NCBI RefSeq assembly: GCF_900172345.1
Contig: NZ_FWFY01000008.1
Location: 62,001 to 126,000, forward strand
DNA from: Limimaricola soesokkakensis
GTDB lineage: Bacteria > Pseudomonadota > Alphaproteobacteria > Rhodobacterales > Rhodobacteraceae
DNA: 64,000 nucleotides
Reading direction: 5' to 3'
Shown here piece by piece: positions 1 to 64,000 of the stretch. The notes beneath the pieces were generated by a model that searched no databases, was not told the DNA's origin, and saw only the letters and a list, made by a program, of their open reading frames with translations. The first letter of the stretch is position 1. Each line of letters starts with the position of its first letter. A program made the translations under genes and the position numbers.

Positions 1-912
1 GCCCGCCCCCGCGATCAGCGCCGCGACGAGCGTGAGGAACGGCAGCACGTGGCCGCCGAACAGCAAGAGCGTCCAGACCGGCAATGCCCGCTTCGTGGCC
101 ATGCCCTCGGTCGCGTTCTTGGAGAACCCGTGCCAGATCGCGGCGGGGGTCTCGTACATCCGGCAGGTCGCGACCGGCGTCGCGTCGCACAGATCGCTAC
201 GCCCGCCCGTGGCCCGCACCCGGCGCGGCAGTTCCAACCCGTCATGCATCCGGCTCGCGAAGGCCGCGTGCCCGCCCGCCGCGTCATAGGCCGCGCGGCG
301 CACCGCCATCAGCTGGCCGCAGCCCGCACCGAAGGCCGGGTCGGACCGGGCCCGCGCCATCGGCAGCGGCAGGTAGCCCAGGAGCGTGGTGAAGATCTGC
401 GGGATCACGATTTTCTCGGCCCATGTCGGCGTGATCTGCCGTGGAAAGCCGGTGAGCAGGTCGAGATCGCGCCGCGCCATCTCGCCCGAGAGCCGCGCCG
501 CGGCCTCGGGGGCGAGCCGCACATCGGCATCGACGAAGAGCAGCACCGGGTGCCGCGCCGCCTTCGAGAGCTGCCAGCAGGCATGGGTCTTGCCGATCCA
601 GCCCTCCGGCAGCGCCGCGCCGCGCAGCAGCCGGACCCGCCCGTCGCGTTCGGCCCGCGCCGCCACGATCGCATCCGTGCCGTCGGTCGAGCCGTCATCG
701 AGCACCACCACCTCGATCTCGACGCCCCGCTGCGCCAGCGCCGTGTCGAGCGCGGCGTCGATATTGGCCGCTTCGTCGCGGGCCGGGATCAGGATCGACA
801 CCGCCTCGCCCCCAACCCCCTCCGGCGGCCGCAGCACCGCGAGATTGACCACGCACATCGCGGCGAATAGCCCGGCCAGCGCCAAGGCGAGGATCGACAG
901 GATCAGGATCAT
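1..912 (-). CDS. Family 2 glycosyltransferase, CrtQ-like (3' end beyond window)
   Basis: Translating the minus strand from the ATG at 912 gives an uninterrupted frame of 304 codons that runs off the left edge, so the C-terminus is missing. It has an N-terminal membrane helix (about residues 2-27), then a GT-A fold with DDGSTDG at 72-78, a DAD metal site at 128-130 and a GWIGKTHACW stretch typical of the CrtQ/HpnB-type glycosyltransferases; a further hydrophobic stretch starts near the cut end. Its start overlaps the acyltransferase stop by 3 bp, so it is the last visible gene of the crtN-crtP-acyltransferase operon. Inferred role: membrane-bound transfer of a sugar to a C30 carotenoid carboxylate, by analogy with CrtQ of staphyloxanthin synthesis. 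A hopanoid-type (HpnB) role is possible but less likely beside crtN/crtP. Confidence 0.8.
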   Translation of the reverse strand, partial: MILILSILALALAGLFAAMCVVNLAVLRPPEGVGGEAVSILIPARDEAANIDAALDTALAQRGVEIEVVVLDDGSTDGTDAIVAARAERDGRVRLLRGAALPEGWIGKTHACWQLSKAARHPVLLFVDADVRLAPEAAARLSGEMARRDLDLLTGFPRQITPTWAEKIVIPQIFTTLLGYLPLPMARARSDPAFGAGCGQLMAVRRAAYDAAGGHAAFASRMHDGLELPRRVRATGGRSDLCDATPVATCRMYETPAAIWHGFSKNATEGMATKRALPVWTLLLFGGHVLPFLTLVAALIAGAG

Positions 913-1691
913 CCCTCCTCCCCGTGATCGGGCACGAAGCGCCGCCCCGTCAGCACCGCCCGCCCGCGCTGCCACAGCCCGTAGACGCCGCCGGTGCCGC
1001 GCGCCCCGCCGAGCACCATGTCGAAGGCCGAGGCGTCGCGCGCCACCGCCCGCGCCGCCAGACCGTCGCAGGTCTCGGTCAGCGCCGCCTCCAGCCGCGC
1101 CGCGAGAGCGGCCACCGGCTCGCCCGCGCGCGCCGCGAGCGGCGCGCCGAAGCGCAGCAGCGCCTCGGGCCGCTTCTCGGACCAGAACGGGTATTCGAGC
1201 ACCAGTGGCAGCGCCACGAGATCCGGATGCCGCGCCATGAGATGCGCGGCACCGGGGCGCAGCGCCAGCGGCCGTTCGCGCGGATCGGCGAAACGCCCCT
1301 GCGCGGTGATCCACAGCACCCGGTCGGGCCGCGACACGATCCGCCCCGCCACCCGCAGGAAGCCGGCCGCGCCGCGCGAACCCTCCTCGACCCCGAACAG
1401 GCCGATCCGCGCCATGAAGGGGTATTTCTCCAGCATCGCCGCCTCGATCGGGCCAAAGCCGGTGCGGCCCGGGAACAGACGGTCATGCAGCGCGATGAAC
1501 ACCGCCGGGTCCCACCATGACGGATGGTTCGTCACCACCATTACCGGCCGGGCCGGGTCCAGCGCCGGCAGGCCGGGCCGGGCGATCCGCACCGCCCGGA
1601 ACTGCCGCGCCAGCTGGCGCCGCATTACCCCCGCGAAGAAGCCCGCCATCCGGGGCGACCGCGCGGCCTCGGGATCACTCGGCCGCGACAT
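909..1691 (-). CDS. PlsC-type acyltransferase of the carotenoid cluster
   Basis: The 260-residue protein carries the lysophospholipid acyltransferase motif HX4D as NHPSWWD (His56, Asp61), followed by a glycerophosphate-acyltransferase-like region with GFGPIEAAM and a central hydrophobic segment. I chose the ATG at 1691, which gives a 17-bp overlap with the crtP-like gene; a longer upstream reading from 1760 is arginine-rich and looks like non-coding extension, and an internal Met lies 15 residues in. In staphyloxanthin synthesis the last step is acylation of the sugar by CrtO. This enzyme is a different fold from CrtO but sits in the equivalent place, so I infer that it puts a fatty acyl chain on the glycosyl carotenoid. 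A general 1-acylglycerol-phosphate acyltransferase is the alternative. Confidence 0.75.
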   Translation of the reverse strand: MSRPSDPEAARSPRMAGFFAGVMRRQLARQFRAVRIARPGLPALDPARPVMVVTNHPSWWDPAVFIALHDRLFPGRTGFGPIEAAMLEKYPFMARIGLFGVEEGSRGAAGFLRVAGRIVSRPDRVLWITAQGRFADPRERPLALRPGAAHLMARHPDLVALPLVLEYPFWSEKRPEALLRFGAPLAARAGEPVAALAARLEAALTETCDGLAARAVARDASAFDMVLGGARGTGGVYGLWQRGRAVLTGRRFVPDHGEEG

Positions 1692-3243
1692 CCGCGCCCG
1701 CCTGCTGCCGCCGCGCTCCGCCCGCGTCGTCGCGCGCCTCACGCGCGCCCCCGGCGTCACGGTCGAGCGTGTCGGCCGCGATCCAGCCCGACATCAGCGC
1801 CATCGGCATGCCCGGCCCCGGATGCGCCGAGCCGCCCGCGAGATAGAGCCCCTCGACCTGCCGCGAGCGGTTGCCCGGCTTGAACGCGCCCAGCACCTTG
1901 CCGTGGCTCGCCAGACCGTAGATCGCGCCGTCAAGCACGTTGTAGCGCTCGTGGATGTCCTGCGGCGTCAGGCTGCGCTCGACCACGATGCGCGCGTCGA
2001 TATCCTCCATCCCGGCGCTGCGCCGCAGCTTGTCGAGGATCACCTCGCGGTAGCCCGGCAACATCTGTTTCCAGTCATGGCCGGGGCGCAGATAGGGCGT
2101 GTGCACGAGGACATAGAGCGCCTCGCCGCCCTCCGGCGCGACGCCGGGCTCGGTGCGCGCCGGTGCGGCGATATAGGCGGTCGGATCCGGCGCCGGCTCG
2201 CCGTGATCGTAGATCGCGCCGAACTCCTCCTCGGGGTCGCGCGAGAAGACGAAGTTGTGATGCGCCAGATGCTCGTAGGCGCGGTCGAGACCGAGATAGA
2301 GCACCACGCCCGAGCAGGCCGCCTCGCGCTTGCGGGTTCTGTCGAAGGCCCGGCCCTCGGCGCCGCCGACCAGCTCGCGATAGGTGCGCACGCTGTCCAT
2401 GTTCGACACCACGTGGTCGCAGGCGACGCGTTCGCCCGCATCGGTGATCACCGCCCGGGCCCGGCCCTTCGTCACCTCGATCCGGCGCACGCCCGCGCCG
2501 GTGCGGATCTCGACGCCAAGCGCCTCGGCCAGCCGGGTCAGCGCCAGCGGCACCGCGCGGGTGCCGCCCATCGGGTACCATACCCCCTCGCCCTGCTGCA
2601 TCTGCGCAATGCCGCAGAGCACCGCCGGCGAGGCCAGCGGCGAGGAGCCGACATATTGGATGAAATGCTCCAGCATCTGTGCGACGCGCTTGTCCTTCAC
2701 GTCGCGCTTGATCTGCCCGGCCACGGTGCGGTGCATTCGGAGCGCCATCACGTCCGACAGGGTCGAGAGATTCATGCTCCCCTTGAGGTCCATCGTGTCG
2801 CGCAGATCCTCGACCGATTTCCAGAAGAAGAACCTGTCCGAGACATCCGAGAGCCGCTTCGCCACCTCCATGAACCGCTCGAACCCGGCGCGGTCCCCGG
2901 GCGAGAGCCGCCCGATCGCCTCGGCTGCATGGCTCGGGTCGTCGCGCAAATCGAGCACCGTCTTGTCGTCGTAAAAGCAGCGCCATTGCGGGTCGAGCCG
3001 CCGCAGGTCCAACTCGGCATGCAGGTCGCGACCCGCCTCCGCGAAGATCCGCTCCAGCACCCGCGGCATGGTCAGGATCGTGGGCCCCATGTCGAAGCGG
3101 AAGCCCCCCTCCTCCAGCACCGCCGCCTTGCCGCCGAGCCAGTCGTTCTTCTCGAACAGCACGACGTCATGGCCCCGCGCCGCCAGCGTGCAGGCTGCGG
3201 CAAGCCCGCCAAGGCCGCCACCGATGATCCCCGTCTTCGTCAT
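1675..3243 (-). CDS. crtP: FAD-dependent C30 carotenoid oxidase/desaturase, CrtP-like
   Basis: The 522-residue protein belongs to the phytoene-desaturase (CrtI) family: a dinucleotide-binding GGGLGGLAAA at 8-17 and the family C-terminal signature around YLAGGSAHPGPGMPM. It resembles the CrtP branch more than CrtN: GPTILTMP near the N-terminus, YVGSS and MQQGEGVWY in the middle, and LAHHNFVF later all match the CrtP pattern. CrtP oxidises the terminal methyl group of 4,4'-diaponeurosporene, so a ketone/aldehyde/acid end group is expected here. It starts 4 bp inside the crtN-like gene and ends inside the acyltransferase gene, so the four genes are translationally coupled. CrtN/CrtP assignments within this family are by motif, not by assay. 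Confidence 0.8.
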   Translation of the reverse strand: MTKTGIIGGGLGGLAAACTLAARGHDVVLFEKNDWLGGKAAVLEEGGFRFDMGPTILTMPRVLERIFAEAGRDLHAELDLRRLDPQWRCFYDDKTVLDLRDDPSHAAEAIGRLSPGDRAGFERFMEVAKRLSDVSDRFFFWKSVEDLRDTMDLKGSMNLSTLSDVMALRMHRTVAGQIKRDVKDKRVAQMLEHFIQYVGSSPLASPAVLCGIAQMQQGEGVWYPMGGTRAVPLALTRLAEALGVEIRTGAGVRRIEVTKGRARAVITDAGERVACDHVVSNMDSVRTYRELVGGAEGRAFDRTRKREAACSGVVLYLGLDRAYEHLAHHNFVFSRDPEEEFGAIYDHGEPAPDPTAYIAAPARTEPGVAPEGGEALYVLVHTPYLRPGHDWKQMLPGYREVILDKLRRSAGMEDIDARIVVERSLTPQDIHERYNVLDGAIYGLASHGKVLGAFKPGNRSRQVEGLYLAGGSAHPGPGMPMALMSGWIAADTLDRDAGGAREARDDAGGARRQQAGADVAAE

Positions 3244-4793
3244 TCCGCAGCCTCCATCGGCAGTGTCGTCGTCATTGCGCCCGCCCCCGGCAGGCCCATA
3301 TCCTCGGCGCAGAGCTTGCTGGCGATCCGGGCGCTCTCGAAGATGGTCGGCAGCCCCGAGCCGGGATGGGTGCCGCCCCCGGTCAGATAGACGCCGTCGA
3401 TATCTTCGAACCGGTTGCGCGGCCGGTAATGCAGCATCTGCCCCAGATTATGCGCGAGGTTGAAGGTCGCGCCATTGTAGACCGAGAGCTTCGAGCGCCA
3501 ATCGTCGGGCGTGTACATGATCTCGGTGCGGATCGCGGACCGGATGTCGCGCCCGGCGAGCCTGGACGCCCGGTCGAGGATCTTCTCGCGGTAGGCGGGC
3601 GCCAGAGCGGCCCAGTCCTCGCCCCCGGTCAGGTTGCCCACCGGCGCCAGCACGTAGAGTGCCGAATGCCCCTCTGGCGCCAGCGTCGGGTCGGTGCGGC
3701 TGGCGTTCTGCACGTAGATCGTGGGATCAAGCGGCGCCTTGCCGGCGTCGATCTCGGCCACGTTGCGTTGGTAATCGCCGGAAAAGGCGATGGTGTGATG
3801 CTGCATGTCGGGCAGCGTCCCCTCGATCCCGAGATAGAGCATGAAGGTCGAGCAGGAGTAGCTCTTCGAGGCGATGCGCTTGTCGGTCCAGCGCTTGCGC
3901 GCCGCATCCGGCACCAGCGTCGTCATCGCATGAGCGAAATCGGCGTTCATCACCACCGCGTCGGCGTCGTAATCGCCCTTGGCCGTCACCGCGCCCACCG
4001 CGCGCCGCCCCTCGACCTTGAGCCGTTTCACCTGCTCGGAGAGGCGGATGTCGACCCCCATCCGGCGCGCCACCCGCGCCATCGCGGCGGTGATCGCGTT
4101 GCAGCCGCCCTTCGGGTGCCAGACGCCGAAGCCGTATTCGACATGGGCGATGATGGTGAAGAGCGACGGGCATTTGAACGGCGACATGCCCAGGTATTTC
4201 GACTGGAAGGAGAAGGCCACGCGCACATCGGGGTTGCGAAACCAGCGATGCAGCTCGCCATCCACCGTCGACCAGGGCCGGAACTTGGGCAGGGCCTTGA
4301 GCATGTCGGGCTGGGCGAGGTCGCGCAGACTGGCGAAGGGCCGCTGCAGGATCGGGCGGAAGGCCTCGAACTTGGCGCGGTTGGCCTCCAGATAGCCCGC
4401 CACGTTGCGCGCGTCGCGGGCGTCGATCTTGGCCACCTGCGCGGTCAGCCGCTCGACATCGGCGGTGGCGTCGATCATCCGCCCGTCGTCGAATTGCAGC
4501 CGGTACATCGGGTCGAGCTTCACCAGCTCGACCTCGGCGTCGAAATCATAGCCGCAGGCGGCGAAGATCTCGCGCGGGATCTCCGGATAGAGAAAGAAGG
4601 TCGGGCCGATGTCGAAGGTGAAGCCGTCGCGGCGGATCGCGCCGGTGCGCCCGCCGGGCTGGTCCTCCTTCTCAAGAAGCGTCACTTCGGCGCCCGCCGC
4701 GCGCAGCAGCATCGCGGAGGCGAGCCCGCCCGGCCCCGCGCCGATCACCAGCACCCGCTTGCGCGCCGCGTCGAACCCGCCCGACCCGTCCAT
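3240..4793 (-). CDS. crtN: FAD-dependent squalene/dehydrosqualene desaturase, CrtN-like
   Basis: The 517-residue CrtI-family protein has GAGPGGLASA near residue 15 and TGGGTHPGSGLP near the C-terminus. Features shared with CrtN are GPTFFLYPEI, the SLFTIIAHVEYGFGVWHPKGG-like central block, YSCSTFMLYLGIEG and HTIAFSGDYQ. With hpnCDE diverging from it, the expected reaction is stepwise desaturation of squalene to 4,4'-diapo-carotenoids. I used the ATG at 4793, which has a perfect Shine-Dalgarno GGGAGG seven bases upstream; longer reading frames upstream run into the divergent promoter and are not credible. The Shine-Dalgarno lies in a strong hairpin (4800-4836). It is the first gene of the crtN-crtP-acyltransferase-glycosyltransferase operon. 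Confidence 0.82.
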   Translation of the reverse strand: MDGSGGFDAARKRVLVIGAGPGGLASAMLLRAAGAEVTLLEKEDQPGGRTGAIRRDGFTFDIGPTFFLYPEIPREIFAACGYDFDAEVELVKLDPMYRLQFDDGRMIDATADVERLTAQVAKIDARDARNVAGYLEANRAKFEAFRPILQRPFASLRDLAQPDMLKALPKFRPWSTVDGELHRWFRNPDVRVAFSFQSKYLGMSPFKCPSLFTIIAHVEYGFGVWHPKGGCNAITAAMARVARRMGVDIRLSEQVKRLKVEGRRAVGAVTAKGDYDADAVVMNADFAHAMTTLVPDAARKRWTDKRIASKSYSCSTFMLYLGIEGTLPDMQHHTIAFSGDYQRNVAEIDAGKAPLDPTIYVQNASRTDPTLAPEGHSALYVLAPVGNLTGGEDWAALAPAYREKILDRASRLAGRDIRSAIRTEIMYTPDDWRSKLSVYNGATFNLAHNLGQMLHYRPRNRFEDIDGVYLTGGGTHPGSGLPTIFESARIASKLCAEDMGLPGAGAMTTTLPMEAAE

Positions 4794-4799
4794 GATCAC

Positions 4800-4836
4800 C
4801 CCTCCCGGCGCGCCATGCGGCGCGCTGCCCGGAGGG
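4800..4836 (-). promoter_or_regulatory. Hairpin sequestering the crtN ribosome-binding site
   Basis: In the crtN leader the sequence GGCGCGCCGGGAGGG (plus coordinates 4814 down to 4800), which contains the Shine-Dalgarno, can pair with CCCTCCGGGCAGCGCGCC (4836 to 4819): a 7-bp GC stem with a 4-base loop (GCAT), a small internal loop, then a 6-bp stem that includes the whole GGGAGG. The start codon follows at 4793. This would block ribosome access unless melted or opened. It is seen in the sequence; a regulatory role is inference. Confidence 0.45.
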
Positions 4837-4928
4837 AAAGGATTGCCACGGGGGCGCTCGTATCTACCATGGGGTTCGTGCTTTCGATATCCGCCCATCG
4901 GGAGGGCGTCGGACGATCTAGCGCGCGG

Positions 4929-5828
4929 ATGAGCGAGGACATGGAAAAAGTCGTGAAGACCGAGCAGCGCGGCGCGATGCCGCAGCCGCGCCGCCGCGCC
5001 GCCGAGACCGAGAATTTCCCGGTCGGATCGCTGCTGCTCCCGGCGCCGCTGCGCGACCCGGTGCGGGCCTTCTACGCCGTGGTGCGCGCCGCCGACGACA
5101 TCGCCGACGATCCCGAGATGCGGATCGAGGACAAGCAGGCCGGGCTCGACCGGATCGAGGCCGGCCTTCGCGGCGCGGGCGAGGGCGATCCGCGCGGTCA
5201 CGCGCTGCGCGACGCGTTGCGGGCGGTCGGCCGCGCCGGGCTCGAGCGTCACGCCATCGCGATGCTGGTGGCGTTCCGCGCCGACATCGAGGCGCGCCCC
5301 TGCGAGAGCTGGGCCGAGCTGCGCGCCTATTGCCGGTCCTCGGCCGACCCGGTCGGGCGCTTCCTGCTCGACCTGCATGGCGAGACCGGCGCCGATCGCG
5401 ACGCGGCGGATGCGCTGTGCACCGCGCTGCAGGTGCTCAACCACCTGCAGGATCTGGGCGAGGACTGGCGCGATCTGGGCCGCGTCTACCTGCCGCTCGA
5501 CTGGCTCCGCGCCGCCGGGGCGGATGTCGGCGATCTGGGCGGGGCGGTGCTGACGCCGCCGCTGCGCGCCGCCGTCGACCGCGCGCTCGACGCCAATGCC
5601 GGGCTGCTGGCACGCGCCGCCACCCTGCCGCGCACGGTCCGGGCGCGCCGCCTGCGCGCCGAGATCGAGGTGATCGCCACACTGGCCGCGCGGCTGCAAC
5701 TGCGGCTGCGGCGCGCCGACCCGCTGGCCGGGCGGGTGGCGCCGAACCGCGGCGACTGGCTCCGCGCCGGGCTGCGCGGCGGGCTCGCGCTGATCGCGCC
5801 GAGCCGCGCGCCGAGCGGCACCGCATGA
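4929..5828 (+). CDS. hpnC: Squalene/presqualene synthase-like HpnC
   Basis: The 299-residue protein is an all-helical head-to-head prenyl synthase: the first aspartate-rich motif reads DDIADD (56-61) and the second region HLQDLGEDWRDLGRVYLP carries the second Asp-rich site. The ENFPVGS segment is typical of HpnC. In the HpnCDE route two farnesyl diphosphates are joined by HpnD to presqualene diphosphate, HpnC converts this to hydroxysqualene and HpnE reduces it to squalene. The ATG at 4929 is used; Met5 (4941) and Met17 (4977) are possible alternatives because no clear Shine-Dalgarno decides. The last codon overlaps hpnD by 4 bp. It is divergent from crtN across a roughly 135-bp gap that must hold both promoters. 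Confidence 0.88.
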   Translation: MSEDMEKVVKTEQRGAMPQPRRRAAETENFPVGSLLLPAPLRDPVRAFYAVVRAADDIADDPEMRIEDKQAGLDRIEAGLRGAGEGDPRGHALRDALRAVGRAGLERHAIAMLVAFRADIEARPCESWAELRAYCRSSADPVGRFLLDLHGETGADRDAADALCTALQVLNHLQDLGEDWRDLGRVYLPLDWLRAAGADVGDLGGAVLTPPLRAAVDRALDANAGLLARAATLPRTVRARRLRAEIEVIATLAARLQLRLRRADPLAGRVAPNRGDWLRAGLRGGLALIAPSRAPSGTA

Positions 5829-6667
5829 GCGACGAGAACCAGCGCGAGGTGGCCCGGATCGTCGCGGGGTCGGGCAGCAGCTTTCGCGCCGGGATGCGAC
5901 TGATGCCGGCGCCGCGCCGCCGCGCCATTCTCGCCATCTACGCCTATTGTCGGCTGCTCGACGACATGGTCGACGGCCCGGCGCCGCTAGCCGAGAAGCG
6001 CGCCTTCCTCGATGAATGGGCGGCCGAGCTCGGTCGCATCCGCGACGGACGGCCCCGCACGGCCGTGGGCTGGGAGCTCGCCCATGCGAGCCGCGCCTAC
6101 GATCTGCCGCAAGATGAGCTGGCGCTGATCCTCGACGGCATGCGCATGGATCTCGACGGGGTGATCGCCCCGGACGAGGCGCGTCTCGACGCCTATATCC
6201 GTCGCGTCGCGGGCGCGGTCGGCATCCTGTCTATGCATGTCTTCGGCGCTTGGCGCGGCGCCGCGTCCGAGCGTTTCGCGCTGACGCTGGCCGAGGCGCT
6301 GCAGCTCACCAACATCCTGCGCGATGTCGAGGAGGATGCCGAACTGGGCCGGCTCTATCTCCCCGCCGGGCTCTTGGCCGAGACCGGCATCCCGCCCGTT
6401 CCCGCCGCCGTGCCGGGCGCCCCCAGCCTGCCCGAGGCGCGGCGCCGCCTCGCGCTGCGGGCCCGCGCGGCCTACCGCGCCGCAGCCCGCGAGATCGCGG
6501 CGCATCCGCGTCTGCGCATCGCCCCGGCGCTGCTGATGATGGGCCCCTACGAGCGGCTGCTGCGCCAGATCGAGGCCGACGCCGCGCGCCCGCCCGTGCC
6601 GCGCCCGCGCTGGCGCAAGCTGGTGGACGGGCTCTTGTGCCTCGCCACGAGCGGCGCCACGCGGTGA
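5825..6667 (+). CDS. hpnD: Presqualene diphosphate synthase HpnD
   Basis: The 280-residue protein is a squalene/phytoene synthase family member with YAYCRLLDDMVDG (Asp46, Asp47, Asp50) as the first Asp-rich motif and LTNILRDVEEDAELGRLYLP as the second. This family condenses two farnesyl diphosphates to presqualene diphosphate. Start and stop overlap hpnC and hpnE by 4 bp each, which fixes the start. In hopanoid producers hpnCDE is followed by the cyclase shc; here no cyclase gene is present in the window, and the neighbours are C30-carotenoid genes instead. Confidence 0.88.
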   Translation: MSDENQREVARIVAGSGSSFRAGMRLMPAPRRRAILAIYAYCRLLDDMVDGPAPLAEKRAFLDEWAAELGRIRDGRPRTAVGWELAHASRAYDLPQDELALILDGMRMDLDGVIAPDEARLDAYIRRVAGAVGILSMHVFGAWRGAASERFALTLAEALQLTNILRDVEEDAELGRLYLPAGLLAETGIPPVPAAVPGAPSLPEARRRLALRARAAYRAAAREIAAHPRLRIAPALLMMGPYERLLRQIEADAARPPVPRPRWRKLVDGLLCLATSGATR

Positions 6668-7908
6668 GGCGGGTCCATGTCGTGGGCGCGGGGCTCGCGG
6701 GCCTCGCCGCCGCGCTGCATTTGTCCGAGCGCCCCGGCACCGAAGTGGTTCTGCACGAGGCCACGGCCCGCGCCGGCGGCCGCTGCTGGAGCTTTCACGA
6801 CAGCGCGCTCGACCGGGTGATCGACAATGGCAACCACCTCGTGCTGTCGGGCAATGCCGAGGTGCTCGACCATTGCCGCCGCATCGGCACCTCCGGCCTG
6901 CTCGCCATCGCCCCGCGCGCCGAGCTGCCCTTTCTCGACCTCGAAACGGGCGCGCGCTGGAGCCTGCGCCTGCCCGCCTCCCTCGGTGAGTTGCTGCGCG
7001 GCGGGTTGCGGCTGCCGCCCGGCACCCCGCTCTCGCTCGGCCCCGACGCGGCGCGGCTCATGCGTGCCGGGCCGGATGCCACCGTGGCGCAGGCGATCCC
7101 GGGGCGCGGTCCGGCCTGGACCAGGATCTGGGAGCCGCTCTCGCTCGCCGTGCTCAACGCCCCGCCCGACCACGCGGCGGCGGCGCCCCTGGCCGAGGTG
7201 CTGCGCCGCACCGTGCTGCGCGGCGGCACGGCCAGCCGCCCGGTCACCATGCCGCGCGGCCTCGGCCCCACCCTCGTCGATCCGGCGCTGGCGCGGCTGG
7301 CCGAGCGCGGCATCCGACCGAACTACCGCCGCCCCCTCACCGGCCTCGCCCAGAAAGGCGACCGGCTCCACGCGCTTCGCTTCGGCACGGAAGAGATCAC
7401 GCTGGGCCCCGGTGACGCCGCCATCCTTGCCCTGCCTCCCGATGCGCTGGGGCGGCTGCTCGACGGGCCAGTGCCGGGGCCGGGCCAGTCGATCCTCAAC
7501 GCGCATTTCCGGGTGCCGCCCGCGCTGGCCGAGCGGCTACCGCCGATCCTCGGGCTGATCTCCAGCCTGTCGCACTGGCTGTTTCGCCGCGACGACGTGC
7601 TCTCGGTCACCGTTTCGGCCGCCGAGAGCTGCGCCGGGCCCCGCCCCGACCGCGATGCCACCCTCGAGCGGATCTGGCGCGAGGTAGCCCGCGCCGCGGG
7701 CACCGACGCGCCACCACTTGCCGCGCGGCTGATCCGCGCCCGCGCCGCCACTGCCGACGCCTCGCCCGCGGGCCGCCGCGCGCGGCCGTCCACCCGGCCG
7801 ATGGCCAACCTCGCGCTGGCCGGCGACTGGCTCGCCGCGCCCTTGCCCGAGACGATCGAGGCGGCGCTGATCTCCGGCCGCGCCGCCGCCGAGGCGCTCG
7901 ATGGCTGA
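6664..7908 (+). CDS. hpnE: Hydroxysqualene dehydroxylase HpnE
   Basis: The 414-residue FAD-dependent amine-oxidase-fold protein begins at GTG 6664, overlapping the hpnD stop by 4 bp. GAGLAGLAAALHL (residues 8-20) is the FAD/NAD Rossmann motif, RAGGRCWSF follows, and LALAGDWLAAPLPETIEAALISGR at the C-terminus is the usual FAD-contact region of HpnE. It reduces hydroxysqualene to squalene. The three hpn genes together therefore give a complete farnesyl-diphosphate-to-squalene route feeding CrtN. Annotation pipelines often name this protein phytoene desaturase-like; the gene order with hpnC and hpnD argues for HpnE. Confidence 0.88.
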   Translation: MRRVHVVGAGLAGLAAALHLSERPGTEVVLHEATARAGGRCWSFHDSALDRVIDNGNHLVLSGNAEVLDHCRRIGTSGLLAIAPRAELPFLDLETGARWSLRLPASLGELLRGGLRLPPGTPLSLGPDAARLMRAGPDATVAQAIPGRGPAWTRIWEPLSLAVLNAPPDHAAAAPLAEVLRRTVLRGGTASRPVTMPRGLGPTLVDPALARLAERGIRPNYRRPLTGLAQKGDRLHALRFGTEEITLGPGDAAILALPPDALGRLLDGPVPGPGQSILNAHFRVPPALAERLPPILGLISSLSHWLFRRDDVLSVTVSAAESCAGPRPDRDATLERIWREVARAAGTDAPPLAARLIRARAATADASPAGRRARPSTRPMANLALAGDWLAAPLPETIEAALISGRAAAEALDG

Positions 7909-8026
7909 GGCGACTGCCTTGCGCTCAGTGCAACCCGGCCAGACCGAAGCGTCTGTTGTCCGCACCCCCTCAGGGGCGCATATCTCGTTGCAAGACAAGG
8001 CAGACACCAGACGAGAGGCCGTTCAC

Positions 8027-8248
8027 ATGGCACAGACCGCGACCCAATCCACCGCCCGTTCGCTGGCCGGTATCCTCATCGCCCCCTTCGCCTATATCGG
8101 CCGCGGCCTCGTCGCCATCGCCGAAGCCGGTCCGCGCATGCAGCAGGTCCGCCGCCTCAACGACATGAGCGACGAAGATCTCGCGGCGCTCGGCACCACC
8201 CGCGCCGAAATGGTCCGCAAGATCTTCGGCGGCTCGATCTACCTCTGA
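8027..8248 (+). CDS. Small DUF1127 protein
   Basis: A 73-residue protein whose C-terminal part (QQVRRLNDMSDEDLAALGTTR) has the arginine-rich, YjiS-like DUF1127 pattern, preceded by a hydrophobic stretch (AGILIAPFAYIGRGLVAIA). The ATG at 8027 is used; an in-frame ATG at 7901 would overlap hpnE and gives an unlikely N-terminus. DUF1127 proteins in alphaproteobacteria are linked to phosphate, carbon and stress regulation and sometimes to RNA metabolism, but this copy has no assigned role. It lies about 120 bp after hpnE and probably has its own promoter. Confidence 0.7.
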   Translation: MAQTATQSTARSLAGILIAPFAYIGRGLVAIAEAGPRMQQVRRLNDMSDEDLAALGTTRAEMVRKIFGGSIYL

Positions 8249-8264
8249 GTCGACCGCGCCACCC

Positions 8265-8286
8265 GCGTCCCCCCTGCCGGGGGCGC
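8265..8286. terminator. Hairpin between converging genes
   Basis: A GC-rich stem (CCCCC paired with GGGGG, extended by imperfect pairs on both sides) lies in the 48-bp gap between the converging DUF1127 and DeoR genes. It has no T-run, so it is at best a weak intrinsic terminator that could serve both strands. Confidence 0.4.
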
Positions 8287-8296
8287 GGCGCCCGCA

Positions 8297-9073
8297 TCAG
8301 ACCACCCGCAGCGCCACGCCGTGCTGCGCCAGACCCCGCGCCAGCGCCTCCACCGGCGCCGCGTCGGTAACGACGAGACCGATCTTCGACAGCGGCGCCA
8401 CCGCCGCGAAGTCGCGGCGGCCATGCTTGCTGGAATCGATCAGGAGCACCGAGCGCCCGCTCGCCGCCAGCATCGCCCGCTTGACCGCGTCGAAGCCGCG
8501 CACAGCCTCGCTCACCATCTCCGCATCGATCGCCGAGGCCCCGAGATAGCAGGCATCGACCCGGTAGCGCTGCAGCGATTCCACTGCCTCGGGCCCGATC
8601 AGCGCCCCCTCCCCCGCCAGAAGCCGACCGCCGCAGAGCACCACCTCCGCATCCGGCACCCCGCCCAGAAGCTGCGCCACCTGCAGACAGTTGGTGATGG
8701 CCGTCACCGGGGTGCCCGCGATGGCGAGGTAGCGCGCGAACTCGATCGTCGTCGCGCCCGCGTCGATCATCAGCGTCTCGCCCGGCCGCACCAGCGCCGC
8801 CGCGGCGCGGCCGATCCGCGCCCGCTCGTCGACGCGGCGTTCCTGTCGCGCCTCCAGATCGTGGCGCGCGCCGGGATAGGGCGCGGTGGCGCCGCCATAG
8901 GCGCGGCGGATCTGACCACGCCCGTCCAGCGCCCCGAGATCGCGGCGGATCGTCTCGGGCGTCACCGAGAAGCGCGCCGCCAGATCGGCGATCCGCACAT
9001 GCGGCCTGAGCTTCAGCTCCATCAGGATCTGTGCCTGTCGTTCCGCCTTGGCGGGACGCGCCTCGCTGCCCAT
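8297..9073 (-). CDS. DeoR-family transcriptional regulator
   Basis: The 258-residue protein has the DeoR N-terminal winged helix (RIADLAARFSVTPETIRRDL, about residues 27-46) and the C-terminal DeoR sensor domain with GETLMIDAGATTIEFARYL and DSSKHGRRDFA, which binds phosphorylated sugars or polyols in characterised members. It is transcribed away from phnD across a 142-bp gap. By position it is the likely local repressor of phnDCEE-HAD, and its effector would then be a phosphorylated compound such as glycerol or sugar phosphate; that is inference. GlpR-like control of the glycerophosphodiesterase at 14377-15618 is a further possibility. Confidence 0.85.
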   Translation of the reverse strand: MGSEARPAKAERQAQILMELKLRPHVRIADLAARFSVTPETIRRDLGALDGRGQIRRAYGGATAPYPGARHDLEARQERRVDERARIGRAAAALVRPGETLMIDAGATTIEFARYLAIAGTPVTAITNCLQVAQLLGGVPDAEVVLCGGRLLAGEGALIGPEAVESLQRYRVDACYLGASAIDAEMVSEAVRGFDAVKRAMLAASGRSVLLIDSSKHGRRDFAAVAPLSKIGLVVTDAAPVEALARGLAQHGVALRVV

Positions 9074-9102
9074 GCCTGTCCCCCGATGTCCGAGCTGTCA
9101 CA

Positions 9103-9116
9103 TTCTCACGCAAGAA
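9103..9116. promoter_or_regulatory. Candidate DeoR operator (TTCTCACGCAAGAA)
   Basis: TTCTCACGCAAGAA is an imperfect palindrome (TTCTyrCGyrAGAA) in the gap between the DeoR gene and phnD, 30 bp upstream of the DeoR start codon. Two CTGTCA hexamers flank it (9095-9100 and 9126-9131). Only one copy was found, so the assignment rests on symmetry and position. Confidence 0.3.
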
Positions 9117-9215
9117 AATGTTGCACTGTCAAACCCGAAGTGCTGAGATCGCTGCGATCCGGGCACCGTTGAGGAGCGGTCTCCCGGACCATCTCTGGGA
9201 GGAGGACAACTCGAC

Positions 9216-10202
9216 ATGCTCAAGACCCCGACGATTCTGGGTGCGGCGACGCTCGCCGCGATGACGCTTTCGGCCACGACGGCCATGGCGCAGGACGACT
9301 GCCCCGAGCGCGGCGCGCTCGACGCGATGTATTGCGACGCCGACGGCGATCTGGTGGCCGACGCGCCGACCGACGAAAGCCTGCTCAAGGACCCCGACAC
9401 GCTGGTCTTCGCCTATACCCCGGTCGAGGACCCGGCGATCTACGAGGACATCTGGGAGCCGTTCATCGCCCATCTCGAGGAGGTGACGGGCAAGGACGTG
9501 CAGTTCTTCGCGGTGCAGTCGAACTCGGCCGAGGTCGAGGCGATGCGCTCGGGGCGGCTGCATATCGCGGGCTTCTCGACCGGACCGACGCCCTATGCGG
9601 TGAACCTCGCCGGCGCGGTGCCCTTCGCGATCATGGGCTCGGATGACGGGCAGTTCGGCTACAAGCTGCAGCTCTACACCCAGGCCGACAGCGACATCCA
9701 GGAGCCTTCGGATCTCGCGGGCAAGCGCGTGGCGCATACCTCGCCCACCTCCAACTCGGGCAACCTCGCGCCGCGCGCGCTGTTCCCGGATCTCGGCGTG
9801 GTGCCGGACGAGGATTACGAGGTGACCTATTCGGGCAGCCACGACCAGTCGATGCTGGGCGTCGTGGCAGGCGATTACGACGCGGCCCCCGTCGCCTCCG
9901 AGGTGGTCGACCGGATGGCCGAGCGCGGCCTCTACGATCCCGAGGAGGTGCGCATCGTCTGGGAGAGCGACCCCTTCCCGACCACCTCCTACACCTATGC
10001 CCACGACCTCGCGCCCGATCTGAAGGAGAAGATCGAAGAGGCGTTCTTCAGCTTCGATTTCGAGGGCACGGCGCTCGGCGAGGAGTTCACCGGCGTCAGC
10101 AAGTTCATCCCCATCACCTATGAGGACCAGTGGGCGGTGATCCGGCAGATCCAGAAGGCCAATGGCGTCGAATACACGCCCGAGGGCCTCGCGGCCGAGT
10201 GA
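9216..10202 (+). CDS. phnD: Periplasmic phosphonate/phosphate-ester binding protein PhnD
   Basis: The 328-residue protein has a Sec signal peptide (cleavage near AMA|QDD, residue 24) and the PhnD fold: LVFAYTPVEDP, GRLHIAGFSTGPTPYAV, the ligand-loop region AHTSPTSNSGNLAPRA and GVVAGDYDAAPVASEV. A Shine-Dalgarno GGAGGA lies about ten bases before the ATG at 9216. PhnD proteins deliver phosphonates, phosphite or phosphate esters to a PhnC/PhnE ABC importer. No C-P lyase or phosphonatase gene is present here, and a HAD phosphatase and a glycerophosphodiesterase are neighbours, so a phosphate ester may be the true ligand. A 12-bp hairpin follows the stop. Confidence 0.85.
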   Translation: MLKTPTILGAATLAAMTLSATTAMAQDDCPERGALDAMYCDADGDLVADAPTDESLLKDPDTLVFAYTPVEDPAIYEDIWEPFIAHLEEVTGKDVQFFAVQSNSAEVEAMRSGRLHIAGFSTGPTPYAVNLAGAVPFAIMGSDDGQFGYKLQLYTQADSDIQEPSDLAGKRVAHTSPTSNSGNLAPRALFPDLGVVPDEDYEVTYSGSHDQSMLGVVAGDYDAAPVASEVVDRMAERGLYDPEEVRIVWESDPFPTTSYTYAHDLAPDLKEKIEEAFFSFDFEGTALGEEFTGVSKFIPITYEDQWAVIRQIQKANGVEYTPEGLAAE

Positions 10203-10209
10203 CGCGCAA

Positions 10210-10239
10210 GGGTCCGGCCCCGGTGACGGGGCCGGACCC
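10210..10239 (+). promoter_or_regulatory. 12-bp intercistronic hairpin after phnD
   Basis: GGGTCCGGCCCC at 10210-10221 pairs perfectly with GGGGCCGGACCC at 10228-10239 around a 6-base loop, in the 52-bp gap between phnD and phnC. There is no T-run. Such hairpins after binding-protein genes usually protect the upstream mRNA 3' end or partly terminate transcription. Confidence 0.6.
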
Positions 10240-10254
10240 CGCAAGGAGAATGCG

Positions 10255-11031
10255 ATGCTGAAGATCAGCGATCTGGTGAAGCGCTATGGTGGCGGCGAAC
10301 CGGTCTTGAAGAATCTCGACCTGACCATCGAGGGCGAAAGCGTGGTGTCGATCATCGGCTCCTCGGGGGCGGGCAAGTCGACGCTCCTGCGCTGCATCAA
10401 CCGGCTGGTGGAGCCCACCTCCGGCTCGATCACCCTCAACGGCACCGAGCTGACCCGCCTGCGCGGAGCCGAGCTGCGCCGCGCCCGCCGCAAGATCGGC
10501 ATGGTGTTCCAGGGCTTCAACCTCGTCGAGCGGCTCACCGTGATGGAGAACGTCCAGTCCGGCCGCCTGGGCTACATCTCGACCTGGGCGGCGCTGATGC
10601 GGCGCTACCCGCGCGAAGACATCCGCCGCGCCTACGAGCTGATGGAGCGGGTCGGCATCGCCCATTACGCCGACAAGCGCGCCGACGAGCTGTCGGGCGG
10701 CGAGCGCCAGCGCGTCGGCGTGGTCCGGGCGCTAATGCAGAAGCCCGAGATCCTGCTCGCCGACGAGCCCACCGCCTCGCTCGACCCCAAGACCTCCGAG
10801 CAGATCATGGGGCTGTTGCGCGACCTCTCGCGCGAGCTGAAGCTGCCGGTGCTGATCAACATCCACAACGTTCACGAGGCCAAGGAATACACCGACCGGA
10901 TCGTCGGCATGCGCTATGGCCGGATCATCTTCGACGACCTGCCCCGCGCGCTCGACCAGGAGGCGATGGACCGGATCTATTCCGGCAGCCCCGCCGCCGA
11001 CCGCGCCGGCGAGATGCGGGCGGCGTCGTGA
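10255..11031 (+). CDS. phnC: ABC transporter ATPase PhnC
   Basis: The 258-residue ATPase has Walker A GSSGAGKS, Q-loop VFQGFN, the signature LSGGERQRV, Walker B ILLADEPTASLD and the switch His in NIHNVHEA, all arranged as in PhnC. It powers the phnD-phnE-phnE importer. The ATG at 10255 follows AAGGAG; the stop overlaps the first phnE by 4 bp. Confidence 0.88.
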   Translation: MLKISDLVKRYGGGEPVLKNLDLTIEGESVVSIIGSSGAGKSTLLRCINRLVEPTSGSITLNGTELTRLRGAELRRARRKIGMVFQGFNLVERLTVMENVQSGRLGYISTWAALMRRYPREDIRRAYELMERVGIAHYADKRADELSGGERQRVGVVRALMQKPEILLADEPTASLDPKTSEQIMGLLRDLSRELKLPVLINIHNVHEAKEYTDRIVGMRYGRIIFDDLPRALDQEAMDRIYSGSPAADRAGEMRAAS

Positions 11032-11840
11032 GCACCGCCCCCTCCCCTGCCCCCGCGCCGCGCGATCACTGGCGCAAGCCGAGCTTCATCGCCAACCCGG
11101 TGCTGCGCTGGCTGGTCTATGGCGGTGCGATCTTCTACGTGGTCTGGACCCTGGCCTGGCTGCCGATCGACTGGATCCGGGTGGCCGAGGGCATCGAGCG
11201 CGCGGGCCGGATCTTCGGCGGTGCCTTCCCGCCGAGCTTCGAGCGCTCGGGCCTGCTGATCGACGGCTTTCTCGAAAGCCTGAAGATCGCGATCCTCGCC
11301 ACCTTCGGCGGTGTGATCCTGTCGATCCCGATCGCCTTCATGGCGGCGCGCAACGTGGTGCCCAAGGCGGTGTTCTATCTGGGCCGCGCCATCATCATCG
11401 TCGCGCGCAGCTTTCATCCCGTGATCGTCGCCATCATCTTCGTCAAGGCGGTGGGCTTCGGGCCGCTGGCGGGGGTGCTGACGCTGATCGTCTATTCCAT
11501 CGGCTTCGTCGCCAAGATGCTGGCCGAGCGGATCGAGGAGATCGACTTCGGACAGGTCGAGGCGATGCGCGCCGCCGGCGCCCCCTATCTGTCGACGCTG
11601 ATCTATGCGGTGGTCCCGCAGATCATGCCGCGTCAGGTCGGCCTCACCATCTACCAGCTCGACAGCAACCTGCGCGCCTCGGCGGTGGTCGGCATCGTCG
11701 GCGCGGGCGGCATCGGCTCGACGCTGGCCAACGCCTTCGGCCGCTACGACTACGATTTCGCGCTCGCCATCACCATGGTCATCGTCGGCGTGATCCTCCT
11801 GTCGGAGGCGGTGTCTGGCCAGATCAGGAAACGCCTATGA
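11028..11840 (+). CDS. phnE: Phosphonate-type ABC permease PhnE (first copy)
   Basis: The 270-residue membrane protein has about six hydrophobic segments and the binding-protein-dependent permease EAA loop near EAMRAAGAPYLSTLIYAVVPQ, followed by VVGIVGAGGIGSTL, which is characteristic of PhnE. An extended cytoplasmic/proline-rich N-terminus precedes the first helix. It forms the pore with the second PhnE encoded directly downstream (4-bp overlap). Two-permease phn operons are common in alphaproteobacteria. Confidence 0.85.
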   Translation: MSTAPSPAPAPRDHWRKPSFIANPVLRWLVYGGAIFYVVWTLAWLPIDWIRVAEGIERAGRIFGGAFPPSFERSGLLIDGFLESLKIAILATFGGVILSIPIAFMAARNVVPKAVFYLGRAIIIVARSFHPVIVAIIFVKAVGFGPLAGVLTLIVYSIGFVAKMLAERIEEIDFGQVEAMRAAGAPYLSTLIYAVVPQIMPRQVGLTIYQLDSNLRASAVVGIVGAGGIGSTLANAFGRYDYDFALAITMVIVGVILLSEAVSGQIRKRL

Positions 11841-12640
11841 CCCTCTCCGATCTCGGTCGCGACGACTGGACCCGCTTCACCCTGAAACAGCGGCTGCAAC
11901 GCTACGTCGTCTTCGCCGCCTGCGCGCTGGCCATCGGCTGGGCGATCTCCTCGATCGAGGTGATCTGGGCCTGGGTCTGGGACGCGCCCAGCCAGATGGG
12001 CGACCTGTTCGGCCGGATGATCCCGCCCGACCCGTCGAACCTCGGCGCGATCCTGCGGGTGCTGTGGGAGACGGTGAACATCGCCACCATCGCCACCGCC
12101 TTCGCGGTGATCCTGTCGCTCCCCGTGGCATGGCTCGCGGCGCAGAACACCACCCCGAACCGCGCCACGCTCTGGATCGGCCGCTTCATCCTCGTGTCGT
12201 CGCGCTCGATCAACACGATCATCTGGGCGCTGCTCTTCGTCGCCATCTTCGGCCCCGGCATCGTCGCGGGCATCGTCGCGATCATGTTCCGCTCGATCGG
12301 CTTCGTCGGAAAGCTCCTGGGCGAGGCGATCGAGGAAATCGACAAGCGCCCGGTCGAGGCGCTGGAGGCGACGGGCGCCTCGCGGCTCAAGGTCATCGCC
12401 TATGCGATCGTGCCGCAGGTCATGCCGACATTCTGGGCCGTGTCGATTCTGCGCTGGGATATCAATCTGCGCGAGTCCACCGTGCTCGGCCTCGTCGGCG
12501 CGGGCGGCATCGGCATCATCCTCCAAGGCGCGATCGACACCTTCAACTGGCGCGAGGCGGCGACGGTGCTGCTGGCGATCCTCGGACTGGTGATCCTGGG
12601 CGAGATCGTCTCGGCCTGGCTGCGCCGCCGGATCCTGTGA
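11837..12640 (+). CDS. phnE: Phosphonate-type ABC permease PhnE (second copy)
   Basis: The 267-residue permease parallels the preceding gene: EAA loop at EALEATGASRLKVIAYAIVPQ and TVLGLVGAGGIGIIL near the C-terminus. The two are clearly homologous but diverged through most of their length, so this is an old heterodimer and not a recent duplication. The stop overlaps the GTG start of the HAD gene by 4 bp. Confidence 0.85.
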   Translation: MTLSDLGRDDWTRFTLKQRLQRYVVFAACALAIGWAISSIEVIWAWVWDAPSQMGDLFGRMIPPDPSNLGAILRVLWETVNIATIATAFAVILSLPVAWLAAQNTTPNRATLWIGRFILVSSRSINTIIWALLFVAIFGPGIVAGIVAIMFRSIGFVGKLLGEAIEEIDKRPVEALEATGASRLKVIAYAIVPQVMPTFWAVSILRWDINLRESTVLGLVGAGGIGIILQGAIDTFNWREAATVLLAILGLVILGEIVSAWLRRRIL

Positions 12641-13548
12641 CCGGCGCGCCCCCCAGCGGGCGCACGGCCCTCGACGCCTATCTGGCGATCCGTCACCGGC
12701 TGCCCGACGCGCCAGAGGGCAGCGCCTTCGGCCGTGCCCCGCATCTGGGCGCCATCGCCGATCCCTTCGACATGGTGCTGTTCGACGCTTACGGCGTTCT
12801 CAACGTGGGTGAGACGCCGATCCTTGGCGCCGCTGCGCGGATCGCCGAACTGCGCGGCAAGGGCAAGCGGGTGATGGTGGTCTCGAACTCGGCCGGCTAC
12901 CCCAAGCGGGCGATGATGCAGCGCTACGAACGGCTCGGTTTCGATTTCGCCCCCGATGAGGTGGTGACGAGCCGCGAGGCGCTTCTCGCCCGGCTGGGCC
13001 GCGACAAGCCGCGCCGCTGGGGCGTGATGCTGGGCCCGGGCCACGGGCTGCGCGAGTTCGAGGCGATCGACGCGCATCTGCTGCTCGACGAGGCGGCGGC
13101 TTACGAGGCGGCCGAAGGCTTCCTGCTGGTCGGCTCCGACGGCTGGACCGTCGAGCGGCAGCGCCTACTCGTCGCTAGCCTGCGCGACCACCCGCGCCCG
13201 GTACTGGTCGGCAACCCCGACCTTGTGGCCCCGCGCGAAGGCGGGCTGACGCTCGAACCCGGCCATTTCGCCCATGCGCTGGCCGATGCCGGCCTCTGCG
13301 CCCCCGAGTTCTGCGGCAAGCCGTTCCGCGCGATCTTCGACCTCGCCCTGTCGCGGCTCGATCCCGCACCCGCCCCCGCGCGGGTGCTGATGGTCGGCGA
13401 CACCCTGCACACCGACATCCTCGGCGCCCGCGCCATGGGCTTCGCCTCGGCGCTGGTCACCGATCACGGCCCGCTGGCGGGAGAGGACATCGTCGCGGCG
13501 ATCGACCGCGCGGGCATCGTCCCCGACTTCGTGATCCCGCATATCTGA
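12637..13548 (+). CDS. HAD class IIA phosphatase (NagD/PGP-like)
   Basis: The 303-residue protein starts at GTG 12637, overlapping phnE by 4 bp. It shows the HAD motifs: DAYGVLN (nucleophile Asp50, with the usual second Asp replaced by Tyr52), SNSA (motif II), a conserved Lys in CGKPF (motif III) and GDTLHTD (motif IV). The large C2 cap between motifs II and III places it in class IIA with NagD and phosphoglycolate phosphatases. Asp+2, the usual general acid, reads Tyr here, which is unusual for an active phosphatase. As the last gene of the phn operon it probably dephosphorylates the imported ester; the substrate is unknown. Confidence 0.75.
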   Translation: MTGAPPSGRTALDAYLAIRHRLPDAPEGSAFGRAPHLGAIADPFDMVLFDAYGVLNVGETPILGAAARIAELRGKGKRVMVVSNSAGYPKRAMMQRYERLGFDFAPDEVVTSREALLARLGRDKPRRWGVMLGPGHGLREFEAIDAHLLLDEAAAYEAAEGFLLVGSDGWTVERQRLLVASLRDHPRPVLVGNPDLVAPREGGLTLEPGHFAHALADAGLCAPEFCGKPFRAIFDLALSRLDPAPAPARVLMVGDTLHTDILGARAMGFASALVTDHGPLAGEDIVAAIDRAGIVPDFVIPHI

Positions 13549-13682
13549 CGGCCGAGGGCCGCGCGGCGGAAATTTCCTCGACGGATGGATCGCAGGGCGG
13601 CCTGCGGTTGAGACCAGTGGGAAGAGTATCGCCCCCCACATTCGGCGTTTACCCCTGCTTCGGCCAAGGGCATATCGGAGCC

Positions 13683-14192
13683 ATGACCCTCAGACCGGCC
13701 CAGATTTCGGACGCTTCGAGCATCGCCGCCCTTTCCCTGGAGGTGTGGATCAGCACATATCTGAAGCGCGGCGTCAGCCCCTTCTTCGCGGACTATGTCC
13801 TGGACACGTTCACCACATCCAACACCGAGAAATTCATAGCCGATCCGTCGGAGTTCGTGATGGTGTCGCAGAACGATGAGGGCATCGACGGATACATCCG
13901 CGTTTCCGCAGGCAGCAAGCCGCCTGTGAATGGATGTTCCGACCTGCAGATCGCAACCTTCTACGTCCAGCCGCGTCACCATGGGAAAGGGATCGGGTCT
14001 CGCCTGCTCGACGCGGCCTTCGGGCATTGTCGCGCAACGCAGGCCGATACGGTCTGGCTCACGACCAACGCGGAAAACGCGTCCGCCATCGCGTTCTATC
14101 TCCGGAAAGGCTTCGAGCATGTCGGAGAGACGCATTTCCGCATCGGCACGGAAAGCTACCTGAACAACGTCTATTCCTACCGCCTGAACTGA
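13683..14192 (+). CDS. GNAT-family N-acetyltransferase
   Basis: The 169-residue protein has the GNAT acetyl-CoA loop VQPRHHGKGIGSRLL and the C-terminal NASAIAFYLRKGFEHVGE motif. The ATG at 13683 is used. It is not coupled to the HAD gene (about 135-bp gap), and its DNA is visibly less G+C-rich and uses A/T-ending codons more than its neighbours, suggesting separate acquisition. The substrate cannot be told; small-molecule or antibiotic acetylation is possible. Confidence 0.8.
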   Translation: MTLRPAQISDASSIAALSLEVWISTYLKRGVSPFFADYVLDTFTTSNTEKFIADPSEFVMVSQNDEGIDGYIRVSAGSKPPVNGCSDLQIATFYVQPRHHGKGIGSRLLDAAFGHCRATQADTVWLTTNAENASAIAFYLRKGFEHVGETHFRIGTESYLNNVYSYRLN

Positions 14193-14248
14193 AAAAGGGT
14201 CATCCCGCCGGTGCCCGCTTTGTCCGCTCGACGGACAATAAGAGCCCA

Positions 14249-14276
14249 ACGCCCCCGCGGATATCCGCGAGGGCGT
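14249..14276 (+). terminator. Terminator hairpin after the GNAT gene
   Basis: ACGCCC at 14249-14254 pairs with GGGCGT at 14271-14276 and encloses the palindrome CGCGGATATCCGCG, giving a long GC-rich stem about 57 bp after the GNAT stop, followed by CTTCGCTT and not a clean T-run. A second small inverted repeat, TGTCCG...CGGACA, lies just before it (14221-14237). Confidence 0.5.
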
Positions 14277-14376
14277 CTTCGCTTACAGGCACCGGACGCG
14301 CAGCGCAGCTAGCTCGCCCGGGCGGGTACCTTCGGCAAAGGGCCTAACGGCCCCCTGCCCTACTCTCTGGAGCCGC

Positions 14377-15618
14377 TCAGAGCCCCATGCAGTTGGCGTA
14401 GTAGGTCACCGTGGCGGGCCAGTCCGAGAATACCCCCACGACGCCCACATCCTGCGCCAGCGCGTCGAGCATGGCATAGGTGTCGCCGTCATCGTCGATG
14501 GCTTGCTCGACCGACTGGAAGTACCAGCCGCCGCCCGAGGCCAGCGGCCCCGACCGCTCCAGCGTCCAGGTGATGATCTCGAGCCCCGCGGCCTTGGCCT
14601 CCTCGGCATAGGCCGAGGCCACGATCTCTCCGGCCTCGTCGGTGGTGACCAACATCCACATCGGCGGCGCGATGTAGTTCACGCCCATATCCGCCAGCTC
14701 CTGCATCGTCGGCTTGAAGGTCGCGGGGTCCATCGGGTCGATCAGTCCCTCATCCTCGTCCTCGGCCTCGTAACGGTCGTCGAGATAGACCGCCTGCGCG
14801 CCGAACTCCGGCTCGTTCTCGATCCAGTACTTGATGTCGTCGAGGTTGAAGCTCTGCGGCCAGACCCTGGAGGGTTCGATGCCGGCATCCTTGTACTCGT
14901 CGATGAGCTTCTGGGCATAGTCCTCCTGGCTGAAGCCCTCATGCGGCATCTCGACCGAGGCCGCCTTGAGCTCGGGCGTGAAATCGGCGCCGAGGCTGTC
15001 GATCAGTGCGATCGATTCGGCGTGGGTCATCAGCTCGGTGCCCGCCACGTAGAGATCGGTGCGCCACGGCGCGGTGCCGCCCTGGAATTCCTCGGGCGTG
15101 GTGGCCGCCGCGTTCGAGGCGTCCATCTTCGGGCTGAGCTCGCGGAACTCGGCCAGCGTCAGATCCGAGGTGCGGCACTCGGCGCTCGCGTCGCTGCCCT
15201 CGCCCGCGGGGGTGAAGCCGGCGGTGCATTTCTCGGCCAGATCGGTGACGAGGATGTCCGTGGTGGTGGCCAGATCGTTCTGCGCGTGGCGGCAGACCAG
15301 CTCGTGATCGGCGGTGAAGGTCACGTCGCATTCGACGATGCCTGCCCCCTGCCGCGCGCCGGCGACATAGGATTGCTTCGTGTGTTCGGGGATCATCAGC
15401 GGCGCGCCGCGATGCGCGATGGAAAAGGCGGTGGGCTCGGGCGTCTGGCCTTGGCAGGACATCAGCTTGTCCTTGAGTTCGCCCTCCTCCATCGCGTCGA
15501 TCAGGAAGAACGGCCGCTCGCCATAGCCCAGCGCCGGGCCGCCCTCTGCCATGTGGCTCTCGGCCAGCGCCATGCCCGGCAGCGCCGTGGCCAGTGCCAG
15601 AAATCCTATCCGTGTCAT
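14377..15618 (-). CDS. glpQ: Periplasmic glycerophosphodiester phosphodiesterase
   Basis: The 413-residue protein has a signal peptide (cleavage near MALA|ESH) and the GDPD TIM-barrel motifs: [13 protein letters not shown] (catalytic HR and E), [18 protein letters not shown] (metal-binding E/D and catalytic H) and IETDVQ-like elements later. It is longer than E. coli GlpQ because of acidic insertions, which fits a secreted, salt-exposed enzyme. It hydrolyses glycerophosphodiesters such as glycerophosphocholine to sn-glycerol-3-phosphate and an alcohol. A good Shine-Dalgarno GGGAGG precedes the ATG at 15618. It converges on the phn operon end and plausibly supplies ligand to that importer. Confidence 0.85.
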
Positions 15619-15775
15619 GTGTCGTCCTCCCATAGGTTGTCAGGGCCGGTCTCGGTGCCGACCTTCTGCGCCAACAGCCTAAGCGAAACACGACGGTGTG
15701 ATTAAGTTTTAATGACAGTGCGTTGGCATTAATCAGCGATGGTTCGCCGTGCGCCCCCACCTTGTTGATTACCTA

Positions 15776-15804
15776 GCGGAAGCAAGGGCCGACCCTGCTT
15801 CCGC
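15776..15804 (-). terminator. Inverted repeat downstream of parB
   Basis: GCGGAAGCA (15776-15784) pairs with TGCTTCCGC (15796-15804), extended by GGG/CCC inside, 55 bp beyond the parB stop. It is the likely terminator of the parA-parB operon and also insulates it from glpQ, which starts nearby. The remaining 15619-15775 stretch holds the glpQ upstream region and has no gene. Confidence 0.5.
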
Positions 15805-15858
15805 ACATCCTTAAATGACGTTGCATAACAACGACTTACAGGACGATCTTGCAAGTTC

Positions 15859-16944
15859 TCAGTCGTCGCCCGCTTCGGTCAGGCAGGCCAGCAACCGCTC
15901 CGCCATGTCGCGGCGTTGGCTGTCGCTCAGCCCCCCCTGCCCGTCCAGCGTCAGCACCAGCTTCGCGCCGTCGCTCCGGACCGTCGCGCGCGCGCCGTTC
16001 GGCAGCACCGCCTCGGCCAAGGGCGGCGGCGCCTGACGGCGCGGACGGCCGCCGCGCGGTGCAGGCTTGGGGGCTGCCTCGGCGGCGTCGAGAATGGGTT
16101 CGATCAGCGCCCATTCCGCCGCCGCATCCTGCGCGTCGCCCTGCTCCAGCGCCGCGCGCAGTTTCGTGGCGAAACCGCCCCGGAGCGCGGCCGCCAGTCG
16201 CAGCCCGCCCGCTTCGCTCAGCTCGCGGCCATGCGCCAGCAGGTCGCCTAGTTCGAAATGCACGAGCGCAAAGGACCGGATCTTCGAACGCTTGGCCTTC
16301 GACGCGGCGGCAAAGATCGCGTCGACCGCGGCCTCCATCGAGGGGAAGGCCCCGAGATGCGCCGCCACGGCGGCGATGCGGCCGCGCTCGTACGGCGTGA
16401 GCTGGGCCCGGATCTCGTTTTCCTCGACCATCGCCGCATAGGCGTCGCCGGCCTCGACCGCCGGTCGCACGATGGCGCGGGCCACCGGCGCCGTGCCCTC
16501 CTCGGCGCCGATCAGCGCCAGCGCCCGGACCCGGCGCCAGCCCGAGACGAGGCCGTAGCGCCCCTCGCCAAGATCGACGACCTCGATCGGCAGGCGCTGA
16601 CCGCTGGCGCGGATCGAGGCGACCAGCTCGTCCATCGCCTCGGCATCGCTTTCGACCCGGTCGCGGGTCAGGTGGTTCACCTGAATCCGGTCGAGCGGCA
16701 GCGTCTCGATCACCCGCCCCTCGGCCTGTGCCTCGCGCCAGGACGCGGCCTCGGTCGCGGTGCGCGCGGCGTTGGCGCGATCGGCGGTCGGGCGCGCATC
16801 GCGATCCGAGGCGGCCTCGGCCGCGACCTGCGCGATCGGCGCGGCAAAGCCGCCGGGGCCGAGCGCCGGTTTCGCGGCGAAACCCGCCTCGATCTCGGCG
16901 AGCGCCTGCGGATCGGGCGCCTCAAGCGTCCTGCGTCTGGCCAT
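15859..16944 (-). CDS. parB: Plasmid partition protein ParB
   Basis: The 361-residue protein has the ParB/Spo0J core: a long N-terminal linker, then LPLDRIQVNHLTRDR, GQRLPIEVVDLGEGRYGLVSGWRRV-type nuclease fold (about residues 82-145), the ENEIRAQLTPYERGRIAA helix and a helix-turn-helix region, and a C-terminal dimerisation part with RRQAPPPL. It should bind the parS-like palindromes in and around this operon and load partition complexes. The start overlaps parA by 23 bp. One of the parS-like sites lies inside its own N-terminal coding region. Confidence 0.87.
   Translation of the reverse strand: MARRRTLEAPDPQALAEIEAGFAAKPALGPGGFAAPIAQVAAEAASDRDARPTADRANAARTATEAASWREAQAEGRVIETLPLDRIQVNHLTRDRVESDAEAMDELVASIRASGQRLPIEVVDLGEGRYGLVSGWRRVRALALIGAEEGTAPVARAIVRPAVEAGDAYAAMVEENEIRAQLTPYERGRIAAVAAHLGAFPSMEAAVDAIFAAASKAKRSKIRSFALVHFELGDLLAHGRELSEAGGLRLAAALRGGFATKLRAALEQGDAQDAAAEWALIEPILDAAEAAPKPAPRGGRPRRQAPPPLAEAVLPNGARATVRSDGAKLVLTLDGQGGLSDSQRRDMAERLLACLTEAGDD
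16868..16884. other. parS-like palindrome 1 (within parB)
   Basis: GGTTTCGCGGCGAAACC, a 17-bp palindrome apart from its centre, lies in the parB coding region near its 5' end. The same 17 bp recur at 17620-17636 and, in the opposite orientation, at 18439-18455; a weaker copy GTTTCGTGGCGAAACC is at 16161-16176. Repetition around parAB is what is expected of parS centromere sites. Confidence 0.65.
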
Positions 16945-18325
16945 CCTTCACCTCCTGCTCTTCCATCATGTCGCGGTACCAGCTGCCCAGAAGCAGCTCC
17001 TTGAATTCGGCATAGGTCCGGTCGAACGCCTCGCGCCCGCGCAGATAGGTCTCGCGGTTGAAGTCGCGGTAGTCCGCCTCGTAGATGCCGTTGATCTGCT
17101 CTCCGGCCTGCCCGACCAGCGCGGTGAACTCCTGCCGGTAGGCGGTCATGAAGTCGCCGAAATATGCCTGAATCACGTTCGCCAGATCGGTCTGCTGCCC
17201 GGCGTCGTAGCGGGTGATGATGGCGCGCACCACGTCCCATTCGAACCGCATCTCGGGTAGGCCGGCGCGGCGGCGCTGCGCGTTCTCGCCCTCCTCGATC
17301 GAGGCGAAGGTCGAGTAGAGCATGTCGAAGAAGCGGCCCGTGGAATCGAATTCGAGGAAGGACGCGCCCAAGGGCACCAGCAGGATGTCGGCGGCGGAGA
17401 GCGAGTTGATCGTCAGGTAGCCGAGGGCAGGGGGGGTATCGAGGAAGACGATGTCGTATTCGTCGAGCAGCCCCTCCTCGTTCAGCGCGTTGTTGAGCGC
17501 GTCCCACAGCGACCACGACTTCAGGTTCATGCGCCAGACCGGGATCTGGAACTCGGACCAGTAGAGGTTCAGCTGGGCGCCGATCAGGTCGATGTTGGGC
17601 CAGTGCGTCGACTGGATCAGGTTTCGCGGCGAAACCTCCAGAGCCTCGGTCAGCGTCTCGTCGAGGGGCAGGGGGGGCGCGCCCTCGGCCTCGCGCACGA
17701 GGTTCTCCTGGGTCACGGCGCGGGCATAGTCGCGCGCCAGAAGCGGGAACACGGTCTGCCATTCATCGGCGACCTTGCCGCCCAGAAGCGAGGTCATCGA
17801 GGCCTGGCTGTCGAGATCGATCACCAGCACCTTGTAGCCGTCGAGCGCGGCCGCCATGGCGAGATGCACGCAGGTCGTGGTCTTGCCCGAGCCGCCCTTG
17901 AAGTTGGCGACGGCGGCGATCTTGGCCGGCAGCCCTTCGGGGCGCCAGGGGCGGTATTCCTTGTTGGCCGCGCCTTCTTCGGCGAAGTGCCGACGTAGCT
18001 TCAGCACGTCGTCGAGGCTGAACCACTTGGCTCCGGCATCCCCCTCGCCCTGCGGCAGGTCGGGATGCGATTTCAGCACCCGGCGCAGATGCGCGGCGGC
18101 GACCGGGATCAGGTAGCGGGTGATTTCCCAGATCGAGAACTTGCGCAGCGTCTTGGTGCCGTCGGGGGCGTAGCCGCGCCGGGCCATGTCGTCGCGGCCG
18201 CGCGCGCAAAAGGTGGCGGCCTTGGCGAATCGCGTGGTATCGACGCGGGGACCGAGCCGCGCGGCGGCGCGCGCCGGGTCGATGTTGTGAAAGGGCGGTG
18301 AGGTCGTGTCCGCGCGCTTGTTCAT
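16922..18325 (-). CDS. parA: Plasmid partition ATPase ParA (RepA-type)
   Basis: The 467-residue protein has an N-terminal winged-helix/DNA-binding region (about residues 55-115, RKFSIWEITRYL...WFSLDDVLKLRRHF) as in RepABC-type ParA proteins, then deviant Walker A KGGSGKTT (143-150), Walker A' VIDLDSQASMT and Walker B FLDTPPALGYLT. Together with ParB it segregates the replicon and represses its own promoter. The ATG at 18325 was chosen because longer readings cross the upstream parS-like site and promoter. The coding DNA contains parS-like palindrome 2. parA is transcribed away from the origin and rep. Confidence 0.9.
   Translation of the reverse strand: MNKRADTTSPPFHNIDPARAAARLGPRVDTTRFAKAATFCARGRDDMARRGYAPDGTKTLRKFSIWEITRYLIPVAAAHLRRVLKSHPDLPQGEGDAGAKWFSLDDVLKLRRHFAEEGAANKEYRPWRPEGLPAKIAAVANFKGGSGKTTTCVHLAMAAALDGYKVLVIDLDSQASMTSLLGGKVADEWQTVFPLLARDYARAVTQENLVREAEGAPPLPLDETLTEALEVSPRNLIQSTHWPNIDLIGAQLNLYWSEFQIPVWRMNLKSWSLWDALNNALNEEGLLDEYDIVFLDTPPALGYLTINSLSAADILLVPLGASFLEFDSTGRFFDMLYSTFASIEEGENAQRRRAGLPEMRFEWDVVRAIITRYDAGQQTDLANVIQAYFGDFMTAYRQEFTALVGQAGEQINGIYEADYRDFNRETYLRGREAFDRTYAEFKELLLGSWYRDMMEEQEVKDGQTQDA
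17620..17636. other. parS-like palindrome 2 (within parA)
   Basis: A second exact copy of GGTTTCGCGGCGAAACC, inside parA. Its presence in coding sequence in the same form as the copy in parB, encoding unrelated residues, argues for selection on the DNA. Confidence 0.65.
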
Positions 18326-18574
18326 GCGAAACCTTCTGTCATGTGCGCCGCTTGCGCTGTTATCGAGCGAACTGTCGCACATCATCCCGTGAAGCGGAAT
18401 AACCCTGATCCACGCCTGCGTCGGAGCGTGGCATTCGAGGTTTCGCCGCGAAACCCTGCCGGTTTCTTCTCCAATTTCCATGAAGGAACAGCACGCAGGC
18501 CGTTTGTAATCTTTCGAATCTTTAGAGTCTTTAGGTCTAGGAAATCCCGTTATTTCATACGGCTATGAGCCATT
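18326..18574. promoter_or_regulatory. parA upstream region with AT-rich 9-bp repeats
   Basis: No gene is seen. The stretch holds the parA promoter area, parS-like palindrome 3 (18439-18455) and, at 18508-18534, three tandem 9-mers AATCTTTCG, AATCTTTAG, AGTCTTTAG. This is the most AT-rich spot nearby and lies 41 bp from the first iteron, the usual place of a DNA unwinding element in iteron origins. Confidence 0.55.
18439..18455. other. parS-like palindrome 3 (upstream of parA)
   Basis: GGTTTCGCCGCGAAACC, the reverse complement of the other two copies, 114 bp upstream of the parA start. In this position ParB binding could also feed back on parAB transcription. Confidence 0.65.
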
Positions 18575-18662
18575 GGGTACCCGTTCTCGGGACGAAGGGT
18601 ATCCGATTCCGGGGCCAAGGGTACCCGTTTGCAGGAGCGGAGGTTCCCGGATTCAGGGCCGT
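18575..18662. repeat. Four tandem 22-bp iterons (replication origin)
   Basis: Units start at 18575, 18597, 18619 and 18641, exactly 22 bp apart. The conserved core is GGGTACCCG (variants GGGTATCCG and AGGTTCCCG) followed by a T-rich step and a CGGG/CAGG element. Tandem repeats at helical-phase spacing upstream of a rep gene are the hallmark of an iteron-controlled plasmid origin. Confidence 0.75.
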
Positions 18663-18760
18663 GCAACAGTCGCGAAACCCGCCTCGATACGGGGATATTG
18701 ACGGGTTTCGCCGCCACCGGCGCCCCCGAAACCGCCTCGATTCGCGTTGCTCGGGGCGAA

Positions 18761-18857
18761 GGGTACCCGGTTTCGGGATGCCGGCCGCGCAACGCGCGCT
18801 GCGGTCACGGAAAGGTACCCTTTTACGGGATAGGATCGGAATGGCGCGAAGGTACCC
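18761..18857. repeat. Three further iteron-like boxes before rep
   Basis: GGGTACCCG at 18761-18769, AGGTACCC at 18813-18820 and AGGTACCC at 18850-18857 share the iteron core but are irregularly spaced (52 and 37 bp). Lying 78-174 bp upstream of rep, they may be operator copies for rep autoregulation or a secondary copy-control array. The DNA between them (18663-18760) carries half-sites of the parS-like motif (CGAAACCCG, CGGGTTTCGCCG) and no gene. Confidence 0.6.
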
Positions 18858-18934
18858 AGATCGCGCTTGCGTGAAGGTGCCACAAGGTGCAGCCTGCGGC
18901 ACGCGCCGGATCGGGTGGCGGCAAAGGATTGGTT

Positions 18935-20272
18935 ATGGCGGGCGAACGGCAGGCGCAGGGCACGAAAGTCAGGGCGACGACCCCGGCGCGGATCGACGTC
19001 GAGGGGCTGAGCGGTGCGCTCCGCCGAGGCACCGTGAAGAAGAACGTCGCCGCGATCCATATCGGCGGCAAGCTGACGCTGCTGCAGCGCAAGCTGTCGA
19101 ACGTGCTGCTGCTCAATGCCTATGACACGCTGCTGAGCCAGAGCGTGCACCGGATCGACGCGCGCACCCTGTGCCTGATGATCGGCTACAACTCGAACGA
19201 CATCGACAGCCTGCGCGACGCGCTGCGCGGGCTGGCCGAGACCGTGGCCGAATGGGACATGCTCGACGAGAAGGGGCGTCAGGAATGGGGGGTCTCGGCG
19301 CTCTTGGCGCATGCGCGGCTGCGCGACGGGGTCTGCGACTATGCCTATTCCCCGGCGCTGGCCGAGAAGCTGCACGACCCGCGGGTCTTCGCGCTGATCA
19401 ACCTCGACATTCAGCGGCGCTTCACCTCCGGGCACGGGCTGGCGCTCTACGAGAACTGCTACCGCTTCGTGCGGACCGGCTCGACCGGCTGGTGGCCGCT
19501 CGAGGTGTTCCGCCGGCTGATGGGGGTGGATGACAGCGACTACTACCGCAGCTTCAAGCATCTCAACGCCAAGGTCATCAAGCCCAGTGTCGAGGAGGTG
19601 AACCGCTCCTCGAACATCCTGATCGAGCCCGAGTTCAAGCGCATGGGCCGTTCGGTCAAGGAGCTGCGATTCCTGATCCGGGAGAACCCGCAGCTCGCCA
19701 TGCTCGACATTGATGACGGGCAGGCGCTGCGCAGCCAGCCGGTCTATGAGCGGCTGCGGGGGCAGGGCGTGTCGGACCGGCTGGCGCGGCAATGGATCTC
19801 CGAGCATGGCGCCGAGGCGGTGGCCGAAAAGCTCGACTGGGTGTCGGGGCGCGACAATGTCCGCAGCCCAGTCGGGTTCCTGCGCGCCGCGCTCGACAAT
19901 GGCTGGGCGGGGGAGGGGGCGCCGCCCGCTCAGGCCCCCGCGCCCGAACCGAGCGACGCGGCCCGCAAGGCCGCCGATGCCCGGATCGCGCGGCAGGCCG
20001 AGGCGGAGGCCGAGATCGACATGCGCGCGGCGCGGCGTGCGGCGCGGGTGGCGCGGTTCCAGGCGGTGGCCGAGGCGGTCAAGCGGCGCAACCCGACCCA
20101 GCGCGACGCCGACCGGCGGCTGATGCTGAGCCAGCTCGAAGGCGAGCTGGAGCGCGAGGATTTCCGCCGCCATGGCTGGGAGAGCGCGCTCAACGCCCGC
20201 GCCATCTTCGCCTTCTGGGAAGAGATGCAGCCCGGGCTGTTCGAGAAGCTGCCCGAGCTGCCGCCCGAGTGA
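18935..20272 (+). CDS. Plasmid replication initiator (Rep_3/RepB-like)
   Basis: The 445-residue protein reads as a winged-helix initiator: KNVAAIHIGGKLTLLQRKLSNVLL (about 32-55) resembles the start of Rep_3-type initiators, followed by GYNSNDIDSLRDALRGLAETVAEWDML and LIEPEFKRMGRSVKELRFLIREN. The C-terminal third (about 330-420) is charged and helical, probably coiled-coil. The ATG at 18935 follows the GGTACCC boxes and gives a conventional N-terminus. It should bind the 22-bp iterons. Which of the replicase classes used for Rhodobacterales plasmids (RepB or DnaA-like) it belongs to I cannot settle by eye; it is not RepC of the RepABC type. Confidence 0.75.
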   Translation: MAGERQAQGTKVRATTPARIDVEGLSGALRRGTVKKNVAAIHIGGKLTLLQRKLSNVLLLNAYDTLLSQSVHRIDARTLCLMIGYNSNDIDSLRDALRGLAETVAEWDMLDEKGRQEWGVSALLAHARLRDGVCDYAYSPALAEKLHDPRVFALINLDIQRRFTSGHGLALYENCYRFVRTGSTGWWPLEVFRRLMGVDDSDYYRSFKHLNAKVIKPSVEEVNRSSNILIEPEFKRMGRSVKELRFLIRENPQLAMLDIDDGQALRSQPVYERLRGQGVSDRLARQWISEHGAEAVAEKLDWVSGRDNVRSPVGFLRAALDNGWAGEGAPPAQAPAPEPSDAARKAADARIARQAEAEAEIDMRAARRAARVARFQAVAEAVKRRNPTQRDADRRLMLSQLEGELEREDFRRHGWESALNARAIFAFWEEMQPGLFEKLPELPPE

Positions 20273-20275
20273 CGC

Positions 20276-20929
20276 CTATTCGGCGGCGCGCAGCCCCGCC
20301 ATCAGGTGGTGGAATTTCTCGCCCTGCACCGCGACGTGTTCGCGCAGCAGCCGCGCCGCGCGATCGGCCTCGCCGGCGCGCAGCGCCGCGACGATGGCCT
20401 GATGCTCGGTCATCGACTGCGCCATGCGGCCGCGCAGATGCAGCTGGGTGCGGCGGAACGGCTTGAGCCGACGATGCAGCCGACCGGCTTCGGCCGCGAG
20501 AAACCGGTTGCCGGACTGTTCGTAGATCAGGTGGTGGAACACCTCGTTCTCGCGGTAATAGGCGTCGCTTTCGCCGGCCTCCAGCGCCTCGCGGCATCGG
20601 TCGTTGGCGGCGTCGAGATCGGCGAGCGCCGCGTCGGTGATGCGCTGCGCGGCGAGGCGGCCGCAGCTGGCCTCGATCTCGGCCATCACCTCGAACATCT
20701 CCAGTAGCTCGACCGCGCCGACCTCGCGCACGAAGACGCCGCGGCGCGGCTGCTGCTCGATCAGTCCGGCGGCGGCGAGCTTCTGGAACGCCTCGCGCAG
20801 GGGGGTGCGCGAGACCCCGTGCTCCTCGGCCAGCCGAGTCTCGTCGAGCCTTGTGCCAGGGCGGAACCGGCCGCGCAGGATCTCGTCCTCGAGCGTCTCG
20901 GCGATCAGGTCGCTGCGGCTGCGGCTCAT
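20276..20929 (-). CDS. matR: GntR/FCD regulator of malonate genes (MatR-like)
   Basis: The 217-residue protein has an N-terminal GntR winged helix (TRLAEEHGVSRTPLREAFQKLAAAGLIEQQ) and a C-terminal FCD ligand domain with the metal-binding His in HHLIYEQSGN and the late H of REHVAVQGEKFHH. It diverges from the malonate TRAP operon, and the gap holds TTGTATACGA, one base off the TTGTATACAA operator published for Rhizobium MatR. I therefore infer repression of matPQMAB relieved by malonate. It converges tail-to-tail on rep with a 3-bp gap. Confidence 0.82.
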   Translation of the reverse strand: MSRSRSDLIAETLEDEILRGRFRPGTRLDETRLAEEHGVSRTPLREAFQKLAAAGLIEQQPRRGVFVREVGAVELLEMFEVMAEIEASCGRLAAQRITDAALADLDAANDRCREALEAGESDAYYRENEVFHHLIYEQSGNRFLAAEAGRLHRRLKPFRRTQLHLRGRMAQSMTEHQAIVAALRAGEADRAARLLREHVAVQGEKFHHLMAGLRAAE

Positions 20930-20965
20930 GGCGCCGATCCCTTCGCATATGCAGAAAAGCCATTC

Positions 20966-20975
20966 TTGTATACGA
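20966..20975. promoter_or_regulatory. Candidate MatR operator TTGTATACGA
   Basis: This near-perfect palindrome lies 37 bp from the matR start and 91 bp from matP, in the divergent promoter region. It differs in one base from the known MatR operator TTGTATACAA and is distinct from the TGGTATACCA family found farther along. Confidence 0.6.
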
Positions 20976-21060
20976 GAGCTTGACTCCGAATGCAATCCCG
21001 CGCAGCGTGACCCGGCGTCGGATGGGGGAGCATCGCGGCGCGTCGTTTGGGAGGACGAGA

Positions 21061-22041
21061 ATGAACAAGATCACCCTGCTCGCGGCCTCGACCGCGCTGC
21101 TCGCGCCGCTGGCCGCCAATGCCGAGACTCTGCGGCTGTCGCATCAATGGGCCGAGGGCGACGTGCGCCATCAGGTCGCGCAGATGGTGGCCGACGAGGT
21201 CGCCGCCGCCGATGTCGATCTGGAGATCCAGATCTTTCCGAACCAGACCCTGTTCAAGGCGCGCGAGCAGTACACGCCGCTGTCGCGCGGCCAGCTCGAC
21301 ATGACGGTGCTGCCGCTGAGCTATGCCGGCGGCCAGCAGCCCGCCTACAACCTCACCCTGATGCCCGGCCTAGTGCGCAATCTCGAGCACGGCAACCGGC
21401 TGTCGAAATCCGAGTTCGGCGACGCGATCCGCGAGACCATGGCCGAGGATGACGTGATGGTGCTGGTCGACGGCTATCTCGCCGGCGGCTTCGGTTCGAA
21501 CAAGGGCTGCATCACCGCGCCCGAGGACGTCAAGGGCGTGACGATCCGCGCCGCTGGCAAGAGCTTCGAGGAGATGCTGGCGGGGGCAGGGGCCTCGATC
21601 GCCTCGATGGCCTCGTCGGAGATCTATCCGGCGCTGCAGACCGGCGTGCTCGACGCCGCCAACACCTCGTCCGAGAGCTTCGTGAGCTACCGGCTCTACG
21701 AGCAGCTCGACTGCTACACGCCCGCGGGCGACACCGCGCTGTGGTTCATGTACCAGCCGCTGATCATGAACAAGACGACCTTCGAGGATCTGACCGAGGA
21801 GCAGCAGGCGGCGCTGATGGCGGCGGCCGAGAAGGCCGAGGCCTATTACCTCACCGAGGGCAAGAAGGGCGACGACATGGCGCGCGAGACCTTCCGCGAG
21901 GCCGGGGTCGAGATCGCCGAGATGAGCGAAGAGGACTTCGAGGCCTGGCGCGAGCTGGCCAAGGAGACCGCGTTCAAGGTCTTCGTCGAGGAGACCCCGA
22001 ACGGCCAGGAGCTGCTCGACAAGGCGCTCGCCGTCGAGTGA
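21061..22041 (+). CDS. matP: TRAP transporter substrate-binding protein, probable malonate
   Basis: The 326-residue DctP-family protein has a signal peptide (cleavage near AANA|ETL) and the DctP core, with GVTIRAAGKSFEEMLAGAGAS and the conserved Arg of VTIRA that binds the carboxylate. The gene order matR-TRAP-decarboxylase-synthetase makes malonate the likely ligand; malonate TRAP systems are known in rhizobia. The ATG at 21061 follows GGGAGGACGAGA. A strong hairpin follows its stop. Confidence 0.8.
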   Translation: MNKITLLAASTALLAPLAANAETLRLSHQWAEGDVRHQVAQMVADEVAAADVDLEIQIFPNQTLFKAREQYTPLSRGQLDMTVLPLSYAGGQQPAYNLTLMPGLVRNLEHGNRLSKSEFGDAIRETMAEDDVMVLVDGYLAGGFGSNKGCITAPEDVKGVTIRAAGKSFEEMLAGAGASIASMASSEIYPALQTGVLDAANTSSESFVSYRLYEQLDCYTPAGDTALWFMYQPLIMNKTTFEDLTEEQQAALMAAAEKAEAYYLTEGKKGDDMARETFREAGVEIAEMSEEDFEAWRELAKETAFKVFVEETPNGQELLDKALAVE

Positions 22042-22051
22042 GCCGAGGCGG

Positions 22052-22072
22052 GCCCCGGCGCCGCGCCGGGGC
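22052..22072 (+). promoter_or_regulatory. Intercistronic hairpin after matP
   Basis: GCCCCGGCG pairs with CGCCGGGGC around a 3-base loop, 10 bp after the matP stop and 25 bp before matQ. No T-run follows, so mRNA protection or partial termination is more likely than full termination. Confidence 0.55.
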
Positions 22073-22097
22073 TGACCCCATTTCCCGAGGACATTCC

Positions 22098-22646
22098 ATG
22101 ACCGAGATGACCCGGCGGGACGCCCCCGCCGCGATCCGCGCGATCGGCCATGTCTCGACCCTGTGCGGGGTCGTGGCGGCCGCCTTGATCTTCGTCTCCG
22201 TGCTGATCACCTGCCAGATGATCTTTCTGCGCGCGGTGCTGGGCCAATCCACCGTCTGGCAGACGGAAGCCGTGATCTACATGATGATCGGCGCGACGCT
22301 GCTGGGTCTGCCCTACGTGCAGAAGCTGCGCGGCCATGTCGGCGTCGATCTGGTGCCGGGGCTTTTGCCCGCGGGCGCGCGCAAGGCGCTGGCGCTGGCG
22401 GTGTTGTCCGCGACGATCGTGATGATCGGGCTGATGCTGTTCTATGGCTGGGAGATGTTCCATCTCGCCTGGGAGCGCAACTGGCGCTCGGAAACCGTCT
22501 GGGGCGTGAAGCTCTGGATTCCCTATCTCGCGGTCCCGCTCGGCTTCGCGCTCTTCGCGTTGCAGCTCGTGGCCGATCTCTGGGCCGTCGCCACCGGGCA
22601 TGACGACGCCGATCCCAACGTCGCCCCCGAAGACCGGAGACACTGA
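22098..22646 (+). CDS. matQ: TRAP transporter small permease (DctQ family)
   Basis: The 182-residue protein has four hydrophobic helices (about 18-40, 56-75, 95-117, 140-165) and the DctQ pattern around QTEAVIYMMIGATLLGLPYVQKLRGHVGVDL. It is the small membrane subunit that couples the binding protein to the large permease. Its stop overlaps the matM start (TGATG). Confidence 0.82.
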   Translation: MTEMTRRDAPAAIRAIGHVSTLCGVVAAALIFVSVLITCQMIFLRAVLGQSTVWQTEAVIYMMIGATLLGLPYVQKLRGHVGVDLVPGLLPAGARKALALAVLSATIVMIGLMLFYGWEMFHLAWERNWRSETVWGVKLWIPYLAVPLGFALFALQLVADLWAVATGHDDADPNVAPEDRRH

Positions 22647-23965
22647 TGGAGCCGCTCACCCTCGGCGCGCTGGTCGCGCTGTTCACCGTGCTGGTGCTGT
22701 TCTCGGGCATCTCCGTCGGCACCGGCCTTCTGGTGGTCGCCACCGGGTTCCTGTTCTTCGTCGACGGCGCGCGCTCGCTCGAGGCGCTGCCCGAGCTGTT
22801 CTTCGGCGAACTTAACAGCTTCGCGCTGCTGTCGATCCCGATGTTCATCATCATGGGCGCGGCGATCTCGTCCTCGCGCGCCGGTCCCGATCTCTACGAG
22901 GCGCTGGAGCGCTGGCTGACCCGGGTGCCGGGCGGGCTTCTGGTGTCGAACCTGGGCGCCTGCGCGCTCTTCGCCGCGATGTCTGGCTCCAGCCCCGCGA
23001 CCTGCGCCGCGATCGGCAAGATGGGCATCCCCGAGATGCGCAAGCGCGGCTACCCCGACGAGGTGGCGGCTGGCTCCATCGCCGCGGGCGGCACGCTGGG
23101 CATCCTCATTCCGCCATCGGTGACGATGATCGTCTATGGCATCGCGACCGAGACCTCGATCGGGCGGCTGTTCCTCGCGGGCGTCATCCCCGGCCTCGTG
23201 CTGACGCTGCTGTTCATCGCCTGGTCGATCTTCGACACGTGGCGGCGCGGGGCGGCGGGCGTGGCGCTGTCGGGCATCACCTATAGCTGGCGCCAGAAGT
23301 TCGAGATCCTGCCGCGCGTGTTGCCCTTCCTCGCGATCATCGTGGGCGTGCTCTACGCGCTTTATGGCGGCATCGCGACGCCCTCCGAGACCGCCGCCGT
23401 CGGCGCGCTTTTGTGCATCGTCGTGGTGATGATCATCTACAAGATGGTGCAGCCCCGCGCGCTCTGGGCAATCCTGCGCGACAGCACCCGCGAGAGCGTG
23501 ATGATCCTGTTCATCATCGGCGCGGCGGGGGTGTTCTCCTTCATGCTGTCCTCGCTGTTCATCACCCAGTCGGTGGCGGAATGGATCGGCGGGCTCGACG
23601 TGAACCGCTGGGTGCTGATGGCGATCGTCAACCTGTTCCTGCTAGTGGCGGGCTTCTTCCTGCCCCCGGTCGCGGTGATCCTGATGTCGGCGCCGATCCT
23701 TCTGCCGATCATCACGGCGGCGGGGTTCGATCCCTACTGGTTCGCGGTGATCGTGACGATCAACATGGAGATCGGCTTGATCACGCCGCCGGTGGGCCTC
23801 AACCTCTATGTCATCAACGGCATCGCGCCGGACATCTCGCTCAAGAAGGTGCTGTTCGGCTCGATGCCCTTCGTGGGCTGCATGATCGCGGCCATCGTGC
23901 TTCTGTCGGTCTTTCCGGGTCTGGCGACCTGGCTGCCCGACGCCGTCATGGGGAAAGCCATATGA
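22646..23965 (+). CDS. matM: TRAP transporter large permease (DctM family)
   Basis: The 439-residue protein has about twelve hydrophobic segments and DctM signatures including SIPMFIIMGAAIS, AMSGSSPATCAAIGKMGIPEM and GTLGILIPPSVTMIVYGI, plus EIGLITPPVGLNLYVINGI near the C-terminus. It is the sodium-driven transport subunit of the malonate TRAP system and overlaps matA by 4 bp. Confidence 0.85.
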   Translation: MEPLTLGALVALFTVLVLFSGISVGTGLLVVATGFLFFVDGARSLEALPELFFGELNSFALLSIPMFIIMGAAISSSRAGPDLYEALERWLTRVPGGLLVSNLGACALFAAMSGSSPATCAAIGKMGIPEMRKRGYPDEVAAGSIAAGGTLGILIPPSVTMIVYGIATETSIGRLFLAGVIPGLVLTLLFIAWSIFDTWRRGAAGVALSGITYSWRQKFEILPRVLPFLAIIVGVLYALYGGIATPSETAAVGALLCIVVVMIIYKMVQPRALWAILRDSTRESVMILFIIGAAGVFSFMLSSLFITQSVAEWIGGLDVNRWVLMAIVNLFLLVAGFFLPPVAVILMSAPILLPIITAAGFDPYWFAVIVTINMEIGLITPPVGLNLYVINGIAPDISLKKVLFGSMPFVGCMIAAIVLLSVFPGLATWLPDAVMGKAI

Positions 23966-25218
23966 GCATTCTGTCCGACGTCCTCTCGACCATCCTCGAA
24001 CGCCGCTACCCGTGGCAGCCATCACGGGAGGCCGACCACCGTTCGGACGCGGCGCTGATCGCGGACCTGCTGTCGAATGCCGGCGAGATCTCGGGGCTGA
24101 CCTCGGCGCGCGAACTGCTCGAACGCTACGCCCACAAGGACGATGCGGCCAAGATCGCCTTCTTCGCGCATCTGGCGGAGGAGCTGGACATCGACCCCGA
24201 AACGGTGCGCAGCGCGCTCGACGCCTACGAGGCCAAGCCGGGGCCGAAGAGCTACCGCGCCTTCCTCGAGGCGGCCGAGCCGCCCCGGCAGGAGTTGGTG
24301 CGGCGGCTGAACCGGGTGCCCGGCGCCACGGCGCGGCTGGTGGCGATGCGCGCCGACCTGCTGCGGCTCCTCAAGCGCGACGATCCGCGCGCCGCGCTCG
24401 ATCAGGATTTCCGGCACCTGTTCCAGAGCTGGTTCAACCGCGGTTTTCTGGTGCTGCGCCCGGTGAGCTGGGAGAGCCCGGCGCAGATCCTCGAGAAGAT
24501 CATCGCCTACGAGGCGGTGCACGCGATCGACAGCTGGGACGATCTGCGCCGCCGGGTCGAGCCCACCGACCGGCGCTGCTTCGCGTTCTTTCACCCGGCG
24601 ATGCCGGACGAGCCGGTGATCTTCGTCGAGGTTGCGCTGACCCGTGGCATTCCCGGCTCGATTCAGGAAGTTCTGGCCGAGGACCGCGAGGAGGTCGAGG
24701 CGGCCGAGGCCGACACGGCGGTGTTCTACTCGATCTCGAACTGCCAGTCGGGGCTGGCGGGGATCTCCTTCGGCAACTCGCTGATCAAGCAGGTGGTGGC
24801 GGATCTCTCGGCCGAGCTGCCGGGGCTCAGGACCTTCGTGACGCTGTCGCCGATCCCGGGGCTGCGCCGCTGGATGGATGCCGAGGCGATCGACCCGACC
24901 ACGCTCGACGATGAGGCGCTCAGGCGCACGGCGGCGCGCTATCTGCTGACCGCCAAGCGCGAGGGCGGCATGCCGCTCGACCCGGTGGCGCGGTTCCATC
25001 TGGGCAATGGCGCGCAGCTGCACGCGGTGCATGCCAATGCCGACATCTCGCCCAAGGGCCGCGCCGAGAGCTGCGGCGCGATGGTGAATTATCTCTATGA
25101 CCTGGGGAAGATCACCCAGAACCACGAAGGCTTTGCCAAGCGGCAGGAGGTGGCGGCGTCGGATGCCGTGCGCGGTCTCCTTCCCCGCCAGGGCCGGGCG
25201 CGCAAGGAAGGGGCATGA
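23962..25218 (+). CDS. matA: Malonyl-CoA decarboxylase
   Basis: The 418-residue protein has the MCD organisation: an all-helical N-terminal domain with QDFRHLFQSWFNRGFLVLRPVSW, then the GNAT-like catalytic domain with FYSISNCQSGLAGISFGNSLIKQV, LSPIPGLRRW and RFHLGNGAQLHAVHANADISPKG...MVNYLYDL, which contains the conserved histidine region. It converts malonyl-CoA to acetyl-CoA and CO2 in the cytoplasm. Start and stop overlap matM and matB by 4 bp, so the pathway genes are tightly coupled. Confidence 0.9.
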   Translation: MSILSDVLSTILERRYPWQPSREADHRSDAALIADLLSNAGEISGLTSARELLERYAHKDDAAKIAFFAHLAEELDIDPETVRSALDAYEAKPGPKSYRAFLEAAEPPRQELVRRLNRVPGATARLVAMRADLLRLLKRDDPRAALDQDFRHLFQSWFNRGFLVLRPVSWESPAQILEKIIAYEAVHAIDSWDDLRRRVEPTDRRCFAFFHPAMPDEPVIFVEVALTRGIPGSIQEVLAEDREEVEAAEADTAVFYSISNCQSGLAGISFGNSLIKQVVADLSAELPGLRTFVTLSPIPGLRRWMDAEAIDPTTLDDEALRRTAARYLLTAKREGGMPLDPVARFHLGNGAQLHAVHANADISPKGRAESCGAMVNYLYDLGKITQNHEGFAKRQEVAASDAVRGLLPRQGRARKEGA

Positions 25219-26723
25219 GCATGGCCAACCCGCTTTACGACACGCTGTTCGGGCGTCACGCCGGCAAGGAGACGCCGTTCCTGATCCTGCGCGACGGTGC
25301 CCGGATCACCCATGCGGCGTTCCTGGGCCAGGCGGCCCGCATCGCCCATGCGCTGGTCGATGCCGGTCTGAAGCCCGGCGACCGGGTCGCGGCGCAGGTC
25401 GAGAAGAGCCCGCAGGCGCTGGCGCTCTATGCCGCCTGCGCGCAGGCGGGGCTGGTGTTCTTGCCGCTCAACACCGCCTACACGGTCGATGAGCTGAGCT
25501 ATTTCATCGAGGATAGCGGCGCGCGGATGGTGATCTGCGATCCGGCGCGCGAGGCGGATCTCGCGCCCTTGGCCGAGCGGCTCGGGGCGCAGATCCTGAC
25601 GCTGGGCGCCGATGGTCATGGCGGGCTGATGGCGCAGGCGGCGCGGCACGAGGACCGGTTCGAGACGGTGTCTCGTACGGGCGACGACCTGGCGGCGTTC
25701 CTTTATACCTCGGGGACCACGGGGCGCTCCAAGGGCGCGATGCTCACCCAGGACAACCTCATTTCGAACGCGGTGACTCTGGTCGAGCACTGGCGTTTCA
25801 CGGATGAGGACGTGCTGCTGCACGCGCTGCCGATCTTTCACACCCACGGACTGTTCGTGGCGACCAACGTGATCGCGGTGGCGGGCGCCTCGATGATCTT
25901 CCTGCCGAAATTCGACCTCGACGCGCTGATCGAGCTGATGCCCAAGGCGACCTCGATGATGGGGGTGCCGACCTTCTACACCCGGCTTCTGGGCGACGAG
26001 CGGTTCACCCGCGAACTGACCGCGGGCATGCGGCTCTTCATCTCGGGCTCCGCGCCGCTTCTGGCCGAGACGCATGTAGAGTTCGAAAAGCGCACCGGCC
26101 ACCGGATTCTCGAACGCTACGGCATGACCGAGACCAACATGAACACCTCGAACCCCTATGACGGCGAGCGGCGCGCCGGAACCGTGGGTTTCCCGCTGCC
26201 GGGGGTGGAGCTGAAGATCACCGATCGCGAGACCGGGGCCGAGCTGCCCCAGGGCGAGGTCGGGCTGATCGAGGTGCGCGGGCCCAACGTGTTCAAGGGC
26301 TATTGGCAGATGCCCGAAAAGACCAAGGCGGAGCTGCGCGAGGACGGCTTCTTCCTCACAGGCGATCTGGGGCGGATCGACGAGGATGGCTATGTCTCGA
26401 TCGTCGGGCGCGACAAGGACCTGATCATCTCGGGTGGCTACAACATCTATCCCAAGGAGATTGAGCTCCTGCTCGACGAGCAGCCCGGCGTGCTGGAGAG
26501 CGCGGTGATCGGCGTGAAGGACGCCGATTTCGGCGAGAGCGTGGTCGGCGTGCTGGTGCCGCGCCCCGGCGCCGAGATCGACCCCGAGGCGGTGATGGCG
26601 GCGATGCAGGGCAGCCTCGCGCGGTTCAAGCAGCCGCGCCGGATCGAGATCGTCGACGAACTGCCGCGCAACACCATGGGCAAAGTGCAAAAGAACCTGC
26701 TGCGCGAGCGTTTCGCGGGCTGA
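25215..26723 (+). CDS. matB: Malonyl-CoA synthetase
   Basis: The 502-residue acyl-CoA synthetase of the ANL superfamily has the P-loop YTSGTTGRSKGAML, the A5 motif RYGMTETNMNTSNPYDGERR, and GDLGRIDEDGYVSIVGRDKDLIISGGYNIYPKEIE ending with the catalytic Lys in NTMGKVQKN. RYGMTE and the Arg after it match malonyl-CoA synthetases (MatB). It activates malonate with ATP and CoA for MatA. An intrinsic terminator follows. Confidence 0.88.
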   Translation: MSMANPLYDTLFGRHAGKETPFLILRDGARITHAAFLGQAARIAHALVDAGLKPGDRVAAQVEKSPQALALYAACAQAGLVFLPLNTAYTVDELSYFIEDSGARMVICDPAREADLAPLAERLGAQILTLGADGHGGLMAQAARHEDRFETVSRTGDDLAAFLYTSGTTGRSKGAMLTQDNLISNAVTLVEHWRFTDEDVLLHALPIFHTHGLFVATNVIAVAGASMIFLPKFDLDALIELMPKATSMMGVPTFYTRLLGDERFTRELTAGMRLFISGSAPLLAETHVEFEKRTGHRILERYGMTETNMNTSNPYDGERRAGTVGFPLPGVELKITDRETGAELPQGEVGLIEVRGPNVFKGYWQMPEKTKAELREDGFFLTGDLGRIDEDGYVSIVGRDKDLIISGGYNIYPKEIELLLDEQPGVLESAVIGVKDADFGESVVGVLVPRPGAEIDPEAVMAAMQGSLARFKQPRRIEIVDELPRNTMGKVQKNLLRERFAG

Positions 26724-26744
26724 TCCCGAAGCTGGAAGAGAGGC

Positions 26745-26773
26745 AAGGCGTCGCGCGACCGCGCGGCGCCTTT
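26745..26773 (+). terminator. Intrinsic terminator after matB
   Basis: AAGGCG-T-CGCGC pairs with GCGCG-G-CGCCTT around GACC, 22 bp after the matB stop, and ends in TTT. It closes the malonate operon before the TGGTATACCA-controlled unit. Confidence 0.6.
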
Positions 26774-26869
26774 CGTCATGCGCGGCGGCCCGGATCGGGA
26801 CGCCGGCGCCATGGTGGGGCGGTTCGTCATCGCCGCCGATTGACAGGCCCGGCGAAGCGTGGGACCAAA

Positions 26870-26879
26870 TGGTATACCA
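26870..26879. promoter_or_regulatory. TGGTATACCA operator, ltnD-otnKCI operon
   Basis: Perfect 10-bp palindrome 14 bp before the ltnD start codon; one of five identical copies in the window. So close to the start, binding would block initiation or early elongation. Confidence 0.65.
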
Positions 26880-26893
26880 AACGGGAGGCGCGC

Positions 26894-27787
26894 ATGGCGG
26901 TGATCACGGTGATCGGTCTGGGATCGATGGGGCTCGGCATGGCGCTGTCGCTCAGGCGCGCGGGGCACCGGGTGATCGGCTGCGACCTGCGCGAGGGCGC
27001 GGCGGCGCCGCTCCTGGCGGAGGGGGGCGAGGCGGGCACGCCGCGCGAGGCCGCGGCGCAAAGCGACATCGTGGTCAGCGTCGTGCTCAACGCGGCGCAG
27101 ACCGAGGCGGTGCTGTTCGGGCCCGAGGGCTGCGCCGAGCGGCTGCGTGCGGGTGCCGCGATCATCTCCTGCGCCACGGTGCCGCCCGAGGCGGCGCGGG
27201 CGATGGCCGCATCGGCCGAGGCGATGGGGCTGCATTACCTCGACGCGCCGATCTCGGGCGGTGCGGCCAAGGCGGCGCAGGGGCGGCTGTCGATCATGGC
27301 CTCGGGCAGCGAGGCCGCTTTCGCCGCCGCCGCGCCCGCGCTCGATGCGATGGCCGAGACGGTGCATGATCTGGGCCGCGACGCCGGGGCAGGCTCGGCG
27401 ATGAAGGCGGTGAACCAGCTTCTTGCGGGCGTGCATATCGCCGCGATGGGCGAGGCGCTGGCCATGGCGGCGAGCCAGGGGCTCGATCTGGGCCGGGTGG
27501 TCGAGGTGATCTCGGCCTCGGCCGGGACCTCGTGGATGTTCGAGAACCGGGCACCGCACGTGGTCGAGGCCGACTATGCGCCGCGCTCGGCGGTGACGAT
27601 CTGGCCCAAGGATCTTGGCATCGTCTCGGACATCGCGGCGGGGGCGGGGCTGCCGGTGCCGCTGACCCGCGCCGCGCTGGGGCAGTTCGAGGCCGCGGTC
27701 GAGGCGGGCTGGGGCGCCGATGACGACGCCGCCGTCACGCGGGTCTATGCGCGGGCCGCGGGTCTTTCTCTGCCGGGGGATGCGTGA
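26894..27787 (+). CDS. ltnD: L-threonate 2-dehydrogenase (3-HIBDH family)
   Basis: The 297-residue protein is a beta-hydroxyacid dehydrogenase: GLGSMGLGMALSL at 7-19 (NAD site), DAPISGGAAKA (substrate site) and the catalytic Lys in GSAMKAVNQL. Adjacent otnK, otnC and otnI identify it as LtnD of the acid-sugar pathway described for the DUF1537 kinases: L-threonate to 2-oxo-tetronate with NAD. The ATG at 26894 is used; an upstream in-frame ATG would run through the operator. The stop overlaps otnK. Confidence 0.85.
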   Translation: MAVITVIGLGSMGLGMALSLRRAGHRVIGCDLREGAAAPLLAEGGEAGTPREAAAQSDIVVSVVLNAAQTEAVLFGPEGCAERLRAGAAIISCATVPPEAARAMAASAEAMGLHYLDAPISGGAAKAAQGRLSIMASGSEAAFAAAAPALDAMAETVHDLGRDAGAGSAMKAVNQLLAGVHIAAMGEALAMAASQGLDLGRVVEVISASAGTSWMFENRAPHVVEADYAPRSAVTIWPKDLGIVSDIAAGAGLPVPLTRAALGQFEAAVEAGWGADDDAAVTRVYARAAGLSLPGDA

Positions 27788-29022
27788 TGCTGCTGGGCTG
27801 TATCGGCGACGATTTCACCGGCTCGAGCGATCTGGGCAACACGCTGACCAAGGCCGGGATGCGCAGCGTCCAGTATGTCGGCGTGCCCGACCGGCCCGCC
27901 GAGGCCGGGGTCGAGGCCGGGATCGTCGCGCTGAAATCGCGATCGCTCCCCGTGGCGGAAGCGGTACGCCAATCTCTGGCAGCGCTCGACTGGCTCATGG
28001 CGCAGGGCTGCGAGCAGATCCTGTTCAAATACTGCTCGACCTTCGATTCCACGCCCGAGGGCAATATCGGCCCGGTGGCCGAGGCCTTGGCGGACCGGCT
28101 CGGAGCCGAGCAGGTGATCTTCTGCCCCGCCTTTCCGGCGGCCGGGCGCACGGTCTATCAGGGCCATCTCTTCGTCGGCGACCGGCTCTTGAGCGAGAGC
28201 GGAATGGAGAACCACCCGCTGACGCCGATGACCGACCCGGATTTGCGGCGCTGGCTGGCGCGGCAGGTGCAGGGCGAGGTCGGCCATGTCGCGGCCGCGC
28301 AGGTTTTCGGGGGGCCGCAGGCGATCCGCGCCGCCTTCGCCGCCAGCGGGGCGCGGCACCTGATCTGCGACGCGATCCGCGACGAGGACCTGCTGGCGCT
28401 CGGGCGCGCCGCCCAGGGCCACCCTCTGGTCACCGGCGGATCGGGCATCGCGATGGGGCTGCCGGAGGCGTTCCGGAGCGCGGGTCGGCTGTCCGGCGCG
28501 GCGGGCGGCTGGCGCGGGCAGAAGGGCCGGGCGGTCGTGCTGTCGGGCTCGTGCTCGAACGCGACGCGCGGCCAGGTTGCCGCCCATGCCGGGCCGAGCC
28601 TGCCGGTGCGGATCGAGGCGCTGATGGCCGATGAGATCACGTCGCGCTGCGCCACCGAGTGGTCGCTGGCGCAGGAGGGGCTGCCGCTGGTCTACAGCTC
28701 GGCCGAGCCCGAGGCGGTGCGCGCCGCGCAGGAGCGGTTCGGCCGCGAGGCGGTGGCCGAGAAGGTCGAGGGCTTCTTCGCGGAGTCCGCGCGGGCGCTG
28801 GTGGCGCATGGGGTGACGCGGCTGATCACGGCGGGCGGCGAGACCTCGGGCGCGGTGGTCGAGGCGCTGGCGCCCGCCGCGCTCGAGATCGGGCCGGAGA
28901 TCGCGCCGGGCGTGCCCTGCCTGCGCGCCGGACCGGATCTGGTGCTGGCGCTGAAATCCGGCAATTTCGGCGGCCCGGACTTCTTTGCCGAGGCCGAGGC
29001 GATGCTGGGGCGCGACGCATGA
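27787..29022 (+). CDS. otnK: 3-oxo-tetronate kinase (DUF1537 family)
   Basis: The 411-residue protein has the two DUF1537 domains: N-terminal GCIGDDFTGSSDLGNTL and KYCSTFDSTPEGNIGPV, and C-terminal nucleotide-binding region with VLSGSCSNATRGQV, ITAGGETSGAVVEAL and ALKSGNFGGPDFF. It phosphorylates 3-oxo-tetronate at O4. A GTG three bases upstream (27784) is an equally placed start. Being between ltnD and otnC, the four-carbon acid sugar kinase assignment is firm. Confidence 0.9.
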   Translation: MLLGCIGDDFTGSSDLGNTLTKAGMRSVQYVGVPDRPAEAGVEAGIVALKSRSLPVAEAVRQSLAALDWLMAQGCEQILFKYCSTFDSTPEGNIGPVAEALADRLGAEQVIFCPAFPAAGRTVYQGHLFVGDRLLSESGMENHPLTPMTDPDLRRWLARQVQGEVGHVAAAQVFGGPQAIRAAFAASGARHLICDAIRDEDLLALGRAAQGHPLVTGGSGIAMGLPEAFRSAGRLSGAAGGWRGQKGRAVVLSGSCSNATRGQVAAHAGPSLPVRIEALMADEITSRCATEWSLAQEGLPLVYSSAEPEAVRAAQERFGREAVAEKVEGFFAESARALVAHGVTRLITAGGETSGAVVEALAPAALEIGPEIAPGVPCLRAGPDLVLALKSGNFGGPDFFAEAEAMLGRDA

Positions 29023-29663
29023 GCGAGGCGAAGCTGCGCGAGGCGATCTGCGCCCAGGCCGCGTCGCTCTTCGTGCGCGGGCTGACGGGCGGCGCCTCGG
29101 GCAACATCTCGGCGCGCTGCGAGGATGGCGGGCTCTTGGTCTCGCCCACGGGGGCGAGCTTCGGCAGCCTAGATCCGGGTCGGCTGGCGAAGTTCGACGC
29201 GAGCGGACGGCAGGTCTCGGGTGACAGGCCCACCAAGGAGATGCCGCTGCACGCCGCCTTCTACGAGACGCGTGGCACCGCCGGGGCGGTGGTGCATCTG
29301 CACTCGACCCATTCGGTGGCGCTGTCGATGTTGCCCGAGACCGACCCCGAAAACATGCTGCCGCCGCTCACCGCCTATTCGATCATGCGTTTGGGCAAGG
29401 TGCAGCTGCTGCCGTATTTCCGGCCCGGCGATCCGGCCATGGGCGACGCGGTGCGCGGGCTGGCGGGGCGGCGGAGCGCGGTGGTGCTGGCCAATCACGG
29501 CCCCGTCGTGGCGGCCAAGGATCTGGAGGCGGCGGTCTACGCGATGGAAGAGCTGGAGGAGACGGCGAAGCTGGCGCTGCTGCTGCGCGGCGCCAACCCG
29601 CGGATGCTGAGCGAGGCGCAGATCCGCGACGTGGTGACGACATTCGACGTGGAGTGGGACTGA
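29019..29663 (+). CDS. otnC: 3-oxo-tetronate 4-phosphate decarboxylase (class II aldolase fold)
   Basis: The 214-residue class II aldolase/adducin-fold protein has GGASGNISAR (phosphate loop), PTKEMPLHAAFY (catalytic Glu), HLHSTHSVAL (two metal-binding His) and ANHGPVVAAKDLEAAVYAMEELEE (third His). OtnC decarboxylates 3-oxo-tetronate 4-phosphate to dihydroxyacetone phosphate and CO2. 4-bp overlaps on either side show translational coupling with otnK and otnI. Confidence 0.88.
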   Translation: MSEAKLREAICAQAASLFVRGLTGGASGNISARCEDGGLLVSPTGASFGSLDPGRLAKFDASGRQVSGDRPTKEMPLHAAFYETRGTAGAVVHLHSTHSVALSMLPETDPENMLPPLTAYSIMRLGKVQLLPYFRPGDPAMGDAVRGLAGRRSAVVLANHGPVVAAKDLEAAVYAMEELEETAKLALLLRGANPRMLSEAQIRDVVTTFDVEWD

Positions 29664-30451
29664 TGTTTTCGGCCAATCTGGGATTTCTGTTCACCGACCG
29701 GCCGCTGCCCGAGGCGATCCGCGCCGCGAAGCGCCACGGTTTCGGCGCGGCGGAATGCCATTTCCCCTATGACACACCGGCGCGCGAGGTGCGGGCCGCG
29801 CTCGACGAGACCGGGCTGGAGATGCTCGGGATCAACACCGTGCCGGGCGACACGGCCTCCGGGGATTTCGGCCTCGCGGCCGTGCCGGGTCGCGAGCGCG
29901 AGGCGCAGGCGGCGATCGAGCAGGCGCTGGATTACGCCGCCGAGATCGGTGCGCGCAACGTGCATGTCATGGCCGGGCGGACCGAGGATCTCGAGGCCGC
30001 CGAGGCGCTGTTTCGCGGCACGTTGCGCGCGGCCTGCGATCTCGCCGCGCCGCGCGGCATCGGGCTGTTGATCGAGCCGATCAACCGGCGCGACGTGGCG
30101 GGCTATCATTTGAGCCACATCGAGCAGGCGGCGGCGACGGTGGCGGCGGTGGGCTCGGACGCGCTGAAGATCATGTTCGACTGCTATCATTTGCAGATCA
30201 TGCAGGGCGACCTGATCCGCCGCTTTGAGACGCATCGCGAGATGATCGGCCACGTGCAGATCGCGGGCGTGCCGGACCGGGGCGAGCCCGATGGCGGCGA
30301 GCTGCATTACCCGAACCTGGTCGCGGCGTTCCGCGAGAGGGGATGGGGCGCGCCCATCGGCGCGGAATACAAGCCGCGCTCGGGGCGGACCGAGGACGGG
30401 CTTGGATGGATGGATGCATTCCCGCAGGAGCGGGCAGGGGGGACGGCATGA
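29663..30451 (+). CDS. otnI: 2-oxo-tetronate isomerase (hydroxypyruvate isomerase family)
   Basis: The 262-residue TIM-barrel protein has the Hyi-family sites LLIEPINRRDVAGYHL (metal Glu), MFDCYHLQIMQGDL (metal Asp and His), GHVQIAGVPDRGEPDGGE (metal and catalytic) and GAEYKPRSG (C-terminal Glu). It interconverts 2-oxo- and 3-oxo-tetronate, linking LtnD or DenD to OtnK. Generic annotation would be hydroxypyruvate isomerase; the operon decides for OtnI. Confidence 0.87.
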   Translation: MFSANLGFLFTDRPLPEAIRAAKRHGFGAAECHFPYDTPAREVRAALDETGLEMLGINTVPGDTASGDFGLAAVPGREREAQAAIEQALDYAAEIGARNVHVMAGRTEDLEAAEALFRGTLRAACDLAAPRGIGLLIEPINRRDVAGYHLSHIEQAAATVAAVGSDALKIMFDCYHLQIMQGDLIRRFETHREMIGHVQIAGVPDRGEPDGGELHYPNLVAAFRERGWGAPIGAEYKPRSGRTEDGLGWMDAFPQERAGGTA

Positions 30452-31383
30452 GCGAGATATTGGCGATCGGCAGCTACACCGAGACCGACATGGAGGGGCT
30501 GCGCGAGATGGGCGCGCGCGTGGTCGAAAGCCTCGACGCGATGCGGGGGCTGCCGGAGGCCGAGCGCGCGGAAGTGCGCGCGGTGGCCTACAAGGGCCAC
30601 CATGATTTCGGTGCCGACGAGATGGCATTGCTGCCGGGTCTCGGCGTGATCGCCAATTACGGCGTGGGCTACGACGCGATCCGGATCGACGCGGCGGATG
30701 CCGCCGGGGTGCGGGTCACCAACACGCCGGACGTGCTCAACGACGACGTCGCCGACCTTGCCGTGGCGATGCTGCTGATGCAGCAGCGGCGGATGCTGGC
30801 GGGCGACGCGCATGTGCGCTCGGGCGCATGGGCCGGTGGCGAAAGCTTTCCGCTCAACCGCAAGGTCTCGGGCCGACGCGCGGGGATCATGGGGCTGGGC
30901 CGGATCGGGCGCGACATCGCCGATCGGCTGGCGGCGTTCAAGATGGAGATGCACTACCACGCGCGCTCGGAAAAGGAGACGCCGGGCTGGACCTATCACG
31001 CCGACCCTGTGTCGCTGGCGCGCGAGGTCGATTACCTCGTCGTGGCGCTGGTCGGCGGACCGGAGACCGAGAATTACGTCTCGAAAGAGGTGATCGAGGC
31101 GCTGGGGCCCGAGGGCGTGCTGATCAACATCTCGCGCGGCTCGACGGTGGACGAGGCGGCGCTTCTCGATGCGCTGGAGGCGGGGCGGCTCGGCGGCGCC
31201 GGGCTCGACGTGTTCCGCGACGAACCCCGGGTCGATCCGCGGTTCCATGCATTGGAAAGGGTCGTGCTGCAACCGCATCAGGGCTCGGGCACGCACGAGA
31301 CCCGCGCCGCGATGGGGCGGTTGCAGCGCGACAACATCTCGGCCTTTCTCGATGGTCGCGACCTGCTCACCCCGGTGAACTGA
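30448..31383 (+). CDS. D-isomer-specific 2-hydroxyacid dehydrogenase
   Basis: The 311-residue protein has the family features: MGLGRIGRDIADRL (NAD(P) site), HARSEKETPGW (an Arg after the second strand, favouring NADP), NISRGSTVDEAAL (catalytic Arg), DEP and HQGSGTHETR (catalytic His). It resembles hydroxypyruvate/glyoxylate reductases. It is fused to the otn operon by a 4-bp overlap yet is not a known step of the tetronate route, so it may reduce a side product such as hydroxypyruvate or feed in another hydroxy acid. Confidence 0.83.
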   Translation: MSEILAIGSYTETDMEGLREMGARVVESLDAMRGLPEAERAEVRAVAYKGHHDFGADEMALLPGLGVIANYGVGYDAIRIDAADAAGVRVTNTPDVLNDDVADLAVAMLLMQQRRMLAGDAHVRSGAWAGGESFPLNRKVSGRRAGIMGLGRIGRDIADRLAAFKMEMHYHARSEKETPGWTYHADPVSLAREVDYLVVALVGGPETENYVSKEVIEALGPEGVLINISRGSTVDEAALLDALEAGRLGGAGLDVFRDEPRVDPRFHALERVVLQPHQGSGTHETRAAMGRLQRDNISAFLDGRDLLTPVN

Positions 31384-31441
31384 TCGCCCGGGAGGCGCAT
31401 CGCTCGGTGTCGAAACCGGCGCGGATCGGGCCGATCTGCGC

Positions 31442-31447
31442 TATAAT
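31442..31447 (+). promoter_or_regulatory. Candidate -10 box TATAAT
   Basis: An exact TATAAT, rare in this G+C-rich DNA, lies 50 bp before the secreted protein at 31497. No convincing -35 box was found at 16-18 bp. Confidence 0.3.
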
Positions 31448-31496
31448 CCGCGCCGCCTGTCCCAAACCGGGGCGGGCGCTTTCGTGGAGGTTGACG

Positions 31497-32078
31497 ATGT
31501 TCAGGACTAGTTTAGCAAGCGCGGCCCTCGCGCTCCTTGCCACCCCGCTCGCGGCTGAAACCTACGATCTCGACGCGCTGCGCGCCGCGACCGAGAAATA
31601 CCGCGACGTCGAGGCGGCGCTGGCCGATGGCTACATGCCCGACCCCGACGGGCACTGCGTCTCGGCGGCGGCCGAGGGGCTGCCCGCCGAGCTCGGGGCG
31701 ATGGGGATCCATTACCTGCATCCGGCGATGCTCGGCCTCGCGGCGCCGGGTGAGCGGGTCGATGGCGACGGTACCCATACCGACTTCACGAAGCCCGCGA
31801 TCCTGCTCTACGAGCCGCAGGCGGACGGGTCGCTGGAGCTGGTCGGGATCGAGAACCTCGTGTTCAAGAAGGCCTGGGAGGAGGCCGGCAATGACGGGCC
31901 GCCGCAGATCAATGGGCGGCTGTGGGACGCGATGGCCGACGACCCGGCCACCGACGGGGACGAGGCGCATGGCTTCATGCCGCATTACGACCAGCATGTC
32001 TGGCTGTTCCGCGAGAACCCGTCGGGCGATCTTGAGCCCTTCAACCCGAACGTGAGCTGCGACCACGCCGGCCACTGA
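31497..32078 (+). CDS. Secreted conserved protein of unknown function
   Basis: The 193-residue protein has a clear signal peptide (cleavage near LAA|ETY, residue 20). The mature part contains YMPDPDGHCVSA, MGIHYLHPAMLG, PAILLYEP, VGIENLVFKKAW, MPHYDQHVWLF and FNPNVSCDHAGH: eight or more His, many Asp/Glu and two Cys far apart, possibly a disulfide or metal site. I do not recognise a named domain, although the pattern looks like a conserved exported family. It sits outside the upstream operon, with its own likely promoter and a terminator after it. Confidence 0.7.
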   Translation: MFRTSLASAALALLATPLAAETYDLDALRAATEKYRDVEAALADGYMPDPDGHCVSAAAEGLPAELGAMGIHYLHPAMLGLAAPGERVDGDGTHTDFTKPAILLYEPQADGSLELVGIENLVFKKAWEEAGNDGPPQINGRLWDAMADDPATDGDEAHGFMPHYDQHVWLFRENPSGDLEPFNPNVSCDHAGH

Positions 32079-32085
32079 GCAAGGC

Positions 32086-32112
32086 GCGGCCCCGCCCGAC
32101 CGGCGGGGCCGC
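32086..32112. terminator. Bidirectional terminator hairpin
   Basis: GCGGCCCCGCC (32086-32096) pairs perfectly with GGCGGGGCCGC (32102-32112) around a 5-base loop, in the 40-bp gap between the converging secreted-protein and FAH-fold genes. No long T-run on either side. Confidence 0.55.
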
Positions 32113-32118
32113 TGCGGC

Positions 32119-32964
32119 TCAGTCGGCGGCGACGGCTTCTTGCCGCTGGCGGCCGAGCCCCTCGACCTCGATCTCCATCACGTCGCCGGGCTTGAGGAAG
32201 CGCTGCGGCTTCATGCCCATGCCAACGCCCGAGGGCGTGCCGGTGGCGATGACGTCGCCGGGCATCAGCTTCATGAACTGCGACATGTGGCTGATGATCT
32301 GGGCGACGGTGAAGATCATGTCGCCGGTGGTTTCGTCCTGCACCCGCTCGCCGTTGAGGTCGAGCGTGACGCGCAGGGCCTGCGGATCCTCGATCTCGTC
32401 CGCCGTCACCAGCCAGGGGCCGACGGGGCCGAAGGAGGGGGCCGACTTGCCCTTGATCCACTGGCCGCCGCGCTCGATCTGGAAGGCGCGCTCGGAGACG
32501 TCGTTGATAGTGCAGTAGCCCGCCACGTGATCGAGCGCATCGGCCTCGGAGACGTAGAGCGTCTCGCGGCCGATCACCACGCCCAGCTCGACCTCCCAGT
32601 CGGTCTTCTCCGAGCCGCGCGGGATGATCACCGGGTCGAAGGGGCCCGACAGCGCCGAGGAGGCCTTGGAGAAGATGATCGGCTCCTTGGGCGGCTGCGT
32701 ACCGGTTTCGGCCGCGTGCTTGGCGTAGTTCAGGCCGATGCAGAAGAAGTTGGGCACGCGCGAGAGGCACGACCCGATCCGCTCCGGCTCCTCGACCAGC
32801 GGTAGGCTTTCGGGATCGATGCCCCGGAGCCGGTCGAGCGCGTCGCGCGACACCGCGTCGCCGGCAAGGTCGTCGACATGCCCCGAGAGATCGCGCACCC
32901 GGCCTTCGCGGTCGAGCATCCCGGTCCTTTCCTGCCCCGCCGGGCCGTATCGCAGCAGTTTCAT
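32119..32964 (-). CDS. FAH-family hydrolase (2,4-dioxo acid type)
   Basis: The 281-residue protein has the fumarylacetoacetase/2-hydroxyhepta-dienoate isomerase fold: FFCIGLNYAKHAAETG, KASSALSGPFDPVIIP, DWEVELGVVIGRE (two metal Glu), GYCTINDVSER (metal Asp), GKSAPSFGPVGPWLV and TGTPSGVGMGMKP. Members with this pattern include 2,4-diketo-3-deoxy-L-fuconate hydrolase. With the dehydratase at 37371 and the SDR at 38875 this gives a plausible three-step oxidative route for a deoxy- or hexonic acid sugar ending in pyruvate plus a hydroxy acid. It overlaps the GntR gene by 4 bp and is cotranscribed with it. Confidence 0.8.
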   Translation of the reverse strand: MKLLRYGPAGQERTGMLDREGRVRDLSGHVDDLAGDAVSRDALDRLRGIDPESLPLVEEPERIGSCLSRVPNFFCIGLNYAKHAAETGTQPPKEPIIFSKASSALSGPFDPVIIPRGSEKTDWEVELGVVIGRETLYVSEADALDHVAGYCTINDVSERAFQIERGGQWIKGKSAPSFGPVGPWLVTADEIEDPQALRVTLDLNGERVQDETTGDMIFTVAQIISHMSQFMKLMPGDVIATGTPSGVGMGMKPQRFLKPGDVMEIEVEGLGRQRQEAVAAD

Positions 32965-33665
32965 TCGATGTCCTTCTCGTTGGTGGTCAGGTCGCGCCCG
33001 GATTCGCGCAGTTCGAACAGGCGGGTGAGATTGACGATCAGCGCCGAGAGATGCGCGTCGATCTCGGTGCCGACCCGGGCCGGATCGCGGGTCTCGAGCC
33101 CGCGCACGATGTTCTCGTGCTGCGTGCGCACCCGCTCGCGGGCACGGCGTTGTACCGCGGAAAGATAGCGTTGGCGCCACATCCGCGCGAGATAGGCGGC
33201 ATGGGTCTCGGCCAGCGCCGGGTTGTGCGAGGCCCGCGCGATGGCGGTGTGGAACGCCATGTCGATCTCGAACAGCTCGATCAGCGCGTCGCCCTCGGCG
33301 GTCTCGCTCAGGGCGAGGTGCCGCTCGGACAGGTCGCGGATCTCGGCGATCTCGGCGTCCGAGGCCTCGCGGCAGGCCAGCTCGCCCGACAGGATCTCGA
33401 GCGCCTTGAGCACCATCACCGCGTCGCGCACCTCCTTGAGGGAGGGGTCCGCGACGATCGGGCTGCGCGCCGGGCGCAGCTGCACCAGCCCCTCCTTGGC
33501 GAGGATGCGCACCGCCTCGCGAAGCGGCGTGCGGCTGACGCCGAGATCGACCGCGTTGTCGCGCTCCTTGATCGGATCGCCGGGCGCGAGCTTGCCCCGA
33601 AGGATGTCGCGGCGCAGCTTCTGCGCGATCTGCTCTGCCAGTGGTGATGCGGTCATCTTGTCCAT
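32961..33665 (-). CDS. GntR/FCD regulator, probable owner of the TGGTATACCA sites
   Basis: The 234-residue protein has the GntR winged helix (AEQIAQKLRRDILRGKL...NAVDLGVSRTPLREAVRILAKEGLVQ) and an FCD effector domain with FHTAIARASHN and H-rich helices typical of metal- and carboxylate-binding regulators. The ATG at 33665 is used; a reading extended to 33902 crosses both operators. Two TGGTATACCA palindromes lie just upstream (33694 and 33752), between it and the divergent TRAP operon. By this arrangement it is autoregulated and controls the other three loci with the same site. Effector is probably an acid-sugar or pathway intermediate. Confidence 0.85.
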   Translation of the reverse strand: MDKMTASPLAEQIAQKLRRDILRGKLAPGDPIKERDNAVDLGVSRTPLREAVRILAKEGLVQLRPARSPIVADPSLKEVRDAVMVLKALEILSGELACREASDAEIAEIRDLSERHLALSETAEGDALIELFEIDMAFHTAIARASHNPALAETHAAYLARMWRQRYLSAVQRRARERVRTQHENIVRGLETRDPARVGTEIDAHLSALIVNLTRLFELRESGRDLTTNEKDIE

Positions 33666-33693
33666 TGCTTGGTCGGTTCGAGGCGTTTGAATC

Positions 33694-33703
33694 TGGTATA
33701 CCA
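33694..33703. promoter_or_regulatory. TGGTATACCA operator, GntR side
   Basis: Perfect palindrome 28 bp upstream of the GntR start codon, 58 bp from the next copy. Confidence 0.65.
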
Positions 33704-33751
33704 AAAAATTCTTGTCTGTCGAGCAGCCCCTCGCTAGCGTGACCCTGCGGC

Positions 33752-33761
33752 TGGTATACCA
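33752..33761. promoter_or_regulatory. TGGTATACCA operator, dctP side
   Basis: Perfect palindrome 58 bp upstream of dctP. The 58-bp centre-to-centre distance to the first copy is about five to six helical turns, compatible with cooperative binding or looping. Confidence 0.65.
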
Positions 33762-33819
33762 TCCTGGGGAGGAAGGGAGGCCGCGGAACTGGCGGAAAAA
33801 CCGCCGAGGGAGGAAAGTG

Positions 33820-34833
33820 ATGAAGACCAGTATCGTATGTCTCTCCACCGCGCTCATGGCTGCCACGGCCCTGCCGGCGCTGGCGCAGGAAACTCTGCGC
33901 ATCCAGACGCATTACGCGCCCGAAACGGAATCCGGCAAGCTGGCCCAGCAATTCGCCGACGACGTCGAGGTGATGTCGGGTGGTGAGATCGACGTGGAGA
34001 TGTTCTTCTCCTCCTCGGTGGTGAAGACCGTGGAGGCCTTCGACGCCGCCGCCAACGGCATCCTCGACTGCGACATGACCGGCGGCGCCTACCAGACCGG
34101 CAAGAACCCCGCCTTCCAGTTCGTTGGCGACATCATGGGCGGCTACGACACGCCCTGGCAGCAATATGCCTGGCTCTACAATGGCGGCTTCGAGACCGCG
34201 GACGAGCTCTATAACGGCTTCAACATGAAGCTCGTCGGCTGGTGGATCTACGGCCAGGAATCCATGTCCTCGACCAAGCCGCTGGCCGGGCCCGAGGATC
34301 TCAAGGATTGGAAGTTCCGCTCGCCGCCGGGGATGGAAACCGAGATCTTCGCCAATCTCGGCGCGTCGCCCGTGGTCATGGACTTCACCGAGATCTTCAC
34401 GGCGTTGGAAACCGGGATCATCGACGGTGCCGACGCCTCCGGTCTGGCCAACAATGTCGGGCTCGGCCTGTACGATCTGGTCGAGCACGCGACCTATCCG
34501 GGCTTCCATTCGATGCCCTCGGACCACCTCGCCTGCCGCCTCGACAAGTGGGAGAGCCTGTCGGACGCGCATAAGCGGATCATCGACACCGCGATGCAGA
34601 AGCTGGCCTTCCAGACCGCGCTGACCTTCGAGGTCGCCAACAACGAGGCGGCGGCCGAGCTGCGCGAGAAGGGCGTGACGCTGCATGACTGGTCCGACGA
34701 GGACCGCAAGGTGTTCCGCGAGGCGGCGCAGGCGGCCTGGGCCGACTGGGCCACCAAGACCCCCGAGACCAAGGCGCTGGTCGACAGCCACATCGCCTTC
34801 ATGCAGCAGCTCGGTCTGATCGCCTCCGAGTGA
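33820..34833 (+). CDS. TRAP transporter substrate-binding protein (acid sugar)
   Basis: The 337-residue DctP-family protein has a signal peptide (cleavage near ALA|QET) and a TRAP fold with SPPGMETEIFANLGASPVVMDFTEIFTALETGIIDGADAS. The KFRSPPGME arginine is the expected carboxylate ligand. It is the first gene of dctP-dctQ-dctM-dehydratase-SDR-EamA, so the ligand is probably the substrate of the dehydratase. The binding protein at 42251-43264 is the same length and closely similar throughout. A hairpin follows the stop. Confidence 0.83.
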   Translation: MKTSIVCLSTALMAATALPALAQETLRIQTHYAPETESGKLAQQFADDVEVMSGGEIDVEMFFSSSVVKTVEAFDAAANGILDCDMTGGAYQTGKNPAFQFVGDIMGGYDTPWQQYAWLYNGGFETADELYNGFNMKLVGWWIYGQESMSSTKPLAGPEDLKDWKFRSPPGMETEIFANLGASPVVMDFTEIFTALETGIIDGADASGLANNVGLGLYDLVEHATYPGFHSMPSDHLACRLDKWESLSDAHKRIIDTAMQKLAFQTALTFEVANNEAAAELREKGVTLHDWSDEDRKVFREAAQAAWADWATKTPETKALVDSHIAFMQQLGLIASE

Positions 34834-34854
34834 TCCGGCAGGGCTGAGCGAAAC

Positions 34855-34880
34855 CTGGCCCCCGATCCGTCGGGGGCCAG
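34855..34880 (+). promoter_or_regulatory. Intercistronic hairpin after dctP
   Basis: CTGGCCCCC (34855-34863) pairs with GGGGGCCAG (34872-34880) around an 8-base loop, between dctP and dctQ. No T-run follows. Confidence 0.55.
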
Positions 34881-34918
34881 TCACGACAGAACCCCGCAAG
34901 GCGGCAAGGGAGAGGGCA

Positions 34919-35722
34919 GTGTCCATCAGGGCGACGACATCCATCAAGGACATCCTGTGGCCGGCGGTCTTCACCGCCTGCATGGCATGGCTGGTCTGGT
35001 ACTTTCCGCGGTTCATCGTCTTTGCGGGGCTGGCCAACGACAATCTCAACTCGGGCTATCTCGGCGCCGGGCCGATCGATTTCGCGATCATGGCCGGGGC
35101 GGTCGTGGCGCTGGTGATGGGGCTGCGCCATGCCCGCACGACCGCGGGCGAAGGGGTGATCGAGACGCCGATCGACCGGCTCAGCCTGTTCCTCGGCCGG
35201 GTCACCATGCTGCTCGTGGTGATCCTCGTGGGGGTGATGTTCTACGAGGTGATGCTGCGCTACATCTTCGAGCGGCCGACGCTCTGGGCCAACGAGCTGA
35301 GCCTGTGGATGGCCGGGTTCATCTTCCTGCTCTCGGGGCTCTACTCGATGCAGCAGCGCAACCACATCCGCATCTACCTGCTCTACGACGTGCTGCCGCG
35401 ACCGGTGCAGCGGATCTGCGACGTGATCTCCACCGCGCTGATCTGCGTCTTCGCCTTCGCGATGATCTGGGGGTCGTGGAACGAGGCGCGCGACAAGTTC
35501 CTGCGCTGGGAGACTTTCGGCACCGCCTTCGATCCGCCGATCCCCGCGACGCTCAAGCCGTTGGTGCTGCTGGTGATGGTGCTGGTGGCGCTGCAGGCGA
35601 TCGCGAACCTGATCGCCGATTGGCACAAGGGCCCCGAGAGCCACGGGGTGATCGACGAGGGCGAGGTCGAGGACATGATCCAGACCGCCCGCGCGCAGCA
35701 CGAACAGGGAAGACACGACTGA
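34919..35722 (+). CDS. TRAP transporter small permease (DctQ family)
   Basis: The 267-residue protein is longer than usual for DctQ (about 160-190): an extra N-terminal region with two hydrophobic helices (about 12-30 and 45-65) precedes the four-helix DctQ domain, whose signature is WANELSLWMAGFIFLLSGLYSMQQRNHIRI. The acidic C-terminal tail (EDMIQTARAQHEQ) is cytoplasmic. The start is GTG at 34919; the stop overlaps dctM (TGATG). Confidence 0.8.
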   Translation: MSIRATTSIKDILWPAVFTACMAWLVWYFPRFIVFAGLANDNLNSGYLGAGPIDFAIMAGAVVALVMGLRHARTTAGEGVIETPIDRLSLFLGRVTMLLVVILVGVMFYEVMLRYIFERPTLWANELSLWMAGFIFLLSGLYSMQQRNHIRIYLLYDVLPRPVQRICDVISTALICVFAFAMIWGSWNEARDKFLRWETFGTAFDPPIPATLKPLVLLVMVLVALQAIANLIADWHKGPESHGVIDEGEVEDMIQTARAQHEQGRHD

Positions 35723-37317
35723 TGTTCGATATCGGAACCATCTCGACGCTGCTGCTGCTGGCGATGCTCGGGCTTCTGGCCATCGGCATGCCGCTGGGCT
35801 TCGCCTCGGCCGTGCTCGCCGTGGGCGTGCTGGTGATGAAGTTCGGCCCCGACCTGCTCTTTGCCAATTTCGGCACCGGGCCGCTCAACATCCTGGCGCA
35901 GCGGATCTACGGCCTGCTCACCGATTACGTGCTGATATCGATCCCGCTCTTCATCTTCATGGCGAACCTGCTGGAGCGATCCGGCATCGCCGCCGAGATG
36001 TACAACTCGCTCAATGTCTGGCTGAACCGGACCCGTGGCGGCATCGCCATCGTCACCTCGATCATGGCGGTGATCATGGCCGCGATGTCGGGCATCATCG
36101 GCGGCGAGGTGGTGCTTCTGGGCCTGATCGCGCTGCCGCAGATGCTGCGGCTGGGCTATGATCGCAACCTCGCCATCGGCACGATCTGCGCCAGCGGTTC
36201 CCTGGGTACGATGATCCCGCCCTCGATCGTGCTGATCATCTACGGGCTGATCACCGAGACTTCGATCAAGGCGCTGTTCACCGCCTCGTTCCTGCCGGGC
36301 TTCATCCTCGCGTCCTTCTTCATCATCTACATCGTGGTGCGCACCCGGCTGAACCCGGCGCTGGCGCCCTTGCCCGATCTCGATCCGTCCGAGCCGGAGC
36401 TGGCCGAGAAACGCAAGCTGTTCGGGACCTTCCTTCTGACGATCATCGGCGGCTTCGCGGGCGCGCTGTTCCTGCGGGCCCTGTTCCTGACCCTGACCGG
36501 ACAGAACGCGGCGCGCGAAGGCGTGGCCGACATCGCCTTCGGCACCCCGGCATATGTCGCGATCTTCGGCGTGGTGACGCTGGCGGCGCTGGGGCTGATC
36601 TTCGGGGTGATGGGGCGCGAGCGGTTCCGCACCTCGTGGTCGATGGGCAAGGGCCTCGTCGGGCCGATGGTCGTCATCGGCGTGGTGCTGGGCTCGATCT
36701 ATGGCGGCATCACCGGCATCACCGAGGCCGCCGGGATGGGCGTGATCGCGGTGGGCGTGATCGCCGCGCTCAGGGGCGAGATGAGCTTCAACCTGCTGTG
36801 GGAGGCGCTCAAGCGGACGCTGAAATCGACCGGCACGATCATCTGGGTGACGATCGGCGCGACGGCGCTGGCTGGGGCCTATACCATCGCGGGCGGGCCG
36901 ACCTTCATCGCCTCGACCATCGTCGGCAGCGACCTGCCCACCATGGGGGTGATCCTGATCATGATGGCGATCTTCCTGGTGCTCGGTGCCTTCATGGACT
37001 GGGTCGGCATCGTACTTCTGGTGATCCCGGTGTTCCTGCCGATCATCCTGCGGCTGCCGATCGAGGAAATCGGCCTGTTCGGCACGCTGGAGCCCGCGCA
37101 TCTGTCGATCTGGTTCGGGGTGGTGTTCTGCATGAACATGCAGGTGAGCTTCCTCAGCCCGCCCTTCGGACCGGCGGCGTTCTATCTCAAATCCGTGGCC
37201 CCGCCCGAGATCTCGCTGACCGACATCTTCCGCGGCTTCCTGCCCTTCATCGCGATCCAGCTCGCGGCCCTGTCCCTGCTGCTGATCTGGCCGCCGCTGG
37301 TGTCGGTGTTCCTCTAG
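35722..37317 (+). CDS. TRAP transporter large permease (DctM family)
   Basis: The 531-residue protein is larger than the usual 425-440 residues; the extra length lies in the middle (about residues 205-300, two additional hydrophobic segments around FLLTIIGGFAGALFLRALF and YVAIFGVVTLAALGLIFG). Core motifs are IPLFIFMANLLERSG, SGIIGGEVVLLGLIALPQM, GSLGTMIPPSIVLIIYGL and SFLSPPFGPAAFYLKS. Enlarged DctM partners with enlarged DctQ, as here, define a distinct TRAP subfamily linked in my reading to sugar-acid or hydroxy-acid substrates. Confidence 0.83.
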   Translation: MFDIGTISTLLLLAMLGLLAIGMPLGFASAVLAVGVLVMKFGPDLLFANFGTGPLNILAQRIYGLLTDYVLISIPLFIFMANLLERSGIAAEMYNSLNVWLNRTRGGIAIVTSIMAVIMAAMSGIIGGEVVLLGLIALPQMLRLGYDRNLAIGTICASGSLGTMIPPSIVLIIYGLITETSIKALFTASFLPGFILASFFIIYIVVRTRLNPALAPLPDLDPSEPELAEKRKLFGTFLLTIIGGFAGALFLRALFLTLTGQNAAREGVADIAFGTPAYVAIFGVVTLAALGLIFGVMGRERFRTSWSMGKGLVGPMVVIGVVLGSIYGGITGITEAAGMGVIAVGVIAALRGEMSFNLLWEALKRTLKSTGTIIWVTIGATALAGAYTIAGGPTFIASTIVGSDLPTMGVILIMMAIFLVLGAFMDWVGIVLLVIPVFLPIILRLPIEEIGLFGTLEPAHLSIWFGVVFCMNMQVSFLSPPFGPAAFYLKSVAPPEISLTDIFRGFLPFIAIQLAALSLLLIWPPLVSVFL

Positions 37318-37324
37318 GCCAACC

Positions 37325-37347
37325 GGGCGGGCCATCATGGCCCGCCC
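37325..37347 (+). promoter_or_regulatory. Hairpin between dctM and the dehydratase gene
   Basis: GGGCGGGCC pairs with GGCCCGCCC around ATCAT in the 53-bp gap after dctM. Possible partial terminator or processing site that sets transporter and enzyme expression apart. Confidence 0.5.
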
Positions 37348-37370
37348 CTCCCATTCGAGAGACCTCGCCC

Positions 37371-38864
37371 ATGTCCGCCCTGATCCGACTAGACGCCTCA
37401 GACAACGTCGCCACCGCGCGCCGCGCCATCAGCCCCGGCGAGGAGGGGGCGACGACCCCGGTGCCGCGCGGCCACAAGATGGCGCTGGAGCCGATCCCCG
37501 AAGGCGCGGCCGTGACCAAATACGCGCAGGTGATCGGCTATGCCGCGGAGGACATCCCGGCGGGCGCGCATGTGCATGTCCACAACCTCGCCTTCCGCGA
37601 CATCGACCACGAGCACGCCTTCGGCTCGAACCTGCGACCCGCGCCTGAGCCCGAGCGGCGCGATCACTTCATGGGCTACCGCCGGGCGACCGGCCGGGTC
37701 GGCACCCGCAACTACATCGCCGTCCTGACGAGCGTGAACTGCTCGGCCACCGCGGCGCGGCTGATCGCGCAGGCCTTCACGCCTGAGAAACTGGCCGCCT
37801 ATCCCAATGTCGACGGCGTCGTGGCCTTCGTCCATGGCACCGGCTGCGCCATGGGCGGCGACGGCACCGGGTTCGAGCTGTTGCAGCGCACGCTGTGGGG
37901 CTATGCCCGCAACCCCAATGTCGGCGGCGTGCTGATGGCAGGGCTGGGTTGCGAGATGATGCAGATCGACTGGCTGATCGAGGCCTATGGCCTCACCCCC
38001 GGCCCGCTGTTCCGCACGATGAACATTCAGGACGTGGGCGGGCTGCGCCGCACCGTCGAGGCCGGTGTGGCGGCGATCGAGGAGATGCTGCCCGAGGTCG
38101 ACAAGGCGCGCCGCGAGGAATGCCCGGCCTCGGAGCTAATGGTGGCGCTGCAATGCGGCGGCTCGGACGCGTGGTCGGGGATCACCGCAAACCCGGCGGT
38201 CGGCTACGCCTGCGACCTTCTGGTGGCGCAGGGCGGTACCGGGGTGCTGGCCGAGACGCCCGAGATTTACGGCGCCGAGCACCTGCTGACCGCGCGCGCG
38301 GCGAAGCCGGAGGTGGGCGAGAAGCTGATCGGGCTGATCGAGTGGTGGCGCGACTACACCGCCCGCAACCGCGGCTCGATGGACAACAACCCCTCGCCCG
38401 GCAACAAGGCGGGCGGGCTGACGACGATCCTCGAGAAAAGCCTCGGCGCAGCGGCCAAGGGCGGCACGACGCCGCTCATGGGCGTTTACCGTTATGCCGA
38501 GCCGGTGACCGAAAAGGGCTTCGTCTTCATGGACAGCCCCGGCTACGATCCGGCCAGCGTGACCGGGCAGATCGCGTCGGGCTGCAACCTCGTGGCCTTC
38601 ACCACTGGGCGCGGCTCGGCCTTTGGCGCCAAGCCGTCGCCCTCGATGAAGATCGCCACTAATTCCGAGATGTTCGCCCGGATGGAGGAGGACATGGACA
38701 TCGATGCGGGACGCATCCTGTCGGGCGGCGCGACGGTCGAAGAAGTCGGGCGCGAGATCTACGAGACATGGCTGCGCATGGCCTCGGGCGAAAAGTCGAA
38801 ATCCGAGGCGCAGGGGCTTGGCGATTACGAGTTCGTGCCCTGGCAGGTCGGGGCGGTGATGTGA
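37371..38864 (+). CDS. UxaA/GarD-family sugar-acid dehydratase
   Basis: The 497-residue protein joins an N-terminal SAF domain (about 1-90, GHKMALEPIPEGAAVTKYAQVIGYA with catalytic-type His residues in HVHVHN) to the UxaA/GarD catalytic region: GYRRATGRVGTRNYIAVLTSVNC, GCAMGGDGTGFE and SDAWSGITANPAVGYACD. Members dehydrate altronate, galactarate or related acid sugars to 2-keto-3-deoxy acids with iron. The substrate here is unknown; the following SDR and the FAH-fold hydrolase (32119) suggest a 2-keto-3-deoxy product that is oxidised and cleaved. Confidence 0.85.
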   Translation: MSALIRLDASDNVATARRAISPGEEGATTPVPRGHKMALEPIPEGAAVTKYAQVIGYAAEDIPAGAHVHVHNLAFRDIDHEHAFGSNLRPAPEPERRDHFMGYRRATGRVGTRNYIAVLTSVNCSATAARLIAQAFTPEKLAAYPNVDGVVAFVHGTGCAMGGDGTGFELLQRTLWGYARNPNVGGVLMAGLGCEMMQIDWLIEAYGLTPGPLFRTMNIQDVGGLRRTVEAGVAAIEEMLPEVDKARREECPASELMVALQCGGSDAWSGITANPAVGYACDLLVAQGGTGVLAETPEIYGAEHLLTARAAKPEVGEKLIGLIEWWRDYTARNRGSMDNNPSPGNKAGGLTTILEKSLGAAAKGGTTPLMGVYRYAEPVTEKGFVFMDSPGYDPASVTGQIASGCNLVAFTTGRGSAFGAKPSPSMKIATNSEMFARMEEDMDIDAGRILSGGATVEEVGREIYETWLRMASGEKSKSEAQGLGDYEFVPWQVGAVM

Positions 38865-38874
38865 GGAAAGCGAG

Positions 38875-39591
38875 ATGAGACTGGCAGGCAAGCGCGCCTT
38901 CGTCACGGCGGCGGGGCAGGGGATCGGGCGGGCCATCGCCGAGGCCTATGCCCGCGAGGGGGCCGATGTGGTCGCGACCGATCTCGACGGCGGCAAGGTC
39001 GCGGATATTGGCGGCCGCGCGCTCGACGTGACCGACAAGGCGGCGCTGCAGGCGGCGGTACGTGATGCTGCGCCCGACATCCTCGTCAACTGCGCGGGCA
39101 TCGTGCATGCGGGCTCGATCATGGAGGCCAGCGACGCCGATCTCGACTTCGCCTTCGCGCTCAACGTGCGGGCGCAGTTCCACGCGATGCAGGCGGCGCT
39201 GCCGGGCATGGTCGAGCGGGGCGGTGGGGCGATTGTCAACATCGCCTCGGTCTGCTCCTCGATCCTCTCGGCGCCGAACCGCTTCGTCTATGGCACCACC
39301 AAGGCCTCGGTCATCGCGATGACCAAGTCGGTGGCCAAGGATTTCGTGACGCAGGGCATCCGCGCCAACGCGATCTGCCCCGGAACCGTCGACAGCCCGT
39401 CGCTGCACGAGCGGCTGCGCGCGACGGGCGACTACGAGGCGGCGATGGCCGCCTTCATCGCGCGCCAACCGATGGGCCGGATCGGCCGGGCGGAGGAGGT
39501 CGCGGCGCTGGCGGTGTATCTGGGCTCCGACGAGGCGGCATTCACCACGGGACAGGCGCATATCATCGATGGCGGCTGGGCCAACGGCTGA
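38875..39591 (+). CDS. SDR dehydrogenase, probably of a 2-keto-3-deoxy sugar acid
   Basis: The 238-residue classical short-chain dehydrogenase has TAAGQGIGRAIA (NAD site, 11-22), an Asp ending strand 2 (ATDLD, favouring NAD), NCAG, and the Ser-Tyr-Lys triad in NIASVCSS...YGTTKAS. It closely follows the pattern of BDH2/2-keto-3-deoxy-L-fuconate dehydrogenase-like SDRs. Spaced 10 bp after the dehydratase, it would oxidise the dehydratase product at C4 for the FAH hydrolase. The stop shares a base with the EamA start. Confidence 0.82.
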   Translation: MRLAGKRAFVTAAGQGIGRAIAEAYAREGADVVATDLDGGKVADIGGRALDVTDKAALQAAVRDAAPDILVNCAGIVHAGSIMEASDADLDFAFALNVRAQFHAMQAALPGMVERGGGAIVNIASVCSSILSAPNRFVYGTTKASVIAMTKSVAKDFVTQGIRANAICPGTVDSPSLHERLRATGDYEAAMAAFIARQPMGRIGRAEEVAALAVYLGSDEAAFTTGQAHIIDGGWANG

Positions 39592-40466
39592 TGGAGGCGG
39601 TGCGCCCGCGCGAGGAACGGACCGGCTTCGGGCTGGTGCTGATGGGCTGCGCGGTGGGCTTCTTCACCTGCATCGACACCTCGGCGAAATGGCTGATCCT
39701 CGCCGGGTTCCCGGCGTTGCAGGTGGTCTTCGCGCGCTATGCCGGCCACCTGCTGCTGTCGCTGGCGCTCTACATGCCCGGCGGCGGTCTGGCGCAGTTC
39801 CGCTCGGCGCGGCCGGCGCTGCAATTCCTGCGCTCCTCCTTCCTGCTGGGCAGCACCTTTCTCAACTTCACGGCGCTGAACTACCTGCCGCTGACCATCA
39901 CCACGACGGTGATGTTCGCGGGGCCGATCGCGGTGACGCTCCTGTCGATCCCGATGCTGGGCGAGCGGGTCGGCATAAGGCGCCTGGTGGCGGTGCTGGT
40001 CGGGTTCTCGGGCGTGCTGGTGGTGGTGCAGCCATGGGGCGCGGCGTTCCACCCGGCGATGATCCTGTCGCTGGGCGCGCTGAGCTGCGCCTCGCTCTAT
40101 TTCGTGCTGACGCGGATGATCGCCGGGGCCGAGAGCACGGCGACGAGCCAGCTCTGGTCGAGCGGGCTGTCGACGCTGGTGATCGCGCCGATGGTGCTGC
40201 CGGTCTGGCAATGGCCCACGACACTGCTGGAGGGGGTGATGCTCTGCGCGATCGGGCTGTTCGGCGGGGTGGGCCACATCCTCGCCACCGTGGCGCATCG
40301 CCTCGCCGATGCCTCGCTGCTGGCGCCGGTGGTCTATATCCAGATCCTCTTTGCCTCGCTGGCGAGCATCCTCGTCTTCGCGACATGGCCCACCCCCTGG
40401 ACGCTGCTCGGCGGCGCGATCATCGTCGCGGCAGGGGGCTATATCTGGAACCGCGAGCGGCGCTAG
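39591..40466 (+). CDS. EamA/DMT-family membrane transporter
   Basis: The 291-residue protein has ten hydrophobic helices in two EamA repeats, with AVGFFTCIDTSAKWLI in the first and the PLTITTTVMFAGPIAVTLLS and DASLLAPVVYIQILFASLASILVF boundaries. It exports or exchanges small metabolites; ligand unknown. As the last gene of the TRAP-dehydratase operon it may relieve build-up of a pathway intermediate. It ends 4 bp inside the convergent GntR gene. Confidence 0.8.
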   Translation: MEAVRPREERTGFGLVLMGCAVGFFTCIDTSAKWLILAGFPALQVVFARYAGHLLLSLALYMPGGGLAQFRSARPALQFLRSSFLLGSTFLNFTALNYLPLTITTTVMFAGPIAVTLLSIPMLGERVGIRRLVAVLVGFSGVLVVVQPWGAAFHPAMILSLGALSCASLYFVLTRMIAGAESTATSQLWSSGLSTLVIAPMVLPVWQWPTTLLEGVMLCAIGLFGGVGHILATVAHRLADASLLAPVVYIQILFASLASILVFATWPTPWTLLGGAIIVAAGGYIWNRERR

Positions 40467-41218
40467 GCGCCGCTACCCCAGGCGCGGATGCGGTCGGCGA
40501 CGCGCGCGTCGGGCGCGCCGCCCTCCTCGCGCTCGCGCCAGCGGTCGAGCAGCGGTTGGCCCGAGTTGCGGCAATGCACCCGCATGGCGCGGCGCGCGGC
40601 CTCGGCGTCGGCGTCGGCGAATGCGTCGAGGATCGCGAGGTGCTCGGCCTCGTAGAAGCGCGCCACGTCGGCCGCGTCGCGGCGGTTGTTGGCGCGGGTC
40701 CATTCGGGGAAACGCCGGCGGGCGCGCCAGAACTCCTCGACGATGCCGACGAAGACCGAGTTGCCGGTGGCCCGCGCGATGGTGACGTGGAAGTCGCGGT
40801 CGAGCCGCTCGACCTCCGAAAGCGCCAGCGCGGGGTCGGCCATGCCGGCGACCAGCCCCCGCAGATGCGCGAGATCCGCCGTTCCCATGAAGGGCGCGGC
40901 GGCGGCGGCGATCTCGGGCTCGATCCGGTAGCGCGCCTCGACCAGCTCGTAGAAGCCGGGTTGGGCCGGCGGCTCGGACGGGGCCTCGGGCAACGTCTCG
41001 GCGACGAAGGCCCCGGCGCCGAAACGGGTGACGACGTAGCCCATCAACTCCAGCGCGATCATCGCCTCGCGCACCGTGGTGCGGCTGACGCCCAAGCGCT
41101 CGACCAGATCCTTGTCGGCGGGCATCTTGGCGCCGGGGGCGAGATCGCCCGCGCGGATCGCGGCGGCGATCTCATCGGCCACGAGCCGGTAGCGCGGGGT
41201 CTGGATGATGGGCTTCAC
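40463..41218 (-). CDS. GntR/FCD regulator of the denD operon
   Basis: The 251-residue protein has the GntR winged helix (VADEIAAAIRAGDLAPGAKMPADKDLVERLGVSRTTVREAMIALELMGYV) and an FCD domain with DFHVTIARATGN and a metal-type His pattern. It is the last gene of dctP-denD-gntR (18-bp gap) and would control that operon through the ATTGCCAGACAAT element at 43317. It differs from the GntR at 32961, so at least two acid-sugar regulators work in the island. Confidence 0.82.
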   Translation of the reverse strand: MKPIIQTPRYRLVADEIAAAIRAGDLAPGAKMPADKDLVERLGVSRTTVREAMIALELMGYVVTRFGAGAFVAETLPEAPSEPPAQPGFYELVEARYRIEPEIAAAAAPFMGTADLAHLRGLVAGMADPALALSEVERLDRDFHVTIARATGNSVFVGIVEEFWRARRRFPEWTRANNRRDAADVARFYEAEHLAILDAFADADAEAARRAMRVHCRNSGQPLLDRWREREEGGAPDARVADRIRAWGSGA

Positions 41219-41235
41219 GCGATCCTTTCTCCGGC

Positions 41236-42198
41236 TCAGGTGGGCCGGTCGTCCTCGAGATAGTAGCGCACGTTCTCCTCGAAGCTCGCATCGGCCTCGA
41301 GCCCGAGCGCCAGCGCCTTGGCAGGATCGTAGTCGAAACGCCAGCCCGACACGATGTCACGGATCGCCGGGTCGTCCTCGAAGCGAATGAGCTTCGCAGG
41401 CTCGGGCCCCGCCACCGCCGTCATCGCCTCGATCATCTGGCGGATGGTGAGGGTGCGGCCGGGCATCGTCATGGTACGGCTCTGGCCCAGATCGGCGGCC
41501 TCGATCTCGGCGCCACGAATGAGGTTCTCCACGCAGAGCCGCGGGCTCAGGTAGTAATGCGGGAACTCCGGATCGACCGGGCAAACCGCTTCCTCGCCGT
41601 TCAGTGGCTCGCGGATGATCGAGGACATGAAGGAGGACGCGGCACGGTTCGGGCGGCCCGGGCGCACCGAGATCGTCGGCAGGCGCAGCGTCCGGCCATC
41701 GACGAAGCCCCGGCGCGAGTAGTCGTTGACCAGAAGCTCGCCGATCGCTTTCTGGGTGCCATAGGAAGTCTGCGGGTTGGGGATGGTCCAGTCGCGGATC
41801 GGGTCGGGCACCTCGCCGCCGAACACCGCGAGCGAGGAGGTGAAGACCAACACCGGGGCGCGGCCCTGCAGGCGCAGGCTCTCCAGCACGTTCAGCACGC
41901 CGTGCAGGTTGACGTTCATGCCGTCCTCGAACTCGGCCTCGGCGTGGCTGGACACCACGGCGGCGAGCAGGAACACCGCGTCGAAGCCCGGTGCGAGCAG
42001 CGCGTCCATCGCCGCGCGGTCGGTGATGTCGCAGGCAGTGCAGGCGATGTCGAAGGGCGCGTCGAGCGGGGCAGGGGCGGCGATGTCGGCCAGCGTCAGC
42101 CCGGCGATCTGGCGGCCACGCAGCTCCCCGCGCGCGATGAGGCGGCGGGCCAGCTTCTGGCCCAGAAAGCCGCCGCCGCCGATGATCAGGATGTTCAT
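41236..42198 (-). CDS. denD: D-erythronate dehydrogenase (extended SDR)
   Basis: The 320-residue NAD-dependent epimerase/dehydratase-fold protein has GGGGFLGQKLARRL (7-20), a Tyr-Lys pair in SYGTQKAIGE and PNRAASSFMSSIIREPLNGEEAVCPV, the pattern of DenD. DenD oxidises D-erythronate at C2 to 2-oxo-tetronate, which then enters OtnI, OtnK and OtnC encoded 12 kb away. It is cotranscribed with an orphan TRAP binding protein. Confidence 0.85.
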   Translation of the reverse strand: MNILIIGGGGFLGQKLARRLIARGELRGRQIAGLTLADIAAPAPLDAPFDIACTACDITDRAAMDALLAPGFDAVFLLAAVVSSHAEAEFEDGMNVNLHGVLNVLESLRLQGRAPVLVFTSSLAVFGGEVPDPIRDWTIPNPQTSYGTQKAIGELLVNDYSRRGFVDGRTLRLPTISVRPGRPNRAASSFMSSIIREPLNGEEAVCPVDPEFPHYYLSPRLCVENLIRGAEIEAADLGQSRTMTMPGRTLTIRQMIEAMTAVAGPEPAKLIRFEDDPAIRDIVSGWRFDYDPAKALALGLEADASFEENVRYYLEDDRPT

Positions 42199-42222
42199 TG
42201 GGTCACTTTCCAGTCTGGGGGC

Positions 42223-42243
42223 GGGGGGCCGGAGCGGCCCCCC
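42223..42243 (-). promoter_or_regulatory. Intercistronic hairpin after the orphan dctP
   Basis: GGGGGGCC and GGCCCCCC pair around GGAGC in the 52-bp gap between dctP and denD. It matches the hairpins found after the four other binding-protein genes. Confidence 0.55.
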
Positions 42244-42250
42244 GGACGGC

Positions 42251-43264
42251 TCAGTCGCGCAGGCCGATCCGCTCGAGGAACTCGAGGTGGCTGTCAACGA
42301 TGGCGCGGGCCTCCGGCGTCTTGGCGGCCCAGACTTCCCAGGTGTCGGTCGCCGCCTTGCGGAAGGTGGCGCGATCCTCGGCCGACCAGTCATGCAGCGT
42401 CACGCCCTTTGCGGGCAGCGCGTCGAGCGCCTCGCCATTGTCGACGATGACCTGCGTCATCAGCCCCAGCGCGAGGCTGTCCATCGAGACCTTGAGGATC
42501 TCGCGATGCGCCTCGGGCATCGCCTCCCATGTCGCGGTCGAGCAGGCGAGGTGGTCCGAGGACATCGAGTGGAAGCCCGGATAGGTGGTGTGGGTGGCAA
42601 TGTCGTAAATGCCCAAGCCCACATTGTTGGCCAGCGTCGAGGCGTCGGCGCCGTCGATGATCCCGGTCTCCAGCGCAGTGAAGATCTCGGTGAAATCCAT
42701 CACCACCGGCTTGGCGCCGAGGGCCGCGAAGATCTCCGACTCCATCCCCGGCGGCGAGCGGAACTTGAAGTTCTGCAGGTCAGAGATGCCGCTCAGCGGC
42801 TTGGTCGAATTCAGCGATTCCTGTCCGCCGAGCCAGGCGCCGACGAACTCCATGCCGTTGGCGTTGTAGAGTTCGTTGATCTGCTCGCGACCGCCGCCAT
42901 GCTGGATCCATGCCAGGAACTGCAGCGGCGTGTCGTAGCCGCCCATCACGTCGGCCACGAATTGGAAGGCCGGGTTCTTGCCGGTCTGGTAGGAGCCGTT
43001 GGTCATGTCGCAGTCGAGGATGCCGTTGGCGGCGGCGTCGAAGGTCTCGGCGGATTTGACCACCGCCGAGGAGTAGAACATCTCGATCGAGATGTCCCCG
43101 CCGGACATCTTCTCGACCTTCTCGACCCATTGCGCGGCCTGCTGGCCGGCCGGCGATTCAGGCGATTGCTGGGTCTGGATGCGCAGCGTGGTGGTCTGCG
43201 CAGCCGCGGTTCCCGCGAGCAGGGCCGCGGTGCCGATGGCGGCGAGCGACGAGACGATCTTCAT
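42251..43264 (-). CDS. Orphan TRAP substrate-binding protein
   Basis: The 337-residue DctP-family protein has a signal peptide (cleavage near AAA|QTT) and is near-colinear with the binding protein at 33820: shared blocks include FDAAANGILDCDMT, YQTGKNPAFQFV, GYDTP, KFRSPPGME and VVMDFTEIFTALETGIIDG. No DctQ or DctM gene accompanies it, so it probably feeds the permease pair at 34919-37317. With denD next, D-erythronate is the likely ligand. The ATG at 43264 follows AGGGAGGGA. Confidence 0.83.
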   Translation of the reverse strand: MKIVSSLAAIGTAALLAGTAAAQTTTLRIQTQQSPESPAGQQAAQWVEKVEKMSGGDISIEMFYSSAVVKSAETFDAAANGILDCDMTNGSYQTGKNPAFQFVADVMGGYDTPLQFLAWIQHGGGREQINELYNANGMEFVGAWLGGQESLNSTKPLSGISDLQNFKFRSPPGMESEIFAALGAKPVVMDFTEIFTALETGIIDGADASTLANNVGLGIYDIATHTTYPGFHSMSSDHLACSTATWEAMPEAHREILKVSMDSLALGLMTQVIVDNGEALDALPAKGVTLHDWSAEDRATFRKAATDTWEVWAAKTPEARAIVDSHLEFLERIGLRD

Positions 43265-43316
43265 GGTTCCCTCCCTGTGAAATCCTCCACCGGGAGCCTG
43301 CCGCAGGGTCATTTAG

Positions 43317-43329
43317 ATTGCCAGACAAT
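43317..43329. promoter_or_regulatory. Candidate operator ATTGCCAGACAAT
   Basis: Near-palindrome ATTGyCaGACAAT 52 bp upstream of the orphan dctP; a further half-site ATTGTCAGA overlaps the stop of the next gene (43351-43359) and GACAAT recurs at 43332-43337. This form is typical of FCD-type GntR regulators and fits the GntR at 40463. Confidence 0.5.
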
Positions 43330-43354
43330 TCGACAATCAGGCGCAAGAAAATTG

Positions 43355-44491
43355 TCAGAGCAGCCCGCGCCCGGCGAGGTTGCGCATCAACGCGCCGGTG
43401 CCGAAGCACCATTCCGGGCATTCGGTCGAGAGCCGCACCGTGTTGCGCAGCGCGCCGAGGCGGTCCTCCACGATCACCACCACGTCGCCGGTCTTGTGGG
43501 TGAAGCCCTGTCCCGGCGCGTCACGGTCCTGGATCGGCGCGAAGAGCGTGCCGAGAAACAGCAGGAAGCCGTCGGGATACTGGTGGTGCCGGCCGATGGT
43601 CTGGGCGACGAGGCTTTCGGGGTCGCGGCTGATCTTCGACATCGAGGAGCGACCCTCCAGCCTGAAGCCGTCCTCGCCCGTGACGTCGAGCCGCAGCTCG
43701 GCGGCGCGCATGTCGTCCATGGTGTAGTGTTCGTCGAAGACCCGGATGAAGGGGCCGATGGCGCAGGAAGCGTTGTTGTCCTTGGCCTTGCCCAGAAGCA
43801 GCGCCGAGCGGCCCTCGACATCGCGCAGGTTCACGTCGTTGCCGAGCGTCGCGCCGCGGATCCGGCCCCGGCTGTCGACGGCGAGCACGATCTCGGGCTC
43901 GGGGTTGTTCCAGTTCGAGATCGGGTGCAGCCCGACGCTGGCGCCCCAGCCGACGGCGGCCATCGGCTGGCACTTGGTGAAGACCTCGGCGTCGGGGCCG
44001 ATGCCGACCTCCAGATATTGCGACCAGAGCCCTTCGGCCTGCAGCACCGCCTTGACCTGCGCGGCATTGTCGGAGCCGGGCACGATGCCCGAGAGGCTGT
44101 CGCCGATCACGCCCTGCACCCGGGCGCGGATCTCCTGCGCCCGGTCGGCGTCGCCCGCCGCCTGCTCCTCGATCACCCGCTCGACCATGCTCTCGGCGAA
44201 GGTGACGCCCGAGGCCTTGATCGCCTGCAGATCGGCGGGGGCGAGGAAATGCGGCATGCCGGGGGTTTCGGTCGAAGCGGCGAAGAGATCCTCGACGGCG
44301 CCGATATCCTCGCCCGGCACGCCGCGCAGGTAATCGGCGAGATCGTCGCGCTCCATCAGGTCGCGCATCGTCGGGGTCTCGCGCGAGGTGATGTCGATCA
44401 CCCGGCCCTCGCGCAGGGTGACGAGGGCGGGGCCAAAGTCGCGCTGGACACGACCGGCGAGCAGGGCGCGGGAATGGTCTTGGGGAAGCAT
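43355..44491 (-). CDS. FAH-superfamily dehydratase-like protein (AraD1 type)
   Basis: The 378-residue protein has the large form of the fumarylacetoacetase fold: SQYLEVGIGPDAEVFTKC, SVGLHPISNWNNPEPEIVL (metal Glu residues), GNDVNLRDVEGRSALLLGKAKDNNASC (metal Asp and Lys) and LSTECPEWCFGTGALMRNL. This pattern fits 2-keto-3-deoxy-pentonate dehydratases, which make 2-oxoglutarate semialdehyde. With the pentonate dehydratase-like gene at 48077 it suggests a pentonate route, but no semialdehyde dehydrogenase gene is in the window. It follows the FAD oxidase gene by 4 bp. Confidence 0.77.
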   Translation of the reverse strand: MLPQDHSRALLAGRVQRDFGPALVTLREGRVIDITSRETPTMRDLMERDDLADYLRGVPGEDIGAVEDLFAASTETPGMPHFLAPADLQAIKASGVTFAESMVERVIEEQAAGDADRAQEIRARVQGVIGDSLSGIVPGSDNAAQVKAVLQAEGLWSQYLEVGIGPDAEVFTKCQPMAAVGWGASVGLHPISNWNNPEPEIVLAVDSRGRIRGATLGNDVNLRDVEGRSALLLGKAKDNNASCAIGPFIRVFDEHYTMDDMRAAELRLDVTGEDGFRLEGRSSMSKISRDPESLVAQTIGRHHQYPDGFLLFLGTLFAPIQDRDAPGQGFTHKTGDVVVIVEDRLGALRNTVRLSTECPEWCFGTGALMRNLAGRGLL

Positions 44492-44495
44492 CGGT

Positions 44496-45893
44496 TCAGC
44501 CTTCGTCGTCGGCGGGCAGCATCTTGCCCGGGTTGAGGATGCCCTTGGGATCGAGGGCGGTTTTCAGCGACCGCATCACCGCGACGGCGTCGCCGTGCTC
44601 CTCGGCCATATGGGCGATCTTGCCCAGGCCCACGCCATGCTCGCCGGTGACGGTGCCGCCGAGCCGCAGCGCGGTCTCGGCCAGCGCGGCGGTGAAGCGG
44701 TGAACGCGGGCGACCTCGTCGGCATCAGTGGGATCGACCCGCAGGCCGCAATGGAAATTGCCGTCGCCGACATGGCCGACGATGGTCGAGGTGAGGCGCA
44801 GTTCGCGGGCGAGGTCCTGGGCGTGGGTCACCGCCTCGGCCAGCCGCGAGATCGGCACGCAGACATCGGTGGCCAGCGTCCGCTTGCCGGGATCGAGCGC
44901 GCCGGTCGCGTAATGCGCCTGGTGCCGCATGTGCCACAGCTCGCGGCACTCCTCGGTCCGGTCGGTCCAGCGGATCGCCGAGGCGCCGTATTCGCCCGCA
45001 AGTTCGCCGAAGGCCTGCGCCTGTTCGCCGACGCCGGCGGGGGTGCCGTGGAATTCCACGAAGAGATGCGGTGCCTCGGGCAGGTCGCTGCCCTGATAGG
45101 CGTTGAAGCCGCGCACCATCATCTCGTCCAGAAGCTCGATCCGCGCCACGGCGAGGCCGGACTGGATCGTGGCGATGACGCAGTCGACCGCGTCGGCGAC
45201 GCCGGCGAAGCGGCAGGTCGCGGCCGAGACCGCCTCGGGCTGGCCATGCAGCCGAACCGTCATCTCGGTGATGATGCCGAGCGTGCCCTCCGAGCCGATC
45301 ATCAGACGGGTCAGGTCGTAGCCCGCGCTCGACTTGCGGGCGCGGCTGCCGGTACGGATGATCCGCCCATCGGCCAGCACCACCTCGAGCGCCAGCACGT
45401 TGTCGCGCATCGTGCCGTAGCGCACCGCCGTGGTCCCCGAGGCCCGCGTCGCGGCCATGCCGCCAAGCGAGGCGTCGGCACCCGGATCGACCGGGAACAT
45501 CAGCCCGGTGGCGCGCAGCTCCTCGTTGAGGCGCGAACGGGTGACGCCGGGCTGCACCACCGCGTCCAGGTCCTCCGGATGCACGGCGAGGATGCGGTCC
45601 ATGCGCGCGAGGCTCAGCGCGATGCCGCCTTGCACCGCGAGGTGATGCCCTTCGAGCGCGCTGCCCGCGCCCTGCGCCGTGACCGGGCAGCCATGAGCAT
45701 GGCATTCGCGCAGGATCGCCGCGACCTCCTCGGTGGTTTCGGGGAATGCCACCGCGTCGGGCGGCGCGGGCGGGTAATGCGCCTCGTTCGCGCCGTGCTG
45801 GTCGCGCAGCGCCTCCGAGGTGGAGAGCCGGTCGCCCAGGAGCGGCGCGAGCGCGGCGATGGCCGCCGGGGCGGCGGGATGAATGGTCTGCAT
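44496..45893 (-). CDS. FAD-binding 2-hydroxyacid oxidase/dehydrogenase (GlcD/DLD type)
   Basis: The 465-residue protein has a PCMH FAD domain (AQGAGSALEGHHLAVQGGIALSL, GGMAATRASGTTAVRYG, GSEGTLGIITEMTVRLHG) and the FAD-oxidase C domain with VGHVGDGNFHCGLRV and TGEHGVGLGK, typical of D-lactate and glycolate/D-2-hydroxyacid dehydrogenases. No signal peptide; cytoplasmic, perhaps membrane-associated. The ATG at 45893 was chosen over a longer reading that crosses the operator. It heads the operon with the FAH-fold gene and may oxidise D-lactate or a sugar-acid-derived hydroxy acid. Confidence 0.83.
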   Translation of the reverse strand: MQTIHPAAPAAIAALAPLLGDRLSTSEALRDQHGANEAHYPPAPPDAVAFPETTEEVAAILRECHAHGCPVTAQGAGSALEGHHLAVQGGIALSLARMDRILAVHPEDLDAVVQPGVTRSRLNEELRATGLMFPVDPGADASLGGMAATRASGTTAVRYGTMRDNVLALEVVLADGRIIRTGSRARKSSAGYDLTRLMIGSEGTLGIITEMTVRLHGQPEAVSAATCRFAGVADAVDCVIATIQSGLAVARIELLDEMMVRGFNAYQGSDLPEAPHLFVEFHGTPAGVGEQAQAFGELAGEYGASAIRWTDRTEECRELWHMRHQAHYATGALDPGKRTLATDVCVPISRLAEAVTHAQDLARELRLTSTIVGHVGDGNFHCGLRVDPTDADEVARVHRFTAALAETALRLGGTVTGEHGVGLGKIAHMAEEHGDAVAVMRSLKTALDPKGILNPGKMLPADDEG

Positions 45894-45943
45894 CTGTCCT
45901 CCCGGCGCGGCGCACGGGGCCCACGCTTGTCCTCCACCCCGAT

Positions 45944-45953
45944 TGGTATACCA
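45944..45953. promoter_or_regulatory. TGGTATACCA operator, FAD oxidase / NAD dehydrogenase
   Basis: Perfect palindrome in a 104-bp divergent gap, 50 bp from the FAD oxidase start and 44 bp from the dehydrogenase at 45998. One site can serve both directions. Confidence 0.65.
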
Positions 45954-45997
45954 TTTTCGCGGGGCATCAAGCCGCAGGTGGCGGCAAGGGAGGAACA

Positions 45998-46921
45998 ATG
46001 ACGGACAAGTCGAAGATCGGCTTCATCGGGCTCGGCTACATGGGGCGCGGCATGGCCGCGAACCTCCTGCGTGCCGGTCATCAGATGATGGTCAAGGGCA
46101 ACCGCGACCGCGCCCCGGTCGAGGCGCTGGTGGCCCAAGGCGCGGTCGAGGCGCAGAGCCCGCGCGAGATGGCCGAAAGCTGCGACATCATCCACCTGTG
46201 CCTGTCGAACTCGGACCAGGTCGAGGCGGTGATCCGTGGCGAGGACGGGATCCTGGCGGGCGCGCGCGAGGGGTTGATCGTGATCGACACCACCACCGCC
46301 GACCCGGTCTCGACCGCAGCGCTGGCCGAGGAGATGGCGGCGGCCGGGGTCAGTCTGGTCGACGCGCCGCTCGGCCGCACCCCCAAGGAGGCCGAGGCGG
46401 GCACGCTCGACGCGATGGTCGGCTGCGACGCCGAGACCTTTGCCAAGGTGCGACCGGTGATCGAGGTCTGGGCCGGCAACATCAACCATGTCGGGGAAAC
46501 GGGCGCCGGGCACCGGATGAAGCTGGTGATGAACTTCATCTCCATGGGCTATGCCGCGCTCTATGCCGAGGCGCTGGTCATGGGGGTGAAATCAGGGCTA
46601 AGCCCGCAGGCGATCCAATCGGTGATCGGCGGCTCGCGGTTGTCGAACGGCTTCTTCGAGACCTTTATGCGGGCGGCGGTGGATCGCGAGCGCGACGTGC
46701 ACCAGTTCTCGATCACCAACGCCGCCAAGGACACGCGCTATGCCGCCTCGATGGCGATGGCGGCGGGGATGGCCAACCCGATGGGATCGGCGATCCGCGA
46801 CGCCTTCGCGCAGATGGAGGCGGCGGGGAAAGGCGGCGACTACGTGCCTTGGCTGGCCGATCACGTGGCCGCGCTGAACGGGCTCGATCTCGAAGGCGCG
46901 GTGGCTCAGAGCAAGGCCTGA
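45998..46921 (+). CDS. 3-hydroxyisobutyrate-dehydrogenase-family oxidoreductase
   Basis: The 307-residue beta-hydroxyacid dehydrogenase has GFIGLGYMGRGMA (NAD site), LVDAPLGRTPKEAEAGTL (substrate loop) and the catalytic Lys in GAGHRMKLVMNF. It is a distant paralogue of LtnD (26894) and its substrate loop differs (RTPKEAEAG rather than GGAAKAAQG), so a different hydroxy acid such as 3-hydroxyisobutyrate, glycerate or a tetronate is possible. It stands alone and converges on azlD with a 16-bp overlap. Confidence 0.8.
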   Translation: MTDKSKIGFIGLGYMGRGMAANLLRAGHQMMVKGNRDRAPVEALVAQGAVEAQSPREMAESCDIIHLCLSNSDQVEAVIRGEDGILAGAREGLIVIDTTTADPVSTAALAEEMAAAGVSLVDAPLGRTPKEAEAGTLDAMVGCDAETFAKVRPVIEVWAGNINHVGETGAGHRMKLVMNFISMGYAALYAEALVMGVKSGLSPQAIQSVIGGSRLSNGFFETFMRAAVDRERDVHQFSITNAAKDTRYAASMAMAAGMANPMGSAIRDAFAQMEAAGKGGDYVPWLADHVAALNGLDLEGAVAQSKA

Positions 46922-47226
46922 GCCGCGTAGAGCGTGGCGAGCCCGGCGGTGATCGCGCCGACCGGGCCGAAGCGTAGGCCCACGGCGACCGCGAGGAGCG
47001 CCGCGATGACCCGGGGGGCTTCGGTTTCGCCGCCCGTGGCGGCAGGCCAGAGCACGGCAGGCACGATCAGCGCCGGGAACACCGCGACGCCTACGTATTT
47101 GAGATGCAAGAGAAGCCAGTCGGGCAGCTGGCGCCCACCCAAGAGGCCGAGAAAGGAGAACCGGATCAGGAAGGTGCCGAGGCCGAGCGCCAGCGTCAGG
47201 CTCCAGAACTCACCCGCGCCGATCAT
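46906..47226 (-). CDS. azlD: AzlD-family membrane protein
   Basis: The 106-residue protein has three to four hydrophobic helices and the AzlD pattern TFLIRFSFLGLLGGRQLPDWLLLHLKYVGVAVFPALIVP. It forms a two-subunit branched-chain amino acid (azaleucine) exporter with AzlC. Its start overlaps azlC by 4 bp and its end overlaps the convergent dehydrogenase. Confidence 0.8.
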   Translation of the reverse strand: MIGAGEFWSLTLALGLGTFLIRFSFLGLLGGRQLPDWLLLHLKYVGVAVFPALIVPAVLWPAATGGETEAPRVIAALLAVAVGLRFGPVGAITAGLATLYAAQALL

Positions 47227-47948
47227 GCCGTGCACTCCGCGCGCCGCGCTGCGCGGCGGCGCAGGAACAGCTCCGCCTGCGCGCCCGCAATCATCGCGGC
47301 GATGGCGGCGATCGGCAGGCCCAGATTCCACGGCAGCCAGGCGAAGCCAATGGTGACGACCGAGGAAACCAGCGCCGCGAGCAGGTGCGGCAGGCTGCGC
47401 AGCAGGGGCGCGAGCAGCGCGATGAAGCAGACCGGCACCGCGAAATCGAGCGAGAGCGAGGCCGGGATCGCCTGTCCCATCAGGGCGCCCGCCAGCGTGC
47501 AGCCATACCAGATCGGGCAGACCACGGCCATGCAGCCGAAATAGTAACGCAGCTTCTGCGACAGGGTCATGTCGGGGCTGTCCTCGTAGCGGCGCACCGC
47601 CACGGCAAAGCTCTGATCCACCATGAGATAGGCCGCGAGCGCCCGCGCGCCCTTGGAGGCCGCGCCCAGATGCGGCACCAATGCCGCCGAATACATCGCC
47701 ATGCGCAGGTTCACCGCCAGCGCCGCCAGCAGCGCCACGAAGACCGGCGCGCCGTCCTGCAGCAAGGCCAGCGCCGTGAACTGGGAGGCGCCGGCGATGA
47801 CGATCACCGACATCGACATCACCTGCAGGAGGTCGAGGCCCGCGTCGCGGGCGACGACGCCGAACAGGGTCGAGAACGGGATCACGATCAACACGAAGGG
47901 CAGGCAGTCGCGAAAGCCAGCGCGAAAGGGATGGCGAGGCGGCGGCAT
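47223..47948 (-). CDS. azlC: AzlC-family membrane exporter
   Basis: The 241-residue protein has five to six hydrophobic segments and AzlC signatures PFVLIVIPFSTLFGVVARDAGL, VIVIAGASQFTALALL and LRMAMYSAALVPHLG. AzlCD exports branched-chain amino acids in known cases. It is divergent from the pentonate dehydratase across the fifth TGGTATACCA site, which would place an exporter of unknown true ligand under acid-sugar control. Confidence 0.82.
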   Translation of the reverse strand: MPPPRHPFRAGFRDCLPFVLIVIPFSTLFGVVARDAGLDLLQVMSMSVIVIAGASQFTALALLQDGAPVFVALLAALAVNLRMAMYSAALVPHLGAASKGARALAAYLMVDQSFAVAVRRYEDSPDMTLSQKLRYYFGCMAVVCPIWYGCTLAGALMGQAIPASLSLDFAVPVCFIALLAPLLRSLPHLLAALVSSVVTIGFAWLPWNLGLPIAAIAAMIAGAQAELFLRRRAARRAECTA

Positions 47949-47995
47949 GGGTGGCTCCGGTAATGATGCGACAGGGCCGGATTGGCTCTTGCATC

Positions 47996-48005
47996 TGGTA
48001 TACCA
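47996..48005. promoter_or_regulatory. TGGTATACCA operator, azlC / dehydratase
   Basis: Perfect palindrome in the 128-bp divergent gap, 47 bp from azlC and 71 bp from the dehydratase start. Confidence 0.65.
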
Positions 48006-48076
48006 TCTCGCGATCCTGCCACAAGCAGACAGGCGATCCGCGATGGCGGGACGCCGCCGAGAGGGAGGAGAGGGCC

Positions 48077-49855
48077 ATGGACACCCGCGCGAAGCGCAAG
48101 TTCCGCAGCCAGGAATGGTTCGACAACCCCAACAATCCGGGGATGACCGCGCTTTATATCGAGCGCTACTTGAACCAAGGCTATACTAGGGATGAATTGC
48201 AGGGCGAGCGCCCTGTGATCGGCATCGCCCAGACCGGCAGTGATCTGGTTCCTTGCAACAAGATCCACGTTTTCCTGATGGACCGGATCAAGGCCGGCAT
48301 CCGCGACGCCGGCGGCATCCCGATGGATTTCCCGGTACACCCGATCTTCGAGAACGCCAAGCGGCCCACCGCCGCGCTTGACCGCAACCTGAGCTATCTC
48401 GGCCTCGTCGAGGTGCTGCATGGCTACCCGATCGACGGCGTGGTGCTGACGACGGGCTGTGACAAGACCACGCCCGCCATGCTGATGGGGGCGGCGACGG
48501 TCGACATCCCCGCCATCGCGCTCAATGGCGGGCCGATGCTCGACGGCTGGTGGAAGGGCGAGCGCGCGGGCTCGGGCACGATCATCTGGGAAAGCCGCCG
48601 CCTGCTGGCGGAGGGAAAGATCGACTATGACGAGTTCATGGGCCGGGTCTGCGCCTCGGCCCCCTCGCTCGGCCATTGCAACACCATGGGCACGGCCAGC
48701 ACGATGAACGCGATGGCCGAGGCCTTGGGCATGACGCTGCCCGGCAACTCGGCGATCCCGGCGCCGTTCCGCGAGCGGATGGCGATGGCCTACGAGACCG
48801 GGCGGCGCATCGTCGAGATGGTGCACGAGGATCTGAAACCCTCGGACATCCTGACCCGCGAGGCTTTCGAGAACGCCATCGTCACCAACTCCGCGATCGG
48901 CGGCTCTACCAACGCGCCACCGCACCTTCAGGCGATCGCACGGCATGCGGGCGTCGAACTCGACGTGACCGACTGGCAGAAGTTCGGCTTCGACGTGCCC
49001 TTGCTGGTCAACATGCAGCCGGCGGGCAAGTATCTGGGCGAAAGCTTCTTCCGCGCGGGCGGGGTGCCCGCGGTAATGGGCGAGCTGCGCAAGGCGGGCC
49101 GCTTGCATGAAGGCGCGATGACCGCCTCGGGCCGAAGCATTGGCGAGAACCTCGAAGGCTGGGAGAGCCGGGATACCGACGTGATCCTGCCCTATGACGC
49201 GCCGCTGCGGATCAATGCGGGCTTTCTGGTGCTCTCGGGCAACCTGTTCGACAGCGCGCTGATGAAGACCTCCGTGATCTCCGAGGGCTTCCGCGAGCGT
49301 TACCTGTCCCGGCCGGGCCAGGAAGGCATCTTCGAGGCCCGCGCCGTGGTGTTCGAAGGCCCCGAGGATTACCACGAGCGGATCAACGATCCCGCGCTCG
49401 AGATCGACGCCGAGACGATCCTGTTCATCCGCGGCGTTGGCTGCGTGGGCTATCCCGGCTCGGCCGAGGTGGTGAACATGCAGCCGCCGGACGCGGTGCT
49501 CAAGGCGGGGATCAACCACCTGCCGACGGTGGGCGACGGGCGGCAATCGGGCACCTCCGAGAGCCCCTCGATCCTCAACGCCTCGCCCGAGGCGGTGGTG
49601 GGGGGCGGTCTGGCGCTTCTTGCAACTGGCGACCGGGTGCGGCTCGATCTCGGCGCCTGCCGCCTCGACGCGCTGGTGCCGGACAAGGAATGGGCCGCGC
49701 GCCGCGCCGCGTGGTCGCCGCCCGAGCTGCGCAACCAGACGCCGTGGCAGGAGATCTACCGCAAGAACGTGGGCCAGCTCGCCGATGGCGGCTGTCTCGA
49801 ACTGGCCACGGCCTATCACAAGGTCGGCCGCAACCTGCCGCGCGACAACCATTGA
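48077..49855 (+). CDS. IlvD/Edd-family sugar-acid dehydratase (pentonate type)
   Basis: The 592-residue protein has the IlvD/Edd cysteine pattern for an Fe-S cluster ([40 protein letters not shown]), [15 protein letters not shown] and [16 protein letters not shown]. Length and [19 protein letters not shown] at the N-terminus match L-arabonate/D-xylonate dehydratases more than IlvD itself. It would turn a pentonate or hexonate into its 2-keto-3-deoxy form for the FAH-fold enzyme at 43355. The ATG at 48077 follows GGGAGGAGA. Confidence 0.87.
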
Positions 49856-49863
49856 GGCGAGAG

Positions 49864-50601
49864 ATGAGCAAGACGATCCTGATCACCGGCGCGGGCAGCG
49901 GCATCGGCCGCGCCACGGCGCGCCGGTTTCTCGAAGCGGGCTGGCGCGTGGCGCTGACCGGGCGACGCGAGGCGCCGCTGCATGAAACGGCCCATGGCTA
50001 CGACGAGGCGCTGGTTCAGAGCTGCGACGTCACCGACCCGGCCTCGGTCGAGGCACTGTTCGCCGCGATCGAGGGCAAGTGGGGTCGCCTCGACGCGCTG
50101 TTCAACAACGCCGGCACCAACGCTCCGGGCCGCCCGATCGACGAGATCCCGGTCGAGGACTGGCTCAGGGTCTGCGACACCAACATCACCGGCATGTTCC
50201 TCGTCGCGCGCGGTGCCTTCGGGCTGATGCGCCGCCAGCAGCCGCAGGGCGGGCGGATCATCAACAACGGCTCGATCTCGGCGCATGTGCCGCGGCCGGG
50301 CTCGGCGCCCTACACCATGTCCAAGCACGCGGTGACCGGGCTCACACGGACGCTGTCGCTCGACGGGCGGGCCTTCGACATCGCCTGCGGCCAGATCGAC
50401 ATCGGCAACGCGCTCACCGACATGGCCGAGGCGATGACGCGCGGCGTGCCGCAGGCCGACGGCTCAACAGCTGTCGAGGCGGTGATGGATGTGGGCCATG
50501 TCGCCGATGCGGTGCTGCACATGGCGTCGCTGCCGCCCGAGGCCAATGTGCAGTTCATGAACGTCATGGCGACCAAGATGCCGTTCATCGGGCGCGGCTG
50601 A
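49864..50601 (+). CDS. SDR-family oxidoreductase
   Basis: The 245-residue classical SDR has [23 protein letters not shown] (Arg after strand 2, so NADP is likely), NNAGTNAPG and the triad Ser-Tyr-Lys in [24 protein letters not shown]. The C-terminus [14 protein letters not shown] is a recurrent feature of a Rhodobacterales SDR group. It follows the dehydratase by 8 bp; a sugar-acid or lactone reaction is likely but not specified by the sequence. Confidence 0.8.
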
Positions 50602-50619
50602 GCGCCACGCCCGACCGGT

Positions 50620-52530
50620 TCAGCGCGGCCGCCGCGTCACCGAGATCGGCGGCAGGTCGAGCCCCTCGACCTGCACCGCCCGCTCGGTGTGGTTGAACCA
50701 GAACCGCTCCGTCCCGGTGTCGCGGCGGCGGATGCCCTCGGGCAGCTCCACCGTGTCGAGGCCGGCGCGCGTGCAAAGACCGGCGATGATCCGCCTTGCG
50801 GCGATCGGGTCGGGCCAGCCGCCGAGATAGCTCACCCGTCCTTCGCGCATCAGCGCCGGCGCACCCGACGCGGTGCGCTCGACGATCTTGGCCGTGCCTT
50901 CCAGCGCCTCGCGGTATCCAGTGAAGGCGCCGCCCTGGTCGAGCGGCTCGGGCCGGTCGGTGCGCAGGCTCTCGACATGGGTCACGGTCACGTCGAGGCC
51001 GGGAAAGGCCGGGGGCAGCGGCACCGGGATCGAGAACTCGGCATCGCGCGCCGCCGCGCGCGGCCCGATCAGCACCTCGGCATCGGTGGCGGCCAGCGCC
51101 GATTTCAGCGCATCCGGCATGTGCATCAGCCCCGGCGCCGCGATCAGCCGGTAGCCGGTAAAGTCGCGCGTGGTGGCGGGCAGGATGTCGATCGAGAGCC
51201 CGAGCCCACGCATCGCCTTGTAGAGATCGAGCACGAGGCCGAAATAGCTCAGCCCCTGCCCATGCGGCTGCACCGCCCAAGCGGCATCGGCGTCGTAGTC
51301 GAAGAGGATCGCCACCTCGGCGAGGGCATTGGCGACGGCGGGAGCCTGCGCGATCTCGCGCGCAACCTGCGCCGCCTCCTCGAGCCCAGGCGCGGGCTGG
51401 CTGTCGGGGCGCAAGAGCCCCGCGTGAAGCTGCTCCTGCGCGAAGGGGGCCTGCCGCCAGCGGAAGTAGCTGACGCATTCCGCACCATGCGCGAAAGCCT
51501 CCCAGCTCCAGAGGCGGACCATGCCCGGGAGCGGCGCGGGGTTGTGCGGGGCCCAGTTCACCGGCCCCGGCTGCTGCTCCATCACCCACCAGCGGCCGCG
51601 CCCGACGGCGCGGTAGAGGTCGTGATGCAGTGCCTGGAAATCCGGGTCGCCCTGCCGCGCGTAATCGCGCTGCTGCTCCGGGGCGGCGCCGGCGCGGTCT
51701 TCGAGGAAGCCCAGCGGGTAGCTGTCCCACGAGGCGAAATCGAGATCGGCGCCGACCGCGAAATGGTCGAAATCGGTGATCCGGCCCATGTAGTTGTGGG
51801 TGATCGGGGCCGAGGAGCGGGCGCGGATGATCTCGACCTGGCGGCGGTTGAAGGCCACCACCTGATCTGAAGAGAACCGTCGGAACGCCAGCGCATGCGC
51901 CGGGTTCGGTTCTGTCACGGTGAGGTTGGGAAGGTCGATCTCGTCGAAATCGCGGTACTCCATCGACCAGAACACGTTGCCCCAGGCGGTGTTGAGCGCC
52001 TCGATGTCGCCGTAACGGTCGCGCAGCCAGCGGCGAAAGGCGGCGCGGGCCGCGTCGGAATAAGAAATGGTGGTGTCGTGGCAGCCGTATTCGTTGTCGG
52101 TCTGCCACGCCGCGACGTGGTCGTTGCGGCCGTAGCGATCGGCCATCAAACCGACGATCCGGTCGCTCTCGGTGGCGTAGCCCTCGTGGCTGAAGCAGTA
52201 ATGCCGCCGCGAGCCGAACTTGCGCGGGCGGCCCTGCGCGTCCACCGCCAGCATGTCGGGGTGCTTGTCGAGAACCCAGCGCGGCGGCGTGGCGGTGGGG
52301 GTGCCGAGCACCACCTTGAGCCCGGCCTCGCCCAGCGTCCAGATCGCCTCGTCGAGCCAGTCCCAGCGCAGCTCGCCCGGGCGGGGTTCCAGCTTCGCCC
52401 AGGCGAATTCGCCAATCCGTACCCATGTCAGTCCGGTCTCGGCCATGCGGCGGGCATCCTCGGCCCAGATCGTGCGGGGCCACTGCTCGGGATAGTAGCA
52501 GCAGCCCAATGTACGAATGAGGTCGGTCAT
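50620..52530 (-). CDS. Beta-galactosidase, family GH42
   Basis: The 636-residue protein has the GH42 layout: TIM barrel with the acid/base Glu in TDNEYG (Glu147) and the nucleophile in VMEQQPG (Glu318), a trimerisation domain around YRLIAAPGLMHMPDAL and a small C-terminal beta domain. No signal peptide, so it is cytoplasmic and acts on galactosides brought in by the ABC system. It lies 11 bp downstream of the GH36 gene. Substrates of GH42 enzymes vary (beta-galactosyl oligosaccharides, galactosylglycerol). Confidence 0.88.
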   Translation of the reverse strand: MTDLIRTLGCCYYPEQWPRTIWAEDARRMAETGLTWVRIGEFAWAKLEPRPGELRWDWLDEAIWTLGEAGLKVVLGTPTATPPRWVLDKHPDMLAVDAQGRPRKFGSRRHYCFSHEGYATESDRIVGLMADRYGRNDHVAAWQTDNEYGCHDTTISYSDAARAAFRRWLRDRYGDIEALNTAWGNVFWSMEYRDFDEIDLPNLTVTEPNPAHALAFRRFSSDQVVAFNRRQVEIIRARSSAPITHNYMGRITDFDHFAVGADLDFASWDSYPLGFLEDRAGAAPEQQRDYARQGDPDFQALHHDLYRAVGRGRWWVMEQQPGPVNWAPHNPAPLPGMVRLWSWEAFAHGAECVSYFRWRQAPFAQEQLHAGLLRPDSQPAPGLEEAAQVAREIAQAPAVANALAEVAILFDYDADAAWAVQPHGQGLSYFGLVLDLYKAMRGLGLSIDILPATTRDFTGYRLIAAPGLMHMPDALKSALAATDAEVLIGPRAAARDAEFSIPVPLPPAFPGLDVTVTHVESLRTDRPEPLDQGGAFTGYREALEGTAKIVERTASGAPALMREGRVSYLGGWPDPIAARRIIAGLCTRAGLDTVELPEGIRRRDTGTERFWFNHTERAVQVEGLDLPPISVTRRPR

Positions 52531-52541
52531 GGCGGTGTCCG

Positions 52542-54629
52542 TCAGAGACGGGTGCCCTCGAGCACCCACATGGTATCGGGAAAGGCGGATGGCAGGTGCA
52601 GCCCGTGGCTCATCAGATAGCCGCCGGGCAGGTCGAGCGCGCCGTCCTTGAGCGCCAGCGGCCCGCGCGACAGCACGCCCAGATCCTCGGGGTTCACGAG
52701 CGCGACGCGGTAGCTCGCCTCGGGGTCGAGACCGGTGAGCCGCAGCGGCCGGGGCAGGATCTGCGCCGCGCTTTCGGCATAGCCCGCGAAGACCACGAAG
52801 CGGCCGCCATCGGGCGCCATCTGCGCCTCGGCGATCACCGCGCCGTCGGCGCTGTCGAGCCGGTGGATGTCGGCACGCATGGTCCAGTCGCGGTTGTTCT
52901 TCCACCAGGCGGTGACGCGGGTGAGCACCTGCGCCTCCTCCTCGGTCAGTTCGCGCGGGTCCATCTCGAAGCCCATATGCCGCTGCGCCGCGACCCAGGC
53001 GCGGAAGCGGATGTCGTGCACCCGGCCCGAGGTATGGGCGCGGCGCGGCCCGACATGGCTGCCGGTGATGGCGGCGGGCAGGAACAGCGCCGCCTCGTGC
53101 TGCATCCTGAGCCGCTCAACCGCGTCGTTGCTGTCCGAGAGCCAGACCCGCTGGGTGCGCGACAGGATGCCCGCGTCGATGCGGCCGCCGCCGGAGGCGC
53201 AGCTTTCGATCTCGACCATGGGATGCGCGGCGCGCAGCCGGTCCAGCAGGTCGTAGATGCCGCGCGTCTGTTCGGCCTCGGGATAGGGGAGCAGCCGGTT
53301 GTGGTCCCATTTGATGTAGTCGATCGGGTGGTCGCGCAGCACCGCGCCGATCCGGTCGAAGAGATAGTCGCGCACCTCCTCGCGGGTCAGGTCGAGCACC
53401 AGCTGCTGGCGCCCCTCGATCTGGTCGCGCGGCCCCATCGCCCAGTCGGGACGGGCGCGGTGGGTGTCGCTGTCGGCGTTGATCATCTCCGGCTCGAACC
53501 AGATGCCGAAGGTCATGTTCAGCCCGTGGACATGCTCGACCAGCGGGCCGAGCCCGTCGGGATACTTGCGGTCGTCGATCCACCAGTCGCCGAGGCTCGA
53601 AGTGTCGTCGTCGCGCCGGCCGAACCAGCCGTCGTCGAGCACGAACCGCTCGGCGCCGAGGGCGGCGGCGCGGTCGGCGATCGCCTTCAGATCCTCGACA
53701 TCATGGTCGAAATAGATCGCCTCCCAGCAATTGTAATGCACCGGGCGCGGGCGGTCGGGGTCGGGCCATGTGACGACGCGGTCGCGGATGTGGCGCTGGA
53801 ACGCGATGGCGCAGCCATTGAGCCCGGCGCGCGAATAGCTCGCCAGAAGCTGTGCGGTGGCGGCGCGGGTGACCGGGGCCAGCTCGGTCGCGCTGGCATG
53901 GCCGAACTGGATCTGCCGCCGGCCGTCTGGCAGCTCCTCGGCCACCATGCGGTGCCCGCCGGACCAGCCGTAGTGAAAGGCCCAGGCCTCGCCTTGGGTG
54001 TTGGTGGTGCCGCGCCCCGGCACGATCAGGCCCGGGAAATGCTCGTGCCCCGAGCGGCCGGTGCGGCTCTCGCGCAGGCGGATGCCCGAGGACCACGGCG
54101 TGCGCTGCGGCCGGAACTCGCCGATCCAGCGGCCCGCCATGTCGATCATCTCGTCCGAGAGCTGCGGTCCGGGCAGCACCGGGGCGGCGAGCCAATCGAT
54201 GATGACGGGCGCGTCGCTTTCGACCGAGGCCGAAAGGCCCAGCACATGGGTGTCGGGATCGATCTCGAACCGCGCGGCGTAGCGCAGGCCAAGATCGGCA
54301 TCGGCGCAATGCACCACCAGCCGGTCGCGCTCCGCCTCGACCTCCACGAGCCGCAGCCGCGGTCGCAGCAGCCGCCCTTCGGCGTCGCGCAGGCTCAGCC
54401 CCGGCTGGCCCGGAAAGCTGCGATCGGCCTCGGGGCAGATCGAAAGCGGCGCATTGGCGTCGAGCATGCCGCCGGTCCGGTCCATCGCATGGGCGCGGGC
54501 GATGGGGGCGAGGTCGGTGGCCTTAGGCAGCGGCGCGCCCCAATAGACCACCTCGGGCAGCCGCGCGTCGGTCGCGGCCAGCACGAGGGTCTGGGCAAAG
54601 CTGTCGAGGCGCCAGCAGTCGGTGGTCAT
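52542..54629 (-). CDS. Alpha-galactosidase, family GH36
   Basis: The 695-residue protein has an N-terminal beta-supersandwich, the TIM barrel with the nucleophile Asp442 in YIKWDHNR, SCASGGGRID and the acid/base Asp in VWLSDSNDAVERL, and a C-terminal beta domain. ERFVLDDGWFGRRDDDTSSLGDW is the typical GH36 substrate loop. No signal peptide. The start (54629) overlaps the preceding permease gene's stop by 4 bp. The GH42 and GH36 pair in one operon implies uptake of both alpha- and beta-galactosides, for example melibiose-like sugars or floridoside-type glycerol galactosides. Confidence 0.88.
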   Translation of the reverse strand: MTTDCWRLDSFAQTLVLAATDARLPEVVYWGAPLPKATDLAPIARAHAMDRTGGMLDANAPLSICPEADRSFPGQPGLSLRDAEGRLLRPRLRLVEVEAERDRLVVHCADADLGLRYAARFEIDPDTHVLGLSASVESDAPVIIDWLAAPVLPGPQLSDEMIDMAGRWIGEFRPQRTPWSSGIRLRESRTGRSGHEHFPGLIVPGRGTTNTQGEAWAFHYGWSGGHRMVAEELPDGRRQIQFGHASATELAPVTRAATAQLLASYSRAGLNGCAIAFQRHIRDRVVTWPDPDRPRPVHYNCWEAIYFDHDVEDLKAIADRAAALGAERFVLDDGWFGRRDDDTSSLGDWWIDDRKYPDGLGPLVEHVHGLNMTFGIWFEPEMINADSDTHRARPDWAMGPRDQIEGRQQLVLDLTREEVRDYLFDRIGAVLRDHPIDYIKWDHNRLLPYPEAEQTRGIYDLLDRLRAAHPMVEIESCASGGGRIDAGILSRTQRVWLSDSNDAVERLRMQHEAALFLPAAITGSHVGPRRAHTSGRVHDIRFRAWVAAQRHMGFEMDPRELTEEEAQVLTRVTAWWKNNRDWTMRADIHRLDSADGAVIAEAQMAPDGGRFVVFAGYAESAAQILPRPLRLTGLDPEASYRVALVNPEDLGVLSRGPLALKDGALDLPGGYLMSHGLHLPSAFPDTMWVLEGTRL

Positions 54630-55474
54630 TTCACGGCTCCGAGGGTGAGGCCAGCGATGAAGTGTCGCTGCATCAGAAAGAACATGGCGACGGGCGGCAG
54701 GGCGGCGACGATGCTGCCCGCGCTCATCAGGTGGTAGGCGGCGCGGTACTGCGCGTTGAAGGAGGTGATGCCAGCCGTCACCGGCTGGCTCTCGGCGCCC
54801 TGCGTCAGCACCACGGCCCAGAAATAGTCGTTCCAGATGAAGGTGAAGATGAGGACAGCGAGGGCGGCGATGGCGGGCTTCATCAGGGGCAGCACCACGA
54901 AGACGAAGATGCGCCATTCCGAGACGCCCTCGACCCGCGCCGCCTCGATCAGTTCAAAGGGCAGGGCGCGGATGAAATTGCGCATGAACAGCGTGCAAAA
55001 GCCGGTTTGGAAGGCGATGTGGAACAGCACCAGCCCGGTCTTGGTGTTGTAGAGCCCCAGATCGAGCGTCAGGTCGCGGACGGGGACCATCAGGATCTGG
55101 AACGGCACGAAGTTGCCAGCGACGAACAGGAAGAAGATCCAGATGTTGGCGCGGAACTTGTAGATGCCGAGCGCGAAGCCGGTCATGCAACTGAGCGCCA
55201 CCGCGCCGATCACCGTGGGCACGGTGATCAGCACCGAGTTCAAGAGGTAACGCGGCATGTCGCTCTCGAAGAACACCTTGGAGTAGTTGGTCACCCCCTC
55301 GAACGAGGACGGCCAGCCCCAGTAGTTGGCGTTGGCGAAATCGGCGTCGGGGCGGATCGAGAAGATCGCCACGGCGATCAGCGGCAGCAGCCACAGGATG
55401 AGGGCGACGGGGATCAGCGACTGGTAGGCGATCTGCGCGCCGCGCGGCTGCTTGTCGATCGGGGTCGGGAACAT
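54626..55474 (-). CDS. Sugar ABC permease (MalG/CUT1 type)
   Basis: The 282-residue protein has six hydrophobic helices and the CUT1 EAA loop EAARVEGVSEWRIFVFVVLPLMKPAIAAL. PFQILMVPVRDLTLDLGLYNTKTGLV is the usual periplasmic-loop signature. It forms the transporter pore with the permease at 55838. Between them lies a short unrelated gene (55476-55841), 1 bp away from this start. Confidence 0.87.
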   Translation of the reverse strand: MFPTPIDKQPRGAQIAYQSLIPVALILWLLPLIAVAIFSIRPDADFANANYWGWPSSFEGVTNYSKVFFESDMPRYLLNSVLITVPTVIGAVALSCMTGFALGIYKFRANIWIFFLFVAGNFVPFQILMVPVRDLTLDLGLYNTKTGLVLFHIAFQTGFCTLFMRNFIRALPFELIEAARVEGVSEWRIFVFVVLPLMKPAIAALAVLIFTFIWNDYFWAVVLTQGAESQPVTAGITSFNAQYRAAYHLMSAGSIVAALPPVAMFFLMQRHFIAGLTLGAVK

Positions 55475-55475
55475 C

Positions 55476-55841
55476 TCAGATTTCCTCCATCGGCGGCAGT
55501 TCGGCCTGCGCCCGTTTCGTCAGGCCCGCGCGCACACGGCCATAGCTGACGGCGATCCGGTGGCGGGCCTCTTCGGGGTCGAGCCCCTCAAGCCTCAGCC
55601 CGACCCAGGCGCCGCGAAAATAGGGCGGCCAATGCGCGGCCCCCGCCTCGACCAGCATCTCGGCGGTCTCGCGGTCCGGGGTGGCGACGACCACGGTGTC
55701 GGTATTGGCCGCGCGCTTCTCGCCATCGCCCCAGCAGGCGAACATCTTGCCGCCGACCTTCCACGAGTCGAGCTCGCCCGGGCCCGACCGGACCGCGCCG
55801 GGCCGTGCCGCGCAGAGCGCATCGAATTCGCCCCGGGTCAT
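55476..55841 (-). CDS. MmcQ/YjbR-family protein inside the ABC operon
   Basis: The 121-residue protein has the YjbR/MmcQ core: SWKVGGKMFACWG, TVVVATPDRETAEMLVEAG and FRGAWVGLRLEGLDPEEARHRIAVSYGRVRAGL. These proteins have a double-stranded-DNA-binding-like fold but their role is mostly unknown. It overlaps the upstream permease by 4 bp and is 1 bp from the downstream one, so it is translated as part of the transporter operon. The start is ATG 55841. Confidence 0.8.
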   Translation of the reverse strand: MTRGEFDALCAARPGAVRSGPGELDSWKVGGKMFACWGDGEKRAANTDTVVVATPDRETAEMLVEAGAAHWPPYFRGAWVGLRLEGLDPEEARHRIAVSYGRVRAGLTKRAQAELPPMEEI

Positions 55842-56788
55842 CGGCCGCGCTCCTCGCGGTACATCGACCACAGGAAGTATGTGATGAAGACCAGCATGAT
55901 CAGGAACAGCACCACGGCGATGGCGGCCCCGTATCCCATGCGGAAGCCGTATTCCGACAGGGCCACCTCGAACATGTAGAAGCTGAGCACCCGGCTTTCG
56001 CCGAACGGCCCGCCAGCGGTCATGATCGAGATCAGGTCGAAGGAGCGCAGGGCCCCGATAATGGTGACGACAAAGGCGATGAAGGTGGCGGGACGCAGCT
56101 GTGGCAGGATGATGTGCCACAGCATCCGGAACTCCTTGGCGTTGTCGAGGCGACCGGCCTCGATCTGCTCGGGGTCCACGGCGTTCAGACCGGTGAGGTA
56201 GAGGATCATGCAATAGGCGGTCTGTGGCCAGAGACCGGCGGCGATGATGCCGTAGGTCACCCAGCGCTCGTCGCCCAGCACGTTGATCGGGCCCGCGCCG
56301 AACCAGCCCAGCATCACGTTCAGCAGCCCGAAGGACGGATCGTAGAACCAGCTGAAGACGAGGCCCACGACCACCTGCGAGATCACGAAGGGAAAGAAGA
56401 ACAGCGACTTGTAGATGCGGATGCCGGTCACGGTCTGGTTCAGGAACAGCGCGATCGCGAGTCCGCCCGGGATCGCCAGAAGGTAGAGCACCAGCCAGAT
56501 CACGTTGTTTCTCAGCGAGGTGTAGAAGGCGTCATCCCAGTACATCTCCTCGTAGTTTGCGAGGCCCACGTACTCGGCTTCGCCCAGCCCGTCCCAGTCG
56601 TAGAGCGAGACGTTGAAGCTCTGGAACACCGGGATCAGCACGTAGATCGCGAAGAACAGGATGCCGGGCGCCAGGAACAGCCATGGCGTGATCGCGATCT
56701 GGTTGCGGCGCCACCAGCCGCGCGGGGCGGGCCCGCTCGCGGGGATGGCTGCCGGTCGGGGCGCGGTGGAGGGCGGGAGCGGGGCCAT
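55838..56788 (-). CDS. Sugar ABC permease (MalF/CUT1 type)
   Basis: The 316-residue protein has a proline/alanine-rich N-terminus, six hydrophobic helices and the EAA loop EAGRLDNAKEFRMLWHIILPQLRPATFIAF. I chose the ATG at 56788; an upstream in-frame ATG at 56848 lies beside a strong hairpin (56819-56840) and gives a low-complexity start. It pairs with the permease at 54626. An ATPase is encoded separately at 59091. Confidence 0.85.
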   Translation of the reverse strand: MAPLPPSTAPRPAAIPASGPAPRGWWRRNQIAITPWLFLAPGILFFAIYVLIPVFQSFNVSLYDWDGLGEAEYVGLANYEEMYWDDAFYTSLRNNVIWLVLYLLAIPGGLAIALFLNQTVTGIRIYKSLFFFPFVISQVVVGLVFSWFYDPSFGLLNVMLGWFGAGPINVLGDERWVTYGIIAAGLWPQTAYCMILYLTGLNAVDPEQIEAGRLDNAKEFRMLWHIILPQLRPATFIAFVVTIIGALRSFDLISIMTAGGPFGESRVLSFYMFEVALSEYGFRMGYGAAIAVVLFLIMLVFITYFLWSMYREERGR

Positions 56789-56818
56789 GGCTGCACCTTC
56801 GGGAGAGGACGGAATGGT

Positions 56819-56840
56819 CGGGGGCGGCGCACCGCCCCCG
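56819..56840 (-). promoter_or_regulatory. Intercistronic hairpin after the binding-protein gene
   Basis: CGGGGGCGG (56819-56827) pairs with CCGCCCCCG (56832-56840) around a 4-base loop, in the gap between the sugar-binding protein and permease genes. No T-run. Confidence 0.55.
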
Positions 56841-56860
56841 GGGATCATGCGTCGCGCGGT

Positions 56861-58126
56861 TCAGTAGATCCGCTGGCGCGCGCGCTCGAGCCGGTCGAGG
56901 ATGCGGTCGAGATTGTCGGGCTTGACCATGAACTCCTGGAAGCCCTCCATCGCCACCTTGGCCATCTCGGCCGGGGCGTCGCGGTCGAAGAACTGCGCCA
57001 CGCCGCCGGGGCTGTTGGACGACAGCACCTCGAAGCCCTCTTTCAGGAACTTGTCGTCATCGACCGAGGAGCCGCTGTTCACCGGCAGCTGCCCCAGCGC
57101 GTCGCCCGCGTTGATCGCGGTCTGGTTCTCGGCCGAGGTGACAAATTTCAGGAAGGCACGCGCGGCCTCCTTGTTCTGCGCCCCCGAGGGGATGTGGAAC
57201 GTGTCGGTGGGCGCGTCCTCGGCCAGCTCGACATCGGGGTTGATCGCCGGAAACTGGTAGTAGTCGAGCTGATCGTCCGACAGTCCGGCCTCGCGCAGCG
57301 GCGCCACGGCGAAGTTGCCCATCAGATAGGCCGCCGCCTCGCCGTTCACCATGAAGGGCAGCGCCTCCTGCCAGCTATAGGCGGTGTGGTTGTCGACATA
57401 GGCGCCCATGTCGATCAGCTCGCGCCAATTGGCGAAGGTCTGCTTCACCCGGTCGTCGGTCCACTCGACCTCGCCATTGGCGAGCGCCATGTGGAAGTCG
57501 AAGCCGTTGGTGCGCATGTTGAGGTAGTCGAACCAGCCGGCGGCGGTCCACAGGAACTTGGTGCCGATGGTGAAGCACTTGATGTCGTTGTCGAGCAGCG
57601 TCTGGCAGTTCGACTTGAAGGTCTCCCAGTCCTGCGGCTCCTCGAGCCCGTGCTCCTCGTAGAGATCCTTCCGGTAATAGACCCCCCACTGGTAGTAGGT
57701 GTAGGGCACGCCCCACTGCTTGCCGTCGAGCGTCATCGCGCCCTTGGTCGAGGCGAGGTTCTCGCTGAGCTCGCCCTCCCACAGGTCCGAGACGTCCTCG
57801 AAAAGCCCCGCATCGACATAAGGCGCCATGCGGTTGCCCGCGTACCAGTTCGCCACGTCCGGCGGGTTCGCGGTCAGGAAGTTGCGGATCTGCGTCTTGT
57901 AGGCCTCGCGGTCGATCACCGTCAGCTCGATGTCCAGATCCGGATGCATCTCGCCGAATCGCTCGATCATGCCCTCCATCACCGCGCGCGGCGCGGGGTT
58001 GGACATATCCGAGAAGATCTTCAGCTCGCCCGAAAGCGCCATCTCGTGGCTTTCGGCGAAGGCGCCGCTGGCCAGCGACGTCGACATGGCCAGCGCGGCA
58101 AGCGCGGCCCGGTAGTGAGTAACCAT
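56861..58126 (-). CDS. Sugar ABC substrate-binding protein (CUT1 family)
   Basis: The 421-residue protein has a Sec signal peptide (cleavage near AFA|ESH, residue 23) and the solute-binding family 1 fold, with DVANWYAGNRMAPYVDAGLFEDVSDLW, WGVPYTYYQWGVYYRKDLYEEHGL and many aromatic residues for sugar stacking. It delivers a galactoside to the two permeases. The ATG at 58126 has GGGGAGGAGA immediately upstream; an earlier in-frame Met overlaps the operator. The promoter and operator follow on its 5' side. Confidence 0.87.
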   Translation of the reverse strand: MVTHYRAALAALAMSTSLASGAFAESHEMALSGELKIFSDMSNPAPRAVMEGMIERFGEMHPDLDIELTVIDREAYKTQIRNFLTANPPDVANWYAGNRMAPYVDAGLFEDVSDLWEGELSENLASTKGAMTLDGKQWGVPYTYYQWGVYYRKDLYEEHGLEEPQDWETFKSNCQTLLDNDIKCFTIGTKFLWTAAGWFDYLNMRTNGFDFHMALANGEVEWTDDRVKQTFANWRELIDMGAYVDNHTAYSWQEALPFMVNGEAAAYLMGNFAVAPLREAGLSDDQLDYYQFPAINPDVELAEDAPTDTFHIPSGAQNKEAARAFLKFVTSAENQTAINAGDALGQLPVNSGSSVDDDKFLKEGFEVLSSNSPGGVAQFFDRDAPAEMAKVAMEGFQEFMVKPDNLDRILDRLERARQRIY

Positions 58127-58156
58127 GGTCTCCTCCCCATTTCTCCCAGCATCTCC

Positions 58157-58175
58157 AGTCTCATTATTTGAGACT
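58157..58175. promoter_or_regulatory. Candidate IclR operator AGTCTCA-N5-TGAGACT
   Basis: A perfect 7-bp inverted repeat with a 5-base AT-rich spacer, 30 bp before the binding-protein start and just downstream of the predicted promoter, in the divergent gap with the IclR gene. Confidence 0.55.
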
Positions 58176-58192
58176 AGGTTTTGCATATTGAA

Positions 58193-58223
58193 ATCATACG
58201 CCGGTCTGCCCTATGCTTGTCAA
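58193..58223 (-). promoter_or_regulatory. Predicted promoter of the galactoside operon
   Basis: On the minus strand TTGACA (58223-58218) and TATGAT (58198-58193) are consensus-like -35 and -10 boxes, with a 19-base spacer that is longer than ideal. Transcription would start near 58186, placing the palindrome at 58157-58175 directly downstream, where a repressor would block elongation. Confidence 0.4.
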
Positions 58224-58270
58224 CAGTCGAGACACGCTTTGGCGGGCTCGCACGCAACGGAGAGGGCAGG

Positions 58271-59098
58271 ATGAGGGCGCAGCGAAGCGAACAGCAGGTG
58301 GGCGACGGCACCATCGGTAAGGCAGTGACGGTGCTTGATCTGGTGGCCGGGTTCGAGCGCCCCGTCCGGTTCAACGAGCTGCGCGAACGCTCGGATTATC
58401 CCAAGGCGACGCTCTACCGGCTGCTGCAGACGCTGACGAATCAGGGGCTGCTGGCGCTCGACCCGGAGCGGCAGACCTACGCGCCGGGGCTACGACTCAT
58501 GCGGCTCGCCCATGCCGCCTGGGAGCAGTCCTCGCTGGCGCCGGTGGCGCGGCCGCATCTGTCGCGGCTGGCGGCGCGGGCGGCCGAGACCGTGCACCTG
58601 GCGCAGCTCGACGCGGGACAGGTGCTCTACGTCGACAAGCGGGTACCGTCCCGCCCGGTCGAGATGTTCAGCCAAGCCGGCAAGGTCGGGCCCGCGCATT
58701 GCACCGGGGTCGGCAAGGCGATGCTGGCCTTTCTCGACGAGGCGGCGCTCGACCGGGCGGTGGCGCTGCAGAGCTTCTACCGGTTCACGCCGCAGACGAT
58801 CACGGATGCCGAGACGCTGCGCGCCGAGTTGGCCGAGATCCGGGCGCGCGGCCATGCCTTCGACCGCGAGGAGCACGAGCCGGGCATCATCTGCGTGGCG
58901 CTGCCGATCCTGACCGCGCGCGGCCGGGTGATCGGCGCGCTCTCGGTCACCTCGGTGACCGCGCGCAAGAGTTTGAACGATCTGGAGGAGATGGTGCCGC
59001 TGCTGCGCGAGGCGGCGGCGCACATATCGAGGGACATGGAGGCGTGGCGCTTCCCCGATCAGGGGCAGGCCCGCGACAAGGGAGAGAAAGATGTCTGA
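58271..59098 (+). CDS. IclR-family regulator of galactoside genes
   Basis: The 275-residue protein has an N-terminal winged helix ([30 protein letters not shown], about 39-68) and the IclR effector domain with [17 protein letters not shown] and [15 protein letters not shown]. It is divergent from the binding-protein operon and overlaps the ATPase gene by 8 bp, so it is cotranscribed with it. The likely effector is a galactoside or galactose derivative. Confidence 0.86.
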
Positions 59099-60152
59099 CG
59101 TCACCCTGCGCAAGCTCGTGAAGCGATACGGCGAGGTGGAGGTGATCCACGGCGTCGATCTCGACATCAGCGACGGTGAATTCGTGGTTTTCGTCGGTCC
59201 ATCGGGCTGCGGCAAGTCCACGCTGCTGCGAATGATCGCTGGGCTCGAGGCGACCAGCGCCGGCGAGATCCGCATCGGAGATCAGGACGTGACCCGGGCC
59301 GACCCGGCCGATCGCGGCGTGGCGATGGTGTTCCAGACCTACGCGCTCTACCCGCACATGACGGTCGAGGAGAACATGGGCTTCGGCCTGAAGATGACCG
59401 GCCACAAGAGCGCCGAGATCAAGGAGAAGGTGCGCGAGGCGAGCCGCATCCTCAAGCTCGACGACTACCTCAAGCGCAAGCCCAAGGCGCTCTCGGGCGG
59501 GCAGCGCCAGCGCGTCGCGATCGGCCGCGCCATCGTGCGCGGCCCTGAGGTGTTCCTGTTCGACGAGCCCTTGTCGAACCTCGACGCCGAGCTTCGGGTC
59601 GACATGCGGGTCGAGATCGCGCGGCTGCACAAGGAGATCGGCGCGACGATGATCTACGTCACCCATGACCAGGTCGAGGCGATGACGCTCGCGGACAAGA
59701 TCGTGGTGCTCAGGGGCGGCAACATCGAGCAGGCGGGCGCGCCGATGGATCTCTACCGCGATCCCGACAACCGCTTCGTCGCGGGCTTCATCGGCAGCCC
59801 GGCGATGAACTTCGTGAGCGGCAGCGCCGCTGCGGAGGGAGTGCTGGCGCCGGGGCTCGGGGCGCAGACGCTGCGGGTGCCGGCCCGCCTGCCGGAAGCC
59901 GGGACGGAGGTGACCGTCGGCGTGCGGCCGCAGCATCTCGCGCTCGCGGAGGGCGACAGCCATCTCGTCGACCTGGTCGAGCGTCTCGGCGGCGTCTCCT
60001 ATGCCTATCTGGTCGCGGCGACAGGCGACCGGCTGGTGGTGGAGCTGCGCGAGGACGATCCAGCGCCGCGCCCGAACAGCCGGGTGGGCCTTGAGGTCGA
60101 TGCGGCGCGGGTGATGCTGTTCGACGCCGCGACCGAGCGGCGGCTGCGCTAG
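59091..60152 (+). CDS. Sugar ABC transporter ATPase (UgpC/MsmK type)
   Basis: The 353-residue ATPase has Walker [10 protein letters not shown], the signature [11 protein letters not shown], Walker [13 protein letters not shown], switch His in VTHDQVEA, and a C-terminal TOBE/OB domain (about 240-350) with [12 protein letters not shown], typical of CUT1 ATPases. It completes the importer whose other genes lie on the opposite strand, split from it by the IclR gene. Confidence 0.87.
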
Positions 60153-60230
60153 GTCCGGGGGCGGCAGCCCGGGCTTGCCCCAAGGGCATGTAGCGCGCTT
60201 AATGTCTGCAACTCGCAGAGGAGCAGACCG

Positions 60231-62009
60231 ATGAGACACGCCGTGATCCCGCTGCTGCTGGCCGCTTGGCCCGCCGCCGCGCAGCAGGCCGCCGATGCCG
60301 TCACCACCGAGGGCACCTCCTCGGGCGAGATCGCGGGGCTGTCGCAGGCGGCGCAGGCCGCGGTCGAGGCCAAGCAGGCGGGCCGCCCGGTCGAGGCGCA
60401 GGAGTGGATGGTCGCCGCCGCCAACCCGCTCGCCGTGGAGGCGGGCGCGGAGGTGCTGCGCGAAGGTGGCTCGGCCGCCGATGCGATGGTCGCGGTGCAG
60501 GCGGTGCTGGGGCTGGTCGAGCCGCAAAGCTCGGGGCTGGGCGGCGGCGCCTTCCTCGTCTGGTACGACGCCGAGAGCGGCGAGCTGACCACGCTGGACG
60601 GGCGCGAGACCGCGCCGCTGGCGGCGACGCCGACGCTGTTTCAGGACGAGAGCGGCCAGCCGCTCGAATTCTTCGACGCGGTGGTGGGCGGTCTTTCGGT
60701 CGGCACGCCAGGCACGCCGCGCCTGCTCGAGACGGCGCATGAGAAATGGGGCAAATCCGACTGGGCCGGGCTGTTCGACGCCGCCATCGCCCATGCCGAG
60801 GAAGGCTTCGCGGTCTCGCCGCGCCTTGCCACGCTGGTCGCCGAGGATGCCGAGCGGTTGCAGCGCTTTCCGGCGACGGCCGCGTATTTCTTTCCCGACG
60901 GCAGCGCCCTCGCCGAGGGCGCGACGCTGAAGAATCCTGACTATGCCGAGGTGCTGCGCGCCATGGCCGAAGGCGGGGCGGACGCCTTCTACGAGGGCGG
61001 CATCGCCGCCGACATCGTCGCCACGGTGCAGGGCGCTGAGGGCAATCCAGGCGTGCTGTCGGAAACCGATCTCGCGCTCTACGAGGTGGTGGAGCGCGAC
61101 GCGGTCTGCGCCGCCTATCGCGACTACGATGTCTGCGGCATGGGACCGCCATCCTCCGGCGCGCTGACGGTGGGCCAGATCCTCGGCATGCTCGGCACCT
61201 ATGATCTTGGCGCGATGGGGCCCGACAGCGCCGAGGCTTGGCGGCTGATCGGCGACGCCTCGCGGCTCGCCTTCGCGGATCGCGGCCGCTACATGGCAGA
61301 TAGCGATTACGTGCCGATGCCGACCGAGGGGCTGGTCGATCCGGCCTATCTCTCGAGCCGGGCGGCGCTGCTCGCGGGCGACGACGCGCTGCCGGAGGTG
61401 GTCCCGGGCGAGCCGGAATGGCAGCACGCGATGCTCTGGGGCGACGACATGTCGATCGAACTGCCCTCGACCAGCCACATCTCCATCGTCGATGCCGATG
61501 GCAACGCCCTGTCGATGACCACGACGATCGAGAACGGCTTCGGCTCGCGGCTGTTTGTGCGGGGGTTCCTGCTGAACAACGAGCTGACCGATTTCAGCTT
61601 TGCCACGCATGAGGAGGGCCGCCCGATCGCCAACCGGGTCGAGCCGGGCAAGCGGCCGCGCTCCTCGATGGCGCCGACCATCGTGATGCAGGGCGAGACG
61701 CCGGTGCTGGTGGTGGGCTCGCCCGGTGGCAGCCGGATCATCGGCTATGTCGCGCAGACCATCATCAACTGGGCCGATTGGGGCATGGACGTGCAGCAGG
61801 CCGTCGCCGCGCCGCATCTGGTGAACCGCTTCGGCACCTTCGACATCGAGGCGGGGACCGAGGCCGAAGCACTGCAGACCCCGCTGCAGGAGATCGGCTT
61901 TGAGACCGAGATCCGCGACCTGACCTCGGGGCTGCACGCGATCGAGATCGGCGAGGTGCTGACGGGCGGCGCCGATCCGCGCCGCGAGGGGATCGCTCTC
62001 GGGCAATGA
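60231..62009 (+). CDS. ggt: Gamma-glutamyltransferase (exported)
   Basis: The 592-residue protein has a short signal peptide (cleavage near AAA|QQA, residue 20) and the GGT Ntn-hydrolase layout: AAANPLAVEAGAEVL, PQSSGLGGGAFLVWYD (gamma-glutamyl site Arg region) and TLDGRETAP in the large subunit; autocleavage is expected before Thr414 in STSHISIVDADGNALSMTTTIENGFG. GSPGGSRIIGYVAQTI is the oxyanion loop. It cleaves gamma-glutamyl compounds such as glutathione in the periplasm. It is a single-gene unit. Confidence 0.88.
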   Translation: MRHAVIPLLLAAWPAAAQQAADAVTTEGTSSGEIAGLSQAAQAAVEAKQAGRPVEAQEWMVAAANPLAVEAGAEVLREGGSAADAMVAVQAVLGLVEPQSSGLGGGAFLVWYDAESGELTTLDGRETAPLAATPTLFQDESGQPLEFFDAVVGGLSVGTPGTPRLLETAHEKWGKSDWAGLFDAAIAHAEEGFAVSPRLATLVAEDAERLQRFPATAAYFFPDGSALAEGATLKNPDYAEVLRAMAEGGADAFYEGGIAADIVATVQGAEGNPGVLSETDLALYEVVERDAVCAAYRDYDVCGMGPPSSGALTVGQILGMLGTYDLGAMGPDSAEAWRLIGDASRLAFADRGRYMADSDYVPMPTEGLVDPAYLSSRAALLAGDDALPEVVPGEPEWQHAMLWGDDMSIELPSTSHISIVDADGNALSMTTTIENGFGSRLFVRGFLLNNELTDFSFATHEEGRPIANRVEPGKRPRSSMAPTIVMQGETPVLVVGSPGGSRIIGYVAQTIINWADWGMDVQQAVAAPHLVNRFGTFDIEAGTEAEALQTPLQEIGFETEIRDLTSGLHAIEIGEVLTGGADPRREGIALGQ

Positions 62010-62260
62010 GCGTCGGGCTGGGGTCCGACGATCACTGATAGGGGAAGGCGGGCTGAGGTTTCGGGCGGCTCTGCCTCCCCGCTGGTCGTCGCGTAGAAGG
62101 GGACGTCCGAAGTTGGTGCTCGTCATCCGCGTCGGGGCCGCGGGCGTTCGGGTTGCGCCCGATCCTCAGGGAGAACTTGAAACACCCCCGGCCCGTGTGG
62201 CGCTTTTCCCCCCGCCACGCGCCGCGCTACTCTGCGGACGACGCTGCAAGGAGTGACGCG
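62010..62260. other. Intergenic stretch without a recognised gene
   Basis: The 251 bp between ggt and the hydroxyisourate hydrolase gene show no credible ORF, RNA gene or repeat; a uraH promoter should lie in the last 80 bp, and AAGGAG at 62248-62253 is its Shine-Dalgarno. Confidence 0.5.
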
Positions 62261-62614
62261 ATGCCAGGCTACCTGACCACCCATGTTCTCGACACCGCGC
62301 GGGGCTGCCCCGCCGCGGGGCTGCGGATCGAGCTGGCCCGGATCGAGGGCGACCGCCGGGTCGTGCTCAAGGAGATGGTGACCAATGAAGACGGCCGCAC
62401 CGATGCGCCGATCCTGCCCGAGGCCGAGTTCGAGACCGGCACCTACGAGCTGAGCTTCGCGGTGGGCGACTACCTCGACGCCTGCGGCGTGGCGGCCGAG
62501 AATCCGCGTTTCCTCGACACGGTGCCGCTGCGCTTCGGCATGTCGGCGGACGACCACTACCACGTGCCGCTGCTGGTCTCGCCCTTCGGCTATTCGACCT
62601 ATCGCGGCAGCTGA
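62261..62614 (+). CDS. uraH: 5-hydroxyisourate hydrolase
   Basis: The 117-residue transthyretin-like protein has [17 protein letters not shown] (catalytic His8), [17 protein letters not shown] (catalytic Arg), and the C-terminal signature [18 protein letters not shown]. It hydrolyses 5-hydroxyisourate to OHCU in urate catabolism. No signal peptide is present. The adjacent purine permease fits the same pathway. The full urate oxidase set is not in the window. Confidence 0.9.
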
Positions 62615-62627
62615 AGCCGCGCGGGCC

Positions 62628-62657
62628 AATGGCCAGCCCCAGGGGGCTGGCCATTTT
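62628..62657. terminator. Bidirectional intrinsic terminator
   Basis: AATGGCCAGCCC and GGGCTGGCCATT form a 12-bp stem between the converging uraH and permease genes, followed on the plus strand by TTT. This is the best intrinsic terminator in the window. Confidence 0.7.
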
Positions 62658-62671
62658 CAATTGAAGGATTG

Positions 62672-64000
62672 TCAGTGGCGCGGCGTCTCGAATGGCAGGC
62701 CGTGCGGCTTGGGCGCGGGGGCCGGTGCCTCGTCGGCCAGCGCCTCGGGCAGGACGAGGTTCAGCACGATGGCGAGGAAGGCCGCGGGCAGCAGCCCCGA
62801 GGTCAGCAACACCCGCGCCGTCTCGGGCAGGTACTGCACCGCCTCCGGCTCCAGTTGCAGGCCGAGGCCGAGGCTGAGCGAGACCGCGAAGATCACCATG
62901 TTGCGGCGGTTCCAGTCGACATCGGCGAGCATCGAAACCCCCGCCGCGACCACCATGCCGAACATCACGATCACGCCGCCGCCCAGCACTTCGATCGGCA
63001 CGGTGCGGATCACCGCACCCACCTTGGGCACCAGCCCGCAGATGATCAGGAAGATCGCGCCGCAGGTGACGACGTGCCGGCTCATCACCCCGGTCATCGC
63101 GATCAGCCCGACATTCTGGCTGAACGAGGTGTTGGGCAGGCCGCCGAACACCCCCGCGAGCGCCGTGCCGAACCCGTCGGCAAAGGTCGCGCCCTCGATC
63201 TCGCGATCCGTGGCCTCGCGGCCCGCGCCGCCCTTGGTGATGCCCGACACGTCGCCCACCGTCTCAACCGCCGAGACGAAGGCCATCAGGCAGAAGCCGA
63301 TGATCGCGGCCGCCGTGAACTCGACGCCGTAGCGGAACGGGTCGGGCAGGGCGAAGGCGGCGGCGTTCGACCACGAGCCCGCGACCTCGGCCGGGGTGAG
63401 GATGCCGACCGCCATGGCATAGGCGTAGCCCGCAATCAGCCCCAGAAGCACCGCCGAGACCGCCAGCATGCCCCGCGTGAAGAACTTCAGCCCCAGCGTC
63501 ACAGCGATCACCACCAGCGCCGCCGACCAGTTCAGCGCCGAGCCGTATTCGGCCGCGCCCGCCGCCTTGGCCGGCACGCCGCCCGCGGCGTACTGGATGC
63601 CGACCTGCACCAACGCCAGCCCGATCAGCGTCACCACGAGGCCGGTGACCAGCGGCGGCAGCGCGAAGCGGATGCGGCCGATGACGAGGCCGAGCGAGGC
63701 GTGGAACAGCCCGCCCACCACGATGCCGCCATAGAGCGCCGCGAGCCCATCGATGCCCTTGCCGGCCACGAGCGGGATCATGATCGGCAGAAAGGCGAAG
63801 CTGGTGCCCTGCACGATCGGCAGCGCCGCGCCGACCCGCCCCAGGGTGATCGTCTGCAGGAGCGTAGCAACCCCCGCGAACAGCATCGACATCTGGATCA
63901 GGTAGAGGAGTTCGGGAAAGTCGGGCGAGTTCGAGCCGAAGCCGAACCCCGCCGCGCCGGCGACGATGATCGCCGGGGTGACGTTGGCCACGAACATGGC
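62672..64000 (-). CDS. NCS2-family purine/urate permease (5' end beyond window)
   Basis: At least 442 residues with about twelve to thirteen hydrophobic helices and NCS2 motifs: GTSFAFLPIMIP, VETVGDVSGITKGG and GLPNTSFSQNVGLIAMTGVMSRHV, plus VLGGGVIVMFGMVVAAGVSML. The start codon lies beyond 64000; an internal Met at 63997 should not be taken as the true start. Neighbouring uraH favours urate or xanthine as substrate. The Pro-rich C-terminal tail (DEAPAPAPKPHGLPFETPRH) is cytoplasmic. Confidence 0.86.
   Translation of the reverse strand, partial: AMFVANVTPAIIVAGAAGFGFGSNSPDFPELLYLIQMSMLFAGVATLLQTITLGRVGAALPIVQGTSFAFLPIMIPLVAGKGIDGLAALYGGIVVGGLFHASLGLVIGRIRFALPPLVTGLVVTLIGLALVQVGIQYAAGGVPAKAAGAAEYGSALNWSAALVVIAVTLGLKFFTRGMLAVSAVLLGLIAGYAYAMAVGILTPAEVAGSWSNAAAFALPDPFRYGVEFTAAAIIGFCLMAFVSAVETVGDVSGITKGGAGREATDREIEGATFADGFGTALAGVFGGLPNTSFSQNVGLIAMTGVMSRHVVTCGAIFLIICGLVPKVGAVIRTVPIEVLGGGVIVMFGMVVAAGVSMLADVDWNRRNMVIFAVSLSLGLGLQLEPEAVQYLPETARVLLTSGLLPAAFLAIVLNLVLPEALADEAPAPAPKPHGLPFETPRH

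Follow-up and report, generated by a model that had tools for sequence, protein, structure and literature searches.

A ten-letter palindrome as the predicted operator of a proposed GntR/FCD repressor in a sugar-acid gene island of Limimaricola soesokkakensis

Results

Genes and candidate operators of the island

The window, the whole 64,000-nucleotide stretch of Limimaricola soesokkakensis DNA analysed here, contains five exact copies of the ten-letter palindrome TGGTATACCA, each in an intergenic gap on the gene-head side, at the very positions and in the promoter regions where the original prediction had placed them. The leftmost candidate operator, O1 (26870..26879), lies 14 bp 5' of the ATG at 26894 of a plus-strand operon comprised of ltnD (L-threonate dehydrogenase, 26894..27787; NCBIfam NF043037, 402.5 bits, cut-off 350), otnK (3-oxo-tetronate kinase, 27784..29022; NF043035, 544.7 bits, cut-off 350), otnC (3-oxo-tetronate 4-phosphate decarboxylase, 29019..29663; NF043034, 302.6 bits, cut-off 250), otnI (29654..30451) and hadh (D-2-hydroxyacid dehydrogenase family, 30448..31383; Pfam 2-Hacid_dh_C, no NCBIfam cut-off reached). 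OtnI is named a probable 2-oxo-tetronate isomerase only, from its operon position and its best model, NF043033, because the score of 258.8 bits is below the cut-off of 325.

Two further copies, O2 (33694..33703, gntR1-proximal) and O3 (33752..33761), occupy the divergent gap 33666-33819 between gntR1 (32961..33665, minus strand; Pfam GntR and FCD), the proposed repressor gene, and dctP1 (33820..34833, plus strand), so both are on the 5' side of gntR1 and do not flank the gene, as had been thought. Downstream of gntR1 on the minus strand is fah1 (32119..32964), a 2,4-diketo-3-deoxy-acid hydrolase-like gene whose best solved relative is the L-2,4-diketo-3-deoxyrhamnonate hydrolase 8gsr (E 2.8e-84; NF053535, 390.5 bits, below the cut-off of 500). 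The dctP1 operon encodes, on the plus strand, a TRAP substrate-binding protein (Pfam DctP; NF037995 above cut-off), a TRAP permease in a single 786-aa frame (dctQM, 34957..37317, start uncertain; Pfam DctM) that has end-to-end matches in loci L066-L068 and is split into two overlapping frames in L131, a UxaA/GarD-family acid-sugar dehydratase (37320..38864, start uncertain; Pfam GD_AH_C, GD_AH_second and SAF; nearest solved relative galactarate dehydratase 6u7l; TIGR03248, 380.5 bits, below the cut-off of 730.85), the short-chain dehydrogenase sdr1 (38875..39591) and an EamA-family transporter (39591..40466).

O4 (45944..45953) lies between hib2 (45998..46921, plus strand; 3-hydroxyisobutyrate/tartronate-semialdehyde reductase family, no NCBIfam cut-off reached) and a minus-strand operon that begins with fadox (44496..45893), a GlcD-like FAD-linked oxidase gene (Pfam FAD-oxidase_C and FAD_binding_4; TIGR00387, 348.5 bits, below the cut-off of 567.9), and fah2 (43355..44491), a 2-keto-3-deoxypentonate dehydratase-like member of the FAH superfamily (solved relatives 9kkt, FAH family, E 2.6e-126, and 2q18, 2-keto-3-deoxy-D-arabinonate dehydratase, E 1.6e-19; no NCBIfam match). 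This operon had been thought to end at the FAH gene; it continues into dctP2 (TRAP substrate-binding protein, 42251..43312), denD (D-erythronate dehydrogenase, 41236..42198; NF043036, 405.3 bits, cut-off 325) and, as its last gene, gntR2 (40463..41218), a second FCD-GntR resembling ExuR, UxuR, PdhR and LldR. O5 (47996..48005) separates the minus-strand genes azlC (47223..47948; Pfam AzlC) and azlD (46906..47226; Pfam AzlD) from the plus-strand genes edd (IlvD/EDD-family acid-sugar dehydratase, 48077..49855; NF009560, 1009.9 bits, cut-off 684; nearest solved relative 5oyn) and sdr2 (short-chain dehydrogenase, 49852..50601). Scans of the window with Rfam at the gathering threshold and for tRNAs gave no match.

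Judged from this arrangement, the predicted regulon most likely comprises about 22 genes in seven transcription units, including the D-erythronate dehydrogenase and the second GntR, where about 17 genes had been proposed with DenD, DctP2 and GntR2 missed. The least certain member would be azlC, for which several relatives have a site about 500 bp from their azlC match. LtnD, DenD, OtnK and OtnC of the L-threonate/D-erythronate pathway all score above their equivalog cut-offs, OtnI below, and every protein type of the pentonate Routes II/III (acid-sugar dehydratase, FAH KDP dehydratase, SDR and FAH diketo-acid hydrolase) is matched by family, with fah1 below its equivalog cut-off. The functions fit L-threonate/D-erythronate breakdown together with Routes II/III, and the proposal of threonate/erythronate plus other acid-sugar routes gains support from curated family models and solved relatives, although substrates beyond L-threonate and D-erythronate are predicted from family membership. 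In the accessible text on Herbaspirillum huttiense, the non-phosphorylative pentose Routes II/III use UxaA/GarD and IlvD/EDD dehydratases, FAH-family KDP dehydratases, an SDR and a FAH hydrolase, each with a counterpart here by type (PMC6336799); unlike in those routes, the dehydratase genes of the island carry the same candidate operator as the tetronate genes and a TRAP transporter.

The palindrome is confined to the island

The five copies, packed into 21 kb, are the total for the whole genome (3.94 Mb; 3,936,691 bases, 99.99% complete), in which the reversed control pattern has no exact copy; scattered copies, which the original prediction had set as its refutation, were not found outside the island. 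Within the window no one-mismatch variants were found, and dinucleotide shuffles (n=100) gave 0.10 expected matches at up to one mismatch, with no shuffle reaching five. Genome-wide, the same tolerance yields 26 places, the five exact copies included, vs 32 for the reversed control. One-mismatch sites are therefore background, and we dropped them as additional regulon members.

GntR1 has the domains of a FadR-subfamily regulator

GntR1 combines an N-terminal GntR winged helix (PF00392, 61.7 bits) with a C-terminal FCD domain (PF07729, 69.4 bits), both above cut-off, the domain pair that defines the FadR subfamily. Operators of this subfamily follow a TKGT/ACMA palindrome whose GT and AC are separated by 2 or 3 nt, and an Arg position of the HTH has been linked to the G of TKGT, according to the available text (PMC4494728). 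The five copies, TGGT-AT-ACCA, fit this palindrome with 2-nt spacing and would be bound by GntR1, which has Arg at the TKGT-reading position, a residue shared by 28 of the 29 further homologues listed, with Lys in the remaining one. This is presumably position 28, in a numbering transferred from E. coli FadR. The residue is not specific to GntR1, being present also in homologues that lack sites. Four FCD residues, Asp135, His139, His183 and His205, are constant in 49 sequences and form what we take to be the metal-binding site.

The 2-nt class of UxuR, HypR and MdcY, as far as its description was accessible, resembles GntR1 in joining GntR and FCD domains, in reading TKGT-NN-ACMA, in its carboxylic-acid substrates and in the paired sites of a divergon that includes the regulator gene (PMC4494728). 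GntR1 nevertheless scores far below the models of UxuR (28 bits vs a cut-off of 442) and ExuR (37.7 vs 396), so it is not recognised as an orthologue of either, and its target genes differ from those of that class. The E. coli UxuR consensus presumably contains the same ten letters as TGGTATACCA.

The palindrome accompanies GntR1 across genomes

We compared 149 genomes of the family, 18 of which have the closest GntR1 homologues (E 1.6e-59 or better, 50-100% identity, own genome included), 119 distant homologues only and 12 homologues in between. The 18 genomes have a mean of 5.17 exact sites (minimum 2; at least 3 in 17), vs 0.85 in the 119 (none in 56; at least 3 in 9), while the reversed control averages 1.44 and 1.84, respectively (Mann-Whitney on site counts, 17 vs 119 genomes, p 1.5e-11). 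Of the 17 best other genomes, 15 have an exact site within 1.5 kb beside the gene of the GntR1 homologue. In a 16th, G086, the site precedes edd, which is upstream of the GntR gene on the same strand; the 53% homologue of G088 is the exception, with no site close to its gene or to the edd matches of that genome. For the next 12 homologues, at 43-51% identity, an adjacent site is present in only 2. Seven exact sites occur in G136 without a close GntR1 homologue; such sites, at least 3 per genome in 9 of the 119, suggest that the word may also serve other GntR proteins.

Twenty-five loci from other genera were then considered that had been picked by the GntR1 protein alone, disregarding the motif; since Paracoccus and Mameliella are each represented more than once, not every locus counts as independent. 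TGGTATACCA has 45 copies in 21 of the 25 loci, vs 2 copies for 29 same-letter palindromes together. No exact site is present in L085, L090, L091 and L092, and Loktanella L070 and L071 have none near the GntR1 gene itself. A site lies within 300 bp upstream of dctP1 in 14 of 14 cases and of edd in 6 of 8, and less often upstream of gntR1 (13/25), ltnD (1/6), fah2 (2/5) and azlC (1/2); none of 85 operon-internal genes has a site before it. The low ltnD frequency makes the tetronate operon a less consistent member of the putative regulon. Among loci having a site, L066 and L071 keep an O1-type site at about the same distance from ltnD, and L105, L107, L114 and L124 also have one upstream of ltnD. 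An O4-type site between hib2-type and fah2/fadox-type operons recurs in L070, L071, L107, L114, L116 and L124, some with an extra SDR gene before hib2. GntR1 follows edd in the same direction, with sites before edd, in G086, G023 and all but one (L085) of the six Paracoccus loci. Flanking letters vary between genera and the ten palindrome letters stay constant. For the paralogues of GntR1 that the own genome encodes (L162, L163), the 6-7 kb covered contain no TKGTNNACMA site.

Paired sites surround a conserved candidate promoter

In the gntR/dctP gap, whose two-site layout recurs in other genera, the sites, mostly 55-58 bp apart, surround a candidate sigma-70 promoter of the dctP1 operon (TTG-N20-TAGCGT, 33712..33740, plus strand). 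Of 29 paired sites, counting that of the window and with some from congeners, 23 have the promoter in the same register; the arrangement, so defined, is missing in the other 6. O2 is upstream of the -35 box, and in the 23 pairs the O3-type site begins 9-12 bp 3' of the -10 box and so covers the likely start point. Two sites caging a conserved promoter make repression the likely mode.

Discussion

We consider it very probable that GntR1 (33665-32961, minus strand) uses TGGTATACCA as its operator and would act as an effector-released repressor of seven units with about 22 genes for sugar-acid uptake and breakdown. The computations supply the site set, its exclusivity within the genome, its conservation, its placement at operon heads, its co-occurrence with GntR1 and the conserved caged promoter; from these sequence comparisons we infer physical binding, repression over activation and the nature of the effector. 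GntR1 dimers would occupy single operators located on or close to the transcription starts of the units, two operators would bracket the -35/-10 promoter of the TRAP-dehydratase operon in the gntR1/dctP1 gap, and an acid-sugar carboxylate or a downstream keto-acid at the FCD metal site would release GntR1. That the gene at 32961-33665 encodes the probable regulator had been suggested before, and the co-occurrence in 149 genomes, the adjacent sites and the operon-head placement in protein-selected loci support it.

That the palindrome is a chance word or local repeat with no regulatory role can be rejected almost with certainty: genomes without close GntR1 do hold roughly one exact copy each, but five copies in 21 kb with none elsewhere in the genome, the 45-vs-2 count in motif-blind loci and the changing letters around ten fixed ones speak against it. 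It is more conceivable, though unlikely, that the five sites are bound by GntR2 (41218-40463), by itself or jointly with GntR1, as the gntR2 gene closes the operon headed by O4 inside the regulated set, GntR2 matches the NCBIfam models ExuR and UxuR best, below cut-off in both cases, and UxuR belongs to the same 2-nt spacing class (PMC4494728, available text). The genome distribution of its homologues disfavours GntR2 as the binder: a GntR2 homologue of at least 44% occurs, among the matches listed, only in G039 of the 17 best GntR1-bearing other-genus genomes, G018 has a 56% homologue and zero exact sites, and Loktanella L070 and L071 keep the O4-type site with no GntR2 in the 20.7 kb covered. 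GntR2 also has Lys, not Arg, at the TKGT-reading position (alignment by eye), but the two proteins might share the sites. A candidate GntR2 word, TTGTCNGACAA, is found upstream of edd in G018 (L141) and upstream of the gene for the GntR2 homologue in G035 (L041); it has 2 to 13 copies in five of six genomes, mostly elsewhere, and both copies of the own genome are on other contigs. Another regulator of the window, GntR0 (20995-20276, beside malonate genes), was rejected as binder, as it has Thr at the TKGT-reading position (by eye) and TTGTATACGA near its own start, which fits another word.

Activation or dual regulation by GntR1 in place of simple repression likewise seems improbable. The subfamily includes activators, such as GlcC of E. 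coli (PMC11323563, accessible text), and the position of O2 upstream of the -35 box counts in their favour, but the O3-type sites over the likely start point and O1 directly before a start codon point to repression, as does GlcR of Paracoccus denitrificans, a glycolate-released FadR-subfamily repressor of a hydroxy-acid pathway in Rhodobacterales (PMC11323563). From the same accessible text, GlcR groups with GlcC, PdhR and LldR and controls glcDEF, unlike GntR1; that text names no operator motif for it. VdtR of Brucella is also a negative regulator of a D-erythronate/L-threonate pathway; unlike GntR1 it belongs to the DeoR family, and pentonate dehydratase genes are not joined to its regulon in the available part of that report (PMC10580937).

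Repression by GntR1 would thus be a familiar type of switch, from the FadR subfamily and the 2-nt-spaced UxuR/HypR operator class, acting on a particular regulon for which we found no earlier description. Among the titles and abstract openings listed from the openly accessible literature, none gave a description of the motif or regulon, and among the text matches listed for the ten letters none was on a bacterial regulator by title.

A broader proposal, which we advance tentatively and hold somewhat more doubtful than not, is that one FCD repressor serves as a general Rhodobacterales sugar-acid switch. A single shared metabolite, a 2-keto-3-deoxy-acid or glycolate, would induce uptake at the same time as the tetronate (C4) kinase route and the dehydratase Routes II and III for C5/C6 acids. 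In some relatives the reach of the repressor would extend to an AzlCD exporter, aldehyde dehydrogenases, dehydratases of the enolase superfamily and a pair formed by an aminotransferase and a hydroxyacid dehydrogenase, and the ten-base word would then predict the acid-sugar catabolome across genera. If GntR1 and its operator act as proposed, UxaA/GarD and IlvD/EDD dehydratases, TRAP proteins, AzlCD and the class I aminotransferase of relatives would gain a testable context, and a conserved operator word would yield the regulator, the promoter architecture and a list of co-regulated sugar-acid enzymes and transporters in a large family.

Distribution of the palindrome

The ten-letter palindrome TGGTATACCA occurs at exactly five places in the 3.94-Mb genome, all of them between genes of the window, while its reversed control is absent. 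O1 lies 14 bp upstream of the ltnD ATG, O2 and O3 both lie in the divergon of dctP1 and gntR1 (33665-32961, minus strand), the gene of a GntR/FCD regulator, GntR1, and O4 and O5 lie in the fadox/hib2 and azlC/edd divergons, respectively. The original prediction that exact copies occur only in promoter regions is borne out, and the genome-wide scan it proposed, with up to one mismatch, finds no exact copy elsewhere; at one mismatch it counts 26 places, while the control reaches 32, and inexact copies are therefore uninformative. The window itself holds no one-mismatch copy. In the closest named locus, from Limimaricola sp. G21655-S1, GntR1 is 99% identical and gene order is the same across the 20.7 kb read.

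Conservation with GntR1

Among 25 loci of other genera (476 kb) chosen by GntR1 similarity alone, several of which share a genus and hence are not all independent, 21 contain a total of 45 copies of TGGTATACCA, against 2 in total for 29 other same-letter palindromes; L085, L090, L091 and L092 contain none. A site lies within 300 bp upstream of dctP1 in 14 of 14 cases, edd in 6 of 8, GntR1 in 13 of 25, hib2 in 1 of 1, azlC in 1 of 2, fah2 in 2 of 5 and ltnD in 1 of 6, the tetronate operon being a less consistent regulon member across genera. For genes at internal operon positions in the window, such a site is present in 0 of 85 cases. Five Paracoccus loci (L074, L075, L077, L078 and L094) carry edd-sdr2-hadh followed by GntR1 in one direction, with two sites upstream of edd; L085 has the same genes and lacks the exact site.

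Across 149 family genomes, split by closeness of the GntR1 homologue, the mean number of exact sites is 5.17 in the 18 with the best matches, 2.17 in 12 intermediate genomes and 0.85 in 119 with distant homologues only. Leaving aside our own genome, 15 of the 17 best have a site within the 1.5 kb fetched beside the GntR1 gene; in G086 the site is upstream of an edd gene that lies ahead of GntR1 in the same orientation, and in G088 no site is near the gene. G107, of the same genus, has neither a close GntR1 nor a close edd and no site, which is consistent with the GntR1-site link, but as the island and not the regulator alone is absent, it is no clean natural knockout. Some genomes without a close GntR1 nonetheless hold exact copies (seven in G136, five in G063, four in G106), and since one copy in G136 (L164) adjoins a distant GntR of 28% identity, another GntR lineage may read TGGTATACCA too. 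Separately, the reversed control word ACCATATGGT has 23 copies in G018 and 0 to 7 in the other 148 genomes, perhaps as the operator of another regulator or as a repeat.

We also scanned 20 candidate genes beside sites in relatives. Outside the core promoters, sites precede a class I/II aminotransferase in L119, L111, L109 and L135 (followed by hadh in the last two), MR/MLE enolase-superfamily proteins in L128 and L144, aldehyde dehydrogenases in L121 and L146, and a zinc alcohol dehydrogenase in L110. The aminotransferase, like AzlCD, would be a puzzling link to amino acids. Other sites adjoin an MFS protein, gyrase B and ferredoxin-domain proteins with no evident link, probably by chance.

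Predicted recognition and promoter architecture

Constant across 49 sequences are Asp135, His139, His183 and His205, a pattern we take to be that of metal- and carboxylate-binding FCD domains. PMC4494728 gives TKGT/ACMA as the FadR-subfamily operator consensus, with 2-nt spacing in UxuR, HypR and MdcY, and links Arg28 of the HTH with the G of TKGT. Arg stands at this position in GntR1 and 28 of 29 other listed homologues and agrees with the predicted operator base, yet it does not set GntR1 apart, because site-less homologues also have it. By eye alignment to FadR residues, the position is Lys in GntR2 (40463-41218) and Thr in GntR0 (20276-20995); GntR2 may also bind these sites, together with GntR1. 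GntR0, a third FCD-GntR, lies near malonyl-CoA decarboxylase and AMP-binding (MatB-like) genes, and TTGTATACGA at 20966, shortly before the probable gene start at 20929, is possibly its own operator, with T in place of the G of the GntR1 site.

Paired operators in the gntR1/dctP1 gap, spaced 55-58 bp from each other, enclose a candidate TTG-N20-TA...T promoter (box 33712-33740 in the window; TTG-N21 in L089). It starts 7-8 bp past the left operator, and its end is 9-12 bp short of the right one. This pattern is found in 23 of 29 listed paired sites, including the window and three further Limimaricola; the six misses are four Paracoccus pairs upstream of edd, G110 (operators 23 bp apart) and Limibaculum L073, whose similar box falls outside the accepted pattern. 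The near-constant spacing agrees with the co-operative double-site class of PMC4494728. At edd, TTGCATT lies directly upstream of the site in 12 of 21 listed site-bearing loci. As sites stand over or just downstream of promoters, GntR1 would probably act by repression.

Genes and probable pathways of the predicted regulon

L-threonate dehydrogenase, 3-oxo-tetronate kinase and 3-oxo-tetronate 4-phosphate decarboxylase score above curated-model cut-offs, and OtnI below its own. DenD (D-erythronate dehydrogenase, 42198-41236) is also above cut-off, and its gene lies in the O4-headed fadox-fah2-dctP2-denD-gntR2 operon; both tetronate-pathway entry enzymes therefore belong to the set. Interleaved with denD in Limimaricola are a second FCD-GntR (40463-41218) and a second TRAP binding protein (42251-43312), which look like insertions, since Loktanella L070 and L071 have fah2-denD without them. 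DctQM (34957-37317) is a single 786-aa frame in Limimaricola and two overlapping frames in L131.

Further members resemble L-2,4-diketo-3-deoxyrhamnonate hydrolase (fah1), the family including 2-keto-3-deoxy-D-arabinonate dehydratase (fah2), galactarate dehydratase (a UxaA/GarD-type protein) and IlvD/EDD sugar-acid dehydratases (edd). The last is a relative of 5oyn, presumably the Caulobacter xylonate dehydratase. The GlcD-like oxidase and two reductase-type dehydrogenases could use glycolate or its products as substrates. These four resemblances are to enzyme types described for pentonate Routes II and III in PMC6336799, routes whose end products are alpha-ketoglutarate or pyruvate plus glycolate.

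The predicted regulon of about 17 genes stands as such, its size rising to 22 by operon count (5 + 2 + 5 + 5 + 1 + 2 + 2), with operon limits inferred from strand and spacing; azlCD are weak members. None of the literature matches listed describes the motif or the regulon. From sequence comparison, TGGTATACCA appears to be a real, conserved predicted operator of a GntR1 regulon of ordinary type, and this regulon is larger and better supported than the original prediction could show.
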